Source: Psococerastis gibbosa (lineage: Eukaryota > Arthropoda > Insecta > Psocodea > Psocidae). From it: a DNA stretch of 64,000 bases. This document shows, piece by piece, positions 1-64,000 of the stretch; the first letter of the stretch is position 1, and each line of letters opens with the position of its first letter. The notes under the pieces are model-generated. The model worked only from the letters and a program-made list of their open reading frames with translations. It searched no databases and was not told the DNA's origin. Made by a program: the position numbers and the translations under genes. The stretch spans positions 6,696,001-6,760,000 of the forward strand of contig OZ020484.1 in assembly GCA_963971405.1 (NCBI GenBank), read 5' to 3'.

Positions 1-105
1 CGTTTACTGCTACTACGTTTACTGCTGCTACGTTTACTGCTACTATGTTTACTGCTGCTACGTTTACTGCTACTACGTTTACTGCCACTACGTTTACTGC
101 AACTA
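1..105. repeat. 15-bp tandem array at window edge
   Basis: Seven head-to-tail copies of a 15-bp unit (CGTTTACTGCTACTA with one- or two-base variants such as TGCTGCTA and TGCCACTA). The array starts at or before the left edge, so its full length is unknown. No open frame of interest runs through it. Confidence 0.9.
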
Positions 106-544
106 CTCCCATTCTTTTTCACGGTGACTTAAAATTAGCTTCACTCCAGTGTAGGCCTATTTGTTTTATTGTTATTCCAGAACTTTCCCCAGTTGTATCA
201 CACTGAAGTTCGGCAGCAGTGGAGAGTACTTCCGATAGTCCTCCATCAACTAGAGTGGTCATCCAGCAGTCTGAAGAAGAAACCACATTCAGTGTTATAA
301 GGCGCGTTACGCTACGGCCAGTGAGAATGCACTTTGTTGACCGAGTCATTCGCACTAGGGCTGGCCAAAATGGCGAGTAGCGTCATATTTTTGTTTTTAC
401 AAAAGCAGAACAACCAAGGTTCCATGCTCAATTTTACCCTTCGTTGTGTAGGATTGCACGCGGGATGAACAGTCGTAACACACATCATGTCTTTTGCATT
501 TGGAAACACAATGCTCCGTGTTGAAACTCACCAAATACTGAAGC

Positions 545-705
545 ATGCACAAAGACCCATCTGACAGGGAAGCTGAACCCCCCCCCCCCTCCCTAAATGA
601 AATGGCTCGACACTAGATGGAATCGGATTTTGAGAAGAAAAATAAAAACTACTATGTAATAGCCAATGAAATTTCTGAACCCCCCCCCCCAATAAAAAAC
701 CTTGA
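545..705. repeat. Dispersed poly-C element, partial copy
   Basis: An AT-rich core of about 90 bp is flanked on both sides by runs of C (579-589 and 680-690). The core, from AATGAAATGGCTCGACACTA onward, recurs at 13259-13350. There the copy is bounded by inverted GGCCGTAGCC termini that are missing here. Confidence 0.7.
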
Positions 706-1107
706 ACATGGGCTATAGTTTTTTGAATGGTACAAATATACACAAATTTTCGTGTGAAATGCCTAAATACGTATTTTTCACACTTACTCTTTGAAATTTT
801 TCCCAGGGTGAAACGTTTGTGAAATATGGAAAAAATTGCTACCTACCATATTTTTATAAACTATATAATTTATTTAAAATAGGGTACCTACGTATTTAAT
901 TTTAAAATTATCGTTGGAACCAATACGCGGATATAAAATGTAATTAAAAAGATTTACAGTCGTACTTAGGCATGTAGACTACATACGAACATACGAAATT
1001 ATGTAGACTTCTACTTGTACCTCAGAGGCTCGGGAGGTGCATATCAATCAGCCCAGGTTCTACTGTAAATTGCAAATAATTTAACTTGCAGATAGCATGT
1101 CATCAGT
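706..1107. other. Non-coding AT-rich stretch
   Basis: I see no protein-like open frame, splice-bounded exon or RNA gene here. It is AT-rich sequence between two repeat copies. Confidence 0.6.
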
Positions 1108-1111
1108 GACC

Positions 1112-1173
1112 AAGGCCGTAGCCAAGATTTTCCCCCCAAGAACCCCCCCCCCCCCCCTCCTGACTACGGCCTT
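1112..1173. mobile_element. Short MITE with GGCCGTAGCC termini
   Basis: A 62-bp element with inverted ends AAGGCCGTAGCCA and TGACTACGGCCTT around C-runs. It looks like an internal-deletion form of the 180-bp element at 13203-13379. Confidence 0.65.
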
Positions 1174-1359
1174 GTCAGAGACATACTACAGCATCAATAC
1201 GTTTATGTTATGTTGCGTAGCATTTAAAACAGTACCTTGGCCACCCCTGAACTTGTAGGTACGATATCTGCTGTAGAGATGGTCAATGCGGAAATTTATG
1301 GCGTTTAGCGGCACATGCGGTAATTGGTCGAATGACTGGCAATATTTGCCCCCATCTAG

Positions 1360-2690
1360 GACACAAATAACAAAAAGAGGTGCAAATTTGCCCCATACCT
1401 GTATGTGTGTCACCTGCACGTATGCGTTTTACTTTGTATCAATTTTTTTTGCACAACTGTCACAATAACTCCCTTCTCTGAAAATAGGATACTTTCAATT
1501 GATTAGGTATTAGGCCTAGCATTGTCACCAATAACAAAAAGAGGTGCAACATTGGCTTATCTGTATGTGCCTCCTATGTACACATACGTTTGATTTGTAT
1601 CAATTTTTTGCACAACCGACACAATAATTCCCTCGCCATCTTGTGTGTCCCTTCTCTGAAAATAGGACACTTTCAATATATTATTAGGCCTAGCATTGTC
1701 ACCAATAACAAAAAGAGGTGCAACATTGGCCTATCTGTATGTGCCTCCTATGTACACATACGTTTGATTTGTATCAATTTTTGCACAACCGACACAATAA
1801 CTCCCTCTCCATCTTGTGTGTCCCTTCTCTGAAAATAGGACGCTTTCAATATATTATTAGGCCTAGCATTGTCACCAATAACAAAAAGAGGTGCAACATT
1901 GGCCTATCTGTATGTGCCTCCTATGTACACATGCGTTTGATTTGTATCAATTTTTTGCACAACCGACACAATAATTCCCTCTCCATCTTGTGTGTCCCTT
2001 CTCTGAAAATAGGACACTTTCAATATATTATTAGGCCTAGCATTGTCACCAATAACAAAAAGAGGTGCAACATTGGCCTATCTGTATGTGCCTCCTATGT
2101 ACACATACGTTTGATTTGTATCAATTTTTGCACAACCGACACAATAAATCCCTCTCCATCTTGTGTGTCCCTTCTCTGAAAATAGGACGCTTTCAATATA
2201 TTATTAGGCCTAGCATTGTCACCAATAACAAAAAGAGGTGCAACATTGGCCTATCTGTATGTGCCTCCTATGTACACATGCGTTTGATTTGTATCAATTT
2301 TTTGCACAACCGACACAATAATTCCCTCTCCATCTTGTGTGTCCCCTCTCTGAAAATAGGACACTTTCAATATATTATTAGGCCTAGCATTGTCACCAAT
2401 AACAAAAAGTAGTGCAACATTGGCTTATCTGTATGTGCCTCCTATGTACCTACACATGCGTTTGATTTGTATCAATTTTTTGCACAATCGACACAATAAC
2501 TCCCTCTCCATCTTGTGTGTCCCTTCTCTGAAAATAGGACACTTTCAATCTTATATATTACTGGGCCTAGCATTGTCACCAATTACAAAATGAGGTGCCA
2601 CGTTGGCTCATATAGTGTATATGTGCCTCCTATGTACACATATATATGCGTTTGATTTGTATCAATTTTGCATAACTGTCACAATAGTCT
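1360..2690. repeat. 174-bp satellite array, about 7.5 units
   Basis: The marker ACCAATAACAAAAAGAGG, or a variant of it, starts at 1527, 1701, 1873, 2047, 2221, 2395 and 2578, with a diverged copy near 1365. The spacing is 172-174 bp, except for 183 bp before the last unit. Units 1701-2394 are nearly identical and alternate in pairs (CGTTTGATTTGTATCAATTTT followed by one or two extra T), which suggests expansion of a dimer. Short open frames crossing the array (1718-2179, 2065-2412) are by-products of the repeat, not genes. Confidence 0.93.
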
Positions 2691-2699
2691 TCCTATTTC

Positions 2700-3270
2700 C
2701 ATTCTCCAGCCTTTAAAGCCTTGGTAATTATATTGCAGTTGACATTGCTTATTTGACTACTTGCTACATGCCCAACACGAAGCACTGCATTTCCTGTGCT
2801 TCCTGAATATTGTGTTGCTATGGAATGTTCGACAAAAACCTGTACCTCCAATATCAACTAATAAGGAACATTGAGAAAACTCTACCAAACCAAGCTTGTA
2901 CGCAATAATAACCCTGAAAATGGAACTCTTGATAAGCCAGACCATTGTCTTAGTGAAATATTTCTAAATCTGGTAATTGACCATATCGAACAAACTGCTC
3001 TCCAGCACCGTACCAATTCTTCAACAACGGGACATTCCATTCTATGGAGCCTCTTATAGGTTGCGCAATAATCTTCTTACTGTCCCCTAACTATCCAATA
3101 TAATGCCTATTTGGCCATATGCTCTATGGTCGTTACGGCTTACCAACTTTACCACAAGATGATTGCTTTTATTATGTTATTGATCAAATTATTTTTGTTG
3201 ATGTTGTCAGTAATGAGGCAAGCCGTTTTTTTTTTTTTTTTTTTTGCAAGAGTGATTGATGCTGATTGCT
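2700..3270. other. Non-coding stretch
   Basis: AT-rich sequence ending in a long T run near 3228-3245. I see no gene or recognisable mobile-element protein. Confidence 0.5.
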
Positions 3271-3275
3271 ATGCA

Positions 3276-3545
3276 GGAGAATGGAATTGAGCGCTGATTG
3301 GCCATCCTGCTATTTTTTGCTGGGTACTTTACCGACGTCTTCTTCTTCTTCTTCTTTTTCCTCCTTGGAGCTAAGGAAGTCAGATTTAGCCCCTCGCACC
3401 ACCTCTCTCAAGACATCCTACGTCGGGCCACCTCTGACGTCTTTGACAGGTCACATTCCAACTCACCCCTCCATCGAATGGAATTGAGCGCTGATTAGCC
3501 AGCCTGCTATTTCTTGCAAAGTACTTCATGGGCGTTTTCTTCTTT
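3276..3545 (+). repeat. Direct duplication of a 60-bp segment
   Basis: The segment starting GAATGGAATTGAGCGCTGAT occurs near 3278 and again near 3476, each followed by a similar GGCCA(T/G)CCTGCTATTT stretch. The DNA between the copies includes a TTC-rich microsatellite. The longer frames here come from GAA/TTC-rich DNA (also 3690-3735) and do not look like genes. Confidence 0.7.
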
Positions 3546-4318
3546 TTCTTCCTTGGCCACGGAAGCAACGGAGAGGCGAAGTGACAGTGAGTTACTAACG
3601 GCGACATTGGTGGCTCGGCGGAGGACCAAGTTCCGAGATGGCCGGAGGGAGGTGGTGCGAGCTGTAGCGCCGAGGAGAAGGAAGAAGAATAAGAAGAAGG
3701 AGAATAAAAAGAGGAAGAAGAAGAAAAAAGAACCCTGTTATGGAACAATGAATAGATTAAAACAATCTGTCCATGTATTGTAGGTACCGTAACCCAGTGA
3801 TAATAGGTATGGCCATGTATACGCAGCCTAGGTAATACTAGTAGTTTGGTCTGCCTACTGTAATTGAGATGCATCCCAAAGTGCCATGCCCGTTACAACA
3901 CTCCAACCAAGTACTATTCAGTTACATAATTCCAAGGATGTACTGTAACAACAACTATATACAATACAATGCTAAAACCATAAACCTGAATAAGTCATCC
4001 CGCATTTAGAGTCAATAAAATTAAGAGGGGAGCCTCGAATGTTTGGACCAAAAGCAATATTAATGTAGTGTTCTAGATGGGAGGGATGGCATATTCGTTC
4101 CCGCCATTTTTTCCAAATTCAGAAATAATTAAAATAGAAATTAGAAATAATGATAAATTTGATTGGTCTCCCTACACATCGTATTCCACCTACCTGTTGC
4201 GGATTTCCCTATAGGCTGGAGGCCAAGGGCGGCACTTTCCAAGGAGGGGCGGCAAATTATCCTTTTTTTTAATGTAAAAACAAAATATTTTTAAAAATAT
4301 GAAACAAATTTTATAAAT

Positions 4319-4416
4319 TTCTTCTCCTTCTCCTTCTCCTTCTCCTTCTCCTTCTCCTTCTCCTTCTCCTTCTCCTTCTCCTTCTCCTTCTCCTTCTCCT
4401 TCTCCTTCTCCTTCTT
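4319..4416. repeat. Hexamer microsatellite (CTTCTC)n
   Basis: About 16 uninterrupted copies of the hexamer CTTCTC, ending in CTTCTTCTGG. This is a pyrimidine:purine tract likely to vary in length. Confidence 0.95.
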
Positions 4417-5163
4417 CTGGTTCTACAGCCCTTGATGAGCATTGGCCTGCTCGACAACACTCCTCCAGTTATTTCGGTTTGGTGCAACTCTCCACCATCT
4501 CCGGACTCCTAACTCTCGAAGGTCAGTTTCCAACTCATCCTTCCAGCCTCAGCTATATTATGGGTAAATGCAACAACGAGCCAACTTATATTCAGTATTC
4601 GATTGCCTCAAACCATCCGCACTCCACCCAACTCTGTAATAATTGCATAGTAACCAAATAAATTTGTTTGAAGATTCGGGTTTCGCCCTCAAAATGAAGC
4701 AATCAACCGAAACCATCATTGTTTCTTCGTCATGAACAAAAACCGGACGTATTTTCACGTTTCTTTCAAAAAATATATGGATTTTTCCAGTTCATTGCGT
4801 TATCATTGTTCTCCACAAATTAGGCTAATTAATCTCACTACGATAGGTGTCGTCGATTATTGGGAAATTAGGCCTGCAAGGAAACGTTAGCCTACTTATT
4901 GCAGTGCTATATCAGGACATTAATATCCTGATACAGTAGGCTACCTACTTACAATAGTGCGAGTCTATATTCAGAAGAAATTTACACCGTCAGAATATAT
5001 TCTTCACTTGTTAGACAATACACGCAAAAGTAAATAAATAAATATATATTGACTTTTTTGTTCTACAATATTACTAAGTCAGGAGGGCACTGGACAACAG
5101 TTTGCCCAGTGACCGTCTAAAGGGCAGTTTGCCGATAATTGTATTAAACCAGTATGTTGTTTG
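4417..5163. other. Non-coding stretch before LINE remnant
   Basis: No supported gene. From 5035 there is a SINE-tail-like segment (TAAATAAATA ... TTTTTTGTTCT) just before a LINE fragment. Confidence 0.5.
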
Positions 5164-5469
5164 CTAGATAAGGCTTGCCAGAGCTGCTGAGTGAAGAAAA
5201 GGAATGGCGTGCTGGAGAAGTATAGTATTGTGCGAGACTGCTTTCCGGAAATCTGTATCAGGAGGAAAGGTTCTGTATCTTGAGAAGACAGGGCATTCAA
5301 TGACAATGTGAGGAATAGTTAGTCGTACCTGACAATTGCGGCATATGGGTGGTGGGGTGCCCGCCATTAGGTGTCCATGTGTTAACCTTGTATGGCCTAT
5401 TCTCTTACGAACCACCTTCAATTGGTCTCTTCTACTCATCTGGTGTTCGAACAAGTTCCAGCCCCCCAC
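5164..5469 (-). mobile_element. LINE remnant, C-terminal end after RNase H
   Basis: A 101-codon open frame resembles the extreme C-terminus of non-LTR retrotransposon polyproteins. It shows the RxGHTRLTHGHL motif followed by a Cys/His cluster of the form CxxC...H...C (PPPICRNCQ, then IPHIVIECP). Only this end survives. Upstream RT or RNase H sequence is not visible, so this is a 5'-truncated, dead copy. The family is probably an I- or Jockey-like LINE, which is inferred from the motif alone. Confidence 0.75.
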
Positions 5470-5569
5470 CCTGGGCTGTATTGTTCATTGTTTATTTCCC
5501 TCGCAGTACTCCACTCTGTCTGCCAACATTCTGTTAAGAGGTTGTGTGCTGTATTTTTAAAGTCTGACG

Positions 5570-5717
5570 GGGGAAAGCCCTCTCTTACACTCAACTAGGA
5601 AACCCCGAGTTTGCCTGCTTTATATGCCCTCCGAAGCATGGAAATGTAGCTAGTGTAGGACGGAACCAACAACGGGTGAATGTCAAAGTCCGTTCCACTA
5701 CTCTACAATCATGTCCT
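5570..5717 (-). mobile_element. tRNA-derived SINE, degraded copy
   Basis: A diverged copy of the SINE described at 39933-40161. It retains the CCCTCTCTTACACTCAACTA body segment and the CATGTCCTG head end, but the B-box region is damaged. Confidence 0.7.
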
Positions 5718-5849
5718 GGGAAAAGTCACTTAAAAATTAAAATGCTTCATTAATGTAATATAGGCCTAAAATAGGAAGTCTTTAATTTCCTACGGGGTGT
5801 ACACCCTTAATTGAGATCCCCCCGTAGATTTGCCACTGGGCCTACCTAT

Positions 5850-6064
5850 GATAAAATAAATATTGACTTTTTGTTCTATTACTGAGCCAACCTAGCGGAG
5901 TTAGGGCTATACAGCCCTCTCTTACACTCAGCCAGGAAAGCCCGAGACCACCTGCTTTATAAGCCCTCCGAAGAATGGCCAGAAAATGTAAGAAGTGTGG
6001 GACTCGAACCAACAACCTTTCGGGTGAAAGTCGGAGTCTGTACCACTACTCTACATGTTCTGAC
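5850..6064 (-). mobile_element. tRNA-derived SINE
   Basis: Read on the minus strand, the head has an A-box-like TAGAGTAGTGG, a B box GGTTCGAGTCC, then a body ending in a tail like AATAGAACAAAAAGTC. This is the same family as the copies at 21591, 39933, 40281 and 47463. Confidence 0.82.
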
Positions 6065-6901
6065 ATAATAAGTATTGAAAACTACTCACCATTAATAACA
6101 CTGGTCTAATGCAGCATGCATACTCCTGATAAAAATAAGTAAATACTCGTAGGCCTATACCAACCACCCTCGTAAGCGCTTTCAATTACAGCCAGTAATA
6201 ATCCAACTGCAAAATACACAAGCCCAGAAGAGAAAGAAAAAAGGGAAAACAAACCTTGTATCCTGGAGAAAATTAGAAAAACTTCGGACTGGAGGAAAAT
6301 ATAGAAAGAGAAGAGGTGTTATAGGTTGTTTGGTAAATACACATACAGAATGTACTTTATATTGAACATGTTGTACATACGGTACATTGGAATAATGAAA
6401 CATTGCGCCTACGGTGCTTTACACTGTAAACACAGGGTCATTTAATTAATCAACTCTGTGGCCACGCGCTTAGTTGCTCGCAATATCGCAAATTGGTTTT
6501 TTGTTCCAATAAAATAACAGCCTAAAACTTCAACAGCGAGCACTGAAAAGTTTTTATATTAGTATACAAATTCGATACGATATGTTTCATATTTTTTCGA
6601 TCGAAAATATTCAGATCTACCTTAGGCCTAATAATATTAATAAATGAATGAAAATATGAACAGTATATTTTTATATTATAGGTATATAACGGACAGCCTG
6701 CCATCAGTTTCTGAGGAGTGAAGTGTGAGAGTGAATCAATGAGTGGCTGATTTCTTGCATTATTATTTTCCCTCTTTTAAATTTCTAGTTGTTGTTTTTT
6801 TTTTAGGAAAAAATGTTATGGATACGGTTTATATTTTAATAATAATTTGTGAACCAAAATAGGTTAGCTGGTAGAGTAACCCTTCAGGGCTAAAGCTCGC
6901 T

Positions 6902-7343
6902 TACGGCACTTATTCCACATACGTCAATAGTCAATAGTACATATGGTATTGACGGAAATTTTAATTTTTCATTTTTCACTTGTTTTCTATTGACACGTAT
7001 GCGCCAAATTTTTGAAATTTGTTCGCATTTGTTTTTTTGTAAATTTTGTTTGTATTTGTTTTCTTCGTACACTTATTATTTTTAATAAAACCTAATAATA
7101 GTAGGAGATCCGAAGTAAGATCGACCTTCACCGGTCTGTTTAATGGATGAAAACTGTTTTATAAACAATCTATTAAAATTTTTGTACTTAACATATTCCA
7201 TGACGCCATTTTAGTTTGTTATTGTTTGCAGCGCGTGATTTTACTCTATGATCATTGATCAATTTTAACAATGGCATAGAGTAAAATTGAAATGTCCGTC
7301 AATACCATATTTACTATTGACTATTGACGTGTGGAATAAGCGC
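6902..7343. mobile_element. Foldback MITE (palindrome copy 1)
   Basis: A 440-bp element with inverted ends CGGCACTTATTCCAC and GTGGAATAAGCGCC. The arms continue inward through TATTGACGGAAATTTTAAT. The centre carries the module GATCATTGATCAATTTTAAC. The element interrupts another repeat, so the flanks GGGCTAAAGCTCGC and ATAAAGACG can be compared with the uninterrupted copy near 29080-29125. That comparison supports a TTA-like target site. Confidence 0.85.
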
Positions 7344-7521
7344 CTTATATAAAGACGTTTTGCATTCATTCATTCATTCATTTAATAAAGTAATTTACAA
7401 AAATCAGGATTTCAGGAAATAAGGATTTCCCCCTAACCTAACAATTCCTACTAACTAAAATCAAAAATCAAATTAAAATTAAATGCCCGTGACTTACCTA
7501 TCACTAATTCATCATCTACTG

Positions 7522-7818
7522 CAGGGGTTCTCAAATGGTGAGCCATGGGTGAGTAATGCAAAAAAAAATAAGTTATGGCTTTTATGAAAAAATAAGTTGA
7601 AAATAATGCCAAACTTCGAGTTTCTATCAAGTGGATTTTTGACTATTTAAGAAATGTTTTTGATGTTAATAACTTTACTTTTTTCTTTGTTACATAAATC
7701 ACCTTCTTATATAAATAAGCATGCATTCAACCCCCCCCCCCCCCACATACGAGTATATGGGGAGCCAATGCTACGTTGAAAAAAGGGAGCGACCGAAAAT
7801 TTTTCTTGAGAACTCCTG
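7522..7818. mobile_element. hAT-like MITE
   Basis: The inverted ends are CAGGGGTTCTCAAATGG and a matching TTGAGAACTCCTG. The flanks ATCTACTG (left) and ATCTACTC (right) match at 7 of 8 positions, as expected for the 8-bp target duplication of hAT elements. No transposase frame remains. Confidence 0.78.
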
Positions 7819-7837
7819 ATCTACTCAATATCTAGAC

Positions 7838-7980
7838 ATCAATAATAAGTCTCTACCCTATTATAACTTAATTTATAATAGATAAGTTAAGTATCTACAT
7901 AACAGTCTTCTTGAAACACAAATCTCATCATTTTTTAATGCACACAATATGAAGAAAATATGACAAGTGGAATACACGCC
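7838..7980. mobile_element. Foldback MITE, one-armed remnant
   Basis: This holds the core AACTTAATTTATAATAGATA and one arm ending GACAAGTGGAATACACGCC. It matches the right half of the palindrome at 26240-26513. The left arm is missing. Confidence 0.72.
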
Positions 7981-7984
7981 ACAT

Positions 7985-9225
7985 GGAGAAAGAGATTTAT
8001 TTGCTGAAAGCTTTAAGCATAGGTGGCGCACGAGTCACCATCGAATTGTCAGTTTGGCGCCAATATTTAAATTGCGACTAATTAATAGATAAACGGGTTA
8101 GCAGTGAGAGGAAAGCGGTTCGGTTGGTAGAACTCATGGTCGTCTTGGGCCGATTCCTGCGGCAAGTAGTTGATAGCTAGAGGCGATCTAGCCCCCCCTC
8201 CCCCGCGGAATATATTTTATTTAACATACGCAACTAATGTAGGGTCTATATGTACAAAGAAAAGACGTACCCCACAATAAAAATGTAAATAACTCATATA
8301 CGAGTAGATATTGCTTACGCCACCTTGCTTTGGAACTTAGTACCTATCACCTCCAATTAAGATAGCATAACCATTGATAGCCCAGATCAATAGTAGTGCT
8401 ATAACTTTCATTAGGTACCGATAGGTACGATGTCCGGCATATTGTATTGTGCAACACCTCCTCAAACAGCACAATACTCCGACAATCCAATAATACAATT
8501 GAGTGCCATACTCGTCGATTCGTTTGAGTAGATCCGTACCTACTCTGCCCATTGATACAATACCATTTTATGTAAGAGAGATTTTCGCTCTAGGGCCGAA
8601 ACTATGAAGCCTAGTCGGACTGGGTGTGCATCTTAAACATTGGTACTTTATTAAGTGGGAACTGAGCATAGATATTGGCCTGGATCCCGCCAAAATTTGC
8701 TGATTTGTATGCCTTTTTCTTTCGTTACCCGACTGTACCCCCGGGTTTAATTGAGTAAACACAGTGCTACTTATCACTCAACTTGCAGTTCGGCCCATTT
8801 GAAAACACTGTGCATCAATATAACAGGGTTGTGCTGGACGAAAGGGGGGACTCGTTCCCATGTGCCCTTGCTCAAAAACAAAATGACACCCTTTATAGGA
8901 CGGACGGTTTTGACAAACAATTTAAAAATCGGGAGAACAGGTAAACTTGGTGAAAGTAGGTGGGAGCGGGCTTTTTAAAATTTAAGTTCAATCATTGTGA
9001 GGATAACTTATAAAACACATTATGGGTCATCACAATGCTGGTATTATCGAGTTATAAATATGTTTTTTAGTACAGTAACTTTTCATGAAAATTGAACATT
9101 TTCCATTTTTTTGTACATTGAACCAAAATATCAAGAGGGAGGTGACCTAGTGGGGTTTGTTATAATTGATAACGACTATAATAAATTTATGTGTGATTTT
9201 TTTTTTTAAAATCGTTGGAGCCGAT
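7985..9225. other. Non-coding stretch
   Basis: I see no protein-like frame with splice sites. A tRNA-like B-box sequence near 8145 (GGGCCGATTCCTG) is too weak to call an RNA gene. The short frames here have no recognisable composition. Confidence 0.45.
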
Positions 9226-9229
9226 ATTG

Positions 9230-9490
9230 AGTAATAATTTCTTCAGCAGTTTTTTTTTAGTTTCTGGGATAAAACCGCCCAAAATTGAGTCACCCCCAAA
9301 CATAGACCATGGTGCCGAGACAAGATTTTTTTTAAACCAACATACAGTACCGAATTTTATAAATATCCATTGAGTAAATTATCTACAAATCGAAGGACAG
9401 ACAGACCTCATAGACCGACATTTAAAAAAAAACACTTTTTTGGTTCCTGGGACCTCAAAACATGTTGATATCATGAAAAATGTTGACCAT
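9230..9490 (-). repeat. Dispersed CTGT/GACA-type repeat, copy 1
   Basis: A diverged minus-strand copy of the repeat seen at 33905-34290. It shows GGACAGACAGACCTCATAGA, then AAAACACTTTTTTGGTTCC and GGGACCTCAAAACATGTTG. Confidence 0.65.
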
Positions 9491-9944
9491 CAAAATGCTT
9501 TTCTAATATTAACGTATAAATAGGAAACCAGAAATTGAGTGAAGGGGTATCCTATTCTCTATATGAAAGGAGGAAGCGGTGTCATGGAAAACTGGAAGTT
9601 TCGTTCTATGTATCAAAATACAGAGGAACACTTCCTCATTCCAAAACTTTCACAATGGTTTCGATTTAACCCTTAAGTTTTCCCTCTCCCGTTGCCTGCT
9701 ACTGCTACCTACCACTCTATTTTTTAAAAAAAAATTAAAACCGTCAAGTCATTCGACGTGTGTAACGCTCGCTCGAGGTATCAAAAGAACAGACCTTCAG
9801 TATTTGAAGGTCCATTACCTAACACAGTATAATGCTGAAGATGTTTTACCGCAGTGATCCATTTGCTCAATTCATTGTAAAAACTCCTCTCTCCTCAATA
9901 ATAGGGGTTTCCTAACTTTATAGTAAATTAGGCTAATTTTGTTG

Positions 9945-10480
9945 ATATGGACACTTCTCCTTTTTATACTTCTTCTCTTTCTTCTCCTTCTTCTTCTTCC
10001 TATACCTCTTCCTCTTCTTCTGCTTCTTATTCATCATCATCTTCTTCTTCTTCTTCCCCTTCTCCTGTTTCTTCTTCTTCTTCTCCTTCTTCTGTTTCGT
10101 CTTATCCTGCTTCTTCCCCATCTTAATCTTCTGCTTCGTCTTCATCTTCTTCTTCTGCTTCTTCTGTTTCGTCTTATCCTGCTTCTTCCCCATCTTAATC
10201 TTCTGCTTCGTCTTCATCTTCTTCTTCTTCTGCTTCTTCTCATCATTCTTCTTCCCATGCTTCATCCTCTTCTTCTTCTTATTCTTATTCATCATCTTCT
10301 TCTTCCCCTTCTCCTGTTTTTTCTTCTCCTTCTTCTTATTCTTCTTCTTCTCCTCCTTCGCCATATTCTGCTTCTGCTTCTTCCTCATCTTCTTCTTCTC
10401 CTTCTTCCTATGCTTCTTTCTCTTCTTCAGCTCCATCTTCATCTTCTTCGTCTCCCTCTTCTTCTCCATTTTCTCGTTCT
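9945..10480. repeat. 535-bp pyrimidine tract (CTT/TTC-rich)
   Basis: This is almost pure pyrimidine on the plus strand, made of degenerate CTT, CTC and TTCT units. A block of about 70 bp containing GTTTCGTCTTATCCTGCTTC is repeated in tandem (near 10095 and 10165). It produces long low-complexity frames on both strands (Leu-rich one way, Lys-rich the other), which I do not regard as genes. Confidence 0.93.
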
Positions 10481-10499
10481 TCATTTTCCGCCTCGGGTC

Positions 10500-11118
10500 C
10501 AAAACTTGGGGTTAGGTTTTTATCGTCTTTATGACATTAGGACTTTTAGGCCATTTTTTTTTTCTATTTGCATCGTACTATAGGTACAGTAGGCCTATGT
10601 CCACTATTGTATATTTTACCCATTAATAATGGACTATTATATAGGCTAGAAAAAAAATGGACACTGTCACTTTCAGTTTATGTCCAATCTCGTATAGCTA
10701 CTGTGCATACATTGCACAAAAGGTTTACTTCATACTGGAAGTACCTATTTGACTCATTTAGTCGTGTTTTTCCCACTATTGAATTGAGACGTGACTATAT
10801 AGAAGATTTGTAGAAGAGTTAATCTACAGCTATATTATTAGGCTAAAGTGAAAACCACCAGCAGGTTTTGTTGCTTCCATCGCAAATTAGTGAATTAACA
10901 TTGAAGAAAGCAGGTAGCCCACACAGACCAACGATTATAAAATATAATAGATATCACCAAACCATAAGCTAAGTATTACCGATAGTGGCGAGACTTAAAG
11001 GGGAGAAACCAGGCAATCTGGGTTTAAGCAGCAAAAGAAGTGTTTCCTCGTTGTAGGGTTCCAATATATTCGATAATTTGAAGACCATTTAAAATCAACC
11101 TGTTTTTTTTTCTTTTTT
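10500..11118. other. Non-coding stretch
   Basis: No supported gene or named repeat. Confidence 0.45.
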
Positions 11119-11120
11119 AA

Positions 11121-11270
11121 GGGTTAGTTGGACTTACATTGCTTGCTGTGTTAATAGTCATTAGAGACATCGGCATCAGGGGAAGGGGGCCACCCTGATT
11201 TTTCCATGACTATGAGACCCATGTCACTAATGACAATTAGCACAGCAGGTAATGTAAGTCCAAGTAACCC
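11121..11270. mobile_element. 150-bp MITE with 55-bp inverted ends
   Basis: The left end GGGTTAGTTGGACTTACATT pairs with the right end AATGTAAGTCCAAGTAACCC. The pairing extends inward past CTGCTGTG and TCATTAG. A partial copy of the right end with flank lies at 41288-41350. Confidence 0.82.
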
Positions 11271-11504
11271 TTTGTTAAATTGTTAAATAAATATTGTAGT
11301 ATTACACCATTGCCATTAACCTTTACCAATGCACAGTTTTTTTTTTTTTTTTTTGATATACAATGCAGGCCTACAAGCGTAAATGATATTTAACATCTTC
11401 AATTCCAGACACACAATACTTGAATTTTCAATTGTTCATTTTTGTATAACAATAATAAAAATAATAATGTCCTGAAGGACTCAATATGGACCTAGGCCTA
11501 CTTA

Positions 11505-11660
11505 TAGTGGTCCAGTGGTCCCAATGACCCCATGGATTTCGGACCTCATATTTTGTATTGTTTCCGTATGCATGTTAGGCCATTGGAAAACTGGTATACA
11601 ATCTCGATGTCAACCATCAAGCTTACCATTGACCCAATGAAACAGGCGAAAGCATGACAG
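11505..11660 (-). repeat. Dispersed SINE-like repeat (ATGTCCGAAA type)
   Basis: A minus-strand copy of a family of about 200 bp, also at 20570, 36180, 58500 and 62630. Shared landmarks are CCATGG(G/A), a FGGACAT-like stretch (ATGTCCGAAA in consensus), CCAATGG and AAGCTT near GCTTACC. Confidence 0.65.
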
Positions 11661-11865
11661 TCAAAAGTATAACTTTGGAATATGTTAAATTTTCGCACTA
11701 AAATTGGTTAATTTTCAGCTAAAGCCATAGGTCGCCTTTAGATAGCCTACCAAAACAGTACCAACGCGCATACTCTATGCTAAATCACAGTGGTTAAAAG
11801 AGTACGGATTTTTTTTTTTAATTTTTGGAAATTGATAATATGACCATTTACTTGGCTATATAATA

Positions 11866-11871
11866 TTTATT
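11866..11871 (-). terminator. Poly(A) signal of DUF745 gene A
   Basis: AATAAA on the minus strand, 84 bp past the TAA stop of gene A. Its position fits a short 3' UTR. Confidence 0.6.
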
Positions 11872-11954
11872 AGCTAATTATTATCACGTTAAATATGAAA
11901 ATACATGCAATTTCGCAACTGTGAACCGCGGGTAACATTAGGCTATTATAACTG

Positions 11955-14900
11955 TTAATTTTTCACTTGCCGTCCTGTCGGCCGACCCTTTCCTCTGACT
12001 AACCCTCTGTCATTTCTTTTGGCCTGCCGTCTTTTTTTGGCACTTGCTGCCTGCTCCGCATCCTTTGCCTGCTCTTCTGCCTGGAATTACAAAAATTATA
12101 TATAATAATAATAATATGTGTATTGAAAAAAAATTACATTACACAGATCAGCAGTAGCCACAACAGCTACATAGCTGAAAGATAATCAACGTACAGTATC
12201 ACTCAAATTAAAAACAGAAATAGAAATAAATAAAACACAGCATTACATAATAAATTAATGAATTAATTAAATATTATTTCATTAAATAAATAAAGGATTT
12301 ATGAGGATAGGAGGAACTCCACGTTTTCTACTGCACACAGCCAGACCCTATGTTGACTGGCAAAAGTTCTGGGCTTCATGTCAGGATCAAAAAAGAAGGG
12401 CAGAGCGTTTAGCAACCTCGGAACCAAATAGTTTGGAGATTTCCGAAAGTTTTTCACCACAGGAAAGGGCACCAGGAAACGCTCTGCTCTTTTAAATGAA
12501 TGTGCTAAACTTATAGGGATTCTGGTAGGGAGATTTTCACATGATTTAAAATATAATTTAAGCAAATTATTGATGGACAAGTGCCGAAGAGGAAGTAATT
12601 CGAATTCGGAGAATAAGCGCCATGAAGAGAAGAACCTGGGTTTTTTGGCTATGGTGCGCAAGATTTAATTTTGAGTCACAAATATATATATATATATCCT
12701 GTATATATCATCTTCTTCTTCAGCCAACGCCCGTCCTTGGCTGGTAGGCCATTTGATGCCGTACCGCATAATATAGCTGGGCCAATCCCACCTGTGTCTT
12801 CGTTCAGTTTTCTACCTCATTGCCAGTGCAGCTGTATAGGTGATCAGCATTCCCTTCCCCTTGGAAGCAGGGGGGGGGGAGGGGCATCATACTATTGTAG
12901 AACATAGCGTAGTCTAACTTCCGCCACTTCTGCATATATATAAATATGCAATCCAGATTTTTTTCAGTACATTATCATTGAATATATTATAAATTGTATT
13001 GTTGTATATTCAATGACATTATTAAGCATTACAAGCAATTTGTACATCGCAAGGCAATTGATCGTGTGCGGTTACCTTTTTTTTAAAAGATCTGTTTACA
13101 ATTTACTAAAAAACTATGCAGCGCATTAATTTATGTCAATATCTGGAAGCTGACTAAAACCGAATTATCAAAATTTTGCAAGGCTAGGGCTAAGCTGCAG
13201 GCCAAAGCCGTAGCCAAAGGGGGTTCATGGGGGTTCAAACCCCCTCCCCCCTCCCCCCGAAATGAAATGGCTTGACACTAGACAGAATCGGATTTTGAGA
13301 AAAATAAAAACTACTATGTAATATCTAATGAAATTTCTGAAACCCCCCCCCCCAAAAAAAAATCCTGGCTACGGCCTTACTGCAGGCTACTATAGCGGAT
13401 AGCGGAATAGGCCACTAGATGTGGTGTCTAACTGCGAATTTAGACGCTTATTCCACCTGCGTCAATAGTGCATAGTAAATGTGGTATTGACGTGGTAGCA
13501 GACATTTTTAGACTGTCTTTAATGTCTGCAACCACGTTAATACCACATTTACTATGCACTATTGATGTAGGTGGAATAAGCGCCTTAACGAATGTAGCAG
13601 TCCCCGATCAAACATCGGCAAAATCGGAGGGCATTCAGTAATTACTCCTACAAAAATATGGTTATGCATCATTACTTTATACTTAATGTTTGATTTGTCG
13701 CATTAATTCTCTATTATTATCGACTTCAATGGCAAAGTGGCGTGCTTGTACTTGTGTAAGTCGTGATACGCCTTGCGATCACGTATCGTAACTCAACACG
13801 AGTACTAATCTTAAATCTACACTGAAGGCTGAAAAGGTCAATCGGATGCATTCATTAAAATGTTCATATGCGAATAGCCTTTTCATATAAATAAATGTTG
13901 TTTGTAGTTTCCAGCGCCTGCTTTCAGCATTTTCTGCTTTTAAGCAACCCTGTCAGCCTGGCGGGGCGATTGAGTCTGTATGTTAACTTGAGGCACCCTA
14001 AGGGCAGACTCCTTCACCTTGGGGAAAGGAGAGATGACTGACAGGGTGGACCTCCTGATTATAGTCCATTCTAAACCACTTGGGGAACATGTTAAAGTCA
14101 CACGATTGAATCGGAGGTGACCAGGACTCGACACGCACTTAGACTGACTGGTTATCATGTCCTACCATGTTCCCCTGCCAACGCTGTGCACACTACCAAG
14201 TTTGCCGCAGTTTGAAACATGTTCTGCTCTCATGGAGTCAACATGGTAAGGCCGTTGGCTGTATAAATAAATAGAAATTCTAACGCTCTCAGGTGTGTTT
14301 CTTTCTTGCTCTGTGGCAACTGCTCGGTTTTGGTAGCCCTAATTGCAGCCCTATAAGTTAGCTTATTCGCCTCCTATTCTAGCCTGAGAATATTTTGGTC
14401 CCACAGTAATACAATAATTCTGCAGCACTCACCTCTTCAGCCATTTTTCTTATGTCCTGTAGATCCTGACCGCAAGACTCCAGTTTCTGTTTGAGCGTTT
14501 CTATACGTGCTTTGGCAGCTTCCAGCATGTCTGTTTTGTCTCTCAAATCTTTGGCAGCGCCATCTTCAACAATTTTGCAATCTTCCAGGTTGCTTTCAGC
14601 GACTTGAAGAACCACTGCCAGTGTTTTTGCCTAAAACCCAGAAAAAAATGAATAGATCTATCGGCGTCCGGGACTGAAATCCTGATGAGCGCTCTGTTGC
14701 AGCCATAGGCGGGATGGGAGTGCAGTTCAGTTGGTAAAAGGGTCTCCCACAGGTAGTGTTATCCCGCACTGTGCCTGAGCAGATGGGTCAAAAAGCAGCA
14801 GAGGAGGTATAAAGACACCAAGCGTCAGTCTTTTGTAGATTCTCCACTCCTGAGGAAACAAAAGAAAGGCACTGGAAAATCAAAGACATCTCTGGGCCAT

Positions 14901-17280
14901 GTGGACTGGCGCGACGCTGTGGAGTAAACCAAGGCCCTACAAACGCTGCAGTAAAGTGTGCTACTGGACCATCCTCTTTCCACTTAATTCCAACTCCAAT
15001 TCCTCTCCTTCGATGCTTTATCCACTTCAAGGTCACGTATCAGCAGATTTATGCGTAGGTATGTAACCAAAATTTCTTGTCAGTAAACTTACAATTTGCG
15101 CTGCTTTGGCCGCAGCCGCTCGTGCCGCCTGCAAATGATCTTCGGCAGCACCTACAGCGGCTTCCTCTTCTTTGACAACTTGCTCGGCTTCCTCTAGTTC
15201 TTTCTCCAGATTTTTGACAACAGCATCTTTCCCAGCCAGAGCCGCAATCGCTGCTTCAGCCGCTTCTTCCGCTTCAACAGCTAATTCCAATTTCACCTGA
15301 TACGTTACCGTTATTAGAGATTGAGTAGGAAAGAACAATATAGTAAAGTTTTTAAGAATTAGTGTGCAGCTTGCAACTGTGCGTGAAGGAAACGTGGAGA
15401 GAATTAGAAACCGAAACGAAGACAGGGAAAGGCCGATGGGAATGAAAGAATACAATTAGCTGCGCCCACACTTTGCATTAGTGCGCAGCAGACTGCTGTA
15501 ATCCTTTTCGGTTAGTGTGGAATATGGATGCAAAAAACCATCGATACGCTGCGTTAGGGAACAGGGGCTTGAGAACCTAAAGGTGGACTCTGCCTAAAAA
15601 TTCCATTTTTGCGTGTATAATAAATGTGGACGTGCGGGATCGCAGTGGTTACGCTGTCACTACTCACTACGCTCGCAAAGTTGAAAGAGGAGGAAATTGC
15701 AGCACTGACAGACGCATCTGGACGTACTAGCCAAAAATTTGAAAACCACATAAGTTAATATACACAGTTTTAGCACTGTCTGGGCAGATTCCCCATCATG
15801 TTTATCAAGACTTCTCTAATTTCTTTCAAAATTTTCTTTTTCAAAAAATAATGTTTAATTACGAAACTGCTCGGATGCTGTTATTATCGTTAGCGGTTAG
15901 TTGTTTTAATGCTTGGATATGCCCATACTTGACGCAAAATACCTTGAATGATAGGTAGACTCAATCAAGCCTCATATAACTTCAGCTAAGCAAACCGAAA
16001 GAAGACAGTGTCGCAATGCCGGTCTTAAGAGTTCCTTACCTCATGAGCAGCTACTTCCGCAGCCACTTCTTGAGCTTGATGAGCCTTGGTAGCTTCTTCA
16101 GCAGCGTGAGCGGCTTCTTCGCGAGCTTTAGTATCTTCCTCACAATTTTCAACAGTGGAAAAACTGTTTTTCAATATATGAGCCTCTTTATCCACCGAAA
16201 CTTCTTCATCATCATGAGCCGTATTAGCTTCTTCGACTGCATGACCGGTATTTTCGCTGGCTTTCTCATCTTCTTTATTATTTTCAACTATAGAGAAACC
16301 TTTTCTTACCTCATGAGCAGCTTTGTCAGCAGCTGGCTCTTGTGCTTCATGAGCTTGAACTGCTTCCTCGACTGCATGGGCAGCTACATCGCTGGCTTTT
16401 GGATCTTCCTCCTCATTTCCGCAGCCCTTGCTAACCCTTTTCAATGAGTCTTGGTCTTCCGCAACCTAGAGTTGTGAAAGACAAATAACAAATAACTCAT
16501 CATCAATTAATAATTAAAACATAGGTAGGCTGTACTGGATACAGTAGGTAGATAGGTAACCTGCAATTATACTAAAAAATTCAACACGCCCGGCAGTCGC
16601 TTCTTCCTAACGGATAAAGGCCAGGCCCACTACAGTTTAGCTGACACAAGACCTCGCGGAAATCTTCACCTTTTATTACAATTCTTGACCCTTCGGTTCC
16701 CTACCAACGATATAGGAGGCATCCAGTACACGCGGCGATTGCGCGGATGACTTGGTCATGACACGACTTAATAGCCGAATAAATTGGGGGTTCCTATTGA
16801 GATAATTTGAGAGTCATTCCCTGGAACTTCGACAGCACAGATACTAATACAAATATTAAGATCCTTGGCCAGCTACAGCCGGATCGATTGTGTCACAACA
16901 GATCCTGTATTTTAAACAGAAATAAAAAAAATTTTAATAATAATAATAATGTTATGATAAACCACTCATCGTATTCTGAGGATTAGTAGATAGTGAATGT
17001 TTTAGAAAGATACTATTGATTATAGCAGAGTGCACGAAAACTTACCTGTCTTTTATGTGGGTTAGAACTAGTAGCAATCTGTTTCCCTTGGTCCGAAAAT
17101 ACAACTAATGGCGCTACAAACATACAAAAATACATTACATTTGCGGAACTGTAACGAGTAACGGCATCCATAATAAAGCCAAAGAAAACAAATCTAAAAA
17201 TTAATAATATTCAAACTAGACAACATGAACTCACCTAAAATCAATAGCAAAATTACGCACAATTTTACACAAATTATCAT
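11955..17280 (-). CDS. Secreted Ala/Glu-rich coiled-coil protein, DUF745 type (gene A)
   Basis: Six exons on the minus strand: 17280-17235, 17113-17046, 16465-16040, 15296-15093, 14630-14433 and 12080-11955. All have GT-AG borders and consistent phases, and together encode 355 residues. Residues 1-22 (start MIICVKLCVILLLIL) form a signal peptide split by a phase-1 intron. Residues 59-180 are 2.7 copies of a 45-residue repeat of the form AAHAVEEA...AAHEV. Residues 180-330 are an alanine-rich coiled coil (AGKDAVVKNLEKELEEAEQ, then AKTLAVVLQVAE and KTDMLEAAKARIE). That layout matches insect proteins with the DUF745 domain (Pfam PF05335, recognised by eye, no search run). The last 27 residues are basic (AKKKRRQAKR-like). 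The function is unknown; an extracellular structural role is an inference. Downstream paralogue-like gene B shares the 46-nt first exon design. Introns hold a LINE piece and MITEs. Confidence 0.85.
12299..12661 (-). mobile_element. LINE remnant, RT C-terminal end
   Basis: A 120-codon frame inside intron 5 of gene A. It resembles the C-terminal tail of insect non-LTR RT proteins: a KKPRFFSSW start, LLPLRHLSI, and the YLVPRLLNALPF motif near the end. There is no catalytic RT region, so it is a truncated copy. Confidence 0.68.
12681..12715. repeat. TA microsatellite
   Basis: A short (TA)n run followed by TATATATC. Confidence 0.8.
13203..13379. mobile_element. MITE with GGCCGTAGCC termini and poly-C arms
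   Basis: The ends are AAAGCCGTAGCCA and TGGCTACGGCCTT. The interior has C-rich blocks and the same AT-rich core as 590-680. It lies in intron 5 of gene A. Confidence 0.75.
13443..13584. mobile_element. Foldback MITE (palindrome copy 2)
   Basis: A 142-bp near-perfect hairpin. The left arm starts GACGCTTATTCCACC and the right arm ends GGTGGAATAAGCGCC. TTA flanks both sides, and the inner arm carries GTGGTAGCAGACATT. It lies in intron 5 of gene A. Confidence 0.9.
13700..13905 (+). repeat. Dispersed repeat (GACACGTCT/TTCATTAAA type)
   Basis: A copy of a family also at 33500-33720 (plus) and 37590-37690 and 62215-62365 (minus). Landmarks are GGCGTGCTTGTACTTGTG, CGCCTTGCGATC, GTCAATCGGATGCATTCATT and a TATGCGAATAG end. 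Confidence 0.65.
13912..14262 (+). repeat. 350-bp dispersed repeat, copy 1
   Basis: Nearly the same as 46258-46625 in the same orientation. It runs from CCTGTCAGCCTGGCGGGG through AAGGGCAGACTCCTTCACCT to TCAACATGGTAAGGCCGTTG. Partial inverse copies lie near 25840-26040 and 33110-33280. It has no clear protein, so it may be a non-autonomous element. Confidence 0.75.
16030..16445 (-). repeat. 135-bp coding tandem repeat in gene A exon 3
   Basis: Exon 3 holds two full 45-codon units and one partial unit, starting with codons for DPKAS, DEKAS and DTKAR. Each unit ends in HEV or HIL followed by a KGFS- or NSFS-like spacer. The first unit boundary and the true exon end both read CATGAG followed by GTAAG, so the repeat carries a donor-like sequence. 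Confidence 0.85.
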
Positions 17281-17514
17281 TATCTAAGTTAAATTTATTT
17301 TTCAGCATTATTTTTAAAACTAAATACGAAAATAATAAATAAATTCAATAACATTGTTTTGTTATGAATATATATGCGATTTGTTTATTTACTATGATGA
17401 GTAGTAGCCTAATTTAACAGTGAGCTCGGTATGTTAAAAACGTCGGTATGTACTATTATTATTATTATTACCTATTGGTGTTTATTTATTTATAGCACCC
17501 TTTATAATTTATTG

Positions 17515-17590
17515 TTACTGTAAGTCTCCAAGGTCTAAATCTCCATGATGATCGCCAATCTTCGATAGAAGAGGCATTAAAATAAGAAGT
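17515..17590 (+). mobile_element. RTE-like LINE 3' tail fragment
   Basis: Carries the tail GATCGCCAATCTTCGATAGA followed by AGAGGCATTAAAA. The same tail follows a recognisable LINE open frame at 44270-44315, and also occurs near 29035 and 44435. Confidence 0.7.
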
Positions 17591-17681
17591 TTCCATTACT
17601 ACAAAAATACAGTAGGAGTTATGTTGCCAGCGACCATGCCATGTTGAATCTACGAGAATAGAGCCTGTTCTCCTAGTCAAA

Positions 17682-18015
17682 AGTGGTTCCCAAACTGTGC
17701 CCCGCGGTGCCCTGTGGCGCCATGGGAATTTAGACTATAGGTAAAACATAAATAAACGATAATTGCAAACAAGTAGTAGTAAACGTATTTTTTTTTCTTA
17801 TAAATGAAACAATTCTAAGTTAAATTATTTTAAATATTTTTTGTACCCATATTTGAGAAATTGAATTTTGTTAAGGTAGGTAGGATATGTTCTTTTGCGG
17901 GTCTACATGTACAATACTGAATAACCATTAGCCATAAGTTCGGGCCATGCTGGGCACCGCCTATTAAACCCCTGTAAAAAAGCGCACCACCTCCAAAAAT
18001 GTTTGGGAACCACTG
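17682..18015. mobile_element. hAT-like MITE upstream of gene A
   Basis: Inverted ends AGTGGTTCCCAAACTG and GTTTGGGAACCACTG bound a 334-bp AT-rich interior without transposase. The ends match the common hAT-type terminus. I could not define a clean 8-bp duplication. Confidence 0.7.
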
Positions 18016-18165
18016 CATAGTGGTAAAAACAGTAATGCTGGAAGCAGCCGTTGGAAAACAAACAATCAAACATTCATTTCAATGTCTGGCCCAACAGTGC
18101 ATTTCGGTTTGGCTTGGAATTAATGCACTGACTGAAAGACTTAATTTATACATTAAAAAGGAAGA

Positions 18166-18171
18166 TTTATT
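18166..18171 (-). terminator. Poly(A) signal of DUF745-like gene B
   Basis: AATAAA on the minus strand, 100 bp past the gene B stop codon. Confidence 0.55.
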
Positions 18172-18270
18172 GCTTACCATATAAACACAGAATTTTTCAT
18201 CCTTATTAATTCAGTGAAAGCTGTCAACATTAATTAAATTTCTGCTGCTGTCTATATTAAATGTCCAATG

Positions 18271-20844
18271 TTACCCGCCTTCACAGCTGCCGCCATAAGA
18301 ACAAATATCACCTTCAATTTCGAGAATTTCCTTTAAAATATGATCAACCTGGAAAACAGATTATAGAACGAGTTAAGAGGCTGCCTCATCTGCGAAATAG
18401 AATCTCCCATTAAATAGGCCTACATCCTGTAGCCTATTTTTATCTGACATATTACATCCGACATATTAAGAAAGAACTGGACAGGGTGGAACTCACGATC
18501 TGTACGATCCCGGGCATCGTTTTACCCATAATTATACATTATACTGTATTATAAATTCTTTGAGCTTTGAGACTAAACTAGGTACGTTGAGCCTAGCTTT
18601 GAACAGTTAACTTCTTCGCATAAAGCAAGACTTGCCCACGTGCCTCTCGTGCGGCAACTGTGGTCTGTGTTGCAGCTGGGACATTTTCTTTATCAAGAAG
18701 TAACAGAATGATGCATTGAAACTGGGCTAGGCTACTTACGTCGTGTCTAGCTTTACAAAGCTTTACAGAAGCACACATGTTCGTGTGTAGCACTTGCGCT
18801 GCAGCTGCGCTGACACCTGCATCTAGGTTCTAATCCTAACTGGAATATTATTTTTACCTTGTACCTAGTCTGTCAGGAGCTTTGAGACGAAGCTAGGTAC
18901 GTAGGGCTTGGCTTTGACCAGTTAACTTCTTCTCATGAAGCTAGACTTGCCCACGTGTCTCTCTTACACCAACTGCCTTCCAGCCACCTGGTTTCTAGCA
19001 ACTCATACCAGCTGGGACATTTTTCTTTATCAAGTAGTCTTACAGATGCATTGAGACTAGCCTAGGCTACTTATCGTACGTCGTGCCTAGCTTTGCAAAG
19101 TTTCTTATCATGAAGCAACACTTATTCCTGTATACCTCTTGTGCGGCAACTGCGTTGCAGCCACCTGGTTTCTAATATGCCAGCTGAGATATTTTCTTTA
19201 TCAAATAGTCTTACAGATACATTGAGACTATAGCCTAAGCTACTTACGTCGTGCCTAGCTTTGCAAAGTTTCTTATCATGAAGCAACACTTGTTCCTGTG
19301 CCTCTTGAGCAGCACCTGCCGCATCCTTTGCCAGTTGCTGAGCATCTTTAATTTGAGAACTTAAATCTTTTAAAATTTTGACCTTTTCCGCTAGAACTCC
19401 CTGACTTTCTTTTGCCATCTCCTTATATTTATCGACCTCCGTTACCTCCGAATTTACCTGGAACAAAATATTATCATTTTGTAAGGGCTACTCCATTACC
19501 AGTTGTGGTGGTCAAATTGAATATTATAGTCACATGATTTGGTCTAGTGTCAAACGTGGTGGCACACAAAATTGATTCTTCTTCTTCTTCTTTAGCATAG
19601 CGCATTAGAATAATATATCAAATTACCAAGCATTTCCTACATACAGTATACAGTATAGCATATCAAAAGAACCGGTACTAGTGAACTCGTTCATGCATTC
19701 TTATTTATCAACTAGTGTAGGTACTGAGATTGATAATATGAGTAGTTTTCTATGGTACCGGTATATAATTACCCAAGGGTTTAAATTCTGTTGCCCCGAC
19801 TTTCCCTACCCTAAAGCACTTATTGGCACATTCTAGAACTGGCACACCAATATATTAGAAATGAGTAATAATGCCAGGGTATGCATAATTTCTTCAAAAA
19901 TATCTCTATATATTCAAGCCTAAACTTTGTTTGGGAAAGCAACCTGTTCGGTTTTGTTACTCTATTTAATACATACAGGTATGAAACATAAGTCAAAACT
20001 GCAGTTAGAATGTATCGACCAGCGAAGGATCCTTGGGGGGGGGGCCGCCCCCACCGCCCCCCGAGAGAAAAAGTTTTTTATACTAGATAGAATGGACTAT
20101 TGAAGGAAATACAAAAAAAAAGTTATAACTCAAGTAAAAGAAACGCGATATGTTTCCGGCCACCGCCCCCCCCCCCCCGAAAACTTTTTCTGAAACCGTC
20201 CCTGGTATCGACAGAGAGGTTCGGCAGAAAAATTATGTTTTAGTCATTTTTCATGAAAATTGAGTTTTCATTATAAGCACCCTATTCACCACCATTCACG
20301 GTATTTTGTCAACTCACCCGGACTTCTGCCTCATACATATGACCCAACAGTTCCTCCAATCGTTCTCCGTTGCGCTGTGTTGAACAGTTGTGATGGCCTA
20401 CAGTAGCGTTTCTCTTCTCAATTCGAAAAGAACCTGCAAAAGTGCATCACAATCAGTCCAACACAGCCCGCACATCATTATATGGAAGGCTTGAAGTGCC
20501 ATTTTCGTTGAAGTTCAAGCATTTTGAACTTGAGTGGAGACAATGGACAAAAGATCCGACACCTGTTTCATTGTGTCAACGGTAAGCTTGTCTCAGCTTG
20601 CCCATTACCGCGAGTAGACGGTGCAGGTTGACATTGAGTAAGCTACGCATACCAGTTTGTCAATGGGCAAAAATGCATACGAAAACAATTAAAATAATGT
20701 CCGAAATCCACGGAGTTGTTGGTATTGGACAACGAACCTATGGACCTAGGTCCATAACAAGTCCTTCGGGACATTGTTACTATTACTACCTTAAGGCTAG
20801 GCGCCATTTCCTTATTTTTGTATCACAAATGTATATTGTTTGTA

Positions 20845-20880
<36 letters not shown>

Positions 20881-23800
20881 GTTGGTTGGTTGATTGGTAT
20901 TGGATTTTATTACCGCGACTTACCGTGATCAATCTTTCTTTGCTGTAAATACTTGCGCAGGTTGTCGCAGTAATACTCGCGACTCTTTCTGTTGTGCGGT
21001 ACAGCAACAGTTTTCCGCTCACGATGGGCCTCATAGGCAACTTTGCTGTCTTTTTCTGATAGATCATCGCTGGAACAACATGATTAGCTCATGAGACTAG
21101 CTGGCTTTTTAAAAAGGACAGTTTCCCTTAGACAAAGCCAAAGATACTAGACCATCGCACAAAGGTCTGTTCCTATGGGAATAAATAGTAATATAATCAA
21201 ATATTAAAATAATGAAATATAATATAAAATTAAAATTAAAATATATAAATATATAAAATATAATATATTGCAATAGTACAAATCCGTTAAACATATTCAT
21301 TTGTTTTCATTAATTGTGATTTAGGAGCATTAATAATTATTGCATTCCTATTTTATAAGTAGGCTAGTTTTAAAGAAAACTTTGTGATGGTAGAAATTTT
21401 AGATTTCGAGATTTCAGTGGATTGCAGAAACCCAAAAAAGTGTTATTTTACGAAATGTGTGTCTATCTGTCAGTCTGTCTCTCGGTCTGTTCGTCAATTT
21501 GTGGGCAAACTACTCGGTGGATTTTGATGAAATATGGCATGTAAGTTCACAAAAATTATCCCTTATAAATAAATAAATGAAATAAATAAATTATTACTTT
21601 TTGTTTGATTACTTAGTCAACATAGTGAAGTTGGGGCTATAAAGCTCTCTCTTATAGTCAACTAGTGACCGCCTGCTTGGGCAGAAATTGTAGCGTGTGT
21701 GGGACTCGAACCAACAACCATGCGGGTGAAAGTCAGAGTCCGTACCACTACTCAACATGTCCTGCCTTCATCCCTTTCTTCCATTACAGCGTCTACGCAT
21801 CAGAAAGCGCGTATATCCCAGCATATGGGTTCTGATGCGCTTCGTAATAATTTTTTACCAAAAAATGAAAATTTACAACAGCGAAAGCTTACATTTTCAT
21901 GCATCAGTAATAAATGAAGCAGCGACAGCAGCGCTAAACAGGAAAATAAGTAAAATTTCGCCAAAATTACTCGGTTTTAAATTTCGATGCTTTACAAATT
22001 ATTTGGAAGGCAGTGACTTATGGTTTTACGCTTACTTAATAGGTTCAGATTTGGAATGCGGAGACTCCTTAAAATCAGTATCATCTTGCAACTTTTTGAG
22101 TGCTTCACTTAATCGTATCAGCTTGTCTTTTAACGCCGACTTCTTGTCTTCATATTCTACTGCTGGATATCGTTTCTTAGTTATACGTTCTTCAGATTCT
22201 ACACTAACCTGAAATTAGTGAACATCGGGTAGAATGTCGTATTTTAAAGAATCTCACAGGAGAAATCTAAGGAGAGAAGATGGACACCTGCTGCAACGTG
22301 TGAGGGACTACACGGTGGAGGGCCCAAGACCTATAGGACGACCGAGGATGTCCCTTGAAACGGAAGTGAGGGAGGATCTCAGGACCCTCGGTCTCTCGCC
22401 GGATGATACCCAAAACCGAAACACCTGGAAAATTAAAATCCGTGCCGCCGACCCCGTAGAAGGGATAAGGCGCCGTTAAAGTAAAGTAAGTAAGTCACAG
22501 GGGTTCCTAACCTTTTTTTTTTGTCCTGGGGCCACTAGAGGACCCAGTGGTGGGTTTGGTCATGGGGCCAGGAGGGCCCCTACAAAAAGCCGCAAAATAC
22601 ATAATCGCAATTGATTAAAAACAAAAAGTAAAACAGCAAATAAACAAACTTGTCGTAATATTTGGTGGGAAATTGGAATGCGCCGCACTGGCATTAATGA
22701 TAAGTCGCCTTACTTTATTTATTCTATTTTGCATCCTGTGTCTCTATTTTACAAATGATAGCGGAATATTCGTGTAAGGATGCAAGACTTTTCTGCCCGA
22801 GAAAGGGCCCCCACAAGGCCAAACACGGCACTGCGTGGACCACTGTGGTTGTGACAGGAAAATCCTTAAACTCTAGGACCAAGATCAAGTAGTTTGTACC
22901 AACAATTACGTGCTAATATTTGATTAAATTTTATATAATTTGTTCACTTTGTATTTAGTTTTATTATTTAACTGTAATTTCTTAAACTTCAACATTTTCT
23001 CTATTTTAATTTAATTTCAGTACGGTAATTTTAGGATTAGATTGAGGGGCCCATCACGGGAATGCCCAAAGGTGCCCCTCTGAACCACATTACTAAGTAA
23101 TTGTACAAAAAACGGTAAATAAATATATTTGATTTGATATTTGATTTGAATCTATAGTGGTTCACGGACAATAAAAGGTTGGGAACCCCTGGTTTACATT
23201 TAAAAAAAAAAAAATATGTTTAGGACTGGTATCAGTCGGATTTTATAGTTCAGTGTCAAGACTGTATTTTATTTCAAATTTCCAAAAACTCAGGACCATT
23301 TAATAAATGTCTGTGAACCACCGGTGTCCCATGGACCACAGGTTGGGAACCCCTGAGCTAGATGGATCTCATTCACATAGAAATTCATTGAGCAGTGACG
23401 ACACCCTTTCAGCCAGTTAAAAAAAGGTAAACCCAATATCGATCGTAGAGCCATAAATGAGGTGTCATAAAGTAGCAGAAATGCTCCTCTACACTTTGAT
23501 TTGTAGTGTGTGACCGCTATTAACACCAATTGGCTATAGTTGTCGAATTCCTTTGGCTTGACATTAGTGTAGCTACTTTTTTTTAACAAATCGAGTTGAA
23601 TAGCTGAGGCCACATATTGTACACCAAAATGTACAGAGATTTCATCTACACTATGCAGGTCCATTACCAGGATTTTATTTCAGGGAGAGTTGGGATCCCA
23701 TAGTGTGCAGTGTAAATCTGTAGTGTAAAGTCTGAAAAGTTCAATTCTATCTCGTGTAGGCCTATAGTCAAAAAAGTTCGTGAGGGTGGGGGGTTGCAGA

Positions 23801-25656
23801 CCCCCATCAGTATTATTTAGGCGCCCATTCCACCGACCGGCTAGGGCTATTTACAAAAACAGTGACGTGGTAGCAGACATTCAAGACTTAGGCGGGGTAT
23901 CCACCGACCTCGCATTGCAGAATTGACGGAAACGTTTATTTTCCTCTTTGCCATAGTTAAAATTGATCAATGATTATACAGTAAAATCACAAACAAACTA
24001 AAATTAAAAAATGGCCTCATGGGATATGTTAAGTACAAACATTTTAATAGATTTCTATAAAAAGAAAAATTCTAATTTCCGTCAATGTCATTTGCATTCT
24101 GCAATGCAAGGTCGGTGGAAACGCCACCTAAGTCTTGAATGTCTGCTACCACGTCACCGTTTTTGTAAATAGCCCTAGCCGGTCGGTGGAATGGGCACCT
24201 AAACGCAATAGATATTTGTCGTGGTTCTTTGTCAATAAATAAGTTTTCAAAATTCATCCGGGAATGACTGATGAGACGGGAAGATGTGGAATCCTTATTT
24301 GAAGTGGATTATACTTGGACTGTTCGTTATGTTAATAATATGTAAGTTTAGTTTTAATAGTTGTATGTTTCATTTTTCTTATATATTTTAAATTATATCT
24401 TAGGGTAGTGAAAATTGTTATAGGTCTACCTAGGGCGACCTTACAATAATTATATGTTTGTTTGTTTTATGTTTCAATACACGCTTAGCCTACTTTTACC
24501 TACTTACTTATTTTGTACATTGAATTCTTTCAATCGCTCATTTGCTGTCCATGATATGGTCTTCTTATAAACACTTACTTCGGTGCACAGTAAGATTACC
24601 CCCAAATAATAATACATAATTATAGTACATACTGAGCAGTAATATAAATGTGTAGCCTACCTCGCTAAGATCCTGGTCTCTGTCAGAGGTATCAATCCAA
24701 TCTTTGCTTATTTCAGCTGTATTACAATTTAATAATAAACCTGAAAAACAATATTTTAAGATTCTTGAATAGTGCAATCAATGAAGTACTTACTGTATAA
24801 CCTACTGTACACCATAGAGTTACTTAATAATATAATATGAGTGGTATGAAAGTGAACCGGGCAAGGCCCATTGCAATTATTTTTTAAAAGAGCCAAAAAC
24901 TGTACGGTACCTAAAAGCACCTGTGGAAATTCGACTTCGGGCCTGCACGGCACTGTATATACACAGTTTGATTTGTAATTAATTGAACAATTCTTATACA
25001 AACGTAAACATACGTAGACCTGCTGTATCTGTAAACGTTAACTATTGTATTTTATATCTTGCCCAGGGTTGCCAAACGTCCCGCAATTCAAAGGACAGTC
25101 GCGTATTTGAAGGGGTTGTCCCGTGTCCCTTACTCGTATAAGGGACGGAAATTGTCCCGTATTTAAAAGCTTAGGTTAAAATGTGCTAATAAAATGTGTT
25201 ACCAAAAACATTTAAAAAAGTCCGACACACGAAATAGATGTTCGTCAAATTTAATTCAAGCTGAGTTGATTGTGTCCATCAATTCTGATATATTCAAAGC
25301 TCTGAATTAATTGATTATGTAAAAAAACTTAATAATTCGTAAAAAATTATTGATTTGGTAAAATCCAGTCAAAATTATTATTTTGTTAAAATAAATGAAA
25401 TAAAACAGTATTTTAAACAGCGTGATGAAGAATTACCAACCTTTTCAAATAGGTAGGTGCCTAGGTACCTACTGTAGGTGTCCACTTACTCTGGTTTGGA
25501 CGAGGGCCCTGAAGAAAAGTGTACAGTATATGCAATGGGGCGTCGCGTAAATGCGAAAAATTTATTTGGCAGCCCTGATCTTGCTTTAGCATTCAATTTT
25601 GCAAACTTACCTAATAGAGTAAATACTATAAGATATAATTTCAGGTCGAATTTCAT
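18271..25656 (-). CDS. Secreted coiled-coil protein related to gene A (gene B)
   Basis: Seven exons on the minus strand: 25656-25611, 24740-24661, 22208-22036, 21069-20924, 20433-20318, 19457-19248 and 18348-18271. All phases agree, giving 282 residues. Exon 1 is 46 nt and encodes a signal peptide (MKFDLKLYLIVFTLL), cut by a phase-1 intron exactly as in gene A. Residues 43-150 are charged and Lys/Glu-rich. Exon 6 (residues 188-257) is a coiled coil with AGAAQEAQEQV near its end, similar in style to the AHEAQEPAA segments of gene A. The protein ends in CSYGGSCEGG, with two cysteines six residues apart. I infer a diverged tandem paralogue of gene A, weakly DUF745-like. The function is unknown. 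The 3' end of exon 6 is duplicated several times in the following intron. Confidence 0.8.
18555..19250 (-). repeat. Tandem copies of gene B exon 6 end plus donor
   Basis: Units of about 166-173 bp repeat the last part of exon 6, its splice donor and the start of the intron. GTGCCTAGCTTTGCAAAGTT occurs at about 19082 and 19251, with a diverged form near 18748. The donor context CACGACGTAAGTAGC is intact at the real exon and in the copy near 18741, and is mutated near 19073. The copies lack an obvious acceptor. Confidence 0.8.
20025..20210. repeat. G/C-run element in gene B intron
   Basis: A G-run and C-rich block at 20034-20063 and a C-run at 20166-20178 flank an AT-rich core. The arrangement resembles the poly-C elements elsewhere but the core differs. 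Confidence 0.5.
20570..20790 (+). repeat. Dispersed SINE-like repeat (ATGTCCGAAA type)
   Basis: In intron 4 of gene B. It shows GTAAGCTTGTCTCAGCTTG, CAATGGGCAAAAA, ATGTCCGAAATCCACGG and GGACAACGAACCTATGG. It aligns over about 200 bp with 36180-36400. Confidence 0.7.
20847..20899. repeat. (GATT)n/(GGTT)n microsatellite
   Basis: Six or more GATT units followed by four GGTT units. Confidence 0.9.
21360..21570 (+). repeat. Dispersed CTGT-type repeat, copy 2
   Basis: Starts AACTTTGTGATGGTAGAAAT and runs through GTCTATCTGTCAGTCTGTCT to AACTACTCGGTGGATTTTGA and ATGGCATGTAAGTTCAC. It is colinear with 33908-34130. Confidence 0.8.
21591..21764 (-). mobile_element. tRNA-derived SINE
   Basis: On the minus strand it has a TGAGTAGTGGTACGGACTC head and a GGTTCGAGTCCCACACACGC B-box region. 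The body is shortened compared with 39933-40161. It lies in intron 3 of gene B. Confidence 0.8.
22234..22479 (+). mobile_element. LINE remnant, extreme C-terminus
   Basis: An 81-codon frame ends IKIRAADPVEGIRRR and contains GPRPIGRPRMSLETEVRED. Both are typical of the last residues of RTE-like LINE proteins (GRPR..W...VREDL, then IRAADP). It lies in intron 2 of gene B and is truncated. Confidence 0.75.
22498..23191. mobile_element. hAT-like non-autonomous element
   Basis: Inverted ends CAGGGGTTCCTAACCTTT and AAAGGTTGGGAACCCCTG bound a 694-bp interior with no transposase frame. A further single end, CAGGTTGGGAACCCCTGAG, sits at 23338-23357, so a second copy may be nested or adjacent. Confidence 0.72.
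23290..23664 (-). other. Unidentified 124-codon open frame in gene B intron
   Basis: The frame has protein-like composition (EISVHFGVQYVASAIQLDLL, then LVLIAVTHYKSKCRGAFLLL). It runs straight into a hAT-like repeat end at its 3' side. I do not recognise the family. It could be a fragment of a captured host gene or of a transposase, or chance. No clear exon borders were found. Confidence 0.3.
23820..24199. mobile_element. Foldback MITE (palindrome copy 3)
   Basis: A 380-bp hairpin. The outer arms begin GGCGCCCATTCCACCGACC and close with GGTCGGTGGAATGGGCACC. An inner arm starts AGGCGGGGTATCCACCGACC, so one palindrome appears nested in another. The core has TTAAAATTGATCAATGATTA. The copy at 37081-37464 has the same order. 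Confidence 0.9.
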
Positions 25657-25814
25657 TGTATTTGTAAATTTATTGATAAGTAATAATGTAGCCTAAAAAA
25701 TATTTGCAACAAAGCAGCATCACAACAATAATATAAATAACTTATGTTTTTGTTTACGGCTTATACCTGCGTTAGAAAATCTATACAGTAGGTCTACGTA
25801 TAATTGGCGAAGCT

Positions 25815-26065
25815 TGGGCACTTTAATAGCCTACTTTACTTTAAGAGGAGCCGGCCGCCATACCAAGTTGAATCCAGTGGACCAGAGCAGGTTCAAAGCT
25901 GCAGATAAATTGGTCATGTGCACAGTGCCGGTAGGGAAACATCGTAGGACTTGTCCTGGTCACCTCCGAACTAATCGTGTGACTTCACTGTGTTTCCCAA
26001 GTGATTCGGAATCCACTATAATCAGGAGGTCCACTGGAGTCCTATGGGCCCTCACCGTGGCCTGG
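25815..26065 (-). repeat. 350-bp dispersed repeat, partial inverse copy
   Basis: Contains TTTCCCAAGTGATTCGGAAT and CACTATAATCAGGAGGTCCA, the reverse complement of parts of 13912-14262. It lies just upstream of gene B. Confidence 0.65.
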
Positions 26066-26239
26066 GACTGTGTCAAACCATACTACTACTACTACTACCT
26101 TAAGAGGAAGCTTATCGTTGGCCAACCCTGGATTACTCCAAAATGGGAAGGTTTGTATTTTTTTTATATGTTAATACATAAGTTATAAAGATTCAGTCCA
26201 TTCAATTGGAAGAGAACTATTTCATCCCCCTTATTATAA

Positions 26240-26513
26240 GGCGGCTACCGGTTTCCACTTGTCAGTTTTTCATAATTTTTGCATTAAAAATTGATGAGAT
26301 TTTTGTTTTAAGGAGACTATTATGTAGACACTTAACTTAGCTATTCTGAATTAAGTTATAATATGGTAGAGACTTATTATTGATGTCTCTACCATATTAT
26401 AACTTAATTTATAATAGATAAGTTAAGTATCTACATAATAGTCACCATAAAACAGAAATCTCATCAATTTTTAATGCACAAATGAAGAAAAACTAACAAG
26501 TGGAATAGCCGCC
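26240..26513. mobile_element. Foldback MITE (palindrome copy 4)
   Basis: The ends are GGCGGCTACCGGTTTCCAC and GTGGAATAGCCGCC, flanked by TAA on both sides. The arms share TTAAAAATTGATGAGATTTT. The centre holds the module CCATATTATAACTTAATTTA. Confidence 0.88.
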
Positions 26514-26597
26514 TAAGTTAGAAATCTAATTTAAAATTTCACTCTACGTTAGGTAGGTACCCCTAAAGTACAACTCGATTGCATAATCAAAATACAG

Positions 26598-26859
26598 AAT
26601 AATTGAGTGGGCTGTTTACAAACATGGCCAACTCCAAGTTGTAGAATTTTTCAGGAGAGTGGATTTTCTGTTGAAAATTGTATTAAGTTTATAGCTAACC
26701 CTAGACTTCTCAGCGCTTCTGTGCGCAATCTGGCTGCATTTGCCACTTTATTTTACAACGTGCAGGTGGACATTAAAATTTTCTGCAAGGTCGGATCAAA
26801 ATCCCATTTTGTAAAAAAATGGAGTTGGCCACGTTTGTAACCAAGCTCCTCAATTATTC
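26598..26859. mobile_element. MITE with 35-bp inverted ends
   Basis: The left end AATAATTGAGTGGGCTGTTT continues to ACAAACATGGCCAACTCCA. The right end is its inverse (TGGAGTTGGCCACGTTTGTA, ending CTCAATTATT). The 77-codon frame inside is not protein-like. Confidence 0.75.
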
Positions 26860-27113
26860 CCATAAAAACGACAAATAGCTAATTTTATTAATTCCTCACA
26901 ATACACAATACAAACAAGTGAAATAAAAAGTTAATGCCAATTTTATGTAGTTATTTTTAATTTGGCGGGTAACGAAACACGGTAATTGAGAGAGTTGGCC
27001 GCTGGTGAGGTTCTCGTGTGGAACCGTTGGTACGTGGCTGGGTTTCTTGAGGAGATGAAATCATCTCTTCTGATAATTAGGTAGTTTGTTTTTTATTATT
27101 ACAAACAATCAGC

Positions 27114-30100
27114 TCATTGTTCTTCTGCTTCTTCTTCGTCCAGATCAACGCTTCTGCGACCTCGACCAATGCCAGCATTACTGCCAGAGGTTCGCCACTC
27201 AGTAAAGTATTCTTTGAATGTGGATGGTTCACCACTTTCAATGACTCTGGTGATAGGGGTCCAAGAAGGGTAGTTCTTGGTGCGGAGGAACTCTTGTGCC
27301 TTTTTCATGGCCTCATCTTTCTCTGACTTTGTGGACTTCTTGCCAACCCATGCGAAAATTCCGGATGTTACGGTGTCCAGAATGAAAGCGTCCTGTAGAA
27401 ATAAGATTAGATTGCTTAGATTAATATAAGTTTTTAATATAACTTAATAACAAGCACTTTCACGACAGGAGTCAGATGATGAAACTGTAGAAATGTAGAA
27501 TCTGTGTTGATGGGCTGTGGTGCTGGTCGATCTGAAAGCGTGCTTCGAAACGTTTCATCGGTTGAGTCGACATCGTCTGTCTACGCGACGGAAGCTGTCT
27601 GGGAGGTCACTTGCCAGGGTAAACAACGAGGATGGGTGGACCTTGATCTGCACTAAGACGGCCTAGACAAATGAAGATATGGAAAAATGGACGAAAACTG
27701 GAGTCAAACCCGAGTTCCCACCTTGCCGGCTTCCGCAGCCTGATAAGCCATAGCTGAAGACCGAGCGAAGTGGCCAGGCTTTTTCCAGCTGATGTCGTCA
27801 AGTTATGTTCCTATACTAGAGAGCAGATTCCCCGCACCTAAAATAGTTTATGTCAACTGTACTTACATTGGTATTGAGAGCAGCCTTAGACAAGGGTTTC
27901 TGTGCAACCTTTTCAACCTTGAGTGATCCCGATGCATCACTGACTTTGTACAACACCACATTTGCGTCATAATCTCTTTCATGTTTCTCATCGTCGGCTG
28001 CTGTCTTGCCGTCAGGAATGGCAGCGCGGGAGCCTCCTCCCAAAGCCTCGAAGAATTCAGCAACTTCCTCGGGTTTCGCAGAATCATCTGCAATAGATCG
28101 GTATTTCAAATGTAAAGTGCACGCATTAATATGTAGCCTAGTCAGAAGCGTATATACTGTATATCCTTGAATCTCCATTCGGAGGTTTTCTCAGAGTACC
28201 GACTTGACAGAATTTACATTCCCGCAAAACTGAGAACTTCCACAAGTCTGGGTTCAAACTGAAATGTGCTTGTTACAATCTGTCACAGTAGTCAACCCTC
28301 AGCTTGTCCATATCGCTTGCGATTTGTCACCATTATAGGCTGATATTGAGGACATGTGTGGCTCACTGTACGGTATATAGGAAAAAAATCACTTCATTGA
28401 AAGATACAAGACGACTACTCACCAATAATGACCACCTTAGCACGACCGGCATGGTCCTGGTCGCGGATCTGATTACCCGCGCTGACTGCCTTCAGCCGCT
28501 CCCCACGGTCGCTGTTGGCTCCGTTGTAGACGTAGATGATTTTCCCGGAGTCCAAGATGAAGCTGTCGCCCTTGTTCATGGCCGAGACCTTGGGTTCAAT
28601 TAAAGTGACGCGGATGTTTCTCTTGCCCTTAACTTGATACAATCTCTTGGTGCTTCCGGCGTCGTTGGTATTTACGTGGTTGAAACCGCTGTTGACGCCT
28701 CCGGGGAGGTAGCGAATACCTGACCAATGAAAGAAAATAATAAATAATTAGGAATGGCAAATGCACTTAGAAGATATGGGAGGAAGACGCACACCTTAAA
28801 ATGCGTGCACTGGACAACGTGGAAGACGGTCCTTGTGTCTCTTTGAACTTTTTATTGATTGCTTAAGGCCACGTGATATGGAACGAGAAGTATCACCTTC
28901 TGCATGTAATAATCCAAGGGAAGCAGGGAAGGCTCGCGGCAAAGGATAAACATCCTGGTTGTAAAACCTGACTCTGGCAGTGGTTTGGCATAAGCGCGAC
29001 TTCACTTTTCAGAGCAGCAGCAGGTCCAAATTGATATGATAATCGCCAATCTTAGATAGAAGAAATGAAATGAAATGAAATGAAATATCGTCTTTATTTT
29101 CAGGCGAGCTTTAGCCCCGAAGAGGCATTCAAAGAAGAAGAAGAAGAGCTTGATTGGGTGGTGGAAACAGAAATTAACATCACTGGTTCTGACTCAGCAA
29201 TTGAAGATGAATGGTTTTACAAATTGTAAATTCCAACAGATTTTTATCGAGCGGATGATTTCATTTGCTGGCGGACCTCCAGCCCTGTGCAGCTGACCGA
29301 CAGCAGCAAATAATTAATCTAATTTCACAAATAATAATAAAACAAGTTTGATTGGCATTATCTATTGACGTGCTTTATTGATTACAATCAGCACGGTAAA
29401 TATTTCAGGCTTCAATATTATGAGAGCTGCGTCTGCGTATTATCCCTGTATTCATCTATGTATATTAATATGTATATTACATATTACTATCCACAGAAAG
29501 AGAGAAAGAGTGGTGTACTTGTAGGATCATCAAACGGATATGTAGAAATGCGGGCAAATCATGAAAGCATTGGTTTATCAGAGAATGAACGTTATATTAT
29601 ATTAGAGTGTACTTGTAATTGTTTATAACTTCGGCTTGACTGTTGGAAACGGCGCCAATCAGGTAGCTGCTGATGGGCTAAGATTCAGCAGCAGGTGATG
29701 GGGTGACTCCCGCACCGGGGAAAAAAGTACCATGCAGGTTGCCCAAACGACCGGAGGGGATTGCAGATTACGGTTTTAAATACAAAATGACCCAACTGAC
29801 GATATGTATTTGGAGCCGGAGGTTGTTGGGCAGCAGTAAGAAGTAGGTAGGTACTCTCGATTTTATTTCCTCGTGATGAAATACAGCCAAGCCTAGCCTA
29901 CTAATTTTTGTTGCTAACAAAATATACCTACCCTTTCTTTTTTATCTATTATTTTGGATTCTTGAGGAAATGTACCTTTTCTCAACAGCAACAAAATTAC
30001 CACTACTGTAACGATACTTACTGCTTACCTCAGCCATTTGACGCCGTGTCTCTCAGTACATCCGTGACTCGAAGTGTTCGGTCATTCTGATTGATTTCCT

Positions 30101-33100
30101 TTAGGGCAGGGCTGTGGGCCAGATGTTGTGCAGTACGTTCCTTCAGTGAGCACAGGGGGCTGTCGACCACCCCGATTTTGTGCAGGTGGTGTGGCAGAAA
30201 ATTACTACTGTAGTACTATGTTAATTGCTACGTATATAATTCTAACGTAACCTACCTGATTTGAAATAGTCCTGAAATTGGCGGGATTCATGTTCTTGAG
30301 TCTCCCTGTGCTGAACAGGTACTCCTCCTAATGAATCATCTAACTCGACAGCCAGTATGGCCACAGCGCCTGACTCGTCCACTGAGGTATCTTTGCCGAT
30401 CCAGTAGTGAATGTCGTACGATTTCGACCCCCTCGAGTTCTTCGTGTACATGACAATGTACGAGTCACCACTGTAGAATTTCCCATAGCTGTCTTTGCTG
30501 ACAGCCACTGGAGCAAAGTTCTGGAAATAATTAGAAACAAAATTGAAAAATCTAATTTAAAAAGGAGTTCAGGCACAATCACTTTTCGCTTTTGTTGCAT
30601 ATCAATAGAGAAGACCAGTTTTCAATGGGTTTTGTCACACTACTAAATACATACTTTCATGTACATTGAATTCACGCAACAGGACTCAGGAGTGAAGTCA
30701 GGAATAAAACTCATAATAAGTTTTCTCATATTGATGAGAGAGTCTTGTAGCGCAAAAATAAGTCCAAAACTCATTAATGCATCTCTCAACGGAAACCGTT
30801 AGTAAAAGGCGAAAGATTTATAAGATTTGAAGAGAGGCCAAAGTATTTGGGATCACACACATGGCAACACTAAGGGCAACAGTCAATAACCCCTATTTTT
30901 TGCAAATGTTTCTTCTTTTTATCATCATTTGAAACCCCCTAGACCAATAGATAAAAATAGATTACTCGTGACTTCGTGGTAGCCTATTACATTTTAATAA
31001 ACTAAAAACAAAAACTTAGAATTTTATGAAAACTTTTATATGCCTAATTATTTAACCCGAATTAGTATAGTGAATATGATATGTGAAACAGGTACCCATT
31101 ATGGTTGAGTGGACTCAGGCCTTTTTCTGTTTAAGTAGAGTCTCAAACGTTGATCTTCCGTTTCATAGTCTAGATCTCTACTAAGTAAGTAGCTTAAGCA
31201 AATTCGTAATTGAAGGAATTATCAAACTGAAACTATAATGCCGTACCTAGAGTCCAATATAATGTAATCTAAATTTTTTGTCAGAAGCCAAATTGGTTTA
31301 AGGGAAATTAAGTTAGTAGACAAGAAAAATGTAGATAGAGCGAGATTAGGGCATAGGTCCTCTCTTACAAAATGTAATTATTTATTTATTTATTTAAACT
31401 TACCTATAGATTGGAGATTGCGAGTGCGTACTGCGCATCAATCGAATCTATCACTTTTCCATAGGCTAGCATCAAAGGCGGGTTCGCTTGAAAGGGAACC
31501 GCGAGTTGGCCCCGGTCTGAACCGCATTACGGCTATTAACAATTTCCCCTTGGCTGGCCAAACATAATGGCAACTTTATATTATTTTTGTTCTTAGCCAT
31601 TTACTAGCGTTCTGCTATGTAGTTATATAGAGAAAGATCTGGCCAAGAAAACTGTAAGATGAACATACAGCTGTATATCATTTAACGATTCACTTCTTTT
31701 ATGGCAGCCATTGGATGATTCATTGTTGATATGAAGCGAGTCATTTTATTATATTTATTATAAAATTATGTGCAGCTGCCAGAAAAGGTTAAGGTGTCAT
31801 TTATGGACAACTCAAACACTTCAGTGTAGAAATACAAACCAGAAAAGTTACGTGTTTCAACATCTTTCCCCACCGAAAATAGGGTTGCCAGATTTACAAT
31901 AAATGGGCCGTGCCCAGGCGGTGGTCCAAAAAAAAATGTTTTATGTAAACCTGTATTGTTTGAAGAATAGGAATACATTTATTTGACCTTCATTAATAAA
32001 TTAAATTACGTAAAAACATTTTTGGACACCTCCCCCCCCCCTCCCCGAAATCAAAATCTGGGCAAGCAGGCCTTGAATGGGTCATTCTATCTAGTGTAAA
32101 TTTTTCTAAAAAAGAAAAATGTCATTTTGATCTAGTCTTGAATTTAGTGAATTTTATGGAACTTTCAAACCATAGTACATAGCTTGTATCAGATTTTTTA
32201 AATTATTTCGTTCTATAAAGATCCTCCAGAAACAAAATTTTGCACACAAAGCATTGTCCGGTCAAACATTCATTTTTTTCACCGAACAGAGATACGAAAA
32301 ACCGGACTGTCCGGTGAGAAACCGGACACCTGGCAATCCTGACAGAAAATCCGTGGTTGTAGTCATGAGTTCTGGGGAGTGGGGAGTGGGGGATAGTAAA
32401 CTGTCACTGTTACAATGTATTGGTCTGTTCGTTGCAGAATATGCAATTGAGTTTAAAGGGGTTTTTAATATATTGAGGTGGACCCCCCCCCCCCTTGAGA
32501 GATCTGAAATTTAACCATAAGGAAATTATTTACTATGTAATTACACATTATGTCTATCTACTAATTTATAAATTGGAAAGCATGTTCGTGTAAACTCGGG
32601 CCGGTTCTTTATTATTTATAAAAAAAATTATTTATTTATATTATTGTGAGCATTTATGCCCCTTGATACAATACCTGGATCCACCCCTGGTTCTGGATTG
32701 AGTTAGACATATACCAGCAAACTGTACCTATCGGAATATTGACGCAGGTAGTAAGTACAGTAAACCTGCATGGCTCGCTTATCACACTAAACGGCGAATC
32801 AGACTGGAACCCGTATGCTAAACAGGCACCATTGCACAACTACTCTCTCTAAATGGTTTTATGAGTCAAAGTCAAGTTCTGGGCGAGTTGTAGTTTTTTA
32901 TAATAAAATTGTAATACTCTGAGGAAAACCCAACGAGGAAAATCTATGAGGATAGGTTCCAGGTAGGCTACGTTTTTTAGCCTTAATCTGATATAATAAT
33001 ATATAATAGATTCATCGCAATTTATAAAAATTAAGGAAAACTTTGTAGTTCACAAGTCTAAAATTTGGATCAATTGCTTTAAGAGGCGACAGTTTAGTTT

Positions 33101-35660
33101 TATACTAGGCCAACGGCCATACCAAGTTGAACCTCCTAGAACAGAGCCTGTACGAAACTGCAGCAAACTTGATAGTGTGCACAGCGTTGGCAGGGGAACA
33201 TGGTAGAACATGATAACGTGCTGAGACTTTCAGTCAGTCTATGTGCGTGTCGAGTCCTGCGGATGATCACCTCCGCATATTTTATCAGCTGTTCAAATAT
33301 CCACTCCCGGTACATGCCTACCTATCTCTTATCTCTTATCAGCGGATTGTAATAAAACAATAAAAATAGTTGTAAACAAGCGATAATACTGTGATCTAAG
33401 TTGGCCTTTTTCCCTGAACTACTCTTCCTGCGAATACTGGGTTATGCAAACCATATGCAACCAAACGGTCAATTAAAGTCAAAGCATAAGTACAAATGGA
33501 AATCGAATCAGCTTACATACGAAATAAAGTGATCGACTTCGATGGCCAGGTGGTAACGTGCTTGAACTTGTGCGAGCCTTTACACGCCTTGCGATCGGAG
33601 ACGTGTCGTAGCTCAACACGGGTATTAACCTATAGAGGCGACTGAAGAGGTTAATCGGATACATTCATTAAATTAATTGTATGCGATTAATCTTTCGTAA
33701 AAATAAAAATAAAAATAAAAAAAAGACTATCCCGGTACAATGCATGCCTCTAAAACGGACCAGACCATAAGGTAATAATGTCTTTGCACTACAAAAAGGC
33801 CTATAAGATTTGGAAATAAACCATTCTTTCATTTACATTAAATTACAGTCTAAAATGAATAATTAAATCTAATTTATTATTGCTTTCCAATTTATACCTA
33901 GTATAAGGAAAGCTTTGTGATGGTCGACATTTTCGATTCCGAGATTTCAACGGATTTACACGTTTTGAGGTCCCAGGAACCCAAAAAAGTGGTTTTTACA
34001 AAATGTCTGTCTGTCGGTCGGTCTGTCGGTCTGTCGGTCTGTCGGTCGGTCTGTCTGTTCGTCGATTTCCGGGCAAACTACTCAGTGGGTTTGAGTGAAA
34101 TTTGGCATGTAGGTTCACAAAAATCATACCTCGGGACAGTTTTTTTTTTTGGGCTAACTCAATTTGGGGGGGTTTTATTTTCAAAAAACTCCAAAAAAAC
34201 GTCTAAAAAAATTATTTCTCAAAAACGGTTCTAACGATTTCTTTTAAATTCTCGTAGATTGTAGTCGTTATTAATGTTGACAAAATGCGGGGGGTCGCTT
34301 GCCCCTTGATAGTTTTCTTCTGGGGGTAAAAAAATAAAAATAACTAAATTTTAATGAAAAAATGACTAAAAAATGCGAAACCTTTCTATCGATGATTTCT
34401 ACCTTCAAGCATGTTTTAGGTGTTAAATTGAGTAACGAAACCGGATAGGTTGCTTTCCCAAAAAAATATTTGGTTTTGCCCAAAAAATTAATTTTTGAAA
34501 AAAATGATAGAAAATTCGCGCTCAAATGCATTGCATGCCCTGCCATTATTGCTGTGTGGTAATTAATGTGTTTGTTTGACCTATCGAGAATTTACCTCAC
34601 TTCCAGTGACGTCAGGTGGACAACCGCCCCCCCCCCCCCCCCGAGATATCGGAAATTTAACCATAGGAAAAATATTTGCCATAAAATTACTAATTTTCTC
34701 TATCTAATAATTTTGATAAATTGGAAAACATGTTCGAGTGAACTCGGACCGGTTCTTTTATGAGTGTGCGTCGTACGAAATTGGCAGCCCGAAATTTAAA
34801 TTTACTACCTACTTCTTATGTTTTATTTAATTAACTAAGCAAGTTATTAAAATATTGCTTCATTTAAGTTTTAGAATAGACTACTATTTTATGCATCATA
34901 TAATAATTTTTGGTTTGCAGTTTTTTTTCATAGCAGCCTATCTATTTTACGTGAAATTTGAGCCCTCAATCCTTTTTATGAGAAAGCTACGGTACCAAAA
35001 ATTACAAAATATATCCTATTATATGATGCATGAAGTAGTCTTCTTCAACTTAAATTAGCCAAATCTTTAATATCTTGCTTTATTAATTAAATAAAAAATA
35101 AGAAGTCAGTAAAAAACACGGATTTTGAGGTCCGTATTTTATACGGGACGCTATCTTAATGTATCGGTTGTGGAGATTATAATTATTAATTTTTATTACT
35201 TTTCAGTGTTTTCTTGCATGGGGGTCACAATTCCAAGCCGGAATGTCAACAGGGGTTGCAGTTAAAAAAAAGGTTAAGAACCAATTATATATTACAGCAG
35301 GCCTATTGGTATATAGCACTGACTTTAAACTAATTAACTTTGGTTGAAGAGGTGGTAACTTCCTCGTTACAACTGAAATTAGAGGATATAGAAAAGATTG
35401 GACTCTTCCTATTCAGTGTTTTTTATATGCTCTAACTTCTAATTTAAGAACCACTGACGAACAATATTTGAACAAAAACTTACCTCTACGCGCCAAATCT
35501 CCAGACCCTCCTTTTTGCCCGCCTGTGCGAACGCAGCAGCAGTCATTCTTCTATTGATTTTTGGGGTGTTGCTGTTGGTAGCGGCAGCAGCGGCGTATAC
35601 GGCAGACAGACTGATACTGAGGAGGCATAGCCCCCACAACACGCGGCCCCACTGACTCAT
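27114..35660 (-). CDS. GSN: Gelsolin, secreted three-domain form
   Basis: Five coding exons: 35660-35484, 30520-30256, 28719-28423, 28087-27867 and 27392-27114. GT-AG borders and phases agree, giving 412 residues. Gelsolin-family proteins bind, cap and sever actin filaments in a calcium-dependent way. Residues 1-24 ([20 protein letters not shown]) are a signal peptide, so this form should be extracellular. Domain G1 (about 45-165) has [18 protein letters not shown] and [21 protein letters not shown]2 starts near 172 ([19 protein letters not shown]) and has [20 protein letters not shown]3 (about 280-400) has [20 protein letters not shown] and ends [10 protein letters not shown]. Six-domain gelsolins are longer, so this is a CapG/severin-like layout. 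The tail [14 protein letters not shown] is acidic. The start ATG follows a splice acceptor by two bases, so a 5' UTR exon lies upstream. A poly(A) signal AATAAA is at 27097-27092. Confidence 0.92.
27470..27800. repeat. Repeat-derived segment in gelsolin intron 4
   Basis: Contains TCTGAAAGCGTGCTTCGAAA and CGTTTCATCGGTTGAGTCGA, related to one arm of the hairpin at 38278-38450. It is followed by a tRNA-like B box on the minus strand (GGTTTGACTCC near 27710). Its origin is unclear. Confidence 0.5.
28805..29135 (+). mobile_element. RTE-like LINE 3' end with nested insertion
   Basis: The sequence GCATGTAATAATCCAAGGGA through TCACTTTTCAGAGCAGCAG parallels the LINE 3' end at 44140-44260, but the reading frame is broken. 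The tail GATAATCGCCAATCTTAGA is interrupted after GAAG by an (AAATG)n-tailed insert. That insert ends GCGAGCTTTAGCCCCGAAG, and the LINE tail then resumes with AGGCATTCAA. It lies in gelsolin intron 2. Confidence 0.72.
29136..30250. other. Intronic DNA of gelsolin, nothing further identified
   Basis: I see no nested gene. GC-richer sequence at 29640-29830 may be an unclassified repeat. Confidence 0.45.
30600..31875. other. Intronic DNA of gelsolin
   Basis: AT-rich, with no supported coding frame. There is a short TTTA microsatellite near 31379-31395. Confidence 0.45.
31881..32340. mobile_element. Putative MITE with AGGGTTGCCAG ends
   Basis: Left AGGGTTGCCAG and right CTGGCAATCCT form short inverted ends around 460 bp that include a C-run at 32031-32043. 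A related single end, CAGGGTTGCCAAACGTCCCG, is at 25065-25084. Confidence 0.5.
32455..32625 (+). repeat. Dispersed poly-C repeat, type 2
   Basis: GGTGGACCCCCCCCC, then GAGATCTGAAATTTAACCAT, and GGAAAGCATGTTCGTGTAAA up to CGGGCCGGTTCTT. It is colinear with 34610-34760. Confidence 0.72.
33105..33285 (-). repeat. 350-bp dispersed repeat, partial inverse copy
   Basis: CGGCCATACCAAGTTGAACC, then GTGTGCACAGCGTTGGCAGG and TGTGCGTGTCGAGTCCTG are the reverse complement of the right half of 13912-14262. Confidence 0.65.
33500..33720 (+). repeat. Dispersed repeat (GACACGTCT/TTCATTAAA type)
   Basis: GATGGCCAGGTGGTAACGTG, GAGACGTGTCGTAGCTCAAC and GGATACATTCATTAAATTAA, followed by an (AAAAT)n tail. The A-rich tail and the A-box-like TGGCCAGGTGG suggest a SINE, but I see no convincing B box. 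Confidence 0.68.
33905..34290 (+). repeat. Dispersed CTGT-type repeat, copy 3 (longest)
   Basis: AAAGCTTTGTGATGGTCGAC, then GAGGTCCCAGGAACCCAAAA, a (CTGTCGGT)n stretch at 34003-34060 and GGCAAACTACTCAGTGGGTT. Copies are at 21360 (plus), 9230 and 39790 (minus). Confidence 0.82.
34604..34765 (+). repeat. Dispersed poly-C repeat, type 2, copy 2
   Basis: GTGGACAACCGCCCCCCC, then GAAATTTAACCATAGGAAAA and AAACATGTTCGAGTGAACTC. It is colinear with 32480-32615. Confidence 0.72.
34766..35480. other. Intronic DNA of gelsolin with weak inverted repeat
   Basis: ATTTTATGCATCATATAATA near 34890 and its approximate inverse CCTATTATATGATGCATGAA near 35020 suggest another foldback element of about 230 bp (34830-35090). 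No gene is seen. Confidence 0.5.
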
Positions 35661-36179
35661 GGCTGCAAGATCTGAAACATGGATGCACGTCACAACCAAC
35701 AACGTCACTGGTCTTTCAGAACGCTAGGCGAGTAGGTAGAAAATATTAGATACGAGAAATGTGAAGAAATTGACGGAAGATTGGTCTTATGGTGGAATAG
35801 AGATAAAAATATTGTTTAGTGAGGAGTTTTAATTACGAATTGTTGTTTTCTTTCGTTATTTAAATATTAGTTAACAAAAAGCGGCAATGATGTTAAATTG
35901 TTTGTGTTACGTACCGGTATTTGCTTTGAGGAGTAGAACGTACTAAATGACTTGTTTGGCCTTGGTTGGTACACGTAAATGCTTTAGTTCTACCATGCTA
36001 TAGGCAGTGGGTATTCACGATGTGTAGTGAAGCATGGGAAATTGAGGAAATGTTTTATTTTGAGCTGCATTTGGAATATTTTGCGTAAATTTAAAATTAA
36101 AGATTTTGTGTAAAATTAGATAGATGGATATATTTTTAATACCAGGCTAAGACTCATATCTGTACCTTGCCAAGTCATG

Positions 36180-36410
36180 CTTTTGCCTGTTTCATTGCGT
36201 TAATTGTAAGCTTGTCTCAGCTTGTCCACAGTGGCTTGCAGCCGGTGTAAGTATAGACATCGAGATCGTAGGCCTATACCAGTTTCCCAATGGCCAAAAA
36301 CCCATACGAAACAATACAAATAATGTCCGAAACTCATGGGGTCGTTGGCATTGGACAAGGGACCTATGGGTATATACCTGGGCCCATATAAAATTCCTTA
36401 AGAAATATAT
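36180..36410 (+). repeat. Dispersed SINE-like repeat (ATGTCCGAAA type)
   Basis: TAAGCTTGTCTCAGCTTGTC, CAGTTTCCCAATGGCCAAAA, ATGTCCGAAACTCATGGGGT and GGACAAGGGACCTATGGG. It has the same order of blocks as 20570-20790. Confidence 0.75.
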
Positions 36411-36738
36411 TAATATTTAACCAATAAAATCCCAGGTTAAGATATTACAAAATAATCGCTATAGTAGAACCGCAGCTAGCTTCGTTATCATTGTTAGTTA
36501 GACCGTTTTGAATACAAGCGCTGTCTTTATTTAACTGATAATGAAACACTCATTTCAGCATGTAAGGGCGCTAAATGCATTGTAGGCCATGCCATGACCA
36601 AACTTCGTAGGCTGTCAATTAGTACGGTATTCAACTCAGCTATGACTTCAGCGCATGATTGCATAAGTGCAATTTTGTAGGCGTTAACAGTACTATAAAC
36701 ATAATAGTCTCCTTAGTAACTTTGTAAAACTTGCTGTC

Positions 36739-36975
36739 ACTCATTGTTAAAATTTACTTCGTATAGTCTTACAATAAAATTAAATTAAAAACACAACCGG
36801 TTTCGGCTCACGCCATCGTCAAGTGCGATTGAAAAAAGGTAAACAAAAGGTATGCAAGCTAAAACAAAATAAAATAAAATTTCAATCGCACTTGACGATG
36901 GCGTGAGCCGAAACCGGTTGTGTTTTTAATTTAATTTTATTGTAAGACTATACGAAGTAAATTTTAACAATGAGT
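36739..36975. mobile_element. Near-perfect foldback with 96-bp arms
   Basis: The left arm starts ACTCATTGTTAAAATTTACT and runs to CAAGTGCGATTGAAA. The right arm is its inverse, ending AACAATGAGT. The loop is about 45 bp. The arms contain AACCGGTTTCGGCTCACGCC. There are no visible mismatches, so it is likely recent. Confidence 0.9.
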
Positions 36976-37080
36976 GTTAACAGTACTAGCATCGGCCACT
37001 GACTCTAACTTTTGAGCTATCGTATTATGTCTGTTTTGATAACTCTTAAGTCATTATGAAGAGAAATAAGCTATGTGTTA

Positions 37081-37464
37081 GGCGCCCATTCCACCGACCG
37101 GCTAGGGCTATTTACAAAAACGGTGACGTGGTAGCAGACATTCAAGACTTAGGTGGCGTTTCCACCGACCTCGCAGAATGCAAATGACATTGACGGAAAT
37201 TAGAATTTTTCTTTTTATATAAATCTATTAAAATGTATGTACTTGACATATCCCATGACGCCATTTTTTAATTTTAGTTTGTTTGTTTGTGATTTTACTG
37301 TATGATCATTGATCAATTTTAACTAGCCTATGGCATAGAGGAAAATAAACATTTCCGTCAATTCTGCAATGCGAGGTCGGTGGAAATCCCACCTAAGCCT
37401 TGAATGTCGGCTACTACGTCACTGTTTTTGTAAATAGCCCTAGCCGGTCGGTGGAATGGGCGCC
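37081..37464. mobile_element. Foldback MITE (palindrome copy 5)
   Basis: Same structure as 23820-24199. Outer ends are GGCGCCCATTCCACCGACC and GGTCGGTGGAATGGGCGCC. An inner arm begins AGGTGGCGTTTCCACCGACC, and the core holds GATCATTGATCAATTTTAAC. Confidence 0.92.
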
Positions 37465-37589
37465 ATCAAGCATAAGTAAAGCCAAGGGTCTCTGTTCCAG
37501 CTGTCGTGTGTTAGTGAAGGTAATTTTATTTAGGTATAGTAATAAGTTGATTTTTCATTAATTTGTTTATTTTTTGTTTACAAAGGTTA

Positions 37590-37690
37590 AATCGCGTACA
37601 AACAAATTAATGAATGTGTCCGATTAACCTGTTTCATCGCCTCACAAAAGCCCCTAATAGGTACTTGTGTCCAGTTGCGACACGTCTCCA
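37590..37690 (-). repeat. Dispersed repeat (GACACGTCT/TTCATTAAA type), partial
   Basis: AATTAATGAATGTGTCCGAT and GCGACACGTCTCCAACCGCA match the reverse complement of 33590-33690. Confidence 0.62.
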
Positions 37691-38277
37691 ACCGCAAGCA
37701 AACACGAAATAAACGAAGTATGATTTCTAAATGAGAATAAAATTCAACCTATTATTATTATTATTTATTATTATTAAATCTACTGTATATATATATATAT
37801 CATCAATGTACCTACTGTTTAATATGATTCACACCCCTGTTATTTAATGCAATGCTATTGCATAGTTGCATAACTTAAAAACTGTAGCAGTACGATAGGT
37901 ACCTATACTACCTATTTATCTACTAATACAGTAGATATATGTTAGGACTTTGTATTTGGGCTGCTAAAAACCTAATAAAAACTAATATTTTAAATTGTTT
38001 ATGACCAATACCAACCAATATAGTCAGGAACTCAGCTGTGCTAACATCTATGAAAAAAAAAGCATTCGCAGGGGTTGCACCGCCCCCCTCTAAAAAAAAA
38101 AAAAAAAATCCTGTATCCACCCTTATTTAATAAATTGCATGCTGCGGAACAACTGTGGCGATTATTTTTAATCTTATATAAATTATAAATGTAAAGAATA
38201 TAATTTTACAGTGGAAAGTGCTATATACCTAAGTTAATCACAAAGGCTTTCACGGCCAGAGTTACATTAGGAAGCAG

Positions 38278-38450
38278 CAGAATCCGGGATGATAGGCCGT
38301 GGTCGTTCTGAAAGCGTACTTGCAAACGTTTCGTCAACATCTGCAGTCGACATCTTCAGTGGAACTGCGTAGACTTCAACTATTGTATCTCTGAGGCTCA
38401 ACAATGTTGTAAGTACGCTTTCAGAACAACTTTCATCCCGGATTCAACTG
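38278..38450. mobile_element. Foldback with GTTCTGAAAGCGTACTT arms
   Basis: The left arm GAATCCGGGATGATAGG ... CGTTCTGAAAGCGTACTT pairs with AAGTACGCTTTCAGAAC ... TCATCCCGGATTC. A related unpaired copy lies at 27515-27590. Confidence 0.75.
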
Positions 38451-38518
38451 CTTACTCAATGGAAAGTGCTATTCAAAATTGTTTTGTTTACATTTTCAAC
38501 CCAGGAAGTTATTACGAA

Positions 38519-38946
38519 GGCGCCCATTCCACATACGTACAACGTCAATGAAAATTATGAAATTGAAGGACATTTCAATTTCTCATGGATGGGGGCCATT
38601 CCATATGTTTTTCAAAAATTGACAATTTTCAATTGAAGCGTATGCGCCAAATTTTTGAAATTTGTTTCTTGAAATTGTATTTGTTTTCTTCGTCGCCTTA
38701 TTATTTAATCCTTATTACAATTTTTATACAGAAATGCTTTCTTTTTAGAGAAATCAATCAAAATAGTTGTACTTGTCATATCACATGACGCCATTTTTTA
38801 ATTTTAGATTGTTTGTTTCATTGTTTGTGATTTTACTCTATTATCAATTGATCATTGATCAATTTTAACAATGGCATAGAGTAAAATTGAAATGCCCTTC
38901 AATTTCATAATTTTCATTGACGTTGTACGTATGTGGAATGGGCACC
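38519..38946. mobile_element. Foldback MITE (palindrome copy 6)
   Basis: The ends are GGCGCCCATTCCACATACG and CGTATGTGGAATGGGCACC. The arms continue through CAACGTCAATGAAAATTATG. The core again has GATCATTGATCAATTTTAAC, shared with 6902-7343. Confidence 0.9.
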
Positions 38947-39119
38947 TAAACGCCATAGTAGTCCCCTCAGCGATCACGGCAATTTTTAATTGTAAACAAT
39001 ATAATTTTACAATGGAAAGTGCTATTCAACTTTGGTTTGTTTCCATTTTTAACCCCAGGAGTAAGTTAATACCAAACGGCATAGTAGGCCCACAGGTAGG
39101 ATAAATTAACTCTGTACAG

Positions 39120-39200
39120 GGGCGTAAAGTTGGGGGGTGGGCACGGTCCAACTTCCCCCCCCCCAGCTCCTTTTGGGGGGCTTTACCCCCCCCCCCCCAG
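39120..39200. repeat. G/C-run cluster
   Basis: A GGGGGG run and two C-runs (39155-39163 and 39186-39197) resemble the poly-C elements elsewhere. No family core could be matched. Confidence 0.5.
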
Positions 39201-39789
39201 CCTCGAGCATTGTAAGACGTGGTTCATACTTCATGGTCCTCTTAGCAGCAAGATGAATAATAGGCATTCCTTTTTTAGCTTTGTAAAATCTACAGCGATA
39301 CTTTCTACTATTAAAATGCGTAAAACCCTACTATTTTGCTCTTATATTTTCAATTTTTCCTTATCCTGCCTAATGACGTCATAAGGTCTACCTACTTTTT
39401 CCCCCGCCTGTGACTCTGCATGTAGAATTGTAGGTAGGCTACTAAAAATATATGTATATTCATGAAGTCGTGCAAATTAAAAGTAGCCTGACCAATTTTC
39501 CTCCCAACCTGGTCCATACAAACTGTAGGTAGCTAGGCTATACGCTAGGCTAACTATATGCTGTACACCTCAACTAAGCGGCCACTCGCTTAATTCAAAT
39601 CAATGCCTGAGGAAGTATAGCCTACAACACTTTCCTCCATTGGCAGAGTTTCCCTATACATTGAGAGTAGTGACACGGAATCCACCAATTTGTTGAAACT
39701 AGTTTAAAATTAATTTATATCAAACTTCTTTTTCTGGAACGTCGTTAGGTAAAGTCTACAATTTAGAGCCGTGCCCACCACCCTTTGAA

Positions 39790-39932
39790 ATGCCTCTATA
39801 CCTGAAGAATGATTTTTTTTGAACCTACATACCAAATCTCATCAAAATCCAGCGAGTACAGACAGACATTACACAAAAAACACTTTTTTGGTTTCCAGGT
39901 ACCACAAAACGTGTAAATTCACTGAAATCCCG
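39790..39932 (-). repeat. Dispersed CTGT-type repeat, partial copy
   Basis: AACCTACATACCAAATCTCA, AAAACACTTTTTTGGTTTCC and GTACCACAAAACGTGTAAAT match the reverse complement of 33950-34130. Confidence 0.68.
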
Positions 39933-40161
39933 AAATAAATAAATAAATAAATAAATAAGGGCTTTTTATTGTTTCTATTACTAAGCCAACCTAGCGGAGT
40001 TAGGGCTATAAAGCCCTCTCTTACACTCAACTAGGATGACCCGGGACCGCCTGCTTTACATGCCCTCCAAAGCATGGCCAGAAAATGTAGCCATGTGGGA
40101 CTCGAACCAACAACCTTTCGGGAGAAAGTCAGAGTCCGTACCACTACGCTACATGTCCTGA
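39933..40161 (-). mobile_element. tRNA-derived SINE, best copy
   Basis: On the minus strand it begins CAGGACATGTAGCGTAGTGG, which has an A-box-like TAGCGTAGTGG. It has a perfect B box GGTTCGAGTCC 47 bp further on, then a body (GCTTTGGAGGGCATGTAAAG, AACTCCGCTAGGTTGGCTTA) and an (AAAT)n-type tail. The spacing and boxes fit an internal RNA polymerase III promoter. The 74-codon frame across it is incidental. Confidence 0.88.
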
Positions 40162-40280
40162 AAAAATTGAAATCGAAAATTTCTACCAACACAACGCTTT
40201 CCCTATACTGCGTAAAAGTCCTCACCCGATTTCGAGAGCCTAGTCGAGCATTCACTTAAATTTTTGATTGAACGCGATTC

Positions 40281-40496
40281 AGGACATGTAGTGTAGTGGT
40301 ACAGACTCCGACTTTCACCCCCTTCACCCGAAAGATTGTTGGTTTGCTACATTTTCTGGCCATGCTTCAGAGGGCATGTAATGCAGGCGGTCCCGGGTCT
40401 TCCTAGTTGAGTGTAAGAGAGGGCTTTATAGCCCTCACTCCGCTAGGTTGGCTTAGTAATAGAACAAAAAGTGAATATCTATTTATTTATTTATTA
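40281..40496 (+). mobile_element. tRNA-derived SINE, inverted to its neighbour
   Basis: A plus-strand copy of the 39933-40161 element, about 120 bp away in the opposite orientation. The B box is lost: after GATTGTTGGTTT the sequence jumps to GCTACATTTTCTGGCC. It ends in a TTTATTTATT tail. Confidence 0.85.
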
Positions 40497-40576
40497 TTGA
40501 GATATTCGGAGTTTGGATAGATAGAGTTCTACTGTTATTTAGTCCAAGAGTATCTAGCTAGCTAAAGGCCACTTAC

Positions 40577-40623
40577 CCGGCGATATGAATTTGATAGTCT
40601 CCGCTGAGCGTGTCGAGAAGACT
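40577..40623 (-). promoter_or_regulatory. Candidate gelsolin first exon and initiator
   Basis: On the minus strand TCAGTC, an arthropod-type initiator, sits at 40625-40620. A TATTTA motif lies about 25 bp upstream, and 47 bp downstream a strong donor GCCGG then GTAAGT follows. Gelsolin needs a 5' UTR exon spliced to the acceptor at 35663, and this is the best candidate I see. It is unproven. Confidence 0.35.
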
Positions 40624-40962
40624 GATAGACACGACCGGGATGAGTAAATACGACCACTTACATGTGGTCGACACTGACCTCCAAGGCAGCGGCTTCTAAT
40701 GTGCCTATTATGCCCAGTGCACACGGACTATTCGAACACCAGTCATCCGATGAGCAATGTTATGGAAGTTTTGCAAATCCTAGGAAAACCGCAGTCTACT
40801 GCAGCAGATTTTTGCAGCTGGCCTGTCAGTGGTTTATCGCAGGTGTCCAAGTTTCCCCTCGTGTCGCTCAGGACACGCCAGTTCAAGTGTCGTGAACCTT
40901 TCTTGGATTTTCTAGTCTTTTTGCAGTATTTCTTGTTGAAAAAAATTTATGCACTAATACGA

Positions 40963-41060
40963 GGGGGCGAAGACGTGGTCGAGTGGTTAGAGAGCTTAGA
41001 GTCAATTGGGAGAACGGTAGTTCGAATCCTCAAGGGGATCGGATTTACACAATAATTCAG
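40963..41060 (+). mobile_element. tRNA-like SINE head
   Basis: GACGTGGTCGAGTGGTTAGA resembles the A-box half of a Ser/Leu tRNA, and GGTAGTTCGAATCCTCAA is a B box. It does not fold into a full tRNA by eye, so I call it a tRNA-derived repeat rather than a gene. Confidence 0.55.
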
Positions 41061-41079
41061 AAAAGAATAAAAGAGCAAT

Positions 41080-41915
41080 GAGTCAATTGTTCAGAAACTA
41101 TCAGACCTATTCAGGACAGAGCCGGTTGGTGGCAGTAGCAAGCCACTCCCGAAACGTCGCGCCATACCCCTGAGAATGGGCTCCACCCTAATTGTTCGAT
41201 GACTGCGAGGTCCCTGTAATTGTAAGAGTGGGCCAAAAGGCCCAAAATTCGCCCAAGACAATTTTCTTTCTTTCTTTCTAATTAATAATAACACATCAGG
41301 CAATGTAAGTCCAACTAACCCATTGTTAAATAATATTGCACCTTTACCATTAGACTAATATTATATTTTTTTGTATTTTTATTTGAACACACGAATCAGC
41401 AGTAAAAAAACAACATTATAGCATCCCCTCGACGATTTCCCAGCGTTGGTCGCCCGTGAATCGCACAGCGACCGAATCGCCAGTGTGTACCGAGCCTTAT
41501 GGCAGAACACATCATCTTGTATTTATACAAAGGGCTACAATGGCCTTATAATTGTATAGGTACCTACTTGTAATGCATATTACGGTTGTAGGTAGGTACA
41601 TATTGTATGTACGCTGCGTTGTGTTGGTTACCTACTTGCCTGTATAATAGCTTTGGGTTGGGCTTAAAATTACTACATTTTAGAGCCTGAATAGAAGGGA
41701 GAAGATCAGAAAATAAGGTGTTTCGGAGAGAGATCGGGGTAAGATACCAAATAAGATATATTCATACAGAATATATTAAAGCGGCGAAGTAGCACAATGA
41801 TGAGCCGAATATGTGGCAGGGGGCACATGAAAGGGAGGAAACACAATGAAGATGTAGCGACATAGGGTTGGCTTTAAAATGGCTGCGTAAGCTATTTTTA
41901 GGCTATTTTTGTACA
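41080..41915. other. Intergenic DNA between gelsolin and TADA1
   Basis: Contains a partial copy of the 11121-11270 MITE right end (AATGTAAGTCCAACTAACCC at 41303) and a CCGTGAATCGC-type repeat at 41440-41500 that is loosely related to 47940-48000. No gene is seen. Confidence 0.5.
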
Positions 41916-41934
41916 ATATAATAGCCTCAGATGA

Positions 41935-42200
41935 AGTTCGTCAAAATAGCTCGTCAGGAGACAAAAAGGGATAGGAATAGAATTGAAGAGATGAGAAGAG
42001 ATTTCGGAGGGGATGAACCACTGGGGGAGAGGAAAGCGAGAAGACTGCAATAGTTTGGAAGCGTAAAGGGAATAGATGACAGCACATTTGGTTGGAAGAA
42101 ACAGGGGGAGCACGAAGAAGACCGAGGAAGAGATACAAGAAACCACATAGAGGAGGGAACCTAAAAAGAGTGGGGCTGGTACCAGAGAAAGTGTTGAATA
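41935..42200 (+). mobile_element. Degenerate LINE C-terminal fragment
   Basis: Read in frame it gives RDRNRIEEMRRDFGGDEPL, then a stop, and FGSVKGIDD. These are the remains of the (R)NEEIRRDL...RLRWFGHVKRMDD region of LINE proteins. The stops and shifts show it is dead. A sister copy is at 53380-53545. Confidence 0.6.
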
Positions 42201-43970
42201 ACAGAAGTGAAGAGATAGAAGGGGGTGGAGGAGGCGCAACATGTCACATCCGGGCAACAATCATGACGTAGGCAATGACTATTGAGTTCTACATAGAAGA
42301 AAGAAGATCAGAAAATACTGAGCTATGCATCCTAAGAATAGTGTTCGAGGTTGCGGAAATAATGGTGGAAGGAATATCAAGAAGGACCTAGAAATTAACA
42401 ATAGTTCGACCATAAGCTGTTAAGATAATGAGCAACGACAATCTGTGCGTGAAGAAGTAATTGAAGGGCAGGTATAGAGTACGTCAGTACACGTATAGAA
42501 GAGGAACATAGATAGGCTACTGAAACCAGATTAAGGGCATGGTCAGGACAATGCAGTATTCTGTGTGCTCAGATCCGAGGTGGCCGACAGGAAGGAGTGG
42601 AGAAGGCTCATAAATCACACGCATGCGATTGAAGCTCATTCTAAAAAGAGCGATTTTTACATGTAAAAAAAATATAATTTTCACTACGGAATTCTGGACC
42701 ACCCCTCGTAGGCAATAATGGTACCATTGACGTTGTACACGTAATTGCTTAGGCGGTTACTTGTTATGGATATATACTGCAGGTAAGTGCCTTCGATGCG
42801 TACCTACATACATTTATTACTAACCCTAGCATTGTAAATATACCTGTGCGACCTGAATAATTGCATTTCTTATCTTTCTATATCTTTCAATTTGTTTAAA
42901 TAAATATATATTTTTTATCGTACAGATAGCTACATACGATCTTTGCTCTAGCCCTCCACTTTGACAAGAGTTCTTATAGTGGAGTTCTTTCAAGCCGGCG
43001 ACATTGATATCAACATTTCCCTCTCCTGCTTGATATGTCGTCCATCCGTGCATACACGAGTTTCTCATTGCACAGAGTGGACATGTACTGCATTGTTGTT
43101 GCATTACAAATTGCATATGTGATGTTCTCACACTATTTAAAATGAAATAATAATTATAATTCAAGAAAACAAACCAAATTTATTCAAGGAAATATAAAAT
43201 GCGACATTCCGCCATTTTGTCTAAAGCAACAACATTCTTTACATTTTATTTCGCGAAAAGGAATACCGCGTTACCGGAACCGGAAACCCAACAGTATATT
43301 TCAATGAATCCATAGCCTAAATATTGTGGAATTTTTTGGAGGAATACATTTTACTTTATTTTACCTAGCAAATACAGCTGCGGATTGGTTAAAAAATTAC
43401 TATAGACCAATTGACTGATATGGTACACAAATTTTTGCGGACGCTGACGAAATCAGCAACCAATAATGATCAAACTATGGACTTTCCCATGTTGCTTATC
43501 AATCAACACGGTTTATCGAGTTTGACCCCATAAACGTCAATAGCGTTCACTTTTCAACAATAACAAATCAGTCATTTCCACATGCTATATAATGCTGTTA
43601 CAATTTTTCTATTGACAACAGTACCGCATATATACAATATTACGTATGATAGGACATATTCAATTTTAAACACTGACACACCGGCCAATTCCTAAAAGCT
43701 ACCAACACTGGAAACGAGCTACATCCTATATAATGTTAAAATTTTCCTACTAACAACAGTACCGCATATATACAATTTTATAGTTCTATGCATGATAGGA
43801 GAGATTCAATTTTCAACACTGACACACCGGCGAGTTCCTAAAAGCTGCCAACACGGGCAATGAGCTGCCACTCCGAGTACGCCGACTGTTCTACCTTTGC
43901 AAGCAGGGAAAGATAAGAGGTCCTATAGTGGTATGGACTTTGACACAAGTTATGTAGAACTAAATCAGTA
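42200..43970. other. Intergenic DNA
   Basis: I see no supported gene. Frames at 42826-43164 and 42517-42702 lack family resemblance. Two similar segments, near 43590-43690 and 43730-43830 (ACAGTACCGCATATATACAA in each), form an imperfect direct duplication of about 140 bp. Confidence 0.5.
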
Positions 43971-43978
43971 CATTTGAA

Positions 43979-44330
43979 ATGTGGGCATACAGACGAATGC
44001 TGCGCATATGCTGGAGAGATCATGTCCTTAATGCTGAGCCCCTGAGGCGAATGAATACAGAAGCCGAGTGGCTGCTGACGGTTAAGAAACGGAAACTAAC
44101 ATACTTCGGCCATGAGACGAGGAATGAAAACTATGACCTCCTGCGTGTAATAATCCAAGGGAAGAAAGAAGGACAGAGGGCTGCCGGCAGAAAAGAACAC
44201 CCTGGTTCAAAAGCTGGTTTGGCAAGAGAACAACTTCACTTTTCAGAGCAGCAGTCTCCAAGGTACAAATCGCCATGATGGTCGCCAATCTTCGATGGAA
44301 GAGGCATCAAAAGAATGAGAAGATATTTGA
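43979..44330 (+). mobile_element. RTE-like LINE 3' end
   Basis: An open frame shows WAYRRMLRICWRDHV, LTVKKRKLTYFGHETRNENY, LLRVIIQGKKEGQRAAGRK and the 3' tail GTCGCCAATCTTCGATGGAA. These are hallmarks of the last part of RTE/BovB-like LINE polyproteins (MWCYRRML.I.W.D, KKRKLEYLGHIMR, IIQGKIEGKR). The N-terminal RT is missing. A second tail is at 44430-44480. Confidence 0.82.
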
Positions 44331-44479
44331 ATGGGTTTTATAGAAGTAGGCCTACTTACTGTATATATAAGACTAATTGCATCTTGCCCTGTCAACGACC
44401 CCATGGATTTTCGGACATTATTTCCGCAAGTATGATGATCGCCAATCTTCGATAGAAGAGGCATTAAAAGAGAGAAGAA

Positions 44480-45225
44480 GCATTATTATAGAGACGAAAC
44501 TACCCGTTGGCAGAATAAAAACGTAGCCTATCAGTTAGACGTTACTACTTTTTTCTACGGTGTTCCGACAAAAATACAGTGGGGCAGATCGGGCTCATAA
44601 CTGGCAATAAAGGGGCTCTTTAAAGCCTTAAATATCTAGATAAACTTTATACTAAAGTGAAAACATAAATTTGTATTAAATTGACATAGATTGGGTAGAA
44701 ATTAATTAGAACATTAACAATAAGAAATATTTGACACAAATTATCCAAATTAGTAAAATTTACCACCATGAGTTATGAAAACATGGACCAGAAAAGTTGG
44801 AATTTTCTCAATTTTTGTGCTATGACTCTTAGTGTAGCTCAACATAAATTAATTAGCTTATGAGATTTATATATTAATACTCGCTAATATTGCTCAGATT
44901 ACAATTTCTAAAAAAATCACAATTTCTCTGCTATCTCCGTTACTAACTTATATGTCCTAGAGAGCTGAAATAAGATCCAGATGTATTCTAATTAAAATCT
45001 CTAAAATAGCAAAAATATTTGCTCAATAGAAACTATTCCCACAAAGGAAAAATTTCAAGATGGCGGTTGCTAAATCTCATAGAAATATATGTTAACTGGA
45101 ACGGCGGGAGATATAATATCCCTTACGGGGCTCCCGTTAGTCTTAAGCCAACTATCAGAGATAAGTACCAATGTAAAAAATATCGAAGTCTTAAACATTC
45201 CAGCATAGCAGAACGGATACGTGGA
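44480..45225. other. Intergenic DNA
   Basis: No supported gene. It is AT-rich, up to a degraded relative of the 144-bp tandem unit at 45236-45330 (GTACTTAGCTTGTGCAGGCT; GCATATTGATAACGGTCT). Confidence 0.45.
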
Positions 45226-45986
45226 CCCAGTCAAAACTCTGTACTTAGCTTGTGCAGGCTATTCACCCACCGAAATTGCGTACTTATCTTGTGCAGACCA
45301 CACTAGCCGGCATATTGATAACGGTCTACAGCCCCGGGATGCTAATCTCCTTATAAAAGTACACCTTCGTGTTTATACACAGTATTGGATATCGAGATAT
45401 CCAATTACTTAAAGTATCTAGACTGCTTATGGTGCGTGATCGGTTCAACTTGGCGTCGGTACCCATTTCTTGTCCCCATGGCAACTGAGGGGGGAGTCAT
45501 AGCGCCGCCTTGTGACAGTGATTTCAAACTAAGAATTACAAACATAAAAATACAATTTCTTCTTCTGCTTCAAGTTACAATCTGGTTGGCATCGATGCCT
45601 GCACTCCCCTCGTTCCTGGCACGCCCTCATCCAAAATAGAATACATATATATATAGATATATGTATGTATATATAAATATATTTATTTTTTTAAACATAA
45701 TTATGATGACAATATATCATATTTTAGTGATTTAATGTAAATTTGAAAGGAAAAATAATGAAGCATATATTTTGGTGCTACTTCTAATTTACACGGTTCA
45801 GTTACTTAGCCTAAGGCGTAAGCGGTCTATATACATTAAGTCATTGGTGGAATCTGTGTTGGATAAGTCTACTGTTTCAAAACTGACCATTTGTCGGGAA
45901 AATAGCGCACTCATTAACATCAGGCTCTCCAGCTGCGACCTTAGTCATTATGACAAATCGCCAAAGAATGAGAAACGGCGTATTCG

Positions 45987-48900
45987 TCAGGTATTGAACA
46001 TTCGGCTGGCTGCCAGCTCTTCCCAGCTCGGATGGTTTAGGGAGCAAATTATACGTTCCATATTTATCGCATACAACGAATGCGCTGGTATAGCCGATTT
46101 GTGAACCTGAAACAAAGCAATTGGCTTTTAAATCTGCCACCTATGCACGGTTCTGGAAATGAGTGGTACCTAAAAGGTACTGATACCTAAAAGAGCAGGT
46201 TCAAAATTAGCATATGATAGCAACTGTTGAACGTCGTTGTTGTTGTTGTTGTTGTTGTTTCCAACGCCTGCTGTCAGCATTTCTGCTTTAAGCAACCCTG
46301 TCAGCCTGGCGGGGGGAGTGAGTCTGTTTGTTAACTTGAGGCACTCTAAGGGCAGACTCCTTCACCTCGGGGGAAAGGGGAGTTGACTGACACGGTGGAC
46401 CTCCTGATTATAGTGGATTCCGAACCACTTGGGGAACATGGTAAAGTCACACGATTAAATCGAAAGTTACCAGGACTTGACACGCACTTCGACTGACTGG
46501 TATAGTCTCAATGCGTTATCATGTCCCACCATGTTATCCTGCCAACACTGTGCACACTACCAAGTTCGCCGCAGTTTGTAACATGTTCTGCCCTCATGGA
46601 ATCAACATGGTAAGGCCGTTGGCAAAGCATAGCAACAAAAAGACTATAAAAAGAGCTGTTATTTCATAGGCAACCTGACCCATTGCTTGCATTTGAAAAG
46701 TCCTGAGATCGTAAAGCAATTGCGGTTTCGTGCAGTAGAAGAAATGTCCCTCTACATTTTAATACAAGGTAGGCTATACCTGTATGCGCTGGCCATCACA
46801 GGTACAGGTTGGCCACGGTTATGGGGAAAAAGGAGCACACTTTTACGCCTTCCATAAGTGTGACCAATCGACGACCAACCATATTTTACTTCTATGTATA
46901 TATTTATGTATTTTATTTTAAACATTTTAAACATTTTAAAATGTAAATGTACAGGCCTATGTCACAAACTCCTAAATGACAGCTCTTAGATTTCCTGTGA
47001 AATTTTCGTTTGCATAAATAATGAAAACAATCGTCATGGCACGCAACCCTTATGGATTCCTTGCAACCCTTGCAGGTCTACGCCTGGGACTCGACTAGTA
47101 GAGGATCGAATTTCTTGACTACTGTTCTATGTGGTATTTTTCCTCTTCCGGTCCATTAAGGTCTGATCCCATCATCATCTGAAAGGTCTCACGAAGGAAT
47201 ACTGCACCGCACCGCCACGCATTGGAAGATGGCCTTATGGTCTCAGAGGTGAAGACGCTAAAATCTCTAATCTGTACCCCCTCGTGGTGTAGATGGAAGC
47301 GCGTAATAGCGACTGAGTAGATAGGGGATCAAGTTTGAGCCGGGATAAGTGAAAAACAGTCTTTTTTGTGCAGAGCACACTCTTGTCCTGAGGTAGAGAA
47401 ACTGGCCCCAAAAGCAGAGGAACCCAATGAAGAGTTAAAGACAAATAAGTGTTTTTACATAATTAAATAAATAAAAACTTTTTGTTCTGTTACTAAGTCA
47501 ACCTAGTGGAGTTAGGGCTATAAAGCCCCCTCTTACACTCAACTAGGAAGGCCCGGGACCGCCTGCTTTACAAGCCCTCCAAAGCATGGCCAGAAAATGT
47601 AGGAAATGTAGGACTCGAACCAACAACCTTTCGGGTGAAAGTCAGAGTACCTACCACTATTCTACATGTCTTGTAAGTGAAATGCGTAGGGGGGGGGGGG
47701 GGTACTCAGATTTGCTCTGAACTGAAAGTCCACTTACCATAAGAGCTTGCATGACGTCAAAGGCGGAAATGGGCTGCTTTACAGGAGGAGGCCGAGCGGC
47801 ACACGCCATGTCATGCACTTCTTTTTGCTCCAACTCCCCCATAGTAGGCTGGCGTCTGGGGGCATCGTCGTCTATATCTGATGTCGCATCAACACTGAAA
47901 ATTTAATATAACATACAATATTCATCGCACGTCCGGTACACACGGGCGATTCACCCAGTCGCGATTTGTCGACGTCTTTTCCATTGTAGCCATAGGGATA
48001 GCAGAGGATTTCTTGTCAATTTCTCGACGATTTCCCCAGCTGGCCAACCGCAAAAAACTGCACCTAGACACGCCAGATCATAGAAATCTTCTGAATTAGA
48101 CTCTGTGGTTTTGATCCGATCATTCCCCAAGCCCTGTCGCCCCTATTCCTGACGATTATACTAACAATACTTTATACTTTTCCTTTTATACTTTCTTGTC
48201 AATTACATGACTGTATAATTTAACAGAAATATATATTTATTTATATATTTATTTACAATAGAAAAGACGTGGGCAAATCGTGACTGACAGAATCGTCCGT
48301 GCCTACCAGGTCTTAAGGTGGCTATTCCACTGGTCGATTTTCCCATCAAATATGATTAAAAAGAGTCTGCTACCATATTATAACTTAATTTATAATAGAT
48401 AAGTTATGTATCTACATAATAGTCTCCTTAAATATAATATGGTAGCAGACTCTTTTTAATCACATTTGATGGGAAAATCGACCAGTGGAATACCTGCCAA
48501 ATGTAATAATCACGAGGAAACTAACGATTCTAAGACCAGTTCAAAAATAGATTCTACCCAGAGACATTTTTGTACTTAGTTTGTGTAGGCTCCATATGAC
48601 GGCCATATTGATAACGTTCTGCTCCTCCACGATGGACATGTTTCGAATGGAAATCCAACATGTCTGCTATACATACAGCCATTTCGAGATCACCGCCGTA
48701 TCAATGTGATTTCTCTGATTGGCTAGCCAATAGTATCCTAAGACGACCATATTGATAACGTTCTGCTCCTCCACGATGGACATGTTTCGAATGGAAATCC
48801 AACATGTCTGCTATACATACAGCCATTTCGAGATCACCGCCGTATCAATGTGATTTCTCTGATTGGCTAGCCAATAGTATTCTAAGGCGACCATATTGAT

Positions 48901-51900
48901 AACGTTCTGCTCCTCCACGATGGACATGTTTCGAATGGAAATCCAACATGTCTGCTATACATACAGCCATTTCGAGAATACCGCCGTTTCTGAGTGATTT
49001 CTCTGATTGGCTGGTCAATACTTTTTTCTGAGCTATGTGTTGCAAATAGTAGATCCATGGCTCTGGATACCAGTCTTGCGTCTAGTAACTCCAAGAACAG
49101 CGAGACCAGCAAATTCCCAACGTAAACAAGATGAAATACAAATCATACAAACCTAGTCTTGACGTTTCTAAGCCATGGGTTTGGCACTGGGTTCCCAACA
49201 GACAATATAGCTCGCTTATTGTGCAGTCGGTAACCACTTCTTTGGCTCAGTATCGCAGTAAGAATATTCTTTAAGAAAAACTGAAAAAATCACACATTCA
49301 TAGATAAATAATTAATAAATAATGACTTTTGTTCTATTACTATTATTATTATTAGTGTTCATTAGGTGTCCCAAAGGGACCAAAGACGTAGGCCACAAAT
49401 GAGGGCCCATCGAACACCCTAATTAATTTTTACAACACAGTTTATCTCTCGAATACGGAACTGTGTCGCATTAGGTCAGCGACGGCAGAGGGGAATAATT
49501 CCACTTGTTCCTCTTCTATATACGGAGCTCCGAAGTACTCTAGACGCTTCCTCCACAGCGCTGGGCATCTGAAGAGCAGATGTGACGAGGTCTCTTCCTC
49601 CTCTGCGCAGTGCCTGCAAGATGTATTTTCCGCTGTGACAGCGTGAATAGTCAGTAAGTGCTTCTTAAAAGGGCCGTGTCCTGTTAAGGCTGCTATTACT
49701 GATCTAACACTGTTCCTGCTGAGTTGTAGCAGTTTTTTTGTCCAGGAAGGACAAGGTTTTTGTATCAAAAGTTTTGATAGACCCTTGGCATTTTTACGCC
49801 AGAAAGTTGCGAACTTCCTTCTTGTCTCTTCACTTGCCCTTCTCTTCATCAGGGAAAGCGCTATCGGCAGCAAAGGCTCAGGGCCAACGGGTGCTGTTTC
49901 CGAGCCTTCTCTAGCTAGTGAGTCTGCTACCTCGTTGCCTTCGATGCCCTCATGCCCAGGTACCCAAATAAGGTCAACTGAAAGCCCCAATTGATTAAGC
50001 CTTCTCAGAGTTTGCTTACATTGCAGTACTGTTGCAGATCGAGTTACTGGGTTAGCGATTGCGAATAAAGCCGCTTGACTGTCGGAGCAAATCACAATTT
50101 TTTCCATGTGGTAGACTTCATTTTCCAATGTGATCTCCATGGCTTTCATGATTGCAAATACCTCCGCCTGAAAGACTGTCGTATGCCTCCCCAATGGTAT
50201 TGCTAATGAGAGAGCTGGGTCAGCGCAATATATTCCGGCTCCCGCGGCTCCTTCCAGTAGGGATCACTCTGTGTACCAGATTCTACCTTCTGGGACAAAA
50301 CTTCCGGACAGCCATTCTTCGCGCGTAGGGAAACATGGAATAGGTACTACATCTAGGATAATACTTTTTGACATGTAATCCTGTGGCATTAATACCTCCT
50401 CGATATTTATTTGCTTTTCACTTATGATGGATGAGTGACTGGTGTACTGGGTATTGTTTTGCCACAATCCGCTGCAATTCAGCCTTAGAGCCGACATAAA
50501 GGCCGCCTCTTGAATGGTCAGTTCTAGAGGTGGAAAGTTTAGAGCTACCATTAAACTAGCTGTAGGGGTTGTCTTAAAGGCCCCAGTGCAGGCTACGCAT
50601 GCAAGCCTTTGCAGTTGACTTAGGATTGTCTTTGCAGTCTCCAGTTTTGTTCTTGGCCACCAAACCACAGAAGCATAGTTAATTATTGGTATGACCATCA
50701 TCTTGTAGAGCCAGGTCATAATTCGAGGTTTTAGTCCCCAGGTACTACCACAGGTTCTTCTCAAAGTCCACAGTAGTAACTTATTGTCAAAAATTACTCC
50801 TAGGTACTTTACTTCTTTCTTAAATGCGATATTCTTCCCAAAAAAATTTATTTCATTTAATTGTTCACTTCGTATGTGTTTATTGGTAAAGAGCATAGCC
50901 TCCGCCTTTTCTGGGTTAACTGTGAGTCCTTGGATTTCACACCATCTTTGGACAGCCCTTAATGCTTCTTGGATTCTGTGCAAAATAGTGGGTAGGTGAG
51001 ATCCTTGTTGCACAATCGCAAAATCGTCCGCGTATGCCTGAACGAAGAATCCAGCATCTAGTAGAATGGCCAGTAGTAGGTCAGCAATTAGACACCAAAG
51101 TAATGGCGAAATCAAACCGCCTTGGGGGCACCCTTTGGTTATAAAGACAGATACTTTGCATTTGCCTCTAGTTGCAAAAACTAATCTCTGCTTTAGCATT
51201 TTTTCAATCCACATTATTAGATAATGGTCAATCCCTCGATTTTTCAAAACTGTTACGATTGTATTAAAGCTAGAATGGTCGAAGGCTCCAGCAATGTCTA
51301 AAAATACGGCTACAGCCATTTCTTTACCGTATATAGCTTTTTCTAACTTGACTGTTAAATGATGAAGGGCAGCATCTGTTGACTTTCCTGACTGGTATGC
51401 ATACTGCCTTGGATTGATTGCCGTACTGTTTGCCAACTGATCTCTGAGATAATGGTCAACCAGCCTTTCCAAAGTTTTAAGTAAAAACGATGACAAGCTT
51501 ATAGGTCTGAAGGCCTTAGCGTTGGTATAGTCCGTTTTCCCAGGTTTCGGTATGAATGCCACTCGAACCCGCTTCCATTGCTTAGGGATATAACTTAGAC
51601 TGAGACATGCTCGAAAAATCTTTACAAGTGGTTCTGTGATATCATCTATAGCTTGTTGAAGCATCTTAGGTATAATGCCATCTTCTCCAGGAGATTTGTA
51701 AGGCGAAAATTTTCTAATCGCCCACTTAACTTTCTCAACATTAACCAGCACATTGCAGCTATCAACCGCTGTCAGATGGGTTTCCCCGCTGTTGTAGCTT
51801 TGAAAACTTGTAAGTTCATCCTCATCATTGGCAAGTCGAGAGTCAGGAAAGTGAACAGTGAACAGTTCTTTTAGTTTTTCTTCATGACTAGTAGTAAAAG

Positions 51901-54900
51901 TTCCGTCCTGTAGTTGCAGTGGGCCCTCAACAATCTTGCTATGCTTCTTCAGCGATGAGACAAGCCGTGTAGATTGTGGCAACGTTCCTATTTCTTGACA
52001 GAAGTCCTGCCATGACTTCCTCTTAGCCCGTTTAATTGTTTGTTTAAATACTCTTAGGGTTTCCCTGTAGTCTTTAATATCACACTGTTTTTGGCTTCTA
52101 CGGGCACGATTAGAGAGCATTTTAGTTTTTCTTCTTAATTTTTCTATTTCCCCGTTCCACCATCGTACATTAGTCTTGTTCTTAACTGTTCGAAGGGGGC
52201 AGGCTTCATGATAGGACTGGTTTATAGCTGTTGACATGGCTTGCACAGTGTTCTCTAATGCCTCACAACTGAATACATCGCAGTTTAAATTTTTAATTTT
52301 TTCCGATATTGATTTTCTGTACTTACTCTGTACTGTGTAGCCAGAATGGCGTAGAGGTAACGACTCGGACTATCATCCAGAAGGTGACTGGTTCGAGTCC
52401 CACCCGAATGCCAAAATTTTCTAGTGGTACAATTATTTATCTTCTGACTACCATGCTTCGGAGGGCATGTAAAGCCGGCGGTCCCGGCAGTCTTCCCTGA
52501 CTGTCAATAGGTTAAACAGGAGGCTGTTGATGCAACCTGAAAACTCCTGTACCACGGGTAGTACCACCCCGACACGAATTTACTTTTTTACTAAGCTAAG
52601 CTATGAAGTCCTCTTTTACACCCAACGAAGCATGGCCAGAAAATGTAGAAAGTATCTTTCGTATGAAAGCCAAATCAAGGGTCTGTACTCTCCATGAACT
52701 AATATTTATGGTTGAAGGGAAAACTTCCATAGGCACATTTTGTACTATTGCTCGGAGGTGAATTTAATGGAACCGCCAAGAGTCATTTGAATCGAAGATA
52801 AGGGTTGTCCTCATAGAACATTGCCGATGTGCTAGGTCTTCTACAGTTACCCGCCACATATTCAGAGACACGTGGACTGGACTGTCTTCATAAGACGATA
52901 CAGCTTCTTAAGCTTCTTTAGGCGGGGTTTCCATTGACCTCGCATTTGAGCGTGAGCGTGACATTGATCTGGTAGCAGACATTTTTCGACTGTCTTGAAT
53001 GTCTGCTACCACGTCAATATCACGCTCACGCTCAAATGCGAGGTCAACGGAAACCCCGCCTTAGTTTTAGGACTAAAACGCTGCTAATAATAAAGTAGTT
53101 GAGTCTTGGATACAAACACGTATACATGTAATTTATAAAAGAAAGAATTAAATTAGGAAAGAAATAATAGGATCAATAAGGGAATACAATTCTATCACCA
53201 AGTAAGGTCTCACCTCTAGGGCGATAAGGAGCCCACAACTACTAAGCAAACGTTATTTAAAACGTTATTATATTTTTATACTCGTACTAATTACGAAGTA
53301 CAGTATAGAGGCAGTGGTCACGAATAGCATACAATACAGTAAAATACAAGCGGCTGAAATGAAATTCATCAGACAATCCGTCAGATGAGAAGAAGGGATA
53401 GGATTAGAAATGAAGTGATTGGAAGAGAGTTTGGGGTTGGAAGAACCATTGGTGGAGAAGATAGCGAGATAGAAGAAATGGCTGGAGGAAGAAATAGAGG
53501 AACATGAAGAAGGGAAAACCGAAAAAAATGGAACAAAGACAAAGCGGAAATACGGTTTAAATGGATTTACTTTTTGTACGATATTATTTAGTTTTTTTAG
53601 CTATAAAGCTATTTACCTGCACGGCTACGACAAGAAATTTGGCTGCCGCGTCGTCAGCCCCTTCCATGCCCAGTTCCCAGGCCCCCACCATCAGCCTGCT
53701 CATCACCAGTGTGTGGTCCGGAAGGAAGAGTTCTTGTGCACAGTTCCGCTGCGCTTCCTCCTGAAGATGCTGTGGAGGAGCTTCTAGTGTTGGAAGGTAG
53801 TTCACAGGATCGACAGGCTGTACAATAAAACAAAATCGTTTAGGGGTAGCCTCATGTAGTGGCGGAGCTTCTAGTTGTGGAAGGTTTCTCACAGGTTTTT
53901 AAGCTTCAGAGGAGGACGATACGATATCTCTGTGGTGGTTTGCCTAGAGTCGCATCACGTCGTCCACATTTCAAAAGACAGGGTATTCTAAGGGCACCAT
54001 CTCCCTATGTTCCGGAGGTGTGCACCTATGTAAAGAAGGTGTATGGCACCTTAGCTAGGCATGAGTGTCACTCAGCCTAGGGGCAGGGATTACCTTGTGA
54101 TCCCTAAACATAGAACCAGTAGGTATGAGGGTAAACCAGCCCATGCAGGTGCTAGATACTTACAAGGGCTACTTAGGAACATTAGAGATGTGGAAAAAAT
54201 GACTGCTTTTAGAAGTAAACTAAAGAGGCACCTCATAGACCAATCCTTGTGTGTGGAGGGCATGATGTGGTACTAGACAGCCGGCGTTCTACTCATGATT
54301 CTCAGTGCAGACATTACTAGTTTTAGTGTTTCATGTATTTATTGTTATTGTGTCTTAGGTTTTAGAACGCCTATTGTTTCGTGTTAATGATTCAATACAG
54401 AAATATTCTATTATATTCAGGATCGACCGGTTTTAAAATAAAACAAAAACAGTTCAGTGGCAGTCTCATTCATACCCGTTCAACTTCCCCAGTGGAGTAC
54501 CAATGATAGGCGTCGTGGTCCCTCCAGCGCCACCTCCACTAAGAATACCCTAGTTTCCTAGTAATGATCAGAGACAATTTTCCAAAACTTACCTGAAATG
54601 CCCCTTTATCTCCGGATCGCTTCGGTTTAGCCAGCTTTGCTTTTTTGTTACCGTACTTTGACCGGACATTGTCACTGGTTAGAAAAGTACATTTATTGAA
54701 GAGGCAAAGAAGAAATTCATTGTGGTATCGAAGATTTTCTACGCTTATTTGTTTTCGGGCTAAAGTGTCAAATTCTTCTTTCGTCATCTGAAAAACATTA
54801 ATTTTTAACGAATGGTAAAAATTGGTCAAAACATTGGGGTTTATCTCTCTTACAATAGATTCCGATAGGAAATGTATCCATTGCTAGATTTAGATAAATA

Positions 54901-55608
54901 AATATAATAATTATTAATTTATGAAGTAACGATAAATTTCTTCTTCTAATTTCTTACAGTAGGTGACTTCTTTAAGTTACAGCCAGATGATTGGTTGGTA
55001 GCAACATGTGGCATCGATGCCTCCACTCCCCTCGATCCTGGCACGCCCTCTTCAGCTCCACGTATATATTGGCCCCAACATCCTCCATCACTAGCAGCAG
55101 ATATTCTTTTCTCGGGTGCCCAGGTCGGTTGACGCCTTCTATAGTTCCTTCTATGACGCAGCTGACGAAGTTCTCGTGCCGTACCAAATGTCACATTCAG
55201 CGAGCTCTTCTTGCACATATGGATGCAACCACAATCAATCAATCAATCAATCAGTCTTTGTCCATGACCCACCAAGGTGGGATAGACGGCGTCACACTAT
55301 TTTGGTGTCTTTCACTTATACACTAGGTGACTTACCTTCATTGAAAACCATTGCTTCAACAGATGGCAATATCTGGAAGCAAAAACCAAAATGTAATTAA
55401 CATAGTTCAGTCAGTTTAGTGTTAGTGTCAGTGCGGATTTCAGCCAATTTGCCGTCACCCTATGTACAGGAATATCTTTTTAGAAATATTAATTTTAAAT
55501 GTGCTTATTTGCGTTTGCCACAGTCAAATTTACTTACTGCTTCTTATTTTCTCCCAATACTTCAAACAGCTTTTCTCTCGCAGCATTTAATTCCGCCGTC
55601 ACCGACAT
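45987..55608 (-). CDS. TADA1: Transcriptional adapter 1 (SAGA subunit Ada1)
   Basis: Seven exons on the minus strand: 55608-55538, 55372-55336, 54787-54593, 53817-53617, 49280-49153, 47894-47738 and 46106-45987. All phases agree, giving 302 residues. Ada1 is a core subunit of the SAGA histone acetyltransferase coactivator, where its histone fold pairs with TAF12. Similarity to animal TADA1 runs the whole length. The N-terminus is MSVTAELNAAREKLFEVLG, then KKQYCHLLKQWFSMKMTKEE and HNEFLLCLFNKC. The middle part is LFLPDHTLVMSRLMVGAWEL, then QFFLKNILTAILSQRSGYRL. The C-terminus has the VHKSAIPAHSLYAINMERII block and NHPSWEEL. The length is close to the usual 300-340 residues. Intron 4 holds a LINE and intron 3 a LINE fragment. 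A possible poly(A) signal is at 45687-45682. It is nuclear and divergent from POLR2M. Confidence 0.93.
46231..46640 (+). repeat. (GTT)n plus 350-bp dispersed repeat, copy 2
   Basis: A (GTT)n run at 46232-46260 leads into CCAACGCCTGCTGTCAGCAT. The rest is colinear with 13912-14262, up to CATGGTAAGGCCGTTGGC. It lies in TADA1 intron 6. Confidence 0.8.
47463..47674 (-). mobile_element. tRNA-derived SINE
   Basis: A minus-strand copy with B box GGTTCGAGTCCTACA and body CAAAGCATGGCCAGAAAATG (plus-strand text). It lies in TADA1 intron 6, 63 bp from the donor of exon 6. Confidence 0.83.
48317..48498. mobile_element. Foldback MITE (palindrome copy 7)
   Basis: The ends are GGTGGCTATTCCACTGGTCG and CGACCAGTGGAATACCTGCC, with arms through AAAGAGTCTGCTACCATATT. 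The core AACTTAATTTATAATAGATA is shared with 26240-26513 although the arms differ. It lies in TADA1 intron 5. Confidence 0.9.
48590..49040. repeat. 144-bp tandem repeat, three units
   Basis: CCATATTGATAACGTTCTGC starts at 48603, 48747 and 48891, exactly 144 bp apart. The units are nearly identical, and the last diverges after TTTCGAGA. It lies in TADA1 intron 5, between exons 5 and 6. Confidence 0.92.
49442..52325 (-). mobile_element. LINE with reverse transcriptase and RNase H, inactivated
   Basis: One long coding frame is split by a single TGA at about 50264. The upstream part (open from about 52325, no endonuclease domain) has the RT motifs SPGEDGIIPKMLQ, FRPISLSSFLLKTLERLVDH, AVFLDIAGAFDHSSF, GCPQGGLISPLLWCLIADLL and the catalytic QAYADDFAIV. 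The downstream part is RNase H (FQAEVFAIMKAME, VICSDSQAALFAI, IWVPGHEGIEGNEVADSLA) with a C-terminal Cys/His cluster (CRHCAEEEETSSHLLFRCP). The stop falls in the first RNase H motif, which reads WYTE-stop-S where WYTDGS is expected. After KYLGVIFDNKLL a stretch of about 20 residues usually present is missing. It is 5' truncated at a SINE. It is a YADD-type LINE with RNase H, of I, R1 or Loa type. It lies in TADA1 intron 4. Confidence 0.9.
52335..52570 (+). mobile_element. Second tRNA-derived SINE family
   Basis: The A-box-like TAGCCAGAATGGCGTAGAGG and B box GGTTCGAGTCCCACCC are followed by CTACCATGCTTCGGAGGGCA and GCCGGCGGTCCCGGCAGTCT, which resemble the body of the first family. The tail region ends CACGGGTAGTACCACCCCG. 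Confidence 0.75.
52585..52705 (-). mobile_element. tRNA-derived SINE, fragment
   Basis: CGAAGCATGGCCAGAAAATG and CTTTCGTATGAAAGCCAAAT match the body and head of the 39933-40161 family with deletions that remove the B box. Confidence 0.6.
52921..53060. mobile_element. Foldback MITE (palindrome copy 8)
   Basis: A 140-bp hairpin with ends GGCGGGGTTTCCATTGACC and GGTCAACGGAAACCCCGCC, flanked by TTA on both sides. The arms include GAGCGTGAGCGTGACATTGA and GTAGCAGACATTTTTCGACT. It lies in TADA1 intron 4. Confidence 0.92.
53380..53545 (+). mobile_element. Degenerate LINE C-terminal fragment
   Basis: In frame it reads RQMRRRDRIRNEVIGREFG, related to 41935-42200. It is short, decayed and in TADA1 intron 4. 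Confidence 0.55.
53840..54450 (+). mobile_element. LINE C-terminal fragment inserted in duplicated TADA1 exon start
   Basis: Plus-strand frames read LQRRTIRYLCGGLPRVASRR, HFKRQGILRAPSPYVPEVCT and RDYLVIPKHRTSRYEGKPAH, typical of the tail after the RT of Jockey/CR1-like LINEs. The flanks are two halves of a second copy of the TADA1 exon 4 start: CTGTGAGAAACCTTCCACAA (minus strand) at about 53865-53895, and GATCGACCGGTTTTAAAATA at 54421. The insertion therefore split that copy. Confidence 0.75.
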
Positions 55609-55854
55609 TTTGAAAATTATAGTAAACAAAAATATATAGCAGACGACATGGGTCACATGGTATTACAAGTTGTATGAAAGTAGCTTTTATTTTCAATGCT
55701 TATTTTGCTTATAAACTTTCAAAGCCTAATATATTTTATAGCACTCTTATTTTTGTAAACAAATAATCAAAGTCAAGTACTCAAACAAACCCAACAATTT
55801 TAAAGTGCAATTCGGAAATTGAAGTAGAAAACTAGAAAAGCAACTATAACTAGT
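55609..55854. promoter_or_regulatory. Shared divergent promoter region TADA1 / POLR2M
   Basis: Only 246 bp separate the TADA1 ATG (minus) from the POLR2M ATG (plus). The interval is AT-rich, has no repeats I recognise, and must hold both 5' UTRs and start sites. I cannot place a TATA box or initiator with confidence. Confidence 0.7.
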
Positions 55855-58665
55855 ATGATGAGCAATTTAGACAAGCGAAAGCAGAGCCAGGGGTTTGTGG
55901 ATATGAGGAAAATGACTGAAATTGAGTTGAAGGAATTATTAGACCGTCAATTAGCTCTCTTACAAAATAAGTAAGTACGTAACTATTGTCTATTTTGGCG
56001 GCATTGCAATGTTTTGCGCAATAAGAACATGCGAAATTGTTTATTTATACAATTTGAGCTGAGCATTACTAAGTAGTTGCATGTGCCCGAAAATGCACCA
56101 TGGTTTCAATAATTATGAGTTAGGCTACATTTAAATTCCTAACACCAGGTCCGAATGGATTGAAGATCGGCAATGGATTGACCCAGTATCTAAAGACAAT
56201 CAGACAGCCATCAACAGACGCCTACGATACTTTCGTGCCCTAAAGGGAAAAAAATAAGTTCTCGGTTGACCTTGATTTCTTGATTTCTATGCTACTGTGG
56301 CTATGACAGACCGCAGTTGGTCTCGACACAATCAAGAGCTGCGCCTTGTACAAACAAGAATAGAAGTACAATGATTCCATCGAAGTATGTGAACGGAGAG
56401 TCTTCCATGATGCAGATCCCGACTGTAGATGTGTATTGTGCGGAAATCATTGCCCGAAATACCACATTGAGTGATCCCCTCAGAGAGTGGGGTCTATTGC
56501 TTCCTAAGCAACTGAGGCGTAACACAAGCTTTCGTATTGTTAAACATGCACCATCTATGCTTATTACAAACATATTAAAGAGAGTCTCGCCGAAAATACA
56601 ATGCAGCCGACGGAAAATACCGGGAATTTCCACCAGTTGAGCGTTCAACGTGCATAGTATCTATAGGACCACAATAGCTATAATCCAGCAAAAGCCCTGG
56701 TATTATAAGGATCAAAACTGAAAACTGTATAGGTCGTGTTTCTCAGGTCTGGTACAGATGCCGGCCGACGATTTGCTGAGGAATATATCATAGGAACAAA
56801 TGGGTTGGTTGATGCAAAAATAAACAGTCATTTCTGAGCGCACTACAGAAGATTTCTGGTTCTGGAAAACCTGCGTGAGGTAAGCGTCAAGCCAGCGACC
56901 TAAATCTGCTGAACAAACACGGGCTTGCGAGCTATACTAAATGCACCACAGGACACTCGTGTCACTGACATGTTAAGTGAGCTCAAACTGACGTCAGTAC
57001 AAGACCAGGTCATATTGGATACTTTGTCGTTCATACACAAAATTCTGATCGGTCATCTCCCAGAGTATCTACGAGACAAAGTTCAATTCTTCAGAGACGT
57101 GCATGCATACAACACCAGACAGCATAATAGCATCTACCTGGAGCGGGCTCTGTCAGAATTCCAAAGGCGCGGAATCTTCTATTCGTGGTTATCCAGATAT
57201 AATAATCTACGCCGTGAAATTAAAGACAGTGCGACCGTCAAACAATTTCGCGAAAGACTAGAATGCTCCCTCCGGCAACATTAGAACTAAGTGCTAGTTT
57301 GAAGTGAATCTATCAAGAACAACCATTAGCATTCGTGCTACTACCCATACAACAACAACAACACAACAAGTAGGCTCTAGAGTCATGCACCAATCCATTT
57401 GCTTTAATGACAAATTTCTCAGCACCGGCGTTTAAAATATCCGTGTGTACCGAGCCTACGTCTACTTTAGCCAGACGGACTGGACGGCATGTCAAGCTTA
57501 TTAACTGCAAAAAAACTAAATTCTATATTTTTTTCAGATCATTTATTCGCAAACTTCCGGACAAAGGCCAGAAGATTGAAGCTTTCAAGTTACAAATAGA
57601 AGAAGAACTGAAGAAGAGAGACGATGTCAATGCAACAAGCAATTTATTAGGAAACATGAACCTTAACGGACACCTAGAAGATGTAGAATGGACTGCCGGG
57701 AAAAAATCTGCAAATAAAACAGAAAACACCAACCAAGATGTTGACAGCGATGATGATGTAGATCCTATCAAACTCCTTGCTACGCATTGTGGTACTCAAA
57801 AAACAAAAATAAGAAAAGAGCGTCTTCCTGAACAGAGTTTAGTAACAGAAAAAGACATTGAAGAAGTTAGAACTTTTGCAAAAGTGCCTTATGCCGATGA
57901 ATTTTGCAAGAAAATTGATAGGCTTAAAGAGCCTCGGGAAAGGTTTAAGCCATGTCAGCCAAAGTCGAAGGAAGGCTTAAAGTCTGCTTTTCGTAGTAGC
58001 TCTGAGAATGTACAAAAGATGATGGGGAAGCATTGGGAGGTGACCGCTGCCACGCCTCCAGTGCCGTTGTACGGGGACACGAAAATGATAAGTCTAACAG
58101 ACTCGTTGTTGTTGCAGAAAGAGCAAGCTGAAAAACTTAAGGTGGGTCTAGTGATAGTTTTTGATGTTATTATGGTGCTCATTTACTATCCCGCTGATTT
58201 ATCGACGTGTGTGCAAAATATATATTTTTTTTAATAGTCCGTGTCCCATCAATCAATCAATCAAAAAATACAATTTTAACAGTTTTTGTCACTTCCCTAT
58301 GGGCTAGGCCCGTTTTATGGTGTGTATTATATACCATACCATTATTATTGTGTACTATGATATTACTAGTCTGTCCATGACTTGTTCCTTTTCTCGGTTA
58401 AGCCAAGACATTTTTAGACTGTCTTTAATGCCTGCTACCACGTCAATACCACATTTACTATGCACTATTGACGTAGGTGGAATAAGCGCCTAACACCTGT
58501 TACAATGTCAATGACAAGCGTGTCTCAGCTTGCCCTTTGACACTTGTCGGGTTGACAGCCAGGAGTGAATCAGTTTGCCAATGGCTAGAAATTAATTGGG
58601 AAACAATACCAATAATTGGGTCGTTGGTAGGGCAAGGTTCAATGGGCCACATTATAAAGCCCTTC

Positions 58666-58696
<31 letters not shown>

Positions 58697-61600
58697 GTAG
58701 TCAGTCCATTCTAGACTGTGCAATTGTCCCATCCATTAATCCAGTGCATTATGATTATTATAAAAATATATTTCAATCAAACTATATCGTTGTTATGTAC
58801 AGTTAGGTGTAAGAGAGGGCCATAGGCCCTAATCTCGCTGTATCTACATATTTTTTTTAAAATAAAGACTTTATTATTATTATTATTATTATGATAGGGG
58901 AAATTGAGTCAGCCAAAATTTAACCCTGGGACAATAGACAGTTGCCATTCGTCAAGGTTTGGGGTACTCGGTTACGGAAGTAAGGGACATTATGGCGATG
59001 GCTCTTGAATTAGGGGTATCATCGGTCCTGCAATGCATTACAAGGGAGTTGGACGATGTAGTCACGATTTAGGAGTAACTAAGTTTGTGCTGTACCTCGG
59101 CCTGACATGGGCTTAGCCAAGTGGCCGTAAAAAAAAAAAAAAAAAAAAAAATAGACTACTTGACAATCTTTGAATCTTTGAAAATCTATTTTAAAGCATT
59201 AGTAAATTTGTTTTAATTTGTTTTACACCCCCAAAAATTGTTGATTTTTTTTCTAAAAAAAAAAAAAATGTTATTTAGTAGGGGAAAAATCTTTTTCTGC
59301 ATCAAATTTAAGTTGTGGGGAGCTACTAGCACTTGTATTGGTAGTGACGTCATTTTCTCACCACCAATGTCAGCCGGCGGTTTTACTTTGTAATCCACTG
59401 TTAAAATATCAACATTTATTTATTTATATTTACAATTTTATCATACAAAACATTTGGTATTAGGGTCAAGTGGGGGAAATGTAAACGTTTTTGGCACTTG
59501 TCGCGCAGTCTCTAACTTTTTACTGCCAATGGGAGCATTTTATGAACATGACAAATGTCTTAGTTGTTATTTCCATTAATTAAATATTCATTCAATGCAT
59601 GCACTATGTCCTAATGCTCCAATTTAATTTATAAGATGAATTTGGAAGCATTTACATTGACCCCACCAATTACAACTTAGTTTACAATTACCCCAGTTTT
59701 GGGGTGAATGTGAACGGTTTGCTTATTCAGCTTTTAAAGAATATTTTACATCAATAATGCATTGCCAGGATAGAACGAAGTAATTGGTTTATTCTTATAT
59801 AACAGCAAAATACAAAAAAGTCCATAAAACAGTTTTATCATGTTCAATCAGCCTCAGTGCCTTTTGAATTCTGGTCCGCGTTAATCATGTTTCCCAAGTG
59901 GTTCGGAATTCCGGAATCCACTTGAAAGCTGAAAAAGCCACACATCAAACAAGGGTAATTGATTCCGGGAATTGTGTTTTGAAGGTGTATAGCCCTCTTC
60001 TTATCTCTGGGGTGGGCGAAAGTTTTTTAATGCATGACATATTTACCCAATCTTCATCAATAACAGTAGGAAAAGAATACTGTTTCCTACCGCGTTTCAG
60101 AAAATTTACCTTCACGTTACATGTTTGGTTATCGGCAATAACTTGACCAACATAGTACAAAGTTCCTTTCGTACCATTGTATTCCACCAGAACCCAATCA
60201 ATTATTTGAACATGGTCCACCTTTTCAAATTTTTTTTTGATGTCTACGTCATCTTCATTAAATTCATCCGTAACGTCATCTTCCCAGTTTCCTCCTGAAG
60301 AATCCGTAAGATTTGCGATTTCTTCTTCAAGTGAGATCTTCTTTTTCTTCGCCGTCATCATACTTTCTCCTTCTTCTGTTGAAGAATCTGCGAGGTTGGC
60401 CAAATCGTCTCCAAAAGAACTTTTCTTCTTCGCCTTTTTTCTTCGCTTTCCAGGCACGGTGTCTTCCTTCTTACATGCCTTCTTTTTTTTAACTTGCTTC
60501 TTCTCTTCTGCTTCTTTAAGGCGCAGTGCCTACCTCCTGCGATGTGAGCACTTCTCCGTAAGCGGGCTGCTTTAATCTTGGGGTAACGTATTTTTTCTTC
60601 TTGTTTTCATCAGGCACGTCAAACAGTGATTTCAGGATTTCAGTCGTCGGTTCGACGCTGACGTCTTGTGACATATCACGAAAGGGCAAAGCCTTCTTTA
60701 CGTTAATCACCTCTAACAGAGACTTGAAAACTTCAACAACCGCATTTTTCATTGGTGTGTCTATTGTGTTTATGCAAGGGTGGACTACTGTATCAGACAC
60801 GTTTAAACACGATGTTGGGCTTGCCACGGATTGAACTCCCGAACCTACACAGACTTTCACAGAAGATGGCTGGATTTCTGAATGAACAGTGGTGCTTTGA
60901 GAAGGGGTAGGCCTATTCGAAGTAGCTGGTAGAGTGCTTGAAGGCTGAGACTGGATTGCTAAACCAACAGGGCCGCTTTCTGAAGATGTAGTCGCAGGAA
61001 GGGTGCTTGAAGACACAGCTGAGCTAGACCTATTTTCATAATATTCACTGAGGTCATTCTTGTTGAAAAAATCTGTAGAGAACTTGGATCTGTCGAGAGG
61101 AAAAACCCCTGTGTTTTTAAAGCCTGAAGTTAGGTTTTTTTCTGGTATCTCTTTCCATAGATCCCCCAAAACTTTAGCAAATTCATTTTTTTTCATGCGT
61201 CCAGTGCCTTTTCCGACTTGAGATTTTCCAAATGCCACAAGTTTTTTTTCCCATGACGTTTTCAGTGGTCCAAAAACACATTTATCAAGTGGCTGTATTC
61301 GGTCTGATAGGTGGCTCGGAAATATCGAGCTTCGGCTTCTTTATATGTTACACCTCGGCCAATTGCATTACAAGCTTCTTGTAATGCCTGGCTATCATAT
61401 GACGGAGGTGGCTTTTTTCTTTTATAAGTGCGTGGCATTTCCTAAAAGATAAAAATTATGTTATAAAATTGTTTAAATGAATAAATAGATCGTTCACATT
61501 TACCCCGAAATGGTGTTCACAATCACCCCAATGATTCATCTTCTTGGGGTGAATGTGAATATGTTTTTCTTCGGCTTGTGGCAAACCTAACATGGTTAAC

Positions 61601-63918
61601 TCCGTACAGTTAATGTAGCCACTTATATTCCCTATTAATCGTATACTACTTTATTAAAAAAAAGTCAAAAGTAAAATTTTAGAACACTTACCAATTCAAG
61701 ATGATCGTTTTGAAATCCACTTCAAAAATCAAGGTAATTTTAAAACGAATTTTTTGCCTCTCTTGTTATTTCTAAACAAATACATGCGATTGCCGCTATC
61801 TAAAAACGTGTCATTAGAACAACGTGCAATGAGATTTCCCCGCCAACTTTTGAAATAACAGAACTACGGTGTCTGTTTACAATCACCCCTATTTACATTT
61901 ACCCCTCTTGACCCTATTATTGTTAACCTATAAGCTACCGTATCTAGCATATTTTATATTTAATTCTTACAATTACAGTGAAGTTTTTTTTTTTTTTAAT
62001 TTAGCCTATTATTTACCATAGTACTCATAATAATTACCTATATAGGCCTAATGAGGTACATATATATTATAATAATGGATAAGTAGGTAAGCATGAATGT
62101 GTTCAATTCGTACCGGTGCTTTAATTTAAAAATTAAATTTAATGTATTTATAAATATAAATATATAAATATAATGTATTTATTTTATTTTTATTTTTTTT
62201 CCTTTTAAAAAAAGGTTAATCGCATACAAACAATTTAATGAATGTATCCGATTGACCTCTGCAGTCGCCTCGCTAGGTTATTACCCGTGTTGAGCTACGA
62301 CACGTCTCCGATCCCATGGCGCACAAGTGCAAGCACGTTACCACCTGGCCATCGAAGTCGATGTACGATGTACTACACATGTTTAATTAAAGATTTAGCT
62401 TAATGTAAAGTTGTATTAATACGTAATATCAAAGGTATTGTTAATATTTGGTGTGGCTATTTCCCATGAATTTTTCATTGCGTGCAATTTTTGTGACAAT
62501 TCATAACTTTACTAATTAATAAAGTATACATTCCGCAGTAAACAAAAAAAGTCAGATTTTGGAGGGCCGAGTTCTTGCGGCCCATATCCTCACAAAGTAA
62601 GCCTACTTGTTGCGGTCCACTGGAATTTGACCTGCCGTCGACCCCATTAGTATTTTGGACATTATTGTTAACCGGCTACAAGCGACTATGGACAAGCTTA
62701 GACATGCTTACCGTTGACCCATTGCAATAGGCACTTAGCCTAGACCAATTCTGTGCCAAAAAACACCATGTATCTATGAAAGTTGAAAAGCGATTGCAAT
62801 GAATTACAATTCATTTTCTATATTTCCCTATATTTCTGTCTTCTGAAGACAAAAATTCAGCTTTCTGAAGTTTGTCTCTCATTTCGTTTTTTCAATCTCC
62901 CAATAACCCGCAGTCGATTCGTCCCTCCCTCACTCTAGTCACAAGTTGTACGTCTTCTTCTCTTCTACTCCTATTACAGAAGCTTGTGCTACGAATCAGA
63001 CCAACTTCTTCTTAGTGTGTCCGGGCCTAGGACACGTTGATCCAAACTTACTTTTTACTTTTTCGTGTCCGAGAGATGGAGACTAGGCGAATCTTTGGGC
63101 CCAGTGCTCCATGTTGCTCCCAGTTGATCCAAAACGTTGTGGCCTTGTCGTTGGCGTCCAGAAGATCCATCTGGGATACGGCTTCTCTCAGCCTCGGCCA
63201 GACCAGAAGGTGGCCGTCGTCTAGCAGTTGTCCGCACTCGCAAGTTGGGTCCTCAACCAGTCCCCACCCACATAAGTTCGCACGGCATCTTGTGACCCTT
63301 GTTCTTAGCCTATTGAGGCTTCGCCATGCAGGGTACGACAGTTGGGCTCCGGGCGCTATTTTTTCCTGGGTGTTTGGTGTCAGGTTCTTCCACCTGTCGG
63401 TTCGATTTGCGCTGGCTGTTCCCTCCAAACGTGTCGTGCGGCTGAAGAAACTCTTTCTGGACTTCAGGCGGTTGCACCCAGCAGACCAACTAGCCGAGCG
63501 ATGTGAAATTTAAATTTGCACGACAATTAGGCAGTGGGCATGTCCGTTCGGCACTCTTAATCTTCGTTACGTTATAGAATACTGCGGCCCGTGTTTAGCT
63601 TATGCGCTGCAGCCGTACTATTGAGACGGACGAATTGATTGAGTTTATAGATATTTAAATTAAGTAAAGCTAATTTTTATTTTTTAGGATATTCAATTCA
63701 AGGCAGCCATCGCAAAACTCCAGCAAACAACGGGGATGAGGATGGGACCTCTACCTACAACTGGTCTGATGAAGTATAGAAACCCTGTGAACCCCGCGCT
63801 AGTATTCGAAGGAACCCCCGTTCGGGATAAACATGAAGAGGAGCCTGTCCTCGACGAAGAAGATGAGGGCGGCATGAGCGCTGTGTTTTATAATATTGTT
63901 GATGCAGAAGCCTCATAG
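55855..63918 (+). CDS. POLR2M: RNA polymerase II subunit M (Gdown1/GRINL1A)
   Basis: Three exons: 55855-55970, 57538-58141 and 63688-63918. Phases are 2 then 0, giving 316 residues and ending TAG. Gdown1 associates tightly with RNA polymerase II in the nucleus, blocks initiation factor TFIIF and makes transcription Mediator-dependent. The N-terminus has the family pattern: KMTEIELKELLDRQLALLQN, then SFIRKLPDKGQKIEAFKLQI. The C-terminal block PVPLYGDTKMISLTDSLLLQ, KEQAEKLKDIQFKAAIAKLQ and an acidic tail (EEEPVLDEEDEGG) also match. The middle is low in conservation and charged (DVDSDDDVDPIKL). The size is close to vertebrate proteins (about 370). Intron 2 (5.5 kb) contains a pogo-like element and a LINE fragment. 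A second ATG codon directly follows the first; I used the first. Confidence 0.9.
56149..56257 (+). other. Possible alternative terminal exon of POLR2M
   Basis: An acceptor (TTCCTAACACCAG) opens a segment whose phase fits exon 1 (AA plus G). It encodes SEWIEDRQWIDPVSKDNQTA then INRRLRYFRALKGKK and a TAA stop. The composition is protein-like, but I do not recognise it. It could instead be part of a mobile element or of an unrelated short gene. Confidence 0.35.
56925..57284 (+). mobile_element. LINE C-terminal fragment in POLR2M intron 1
   Basis: A 119-codon frame contains MRAILNAPQDTRVTDMLSEL, IHKILIGHLPEYLRDKVQFF, VHAYNTRQHNSIYL and a FKQF-like end (VKQFRERLE). This is the standard tail of Jockey-like RT proteins. 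It is followed by a (CAA)n-type 3' end near 57350. It is 5' truncated. Confidence 0.75.
58408..58490. mobile_element. Foldback MITE, one-armed remnant
   Basis: AAGACATTTTTAGACTGTCT and GCTACCACGTCAATACCACA, ending GTAGGTGGAATAAGCGCC, match the right half of 13443-13584. The left arm is absent. Confidence 0.8.
58500..58700 (+). repeat. Dispersed SINE-like repeat with (AAT)n tail
   Basis: GTGTCTCAGCTTGCCCTTTG, AGTTTGCCAATGGCTAGAAA, GGGTCGTTGGTAGGGCAAGG, then an (AAT)n tail at 58667-58695. The tail suggests retrotransposition. Confidence 0.7.
59463..61914 (-). mobile_element. pogo-like DNA transposon with internal deletion
   Basis: A 2452-bp element flanked by TA. The ends are GGGTCAAGTGGGGGAAATGT (left) and its inverse (right, ending CTCTTGACCC). 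Minus-strand coding starts at 61438 with a psq-type helix-turn-helix (MPRTYKRKKPPP, then SQALQEACNAIG and GVTYKEAEAR). At about 61330 it jumps to the C-terminal end of the DDE domain (SHLSDRIQPLDKCVFGPLKT, then SGFKNTGVFPLDRSKF), so the catalytic core is deleted. A frameshift near 60530 separates a last part (60457-59945) with a conserved tail (DWVLVEYNGTKGTLYYVGQV and FPTVIDEDWV). It is non-autonomous, with intact termini. It lies in POLR2M intron 2. Confidence 0.88.
61915..62210. other. Intronic AT-rich DNA
   Basis: Nothing identified. Confidence 0.5.
62215..62365 (-). repeat. Dispersed repeat (GACACGTCT/TTCATTAAA type)
   Basis: AATTTAATGAATGTATCCGA, GTTGAGCTACGACACGTCTC and GCACGTTACCACCTGGCCAT are the reverse complement of 33540-33690. 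Confidence 0.7.
62630..62750 (-). repeat. Dispersed SINE-like repeat (ATGTCCGAAA type), partial
   Basis: CGTCGACCCCATTAGTATTT, GACAAGCTTAGACATGCTTA and CCGTTGACCCATTGCAATAG match the reverse complement of the 58500-58640 copy. Confidence 0.6.
63048..63470 (-). mobile_element. LINE C-terminal remnant in POLR2M intron 2
   Basis: A minus-strand frame contains CNRLKSRKSFFSRTTRLEGT, ERWR-like TDRWKNL, LSYPAWRSLNRLRTRVTRCR and a Cys-rich end (GLVEDPTCECGQLLDDGHLL). This is the familiar tail (RSLNRLRTG...C...WG....C.CG...T..HLL..CP) of insect non-LTR elements. The RT domain is missing. It lies 218 bp before POLR2M exon 3. Confidence 0.78.
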
Positions 63919-64000
63919 TGCTAGCCTCTCAGGGGAAATCGCACCATGTGTAGACACCTGAACCTGTGGTGACTTGAATGCGAAAGATATTACGCATGAG

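Follow-up and report, generated by a model that had tools for sequence, protein, structure and literature searches.

Middle-base mismatches between the target site duplications of a palindromic PIF/Harbinger-type MITE family in Psococerastis gibbosa suggest carry-over of donor overhangs

Target site duplications (TSDs) are taken to reproduce the target exactly, and on this basis serve to define transposon superfamilies and full-length copies. In the psocodean insect Psococerastis gibbosa (family Psocidae), a family of palindromic MITEs inserts into C-TWA-G with duplication of TWA, and in many well-preserved copies the left and right duplications differ solely in their middle base. For the 384-bp subfamily this was counted genome-wide in copies of 369–399 bp with both 14-bp ends exact and TWA on each side, segmental duplicates included: the flanks match in 636/923 copies (306 TTA/TTA and 330 TAA/TAA), and differ at the middle base alone in 287/923 (31%, 95% interval 28–34%; 185 TAA/TTA and 102 TTA/TAA). 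Our favoured reading, to which we assign a probability of roughly 0.55, is that the elements are non-autonomous PIF/Harbinger-type MITEs at C-TWA-G in which the mismatch arises through carry-over of donor overhangs.

The family was noticed in a stretch of 64,000 nt of contig OZ020484.1 (assembly GCA_963971405.1, positions 6,696,001 to 6,760,000), hereafter the window. All eight foldback palindromes listed in the initial annotation were recovered by an inverted-repeat check and the end motifs of its two one-armed remnants were located (Table 1), with the left limit of the first copy corrected from 6902 to 6905. The annotation described arms pairing almost perfectly over 60–190 bp; across the eight copies, alignment of the outermost 60 nt of the arms gives between 51/65 and 58/60 identical columns, but the longest family arm in the window measures 121 nt (26253–26505) rather than 190. 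Palindromy over the whole length, also proposed, extends nearly from end to end in four copies (13443, 26240, 48317 and 52921) and does not do so in the other four, where arms of 64–108 nt enclose unpaired loops of 172–302 nt. The claim that four sites show TTA or TAA on both sides stands for 13443, 26240 and 52921, while at 6905 the left TTA is shifted by one base; a clean 3-bp flank repeat is thus present in 3/8 window copies.

Table 1. Copies and remnants of the foldback family in the window (positions are those of the window)
Feature	Position	Strand	Flanks and remarks
Foldback copy, 440 bp, arms ~67 nt	6905..7344		TTA on the right; TTA on the left shifted by one base
One-armed remnant	7838..7980	-	end motif 7967-7980, 2 mismatches; left limit from the initial annotation
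142-bp subfamily copy	13443..13584		TTA/TTA
384-bp subfamily copy	23820..24199		TTA/TAA
Foldback copy, 274 bp, near full-length palindrome	26240..26513		TAA/TAA
384-bp subfamily copy	37081..37464		TTA/ATC
428-bp subfamily copy	38519..38946		GAA/TAA
Foldback copy, 182 bp	48317..48498		TAA/AAA
Foldback copy, 140 bp, GGCGGGGTTTCC ends	52921..53060		TTA/TTA
One-armed remnant	58408..58490	-	exact end motif 58477-58490, then TAA; left limit from the initial annotation

Other features share the window with these copies. Three further inverted repeats lie at 39973–40464 (a 119-nt pair), 36738–36976 (a 97-nt pair) and 34772–35145, all without this family's ends; in one of them the 97-nt arms show 100% complementarity. 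On the reverse strand, RVT_1 and RNase H frames stand side by side at 49442–52369, by appearance a non-LTR-type retrotransposon, and a partial DDE_1 transposase frame, which we take to be pogo/Tigger-like, occupies 60516–61340. The same strand carries a U5 spliceosomal RNA match (30730–30846, 63.4 bits) and a weak match to the insect family DUF745 (16025–16465, 29.7 bits, below the cut-off of 33.3).

The 14-bp end motif, allowing up to two mismatches, occurs 15 times in the window against a mean of 0.62 and a maximum of 4 in 100 shuffles. Genome-wide (409 Mb, 68 contigs), the exact motif GGCGCYYATTCCAC was found 5054 times in forward and 5168 times in reverse orientation (10,222 in total), and the same motif read backwards as a control gave 3 forward and 1 reverse matches. 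The window itself is above average, with 7 exact matches where the genome-wide density predicts ~1.6. The anatomy of the family was read from the sequence around the first 100 exact matches of the motif on contig C1 (77 loci), which gave 67 paired elements, of which 61 were kept after dropping six with an identical left flank, and 14 unpaired exact ends. Six copies at C1:3.06–3.71 Mb (L047, L049, L054, L055, L056 and L059) have common flanks (ATTTTTCGGTAA...TTAGGCATGCGC), which indicates one insertion multiplied through local duplication.

Together with the eight window copies, the 61 sampled elements form clusters of ~384 bp (38 members, mean pairwise identity 94.8%), ~142 bp (11 members, 83.2%), ~428 bp (8 members, 98.0%) and ~470 bp (3 members, 92.8%), leaving two elements of 154 and 159 bp that pair with each other and seven singletons, including four window copies. 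In the 384-bp consensus the 68-nt arms are perfect; inward, the left arm is followed by TTA and the right arm by TAA, and then comes a second set of ends (GGCGGGGTTTCC and GGTGGCGTTTCC) of the kind present at 52921 in the window. This internal set suggests that the 384-bp element originated as a foldback element inserted in the centre of another and was then amplified as a unit. The interior of this consensus matches the 428-bp consensus at 80% over 167 columns and the 470-bp consensus at 84% over 154 columns, and between the latter two the identity is 68% over 402 columns, which indicates a common source of the three subfamilies. MITE traits are seen in the size of the main subfamilies (~142–470 bp), in the number of copies (at least 923 with exact ends for one subfamily) and in the lack of coding capacity, the last judged by eye on the consensus. 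Copies of the 384-bp type lie ~2% from their consensus.

The assignment to PIF/Harbinger, already suggested in the initial annotation from a 3-bp TWA duplication and GG ends, is supported by the 3-bp duplication, the C-TWA-G target, the GG start and several paralogous empty sites that carry a single TWA. The terminal inverted repeats are G+C-rich, and duplication of TWA at the target is described for PIF/Harbinger (PMC4482050). In the C1 sample, left and right flanks match over 3 bp in 27/61 copies, whereas a match of 4 bp or more occurs in 0/61, and a longer duplication is rejected; matches over 2 bp amount to 9/61 copies in total. The outer flank bases are T in 53/61 and A in 58/61 copies per side, 119/122 pooled flanks have A or T in the middle, and C precedes TWA in 61/122. 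The 3-bp duplication, which the initial annotation expected to be consistent, is so only in part, given the 287/923 copies with a mismatched middle base; yet each of the seven mismatched copies readable against an empty site stands where there is a single TWA. We regard the classification of these elements as non-autonomous PIF/Harbinger-type, Tourist-like MITEs with long or full-length palindromes as supported.

Within the 923 copies the middle bases of the two flanks are correlated (phi 0.39) and far from identical, and TAA/TTA is commoner than TTA/TAA (185 vs 102, p 1e-6). In the C1 sample the middle bases differ in 21/44 copies with TWA on both sides, which would have been compatible with full independence of left and right (Fisher p 0.77); this independence fails genome-wide, and the genome value of 31% is preferred over that of the sample. 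An orientation bias among matched copies (13 vs 7) is too small for use. Among the 61 copies, ten combine a TWA flank with a non-TWA one; non-TWA duplications are matched in the case of ATA/ATA (twice, once in a nested copy), CAA/CAA and TCA/TCA (L070), and unmatched in TTT/GTT, TAC/TAT and AAA/ATA.

The simplest origin of the mismatches would be faithful duplication of TWA followed by point mutation, and at ~2% divergence from the consensus some of them must indeed be mutational. As a general source, however, mutation is very improbable: for the same copy type, the genome-wide count of middle bases altered to C or G on one side alone is 49, which at equal rates predicts ~25 swaps between A and T where 287 were observed, and mismatched copies show no excess divergence. 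The latter was measured on 20 + 20 + 20 early list entries (skipping the first one for TTA/TAA, four for matched and three for TAA/TTA copies), with means of 0.0205 and 0.0168 for the 40 mismatched copies and of 0.0177 for the 20 matched ones (p 0.99); an earlier comparison of 20 with 20 copies gave p 0.63. In a small unselected sample of 13 copies each, the mismatched mean was higher (0.0230 vs 0.0173), with equal medians.

For copies nested in another repeat, related repeats without the element reveal the sequence of the empty site. The paralogues of four matched copies (L026, L045, L077 and L114) carry a single TWA identical to both flanks. Among the mismatched copies, the TWA of the empty site equals one of the two flanks in seven of the eight with a paralogous repeat, reading TTA for L062, L088 and L097 and TAA for L063, L078, L098 and L102, while L140 is unreadable because of an indel. 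Support per mismatched copy comes from 1–6 paralogues of 67–95% identity; in L063 and in one L062 row the coverage of one side falls to as little as 15–17 bp. One of the six paralogues of L097 reads TAA instead of TTA, those of L063 are split between TAA and TGA, L102 has two, one of them gapped, and L078, L088 and L098 have one each (67–84% identity). No clear TWA was seen at the paralogous site for L024, L043, L064 and L120, of which L064 and L120 are matched copies, and the paralogues of L022 (TGA/TAA) are mixed; L030, whose match lies within the MITE family, and L072, which is nested, were left out of this reading. As the flanks of the seven mismatched copies align across the junction, one repeat appears to be derived from the target, and the other to have its middle base flipped.

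These alignments also bear on the possibility that ectopic recombination or inversion between copies shuffled the flanks, so that the two TWA stem from different insertions. Inverted copies are available by the thousands, and one 384-bp copy (L086, C1:8340144–8340528) has flanks that are inverted duplicates over ~255 bp on each side. In the seven mismatched copies, though, the joined flanks align over the junction with one paralogous repeat (over the short one-sided stretches given above for L063 and an L062 row), and some non-TWA duplications remain matched; shuffling is rejected as the main cause on the empty-site alignments and we consider it very improbable. In the locus that surrounds L086 (L146, C1:8335500–8345200), 102/103 bases beside the element are identical between the inverted flanks and another element end lies at L146:5284; the locus represents either a palindromic rearrangement with the MITE at its centre or an error of the assembly.

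We favour instead a route by way of sticky ends. Staggered excision would leave the element with donor-derived 5'-TWA overhangs on both ends, which would pair with the TWA of a new target and be sealed without gap synthesis. Where donor and target are unlike in W, an A:A or T:T mismatch would result at that end, and its resolution to either base would allow the two flanks to diverge in the middle. For mPing, a 5' 3-nt staggered cleavage at the TSD has been proposed from excision sites in yeast (PMC4561436), and such cleavage would imply an excised element that retains 5'-TWA on both ends. A stationary model of this process reproduces the four flank classes with donor retention of 0.49 (A:A) and 0.38 (T:T), two parameters for two free numbers and hence a fit rather than a test. 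In yeast, mPing donors with TAA/TTA are resealed more precisely than those with TTA/TAA (PMC4561436), which may favour the persistence of TAA/TTA, as in the excess of this class observed here. What is seen of sticky-end joining is its predicted signature, in the mismatched flanks and the empty sites. The proposal that sticky-end transposition operates in a natural PIF/Harbinger-type family, whose TSDs would then not be strict target copies and whose middle TSD base would reflect the travel history of the element, is one for which we would put the odds slightly short of even.

Several observations stand against carry-over. Some non-TWA duplications are matched, as listed above for ATA/ATA, CAA/CAA and TCA/TCA, and the one related element with short terminal inverted repeats that was read (L154) has matched TTA/TTA flanks. 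Carry-over is also not evident for mPing, as donors with TCA/TCA flanks gave 45/46 insertions in TTA/TAA (PMC4561436); the non-matching TSDs of that study belong to engineered constructs. No report of natural central-base mismatches between the TSDs of Harbinger elements was found among open-access titles and abstract openings, where the mPing excision work was the relevant one, and the word "mismatch" was not found in the available part of a comparison in rice (PMC4423477).

The palindromic structure itself offers another explanation. Folding of the strand would bring the left and right TWA opposite one another, with T:A, W*W and A:T as the facing bases, so that repair or template switching in the cruciform or hairpin would alter the middle base only and convert TTA/TTA or TAA/TAA into TTA/TAA or TAA/TTA. 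Such correction accounts for a change limited to the middle base and for ATA/ATA and CAA/CAA having remained matched, and changes at the same position of both arms exceed expectation (12 vs 4.6 in 75 copies, four of them at one variable column), an excess by which some arm-to-arm correction seems to occur. After insertion, however, the arms are mostly uncorrected (51 private one-arm changes vs 2 paired ones in 95 copies), mismatched copies show no excess divergence, and the TCA/TCA of L070 has stayed uncorrected. We judge this route unlikely overall, if a serious contender; correction at the time of insertion, rather than after it, is possible.

Transposition of these elements would presumably be effected in trans by a Harbinger transposase. 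An autonomous relative would be expected to encode a DDE_Tnp_4 transposase together with a Myb/SANT or MADF-type protein. The autonomous partner with the same ends anticipated in the initial annotation was not found among 13 loci (L147–L159, four of them read as one end piece only). The DDE_Tnp_4 profile has at least 150 matches genome-wide (150 of 220 candidates scored) and the MADF profile at least 113 (150 of 210 candidates scored), and among the matches listed several pairs of the two lie within a few kb on opposite strands. The search for MADF was prompted by an open frame in the MITE interior (MAS.DM.ST.ILIDF), guessed to be where an ORF of MADF type begins; scanned against Pfam in a 29-residue version, this frame gave no match. 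Five high-scoring DDE_Tnp_4 loci (L147–L151) were rejected as partners, the family ends being absent from their borders; the four that were Pfam-scanned contain HTH_Tnp_4 and DDE_Tnp_4, with HTH_Tnp_4 below the cut-off in L149. Eight further loci near MADF matches were read, including the four covered by one end piece. MITE consensuses gave only short matches to the transposase loci, except for a MITE fragment at L159:833–901. The nearest candidate is the Harbinger-like L154 (C2:50587000–50590300), which carries MADF and DDE_Tnp_4 genes on opposite strands, with one stop within the transposase frame. It is like the MITEs in its TTA/TTA duplication and in an end (AGCCGCGTCTCCACCAACC) that resembles, without equalling, GGCGGGGTTTCCACCGACC, and unlike them in its 25-bp ends, the lack of a foldback and an end sequence that is different.

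One of the high-scoring loci raises the question of the ISL2EU group, which is related to PIF/Harbinger and of which a YqaJ domain is a trait. L147 (C2:19670500–19676500), one of ~21 listed matches at 157–162 bits, has a YqaJ exonuclease frame near its DDE_Tnp_4 transposase, the one such case among the four loci scanned with Pfam, and also contains a family copy of ~160 bp with TTA/TTA flanks. Membership of the family in ISL2EU rather than PIF/Harbinger itself is nevertheless highly doubtful, as the end motif is absent from the borders of L147–L151 and as ISL2EU duplicates AT within A-AT-T (PMC4482050), compared with the 3 bp of TWA duplicated here.

That 31% of well-preserved copies depart from the TSD rule at a single base, and are no older than the rest, directs attention to the fate of the overhang on the excised Harbinger element, a step that in the literature available has so far been inferred from excision sites and not from insertion sites. 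Counting middle-base mismatches provides a simple genome-wide assay for any TWA family, and annotation that requires identical TSDs would lose about one-third of such copies.

Compared with known systems, the family resembles PIF/Harbinger MITEs (Tourist-like, mPing) in its 3-bp TWA duplication, in ends that start with GG and in being non-autonomous; it differs from them in its long or full-length palindromes and in the mismatch at the middle TSD base that 31% of 384-bp copies with exact ends show. The NuwaII group has the target C|TNA|G (PMC4482050), and the likeness lies in C-TNA-G, with the middle base here being A or T in nearly all flanks, i.e., TWA. As regards mechanism rather than membership, the model can be likened to piggyBac, the ends of which leave with flank-derived 5' overhangs of 4 nt (TTAA) that are dispensable for target choice (PMC7351741, the reference list of which cites work on bypassing DNA synthesis). 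The piggyBac target of 4 bp and its ends are different, and the parallel is that of an excised element that would take a piece of its former flank along to its next site.
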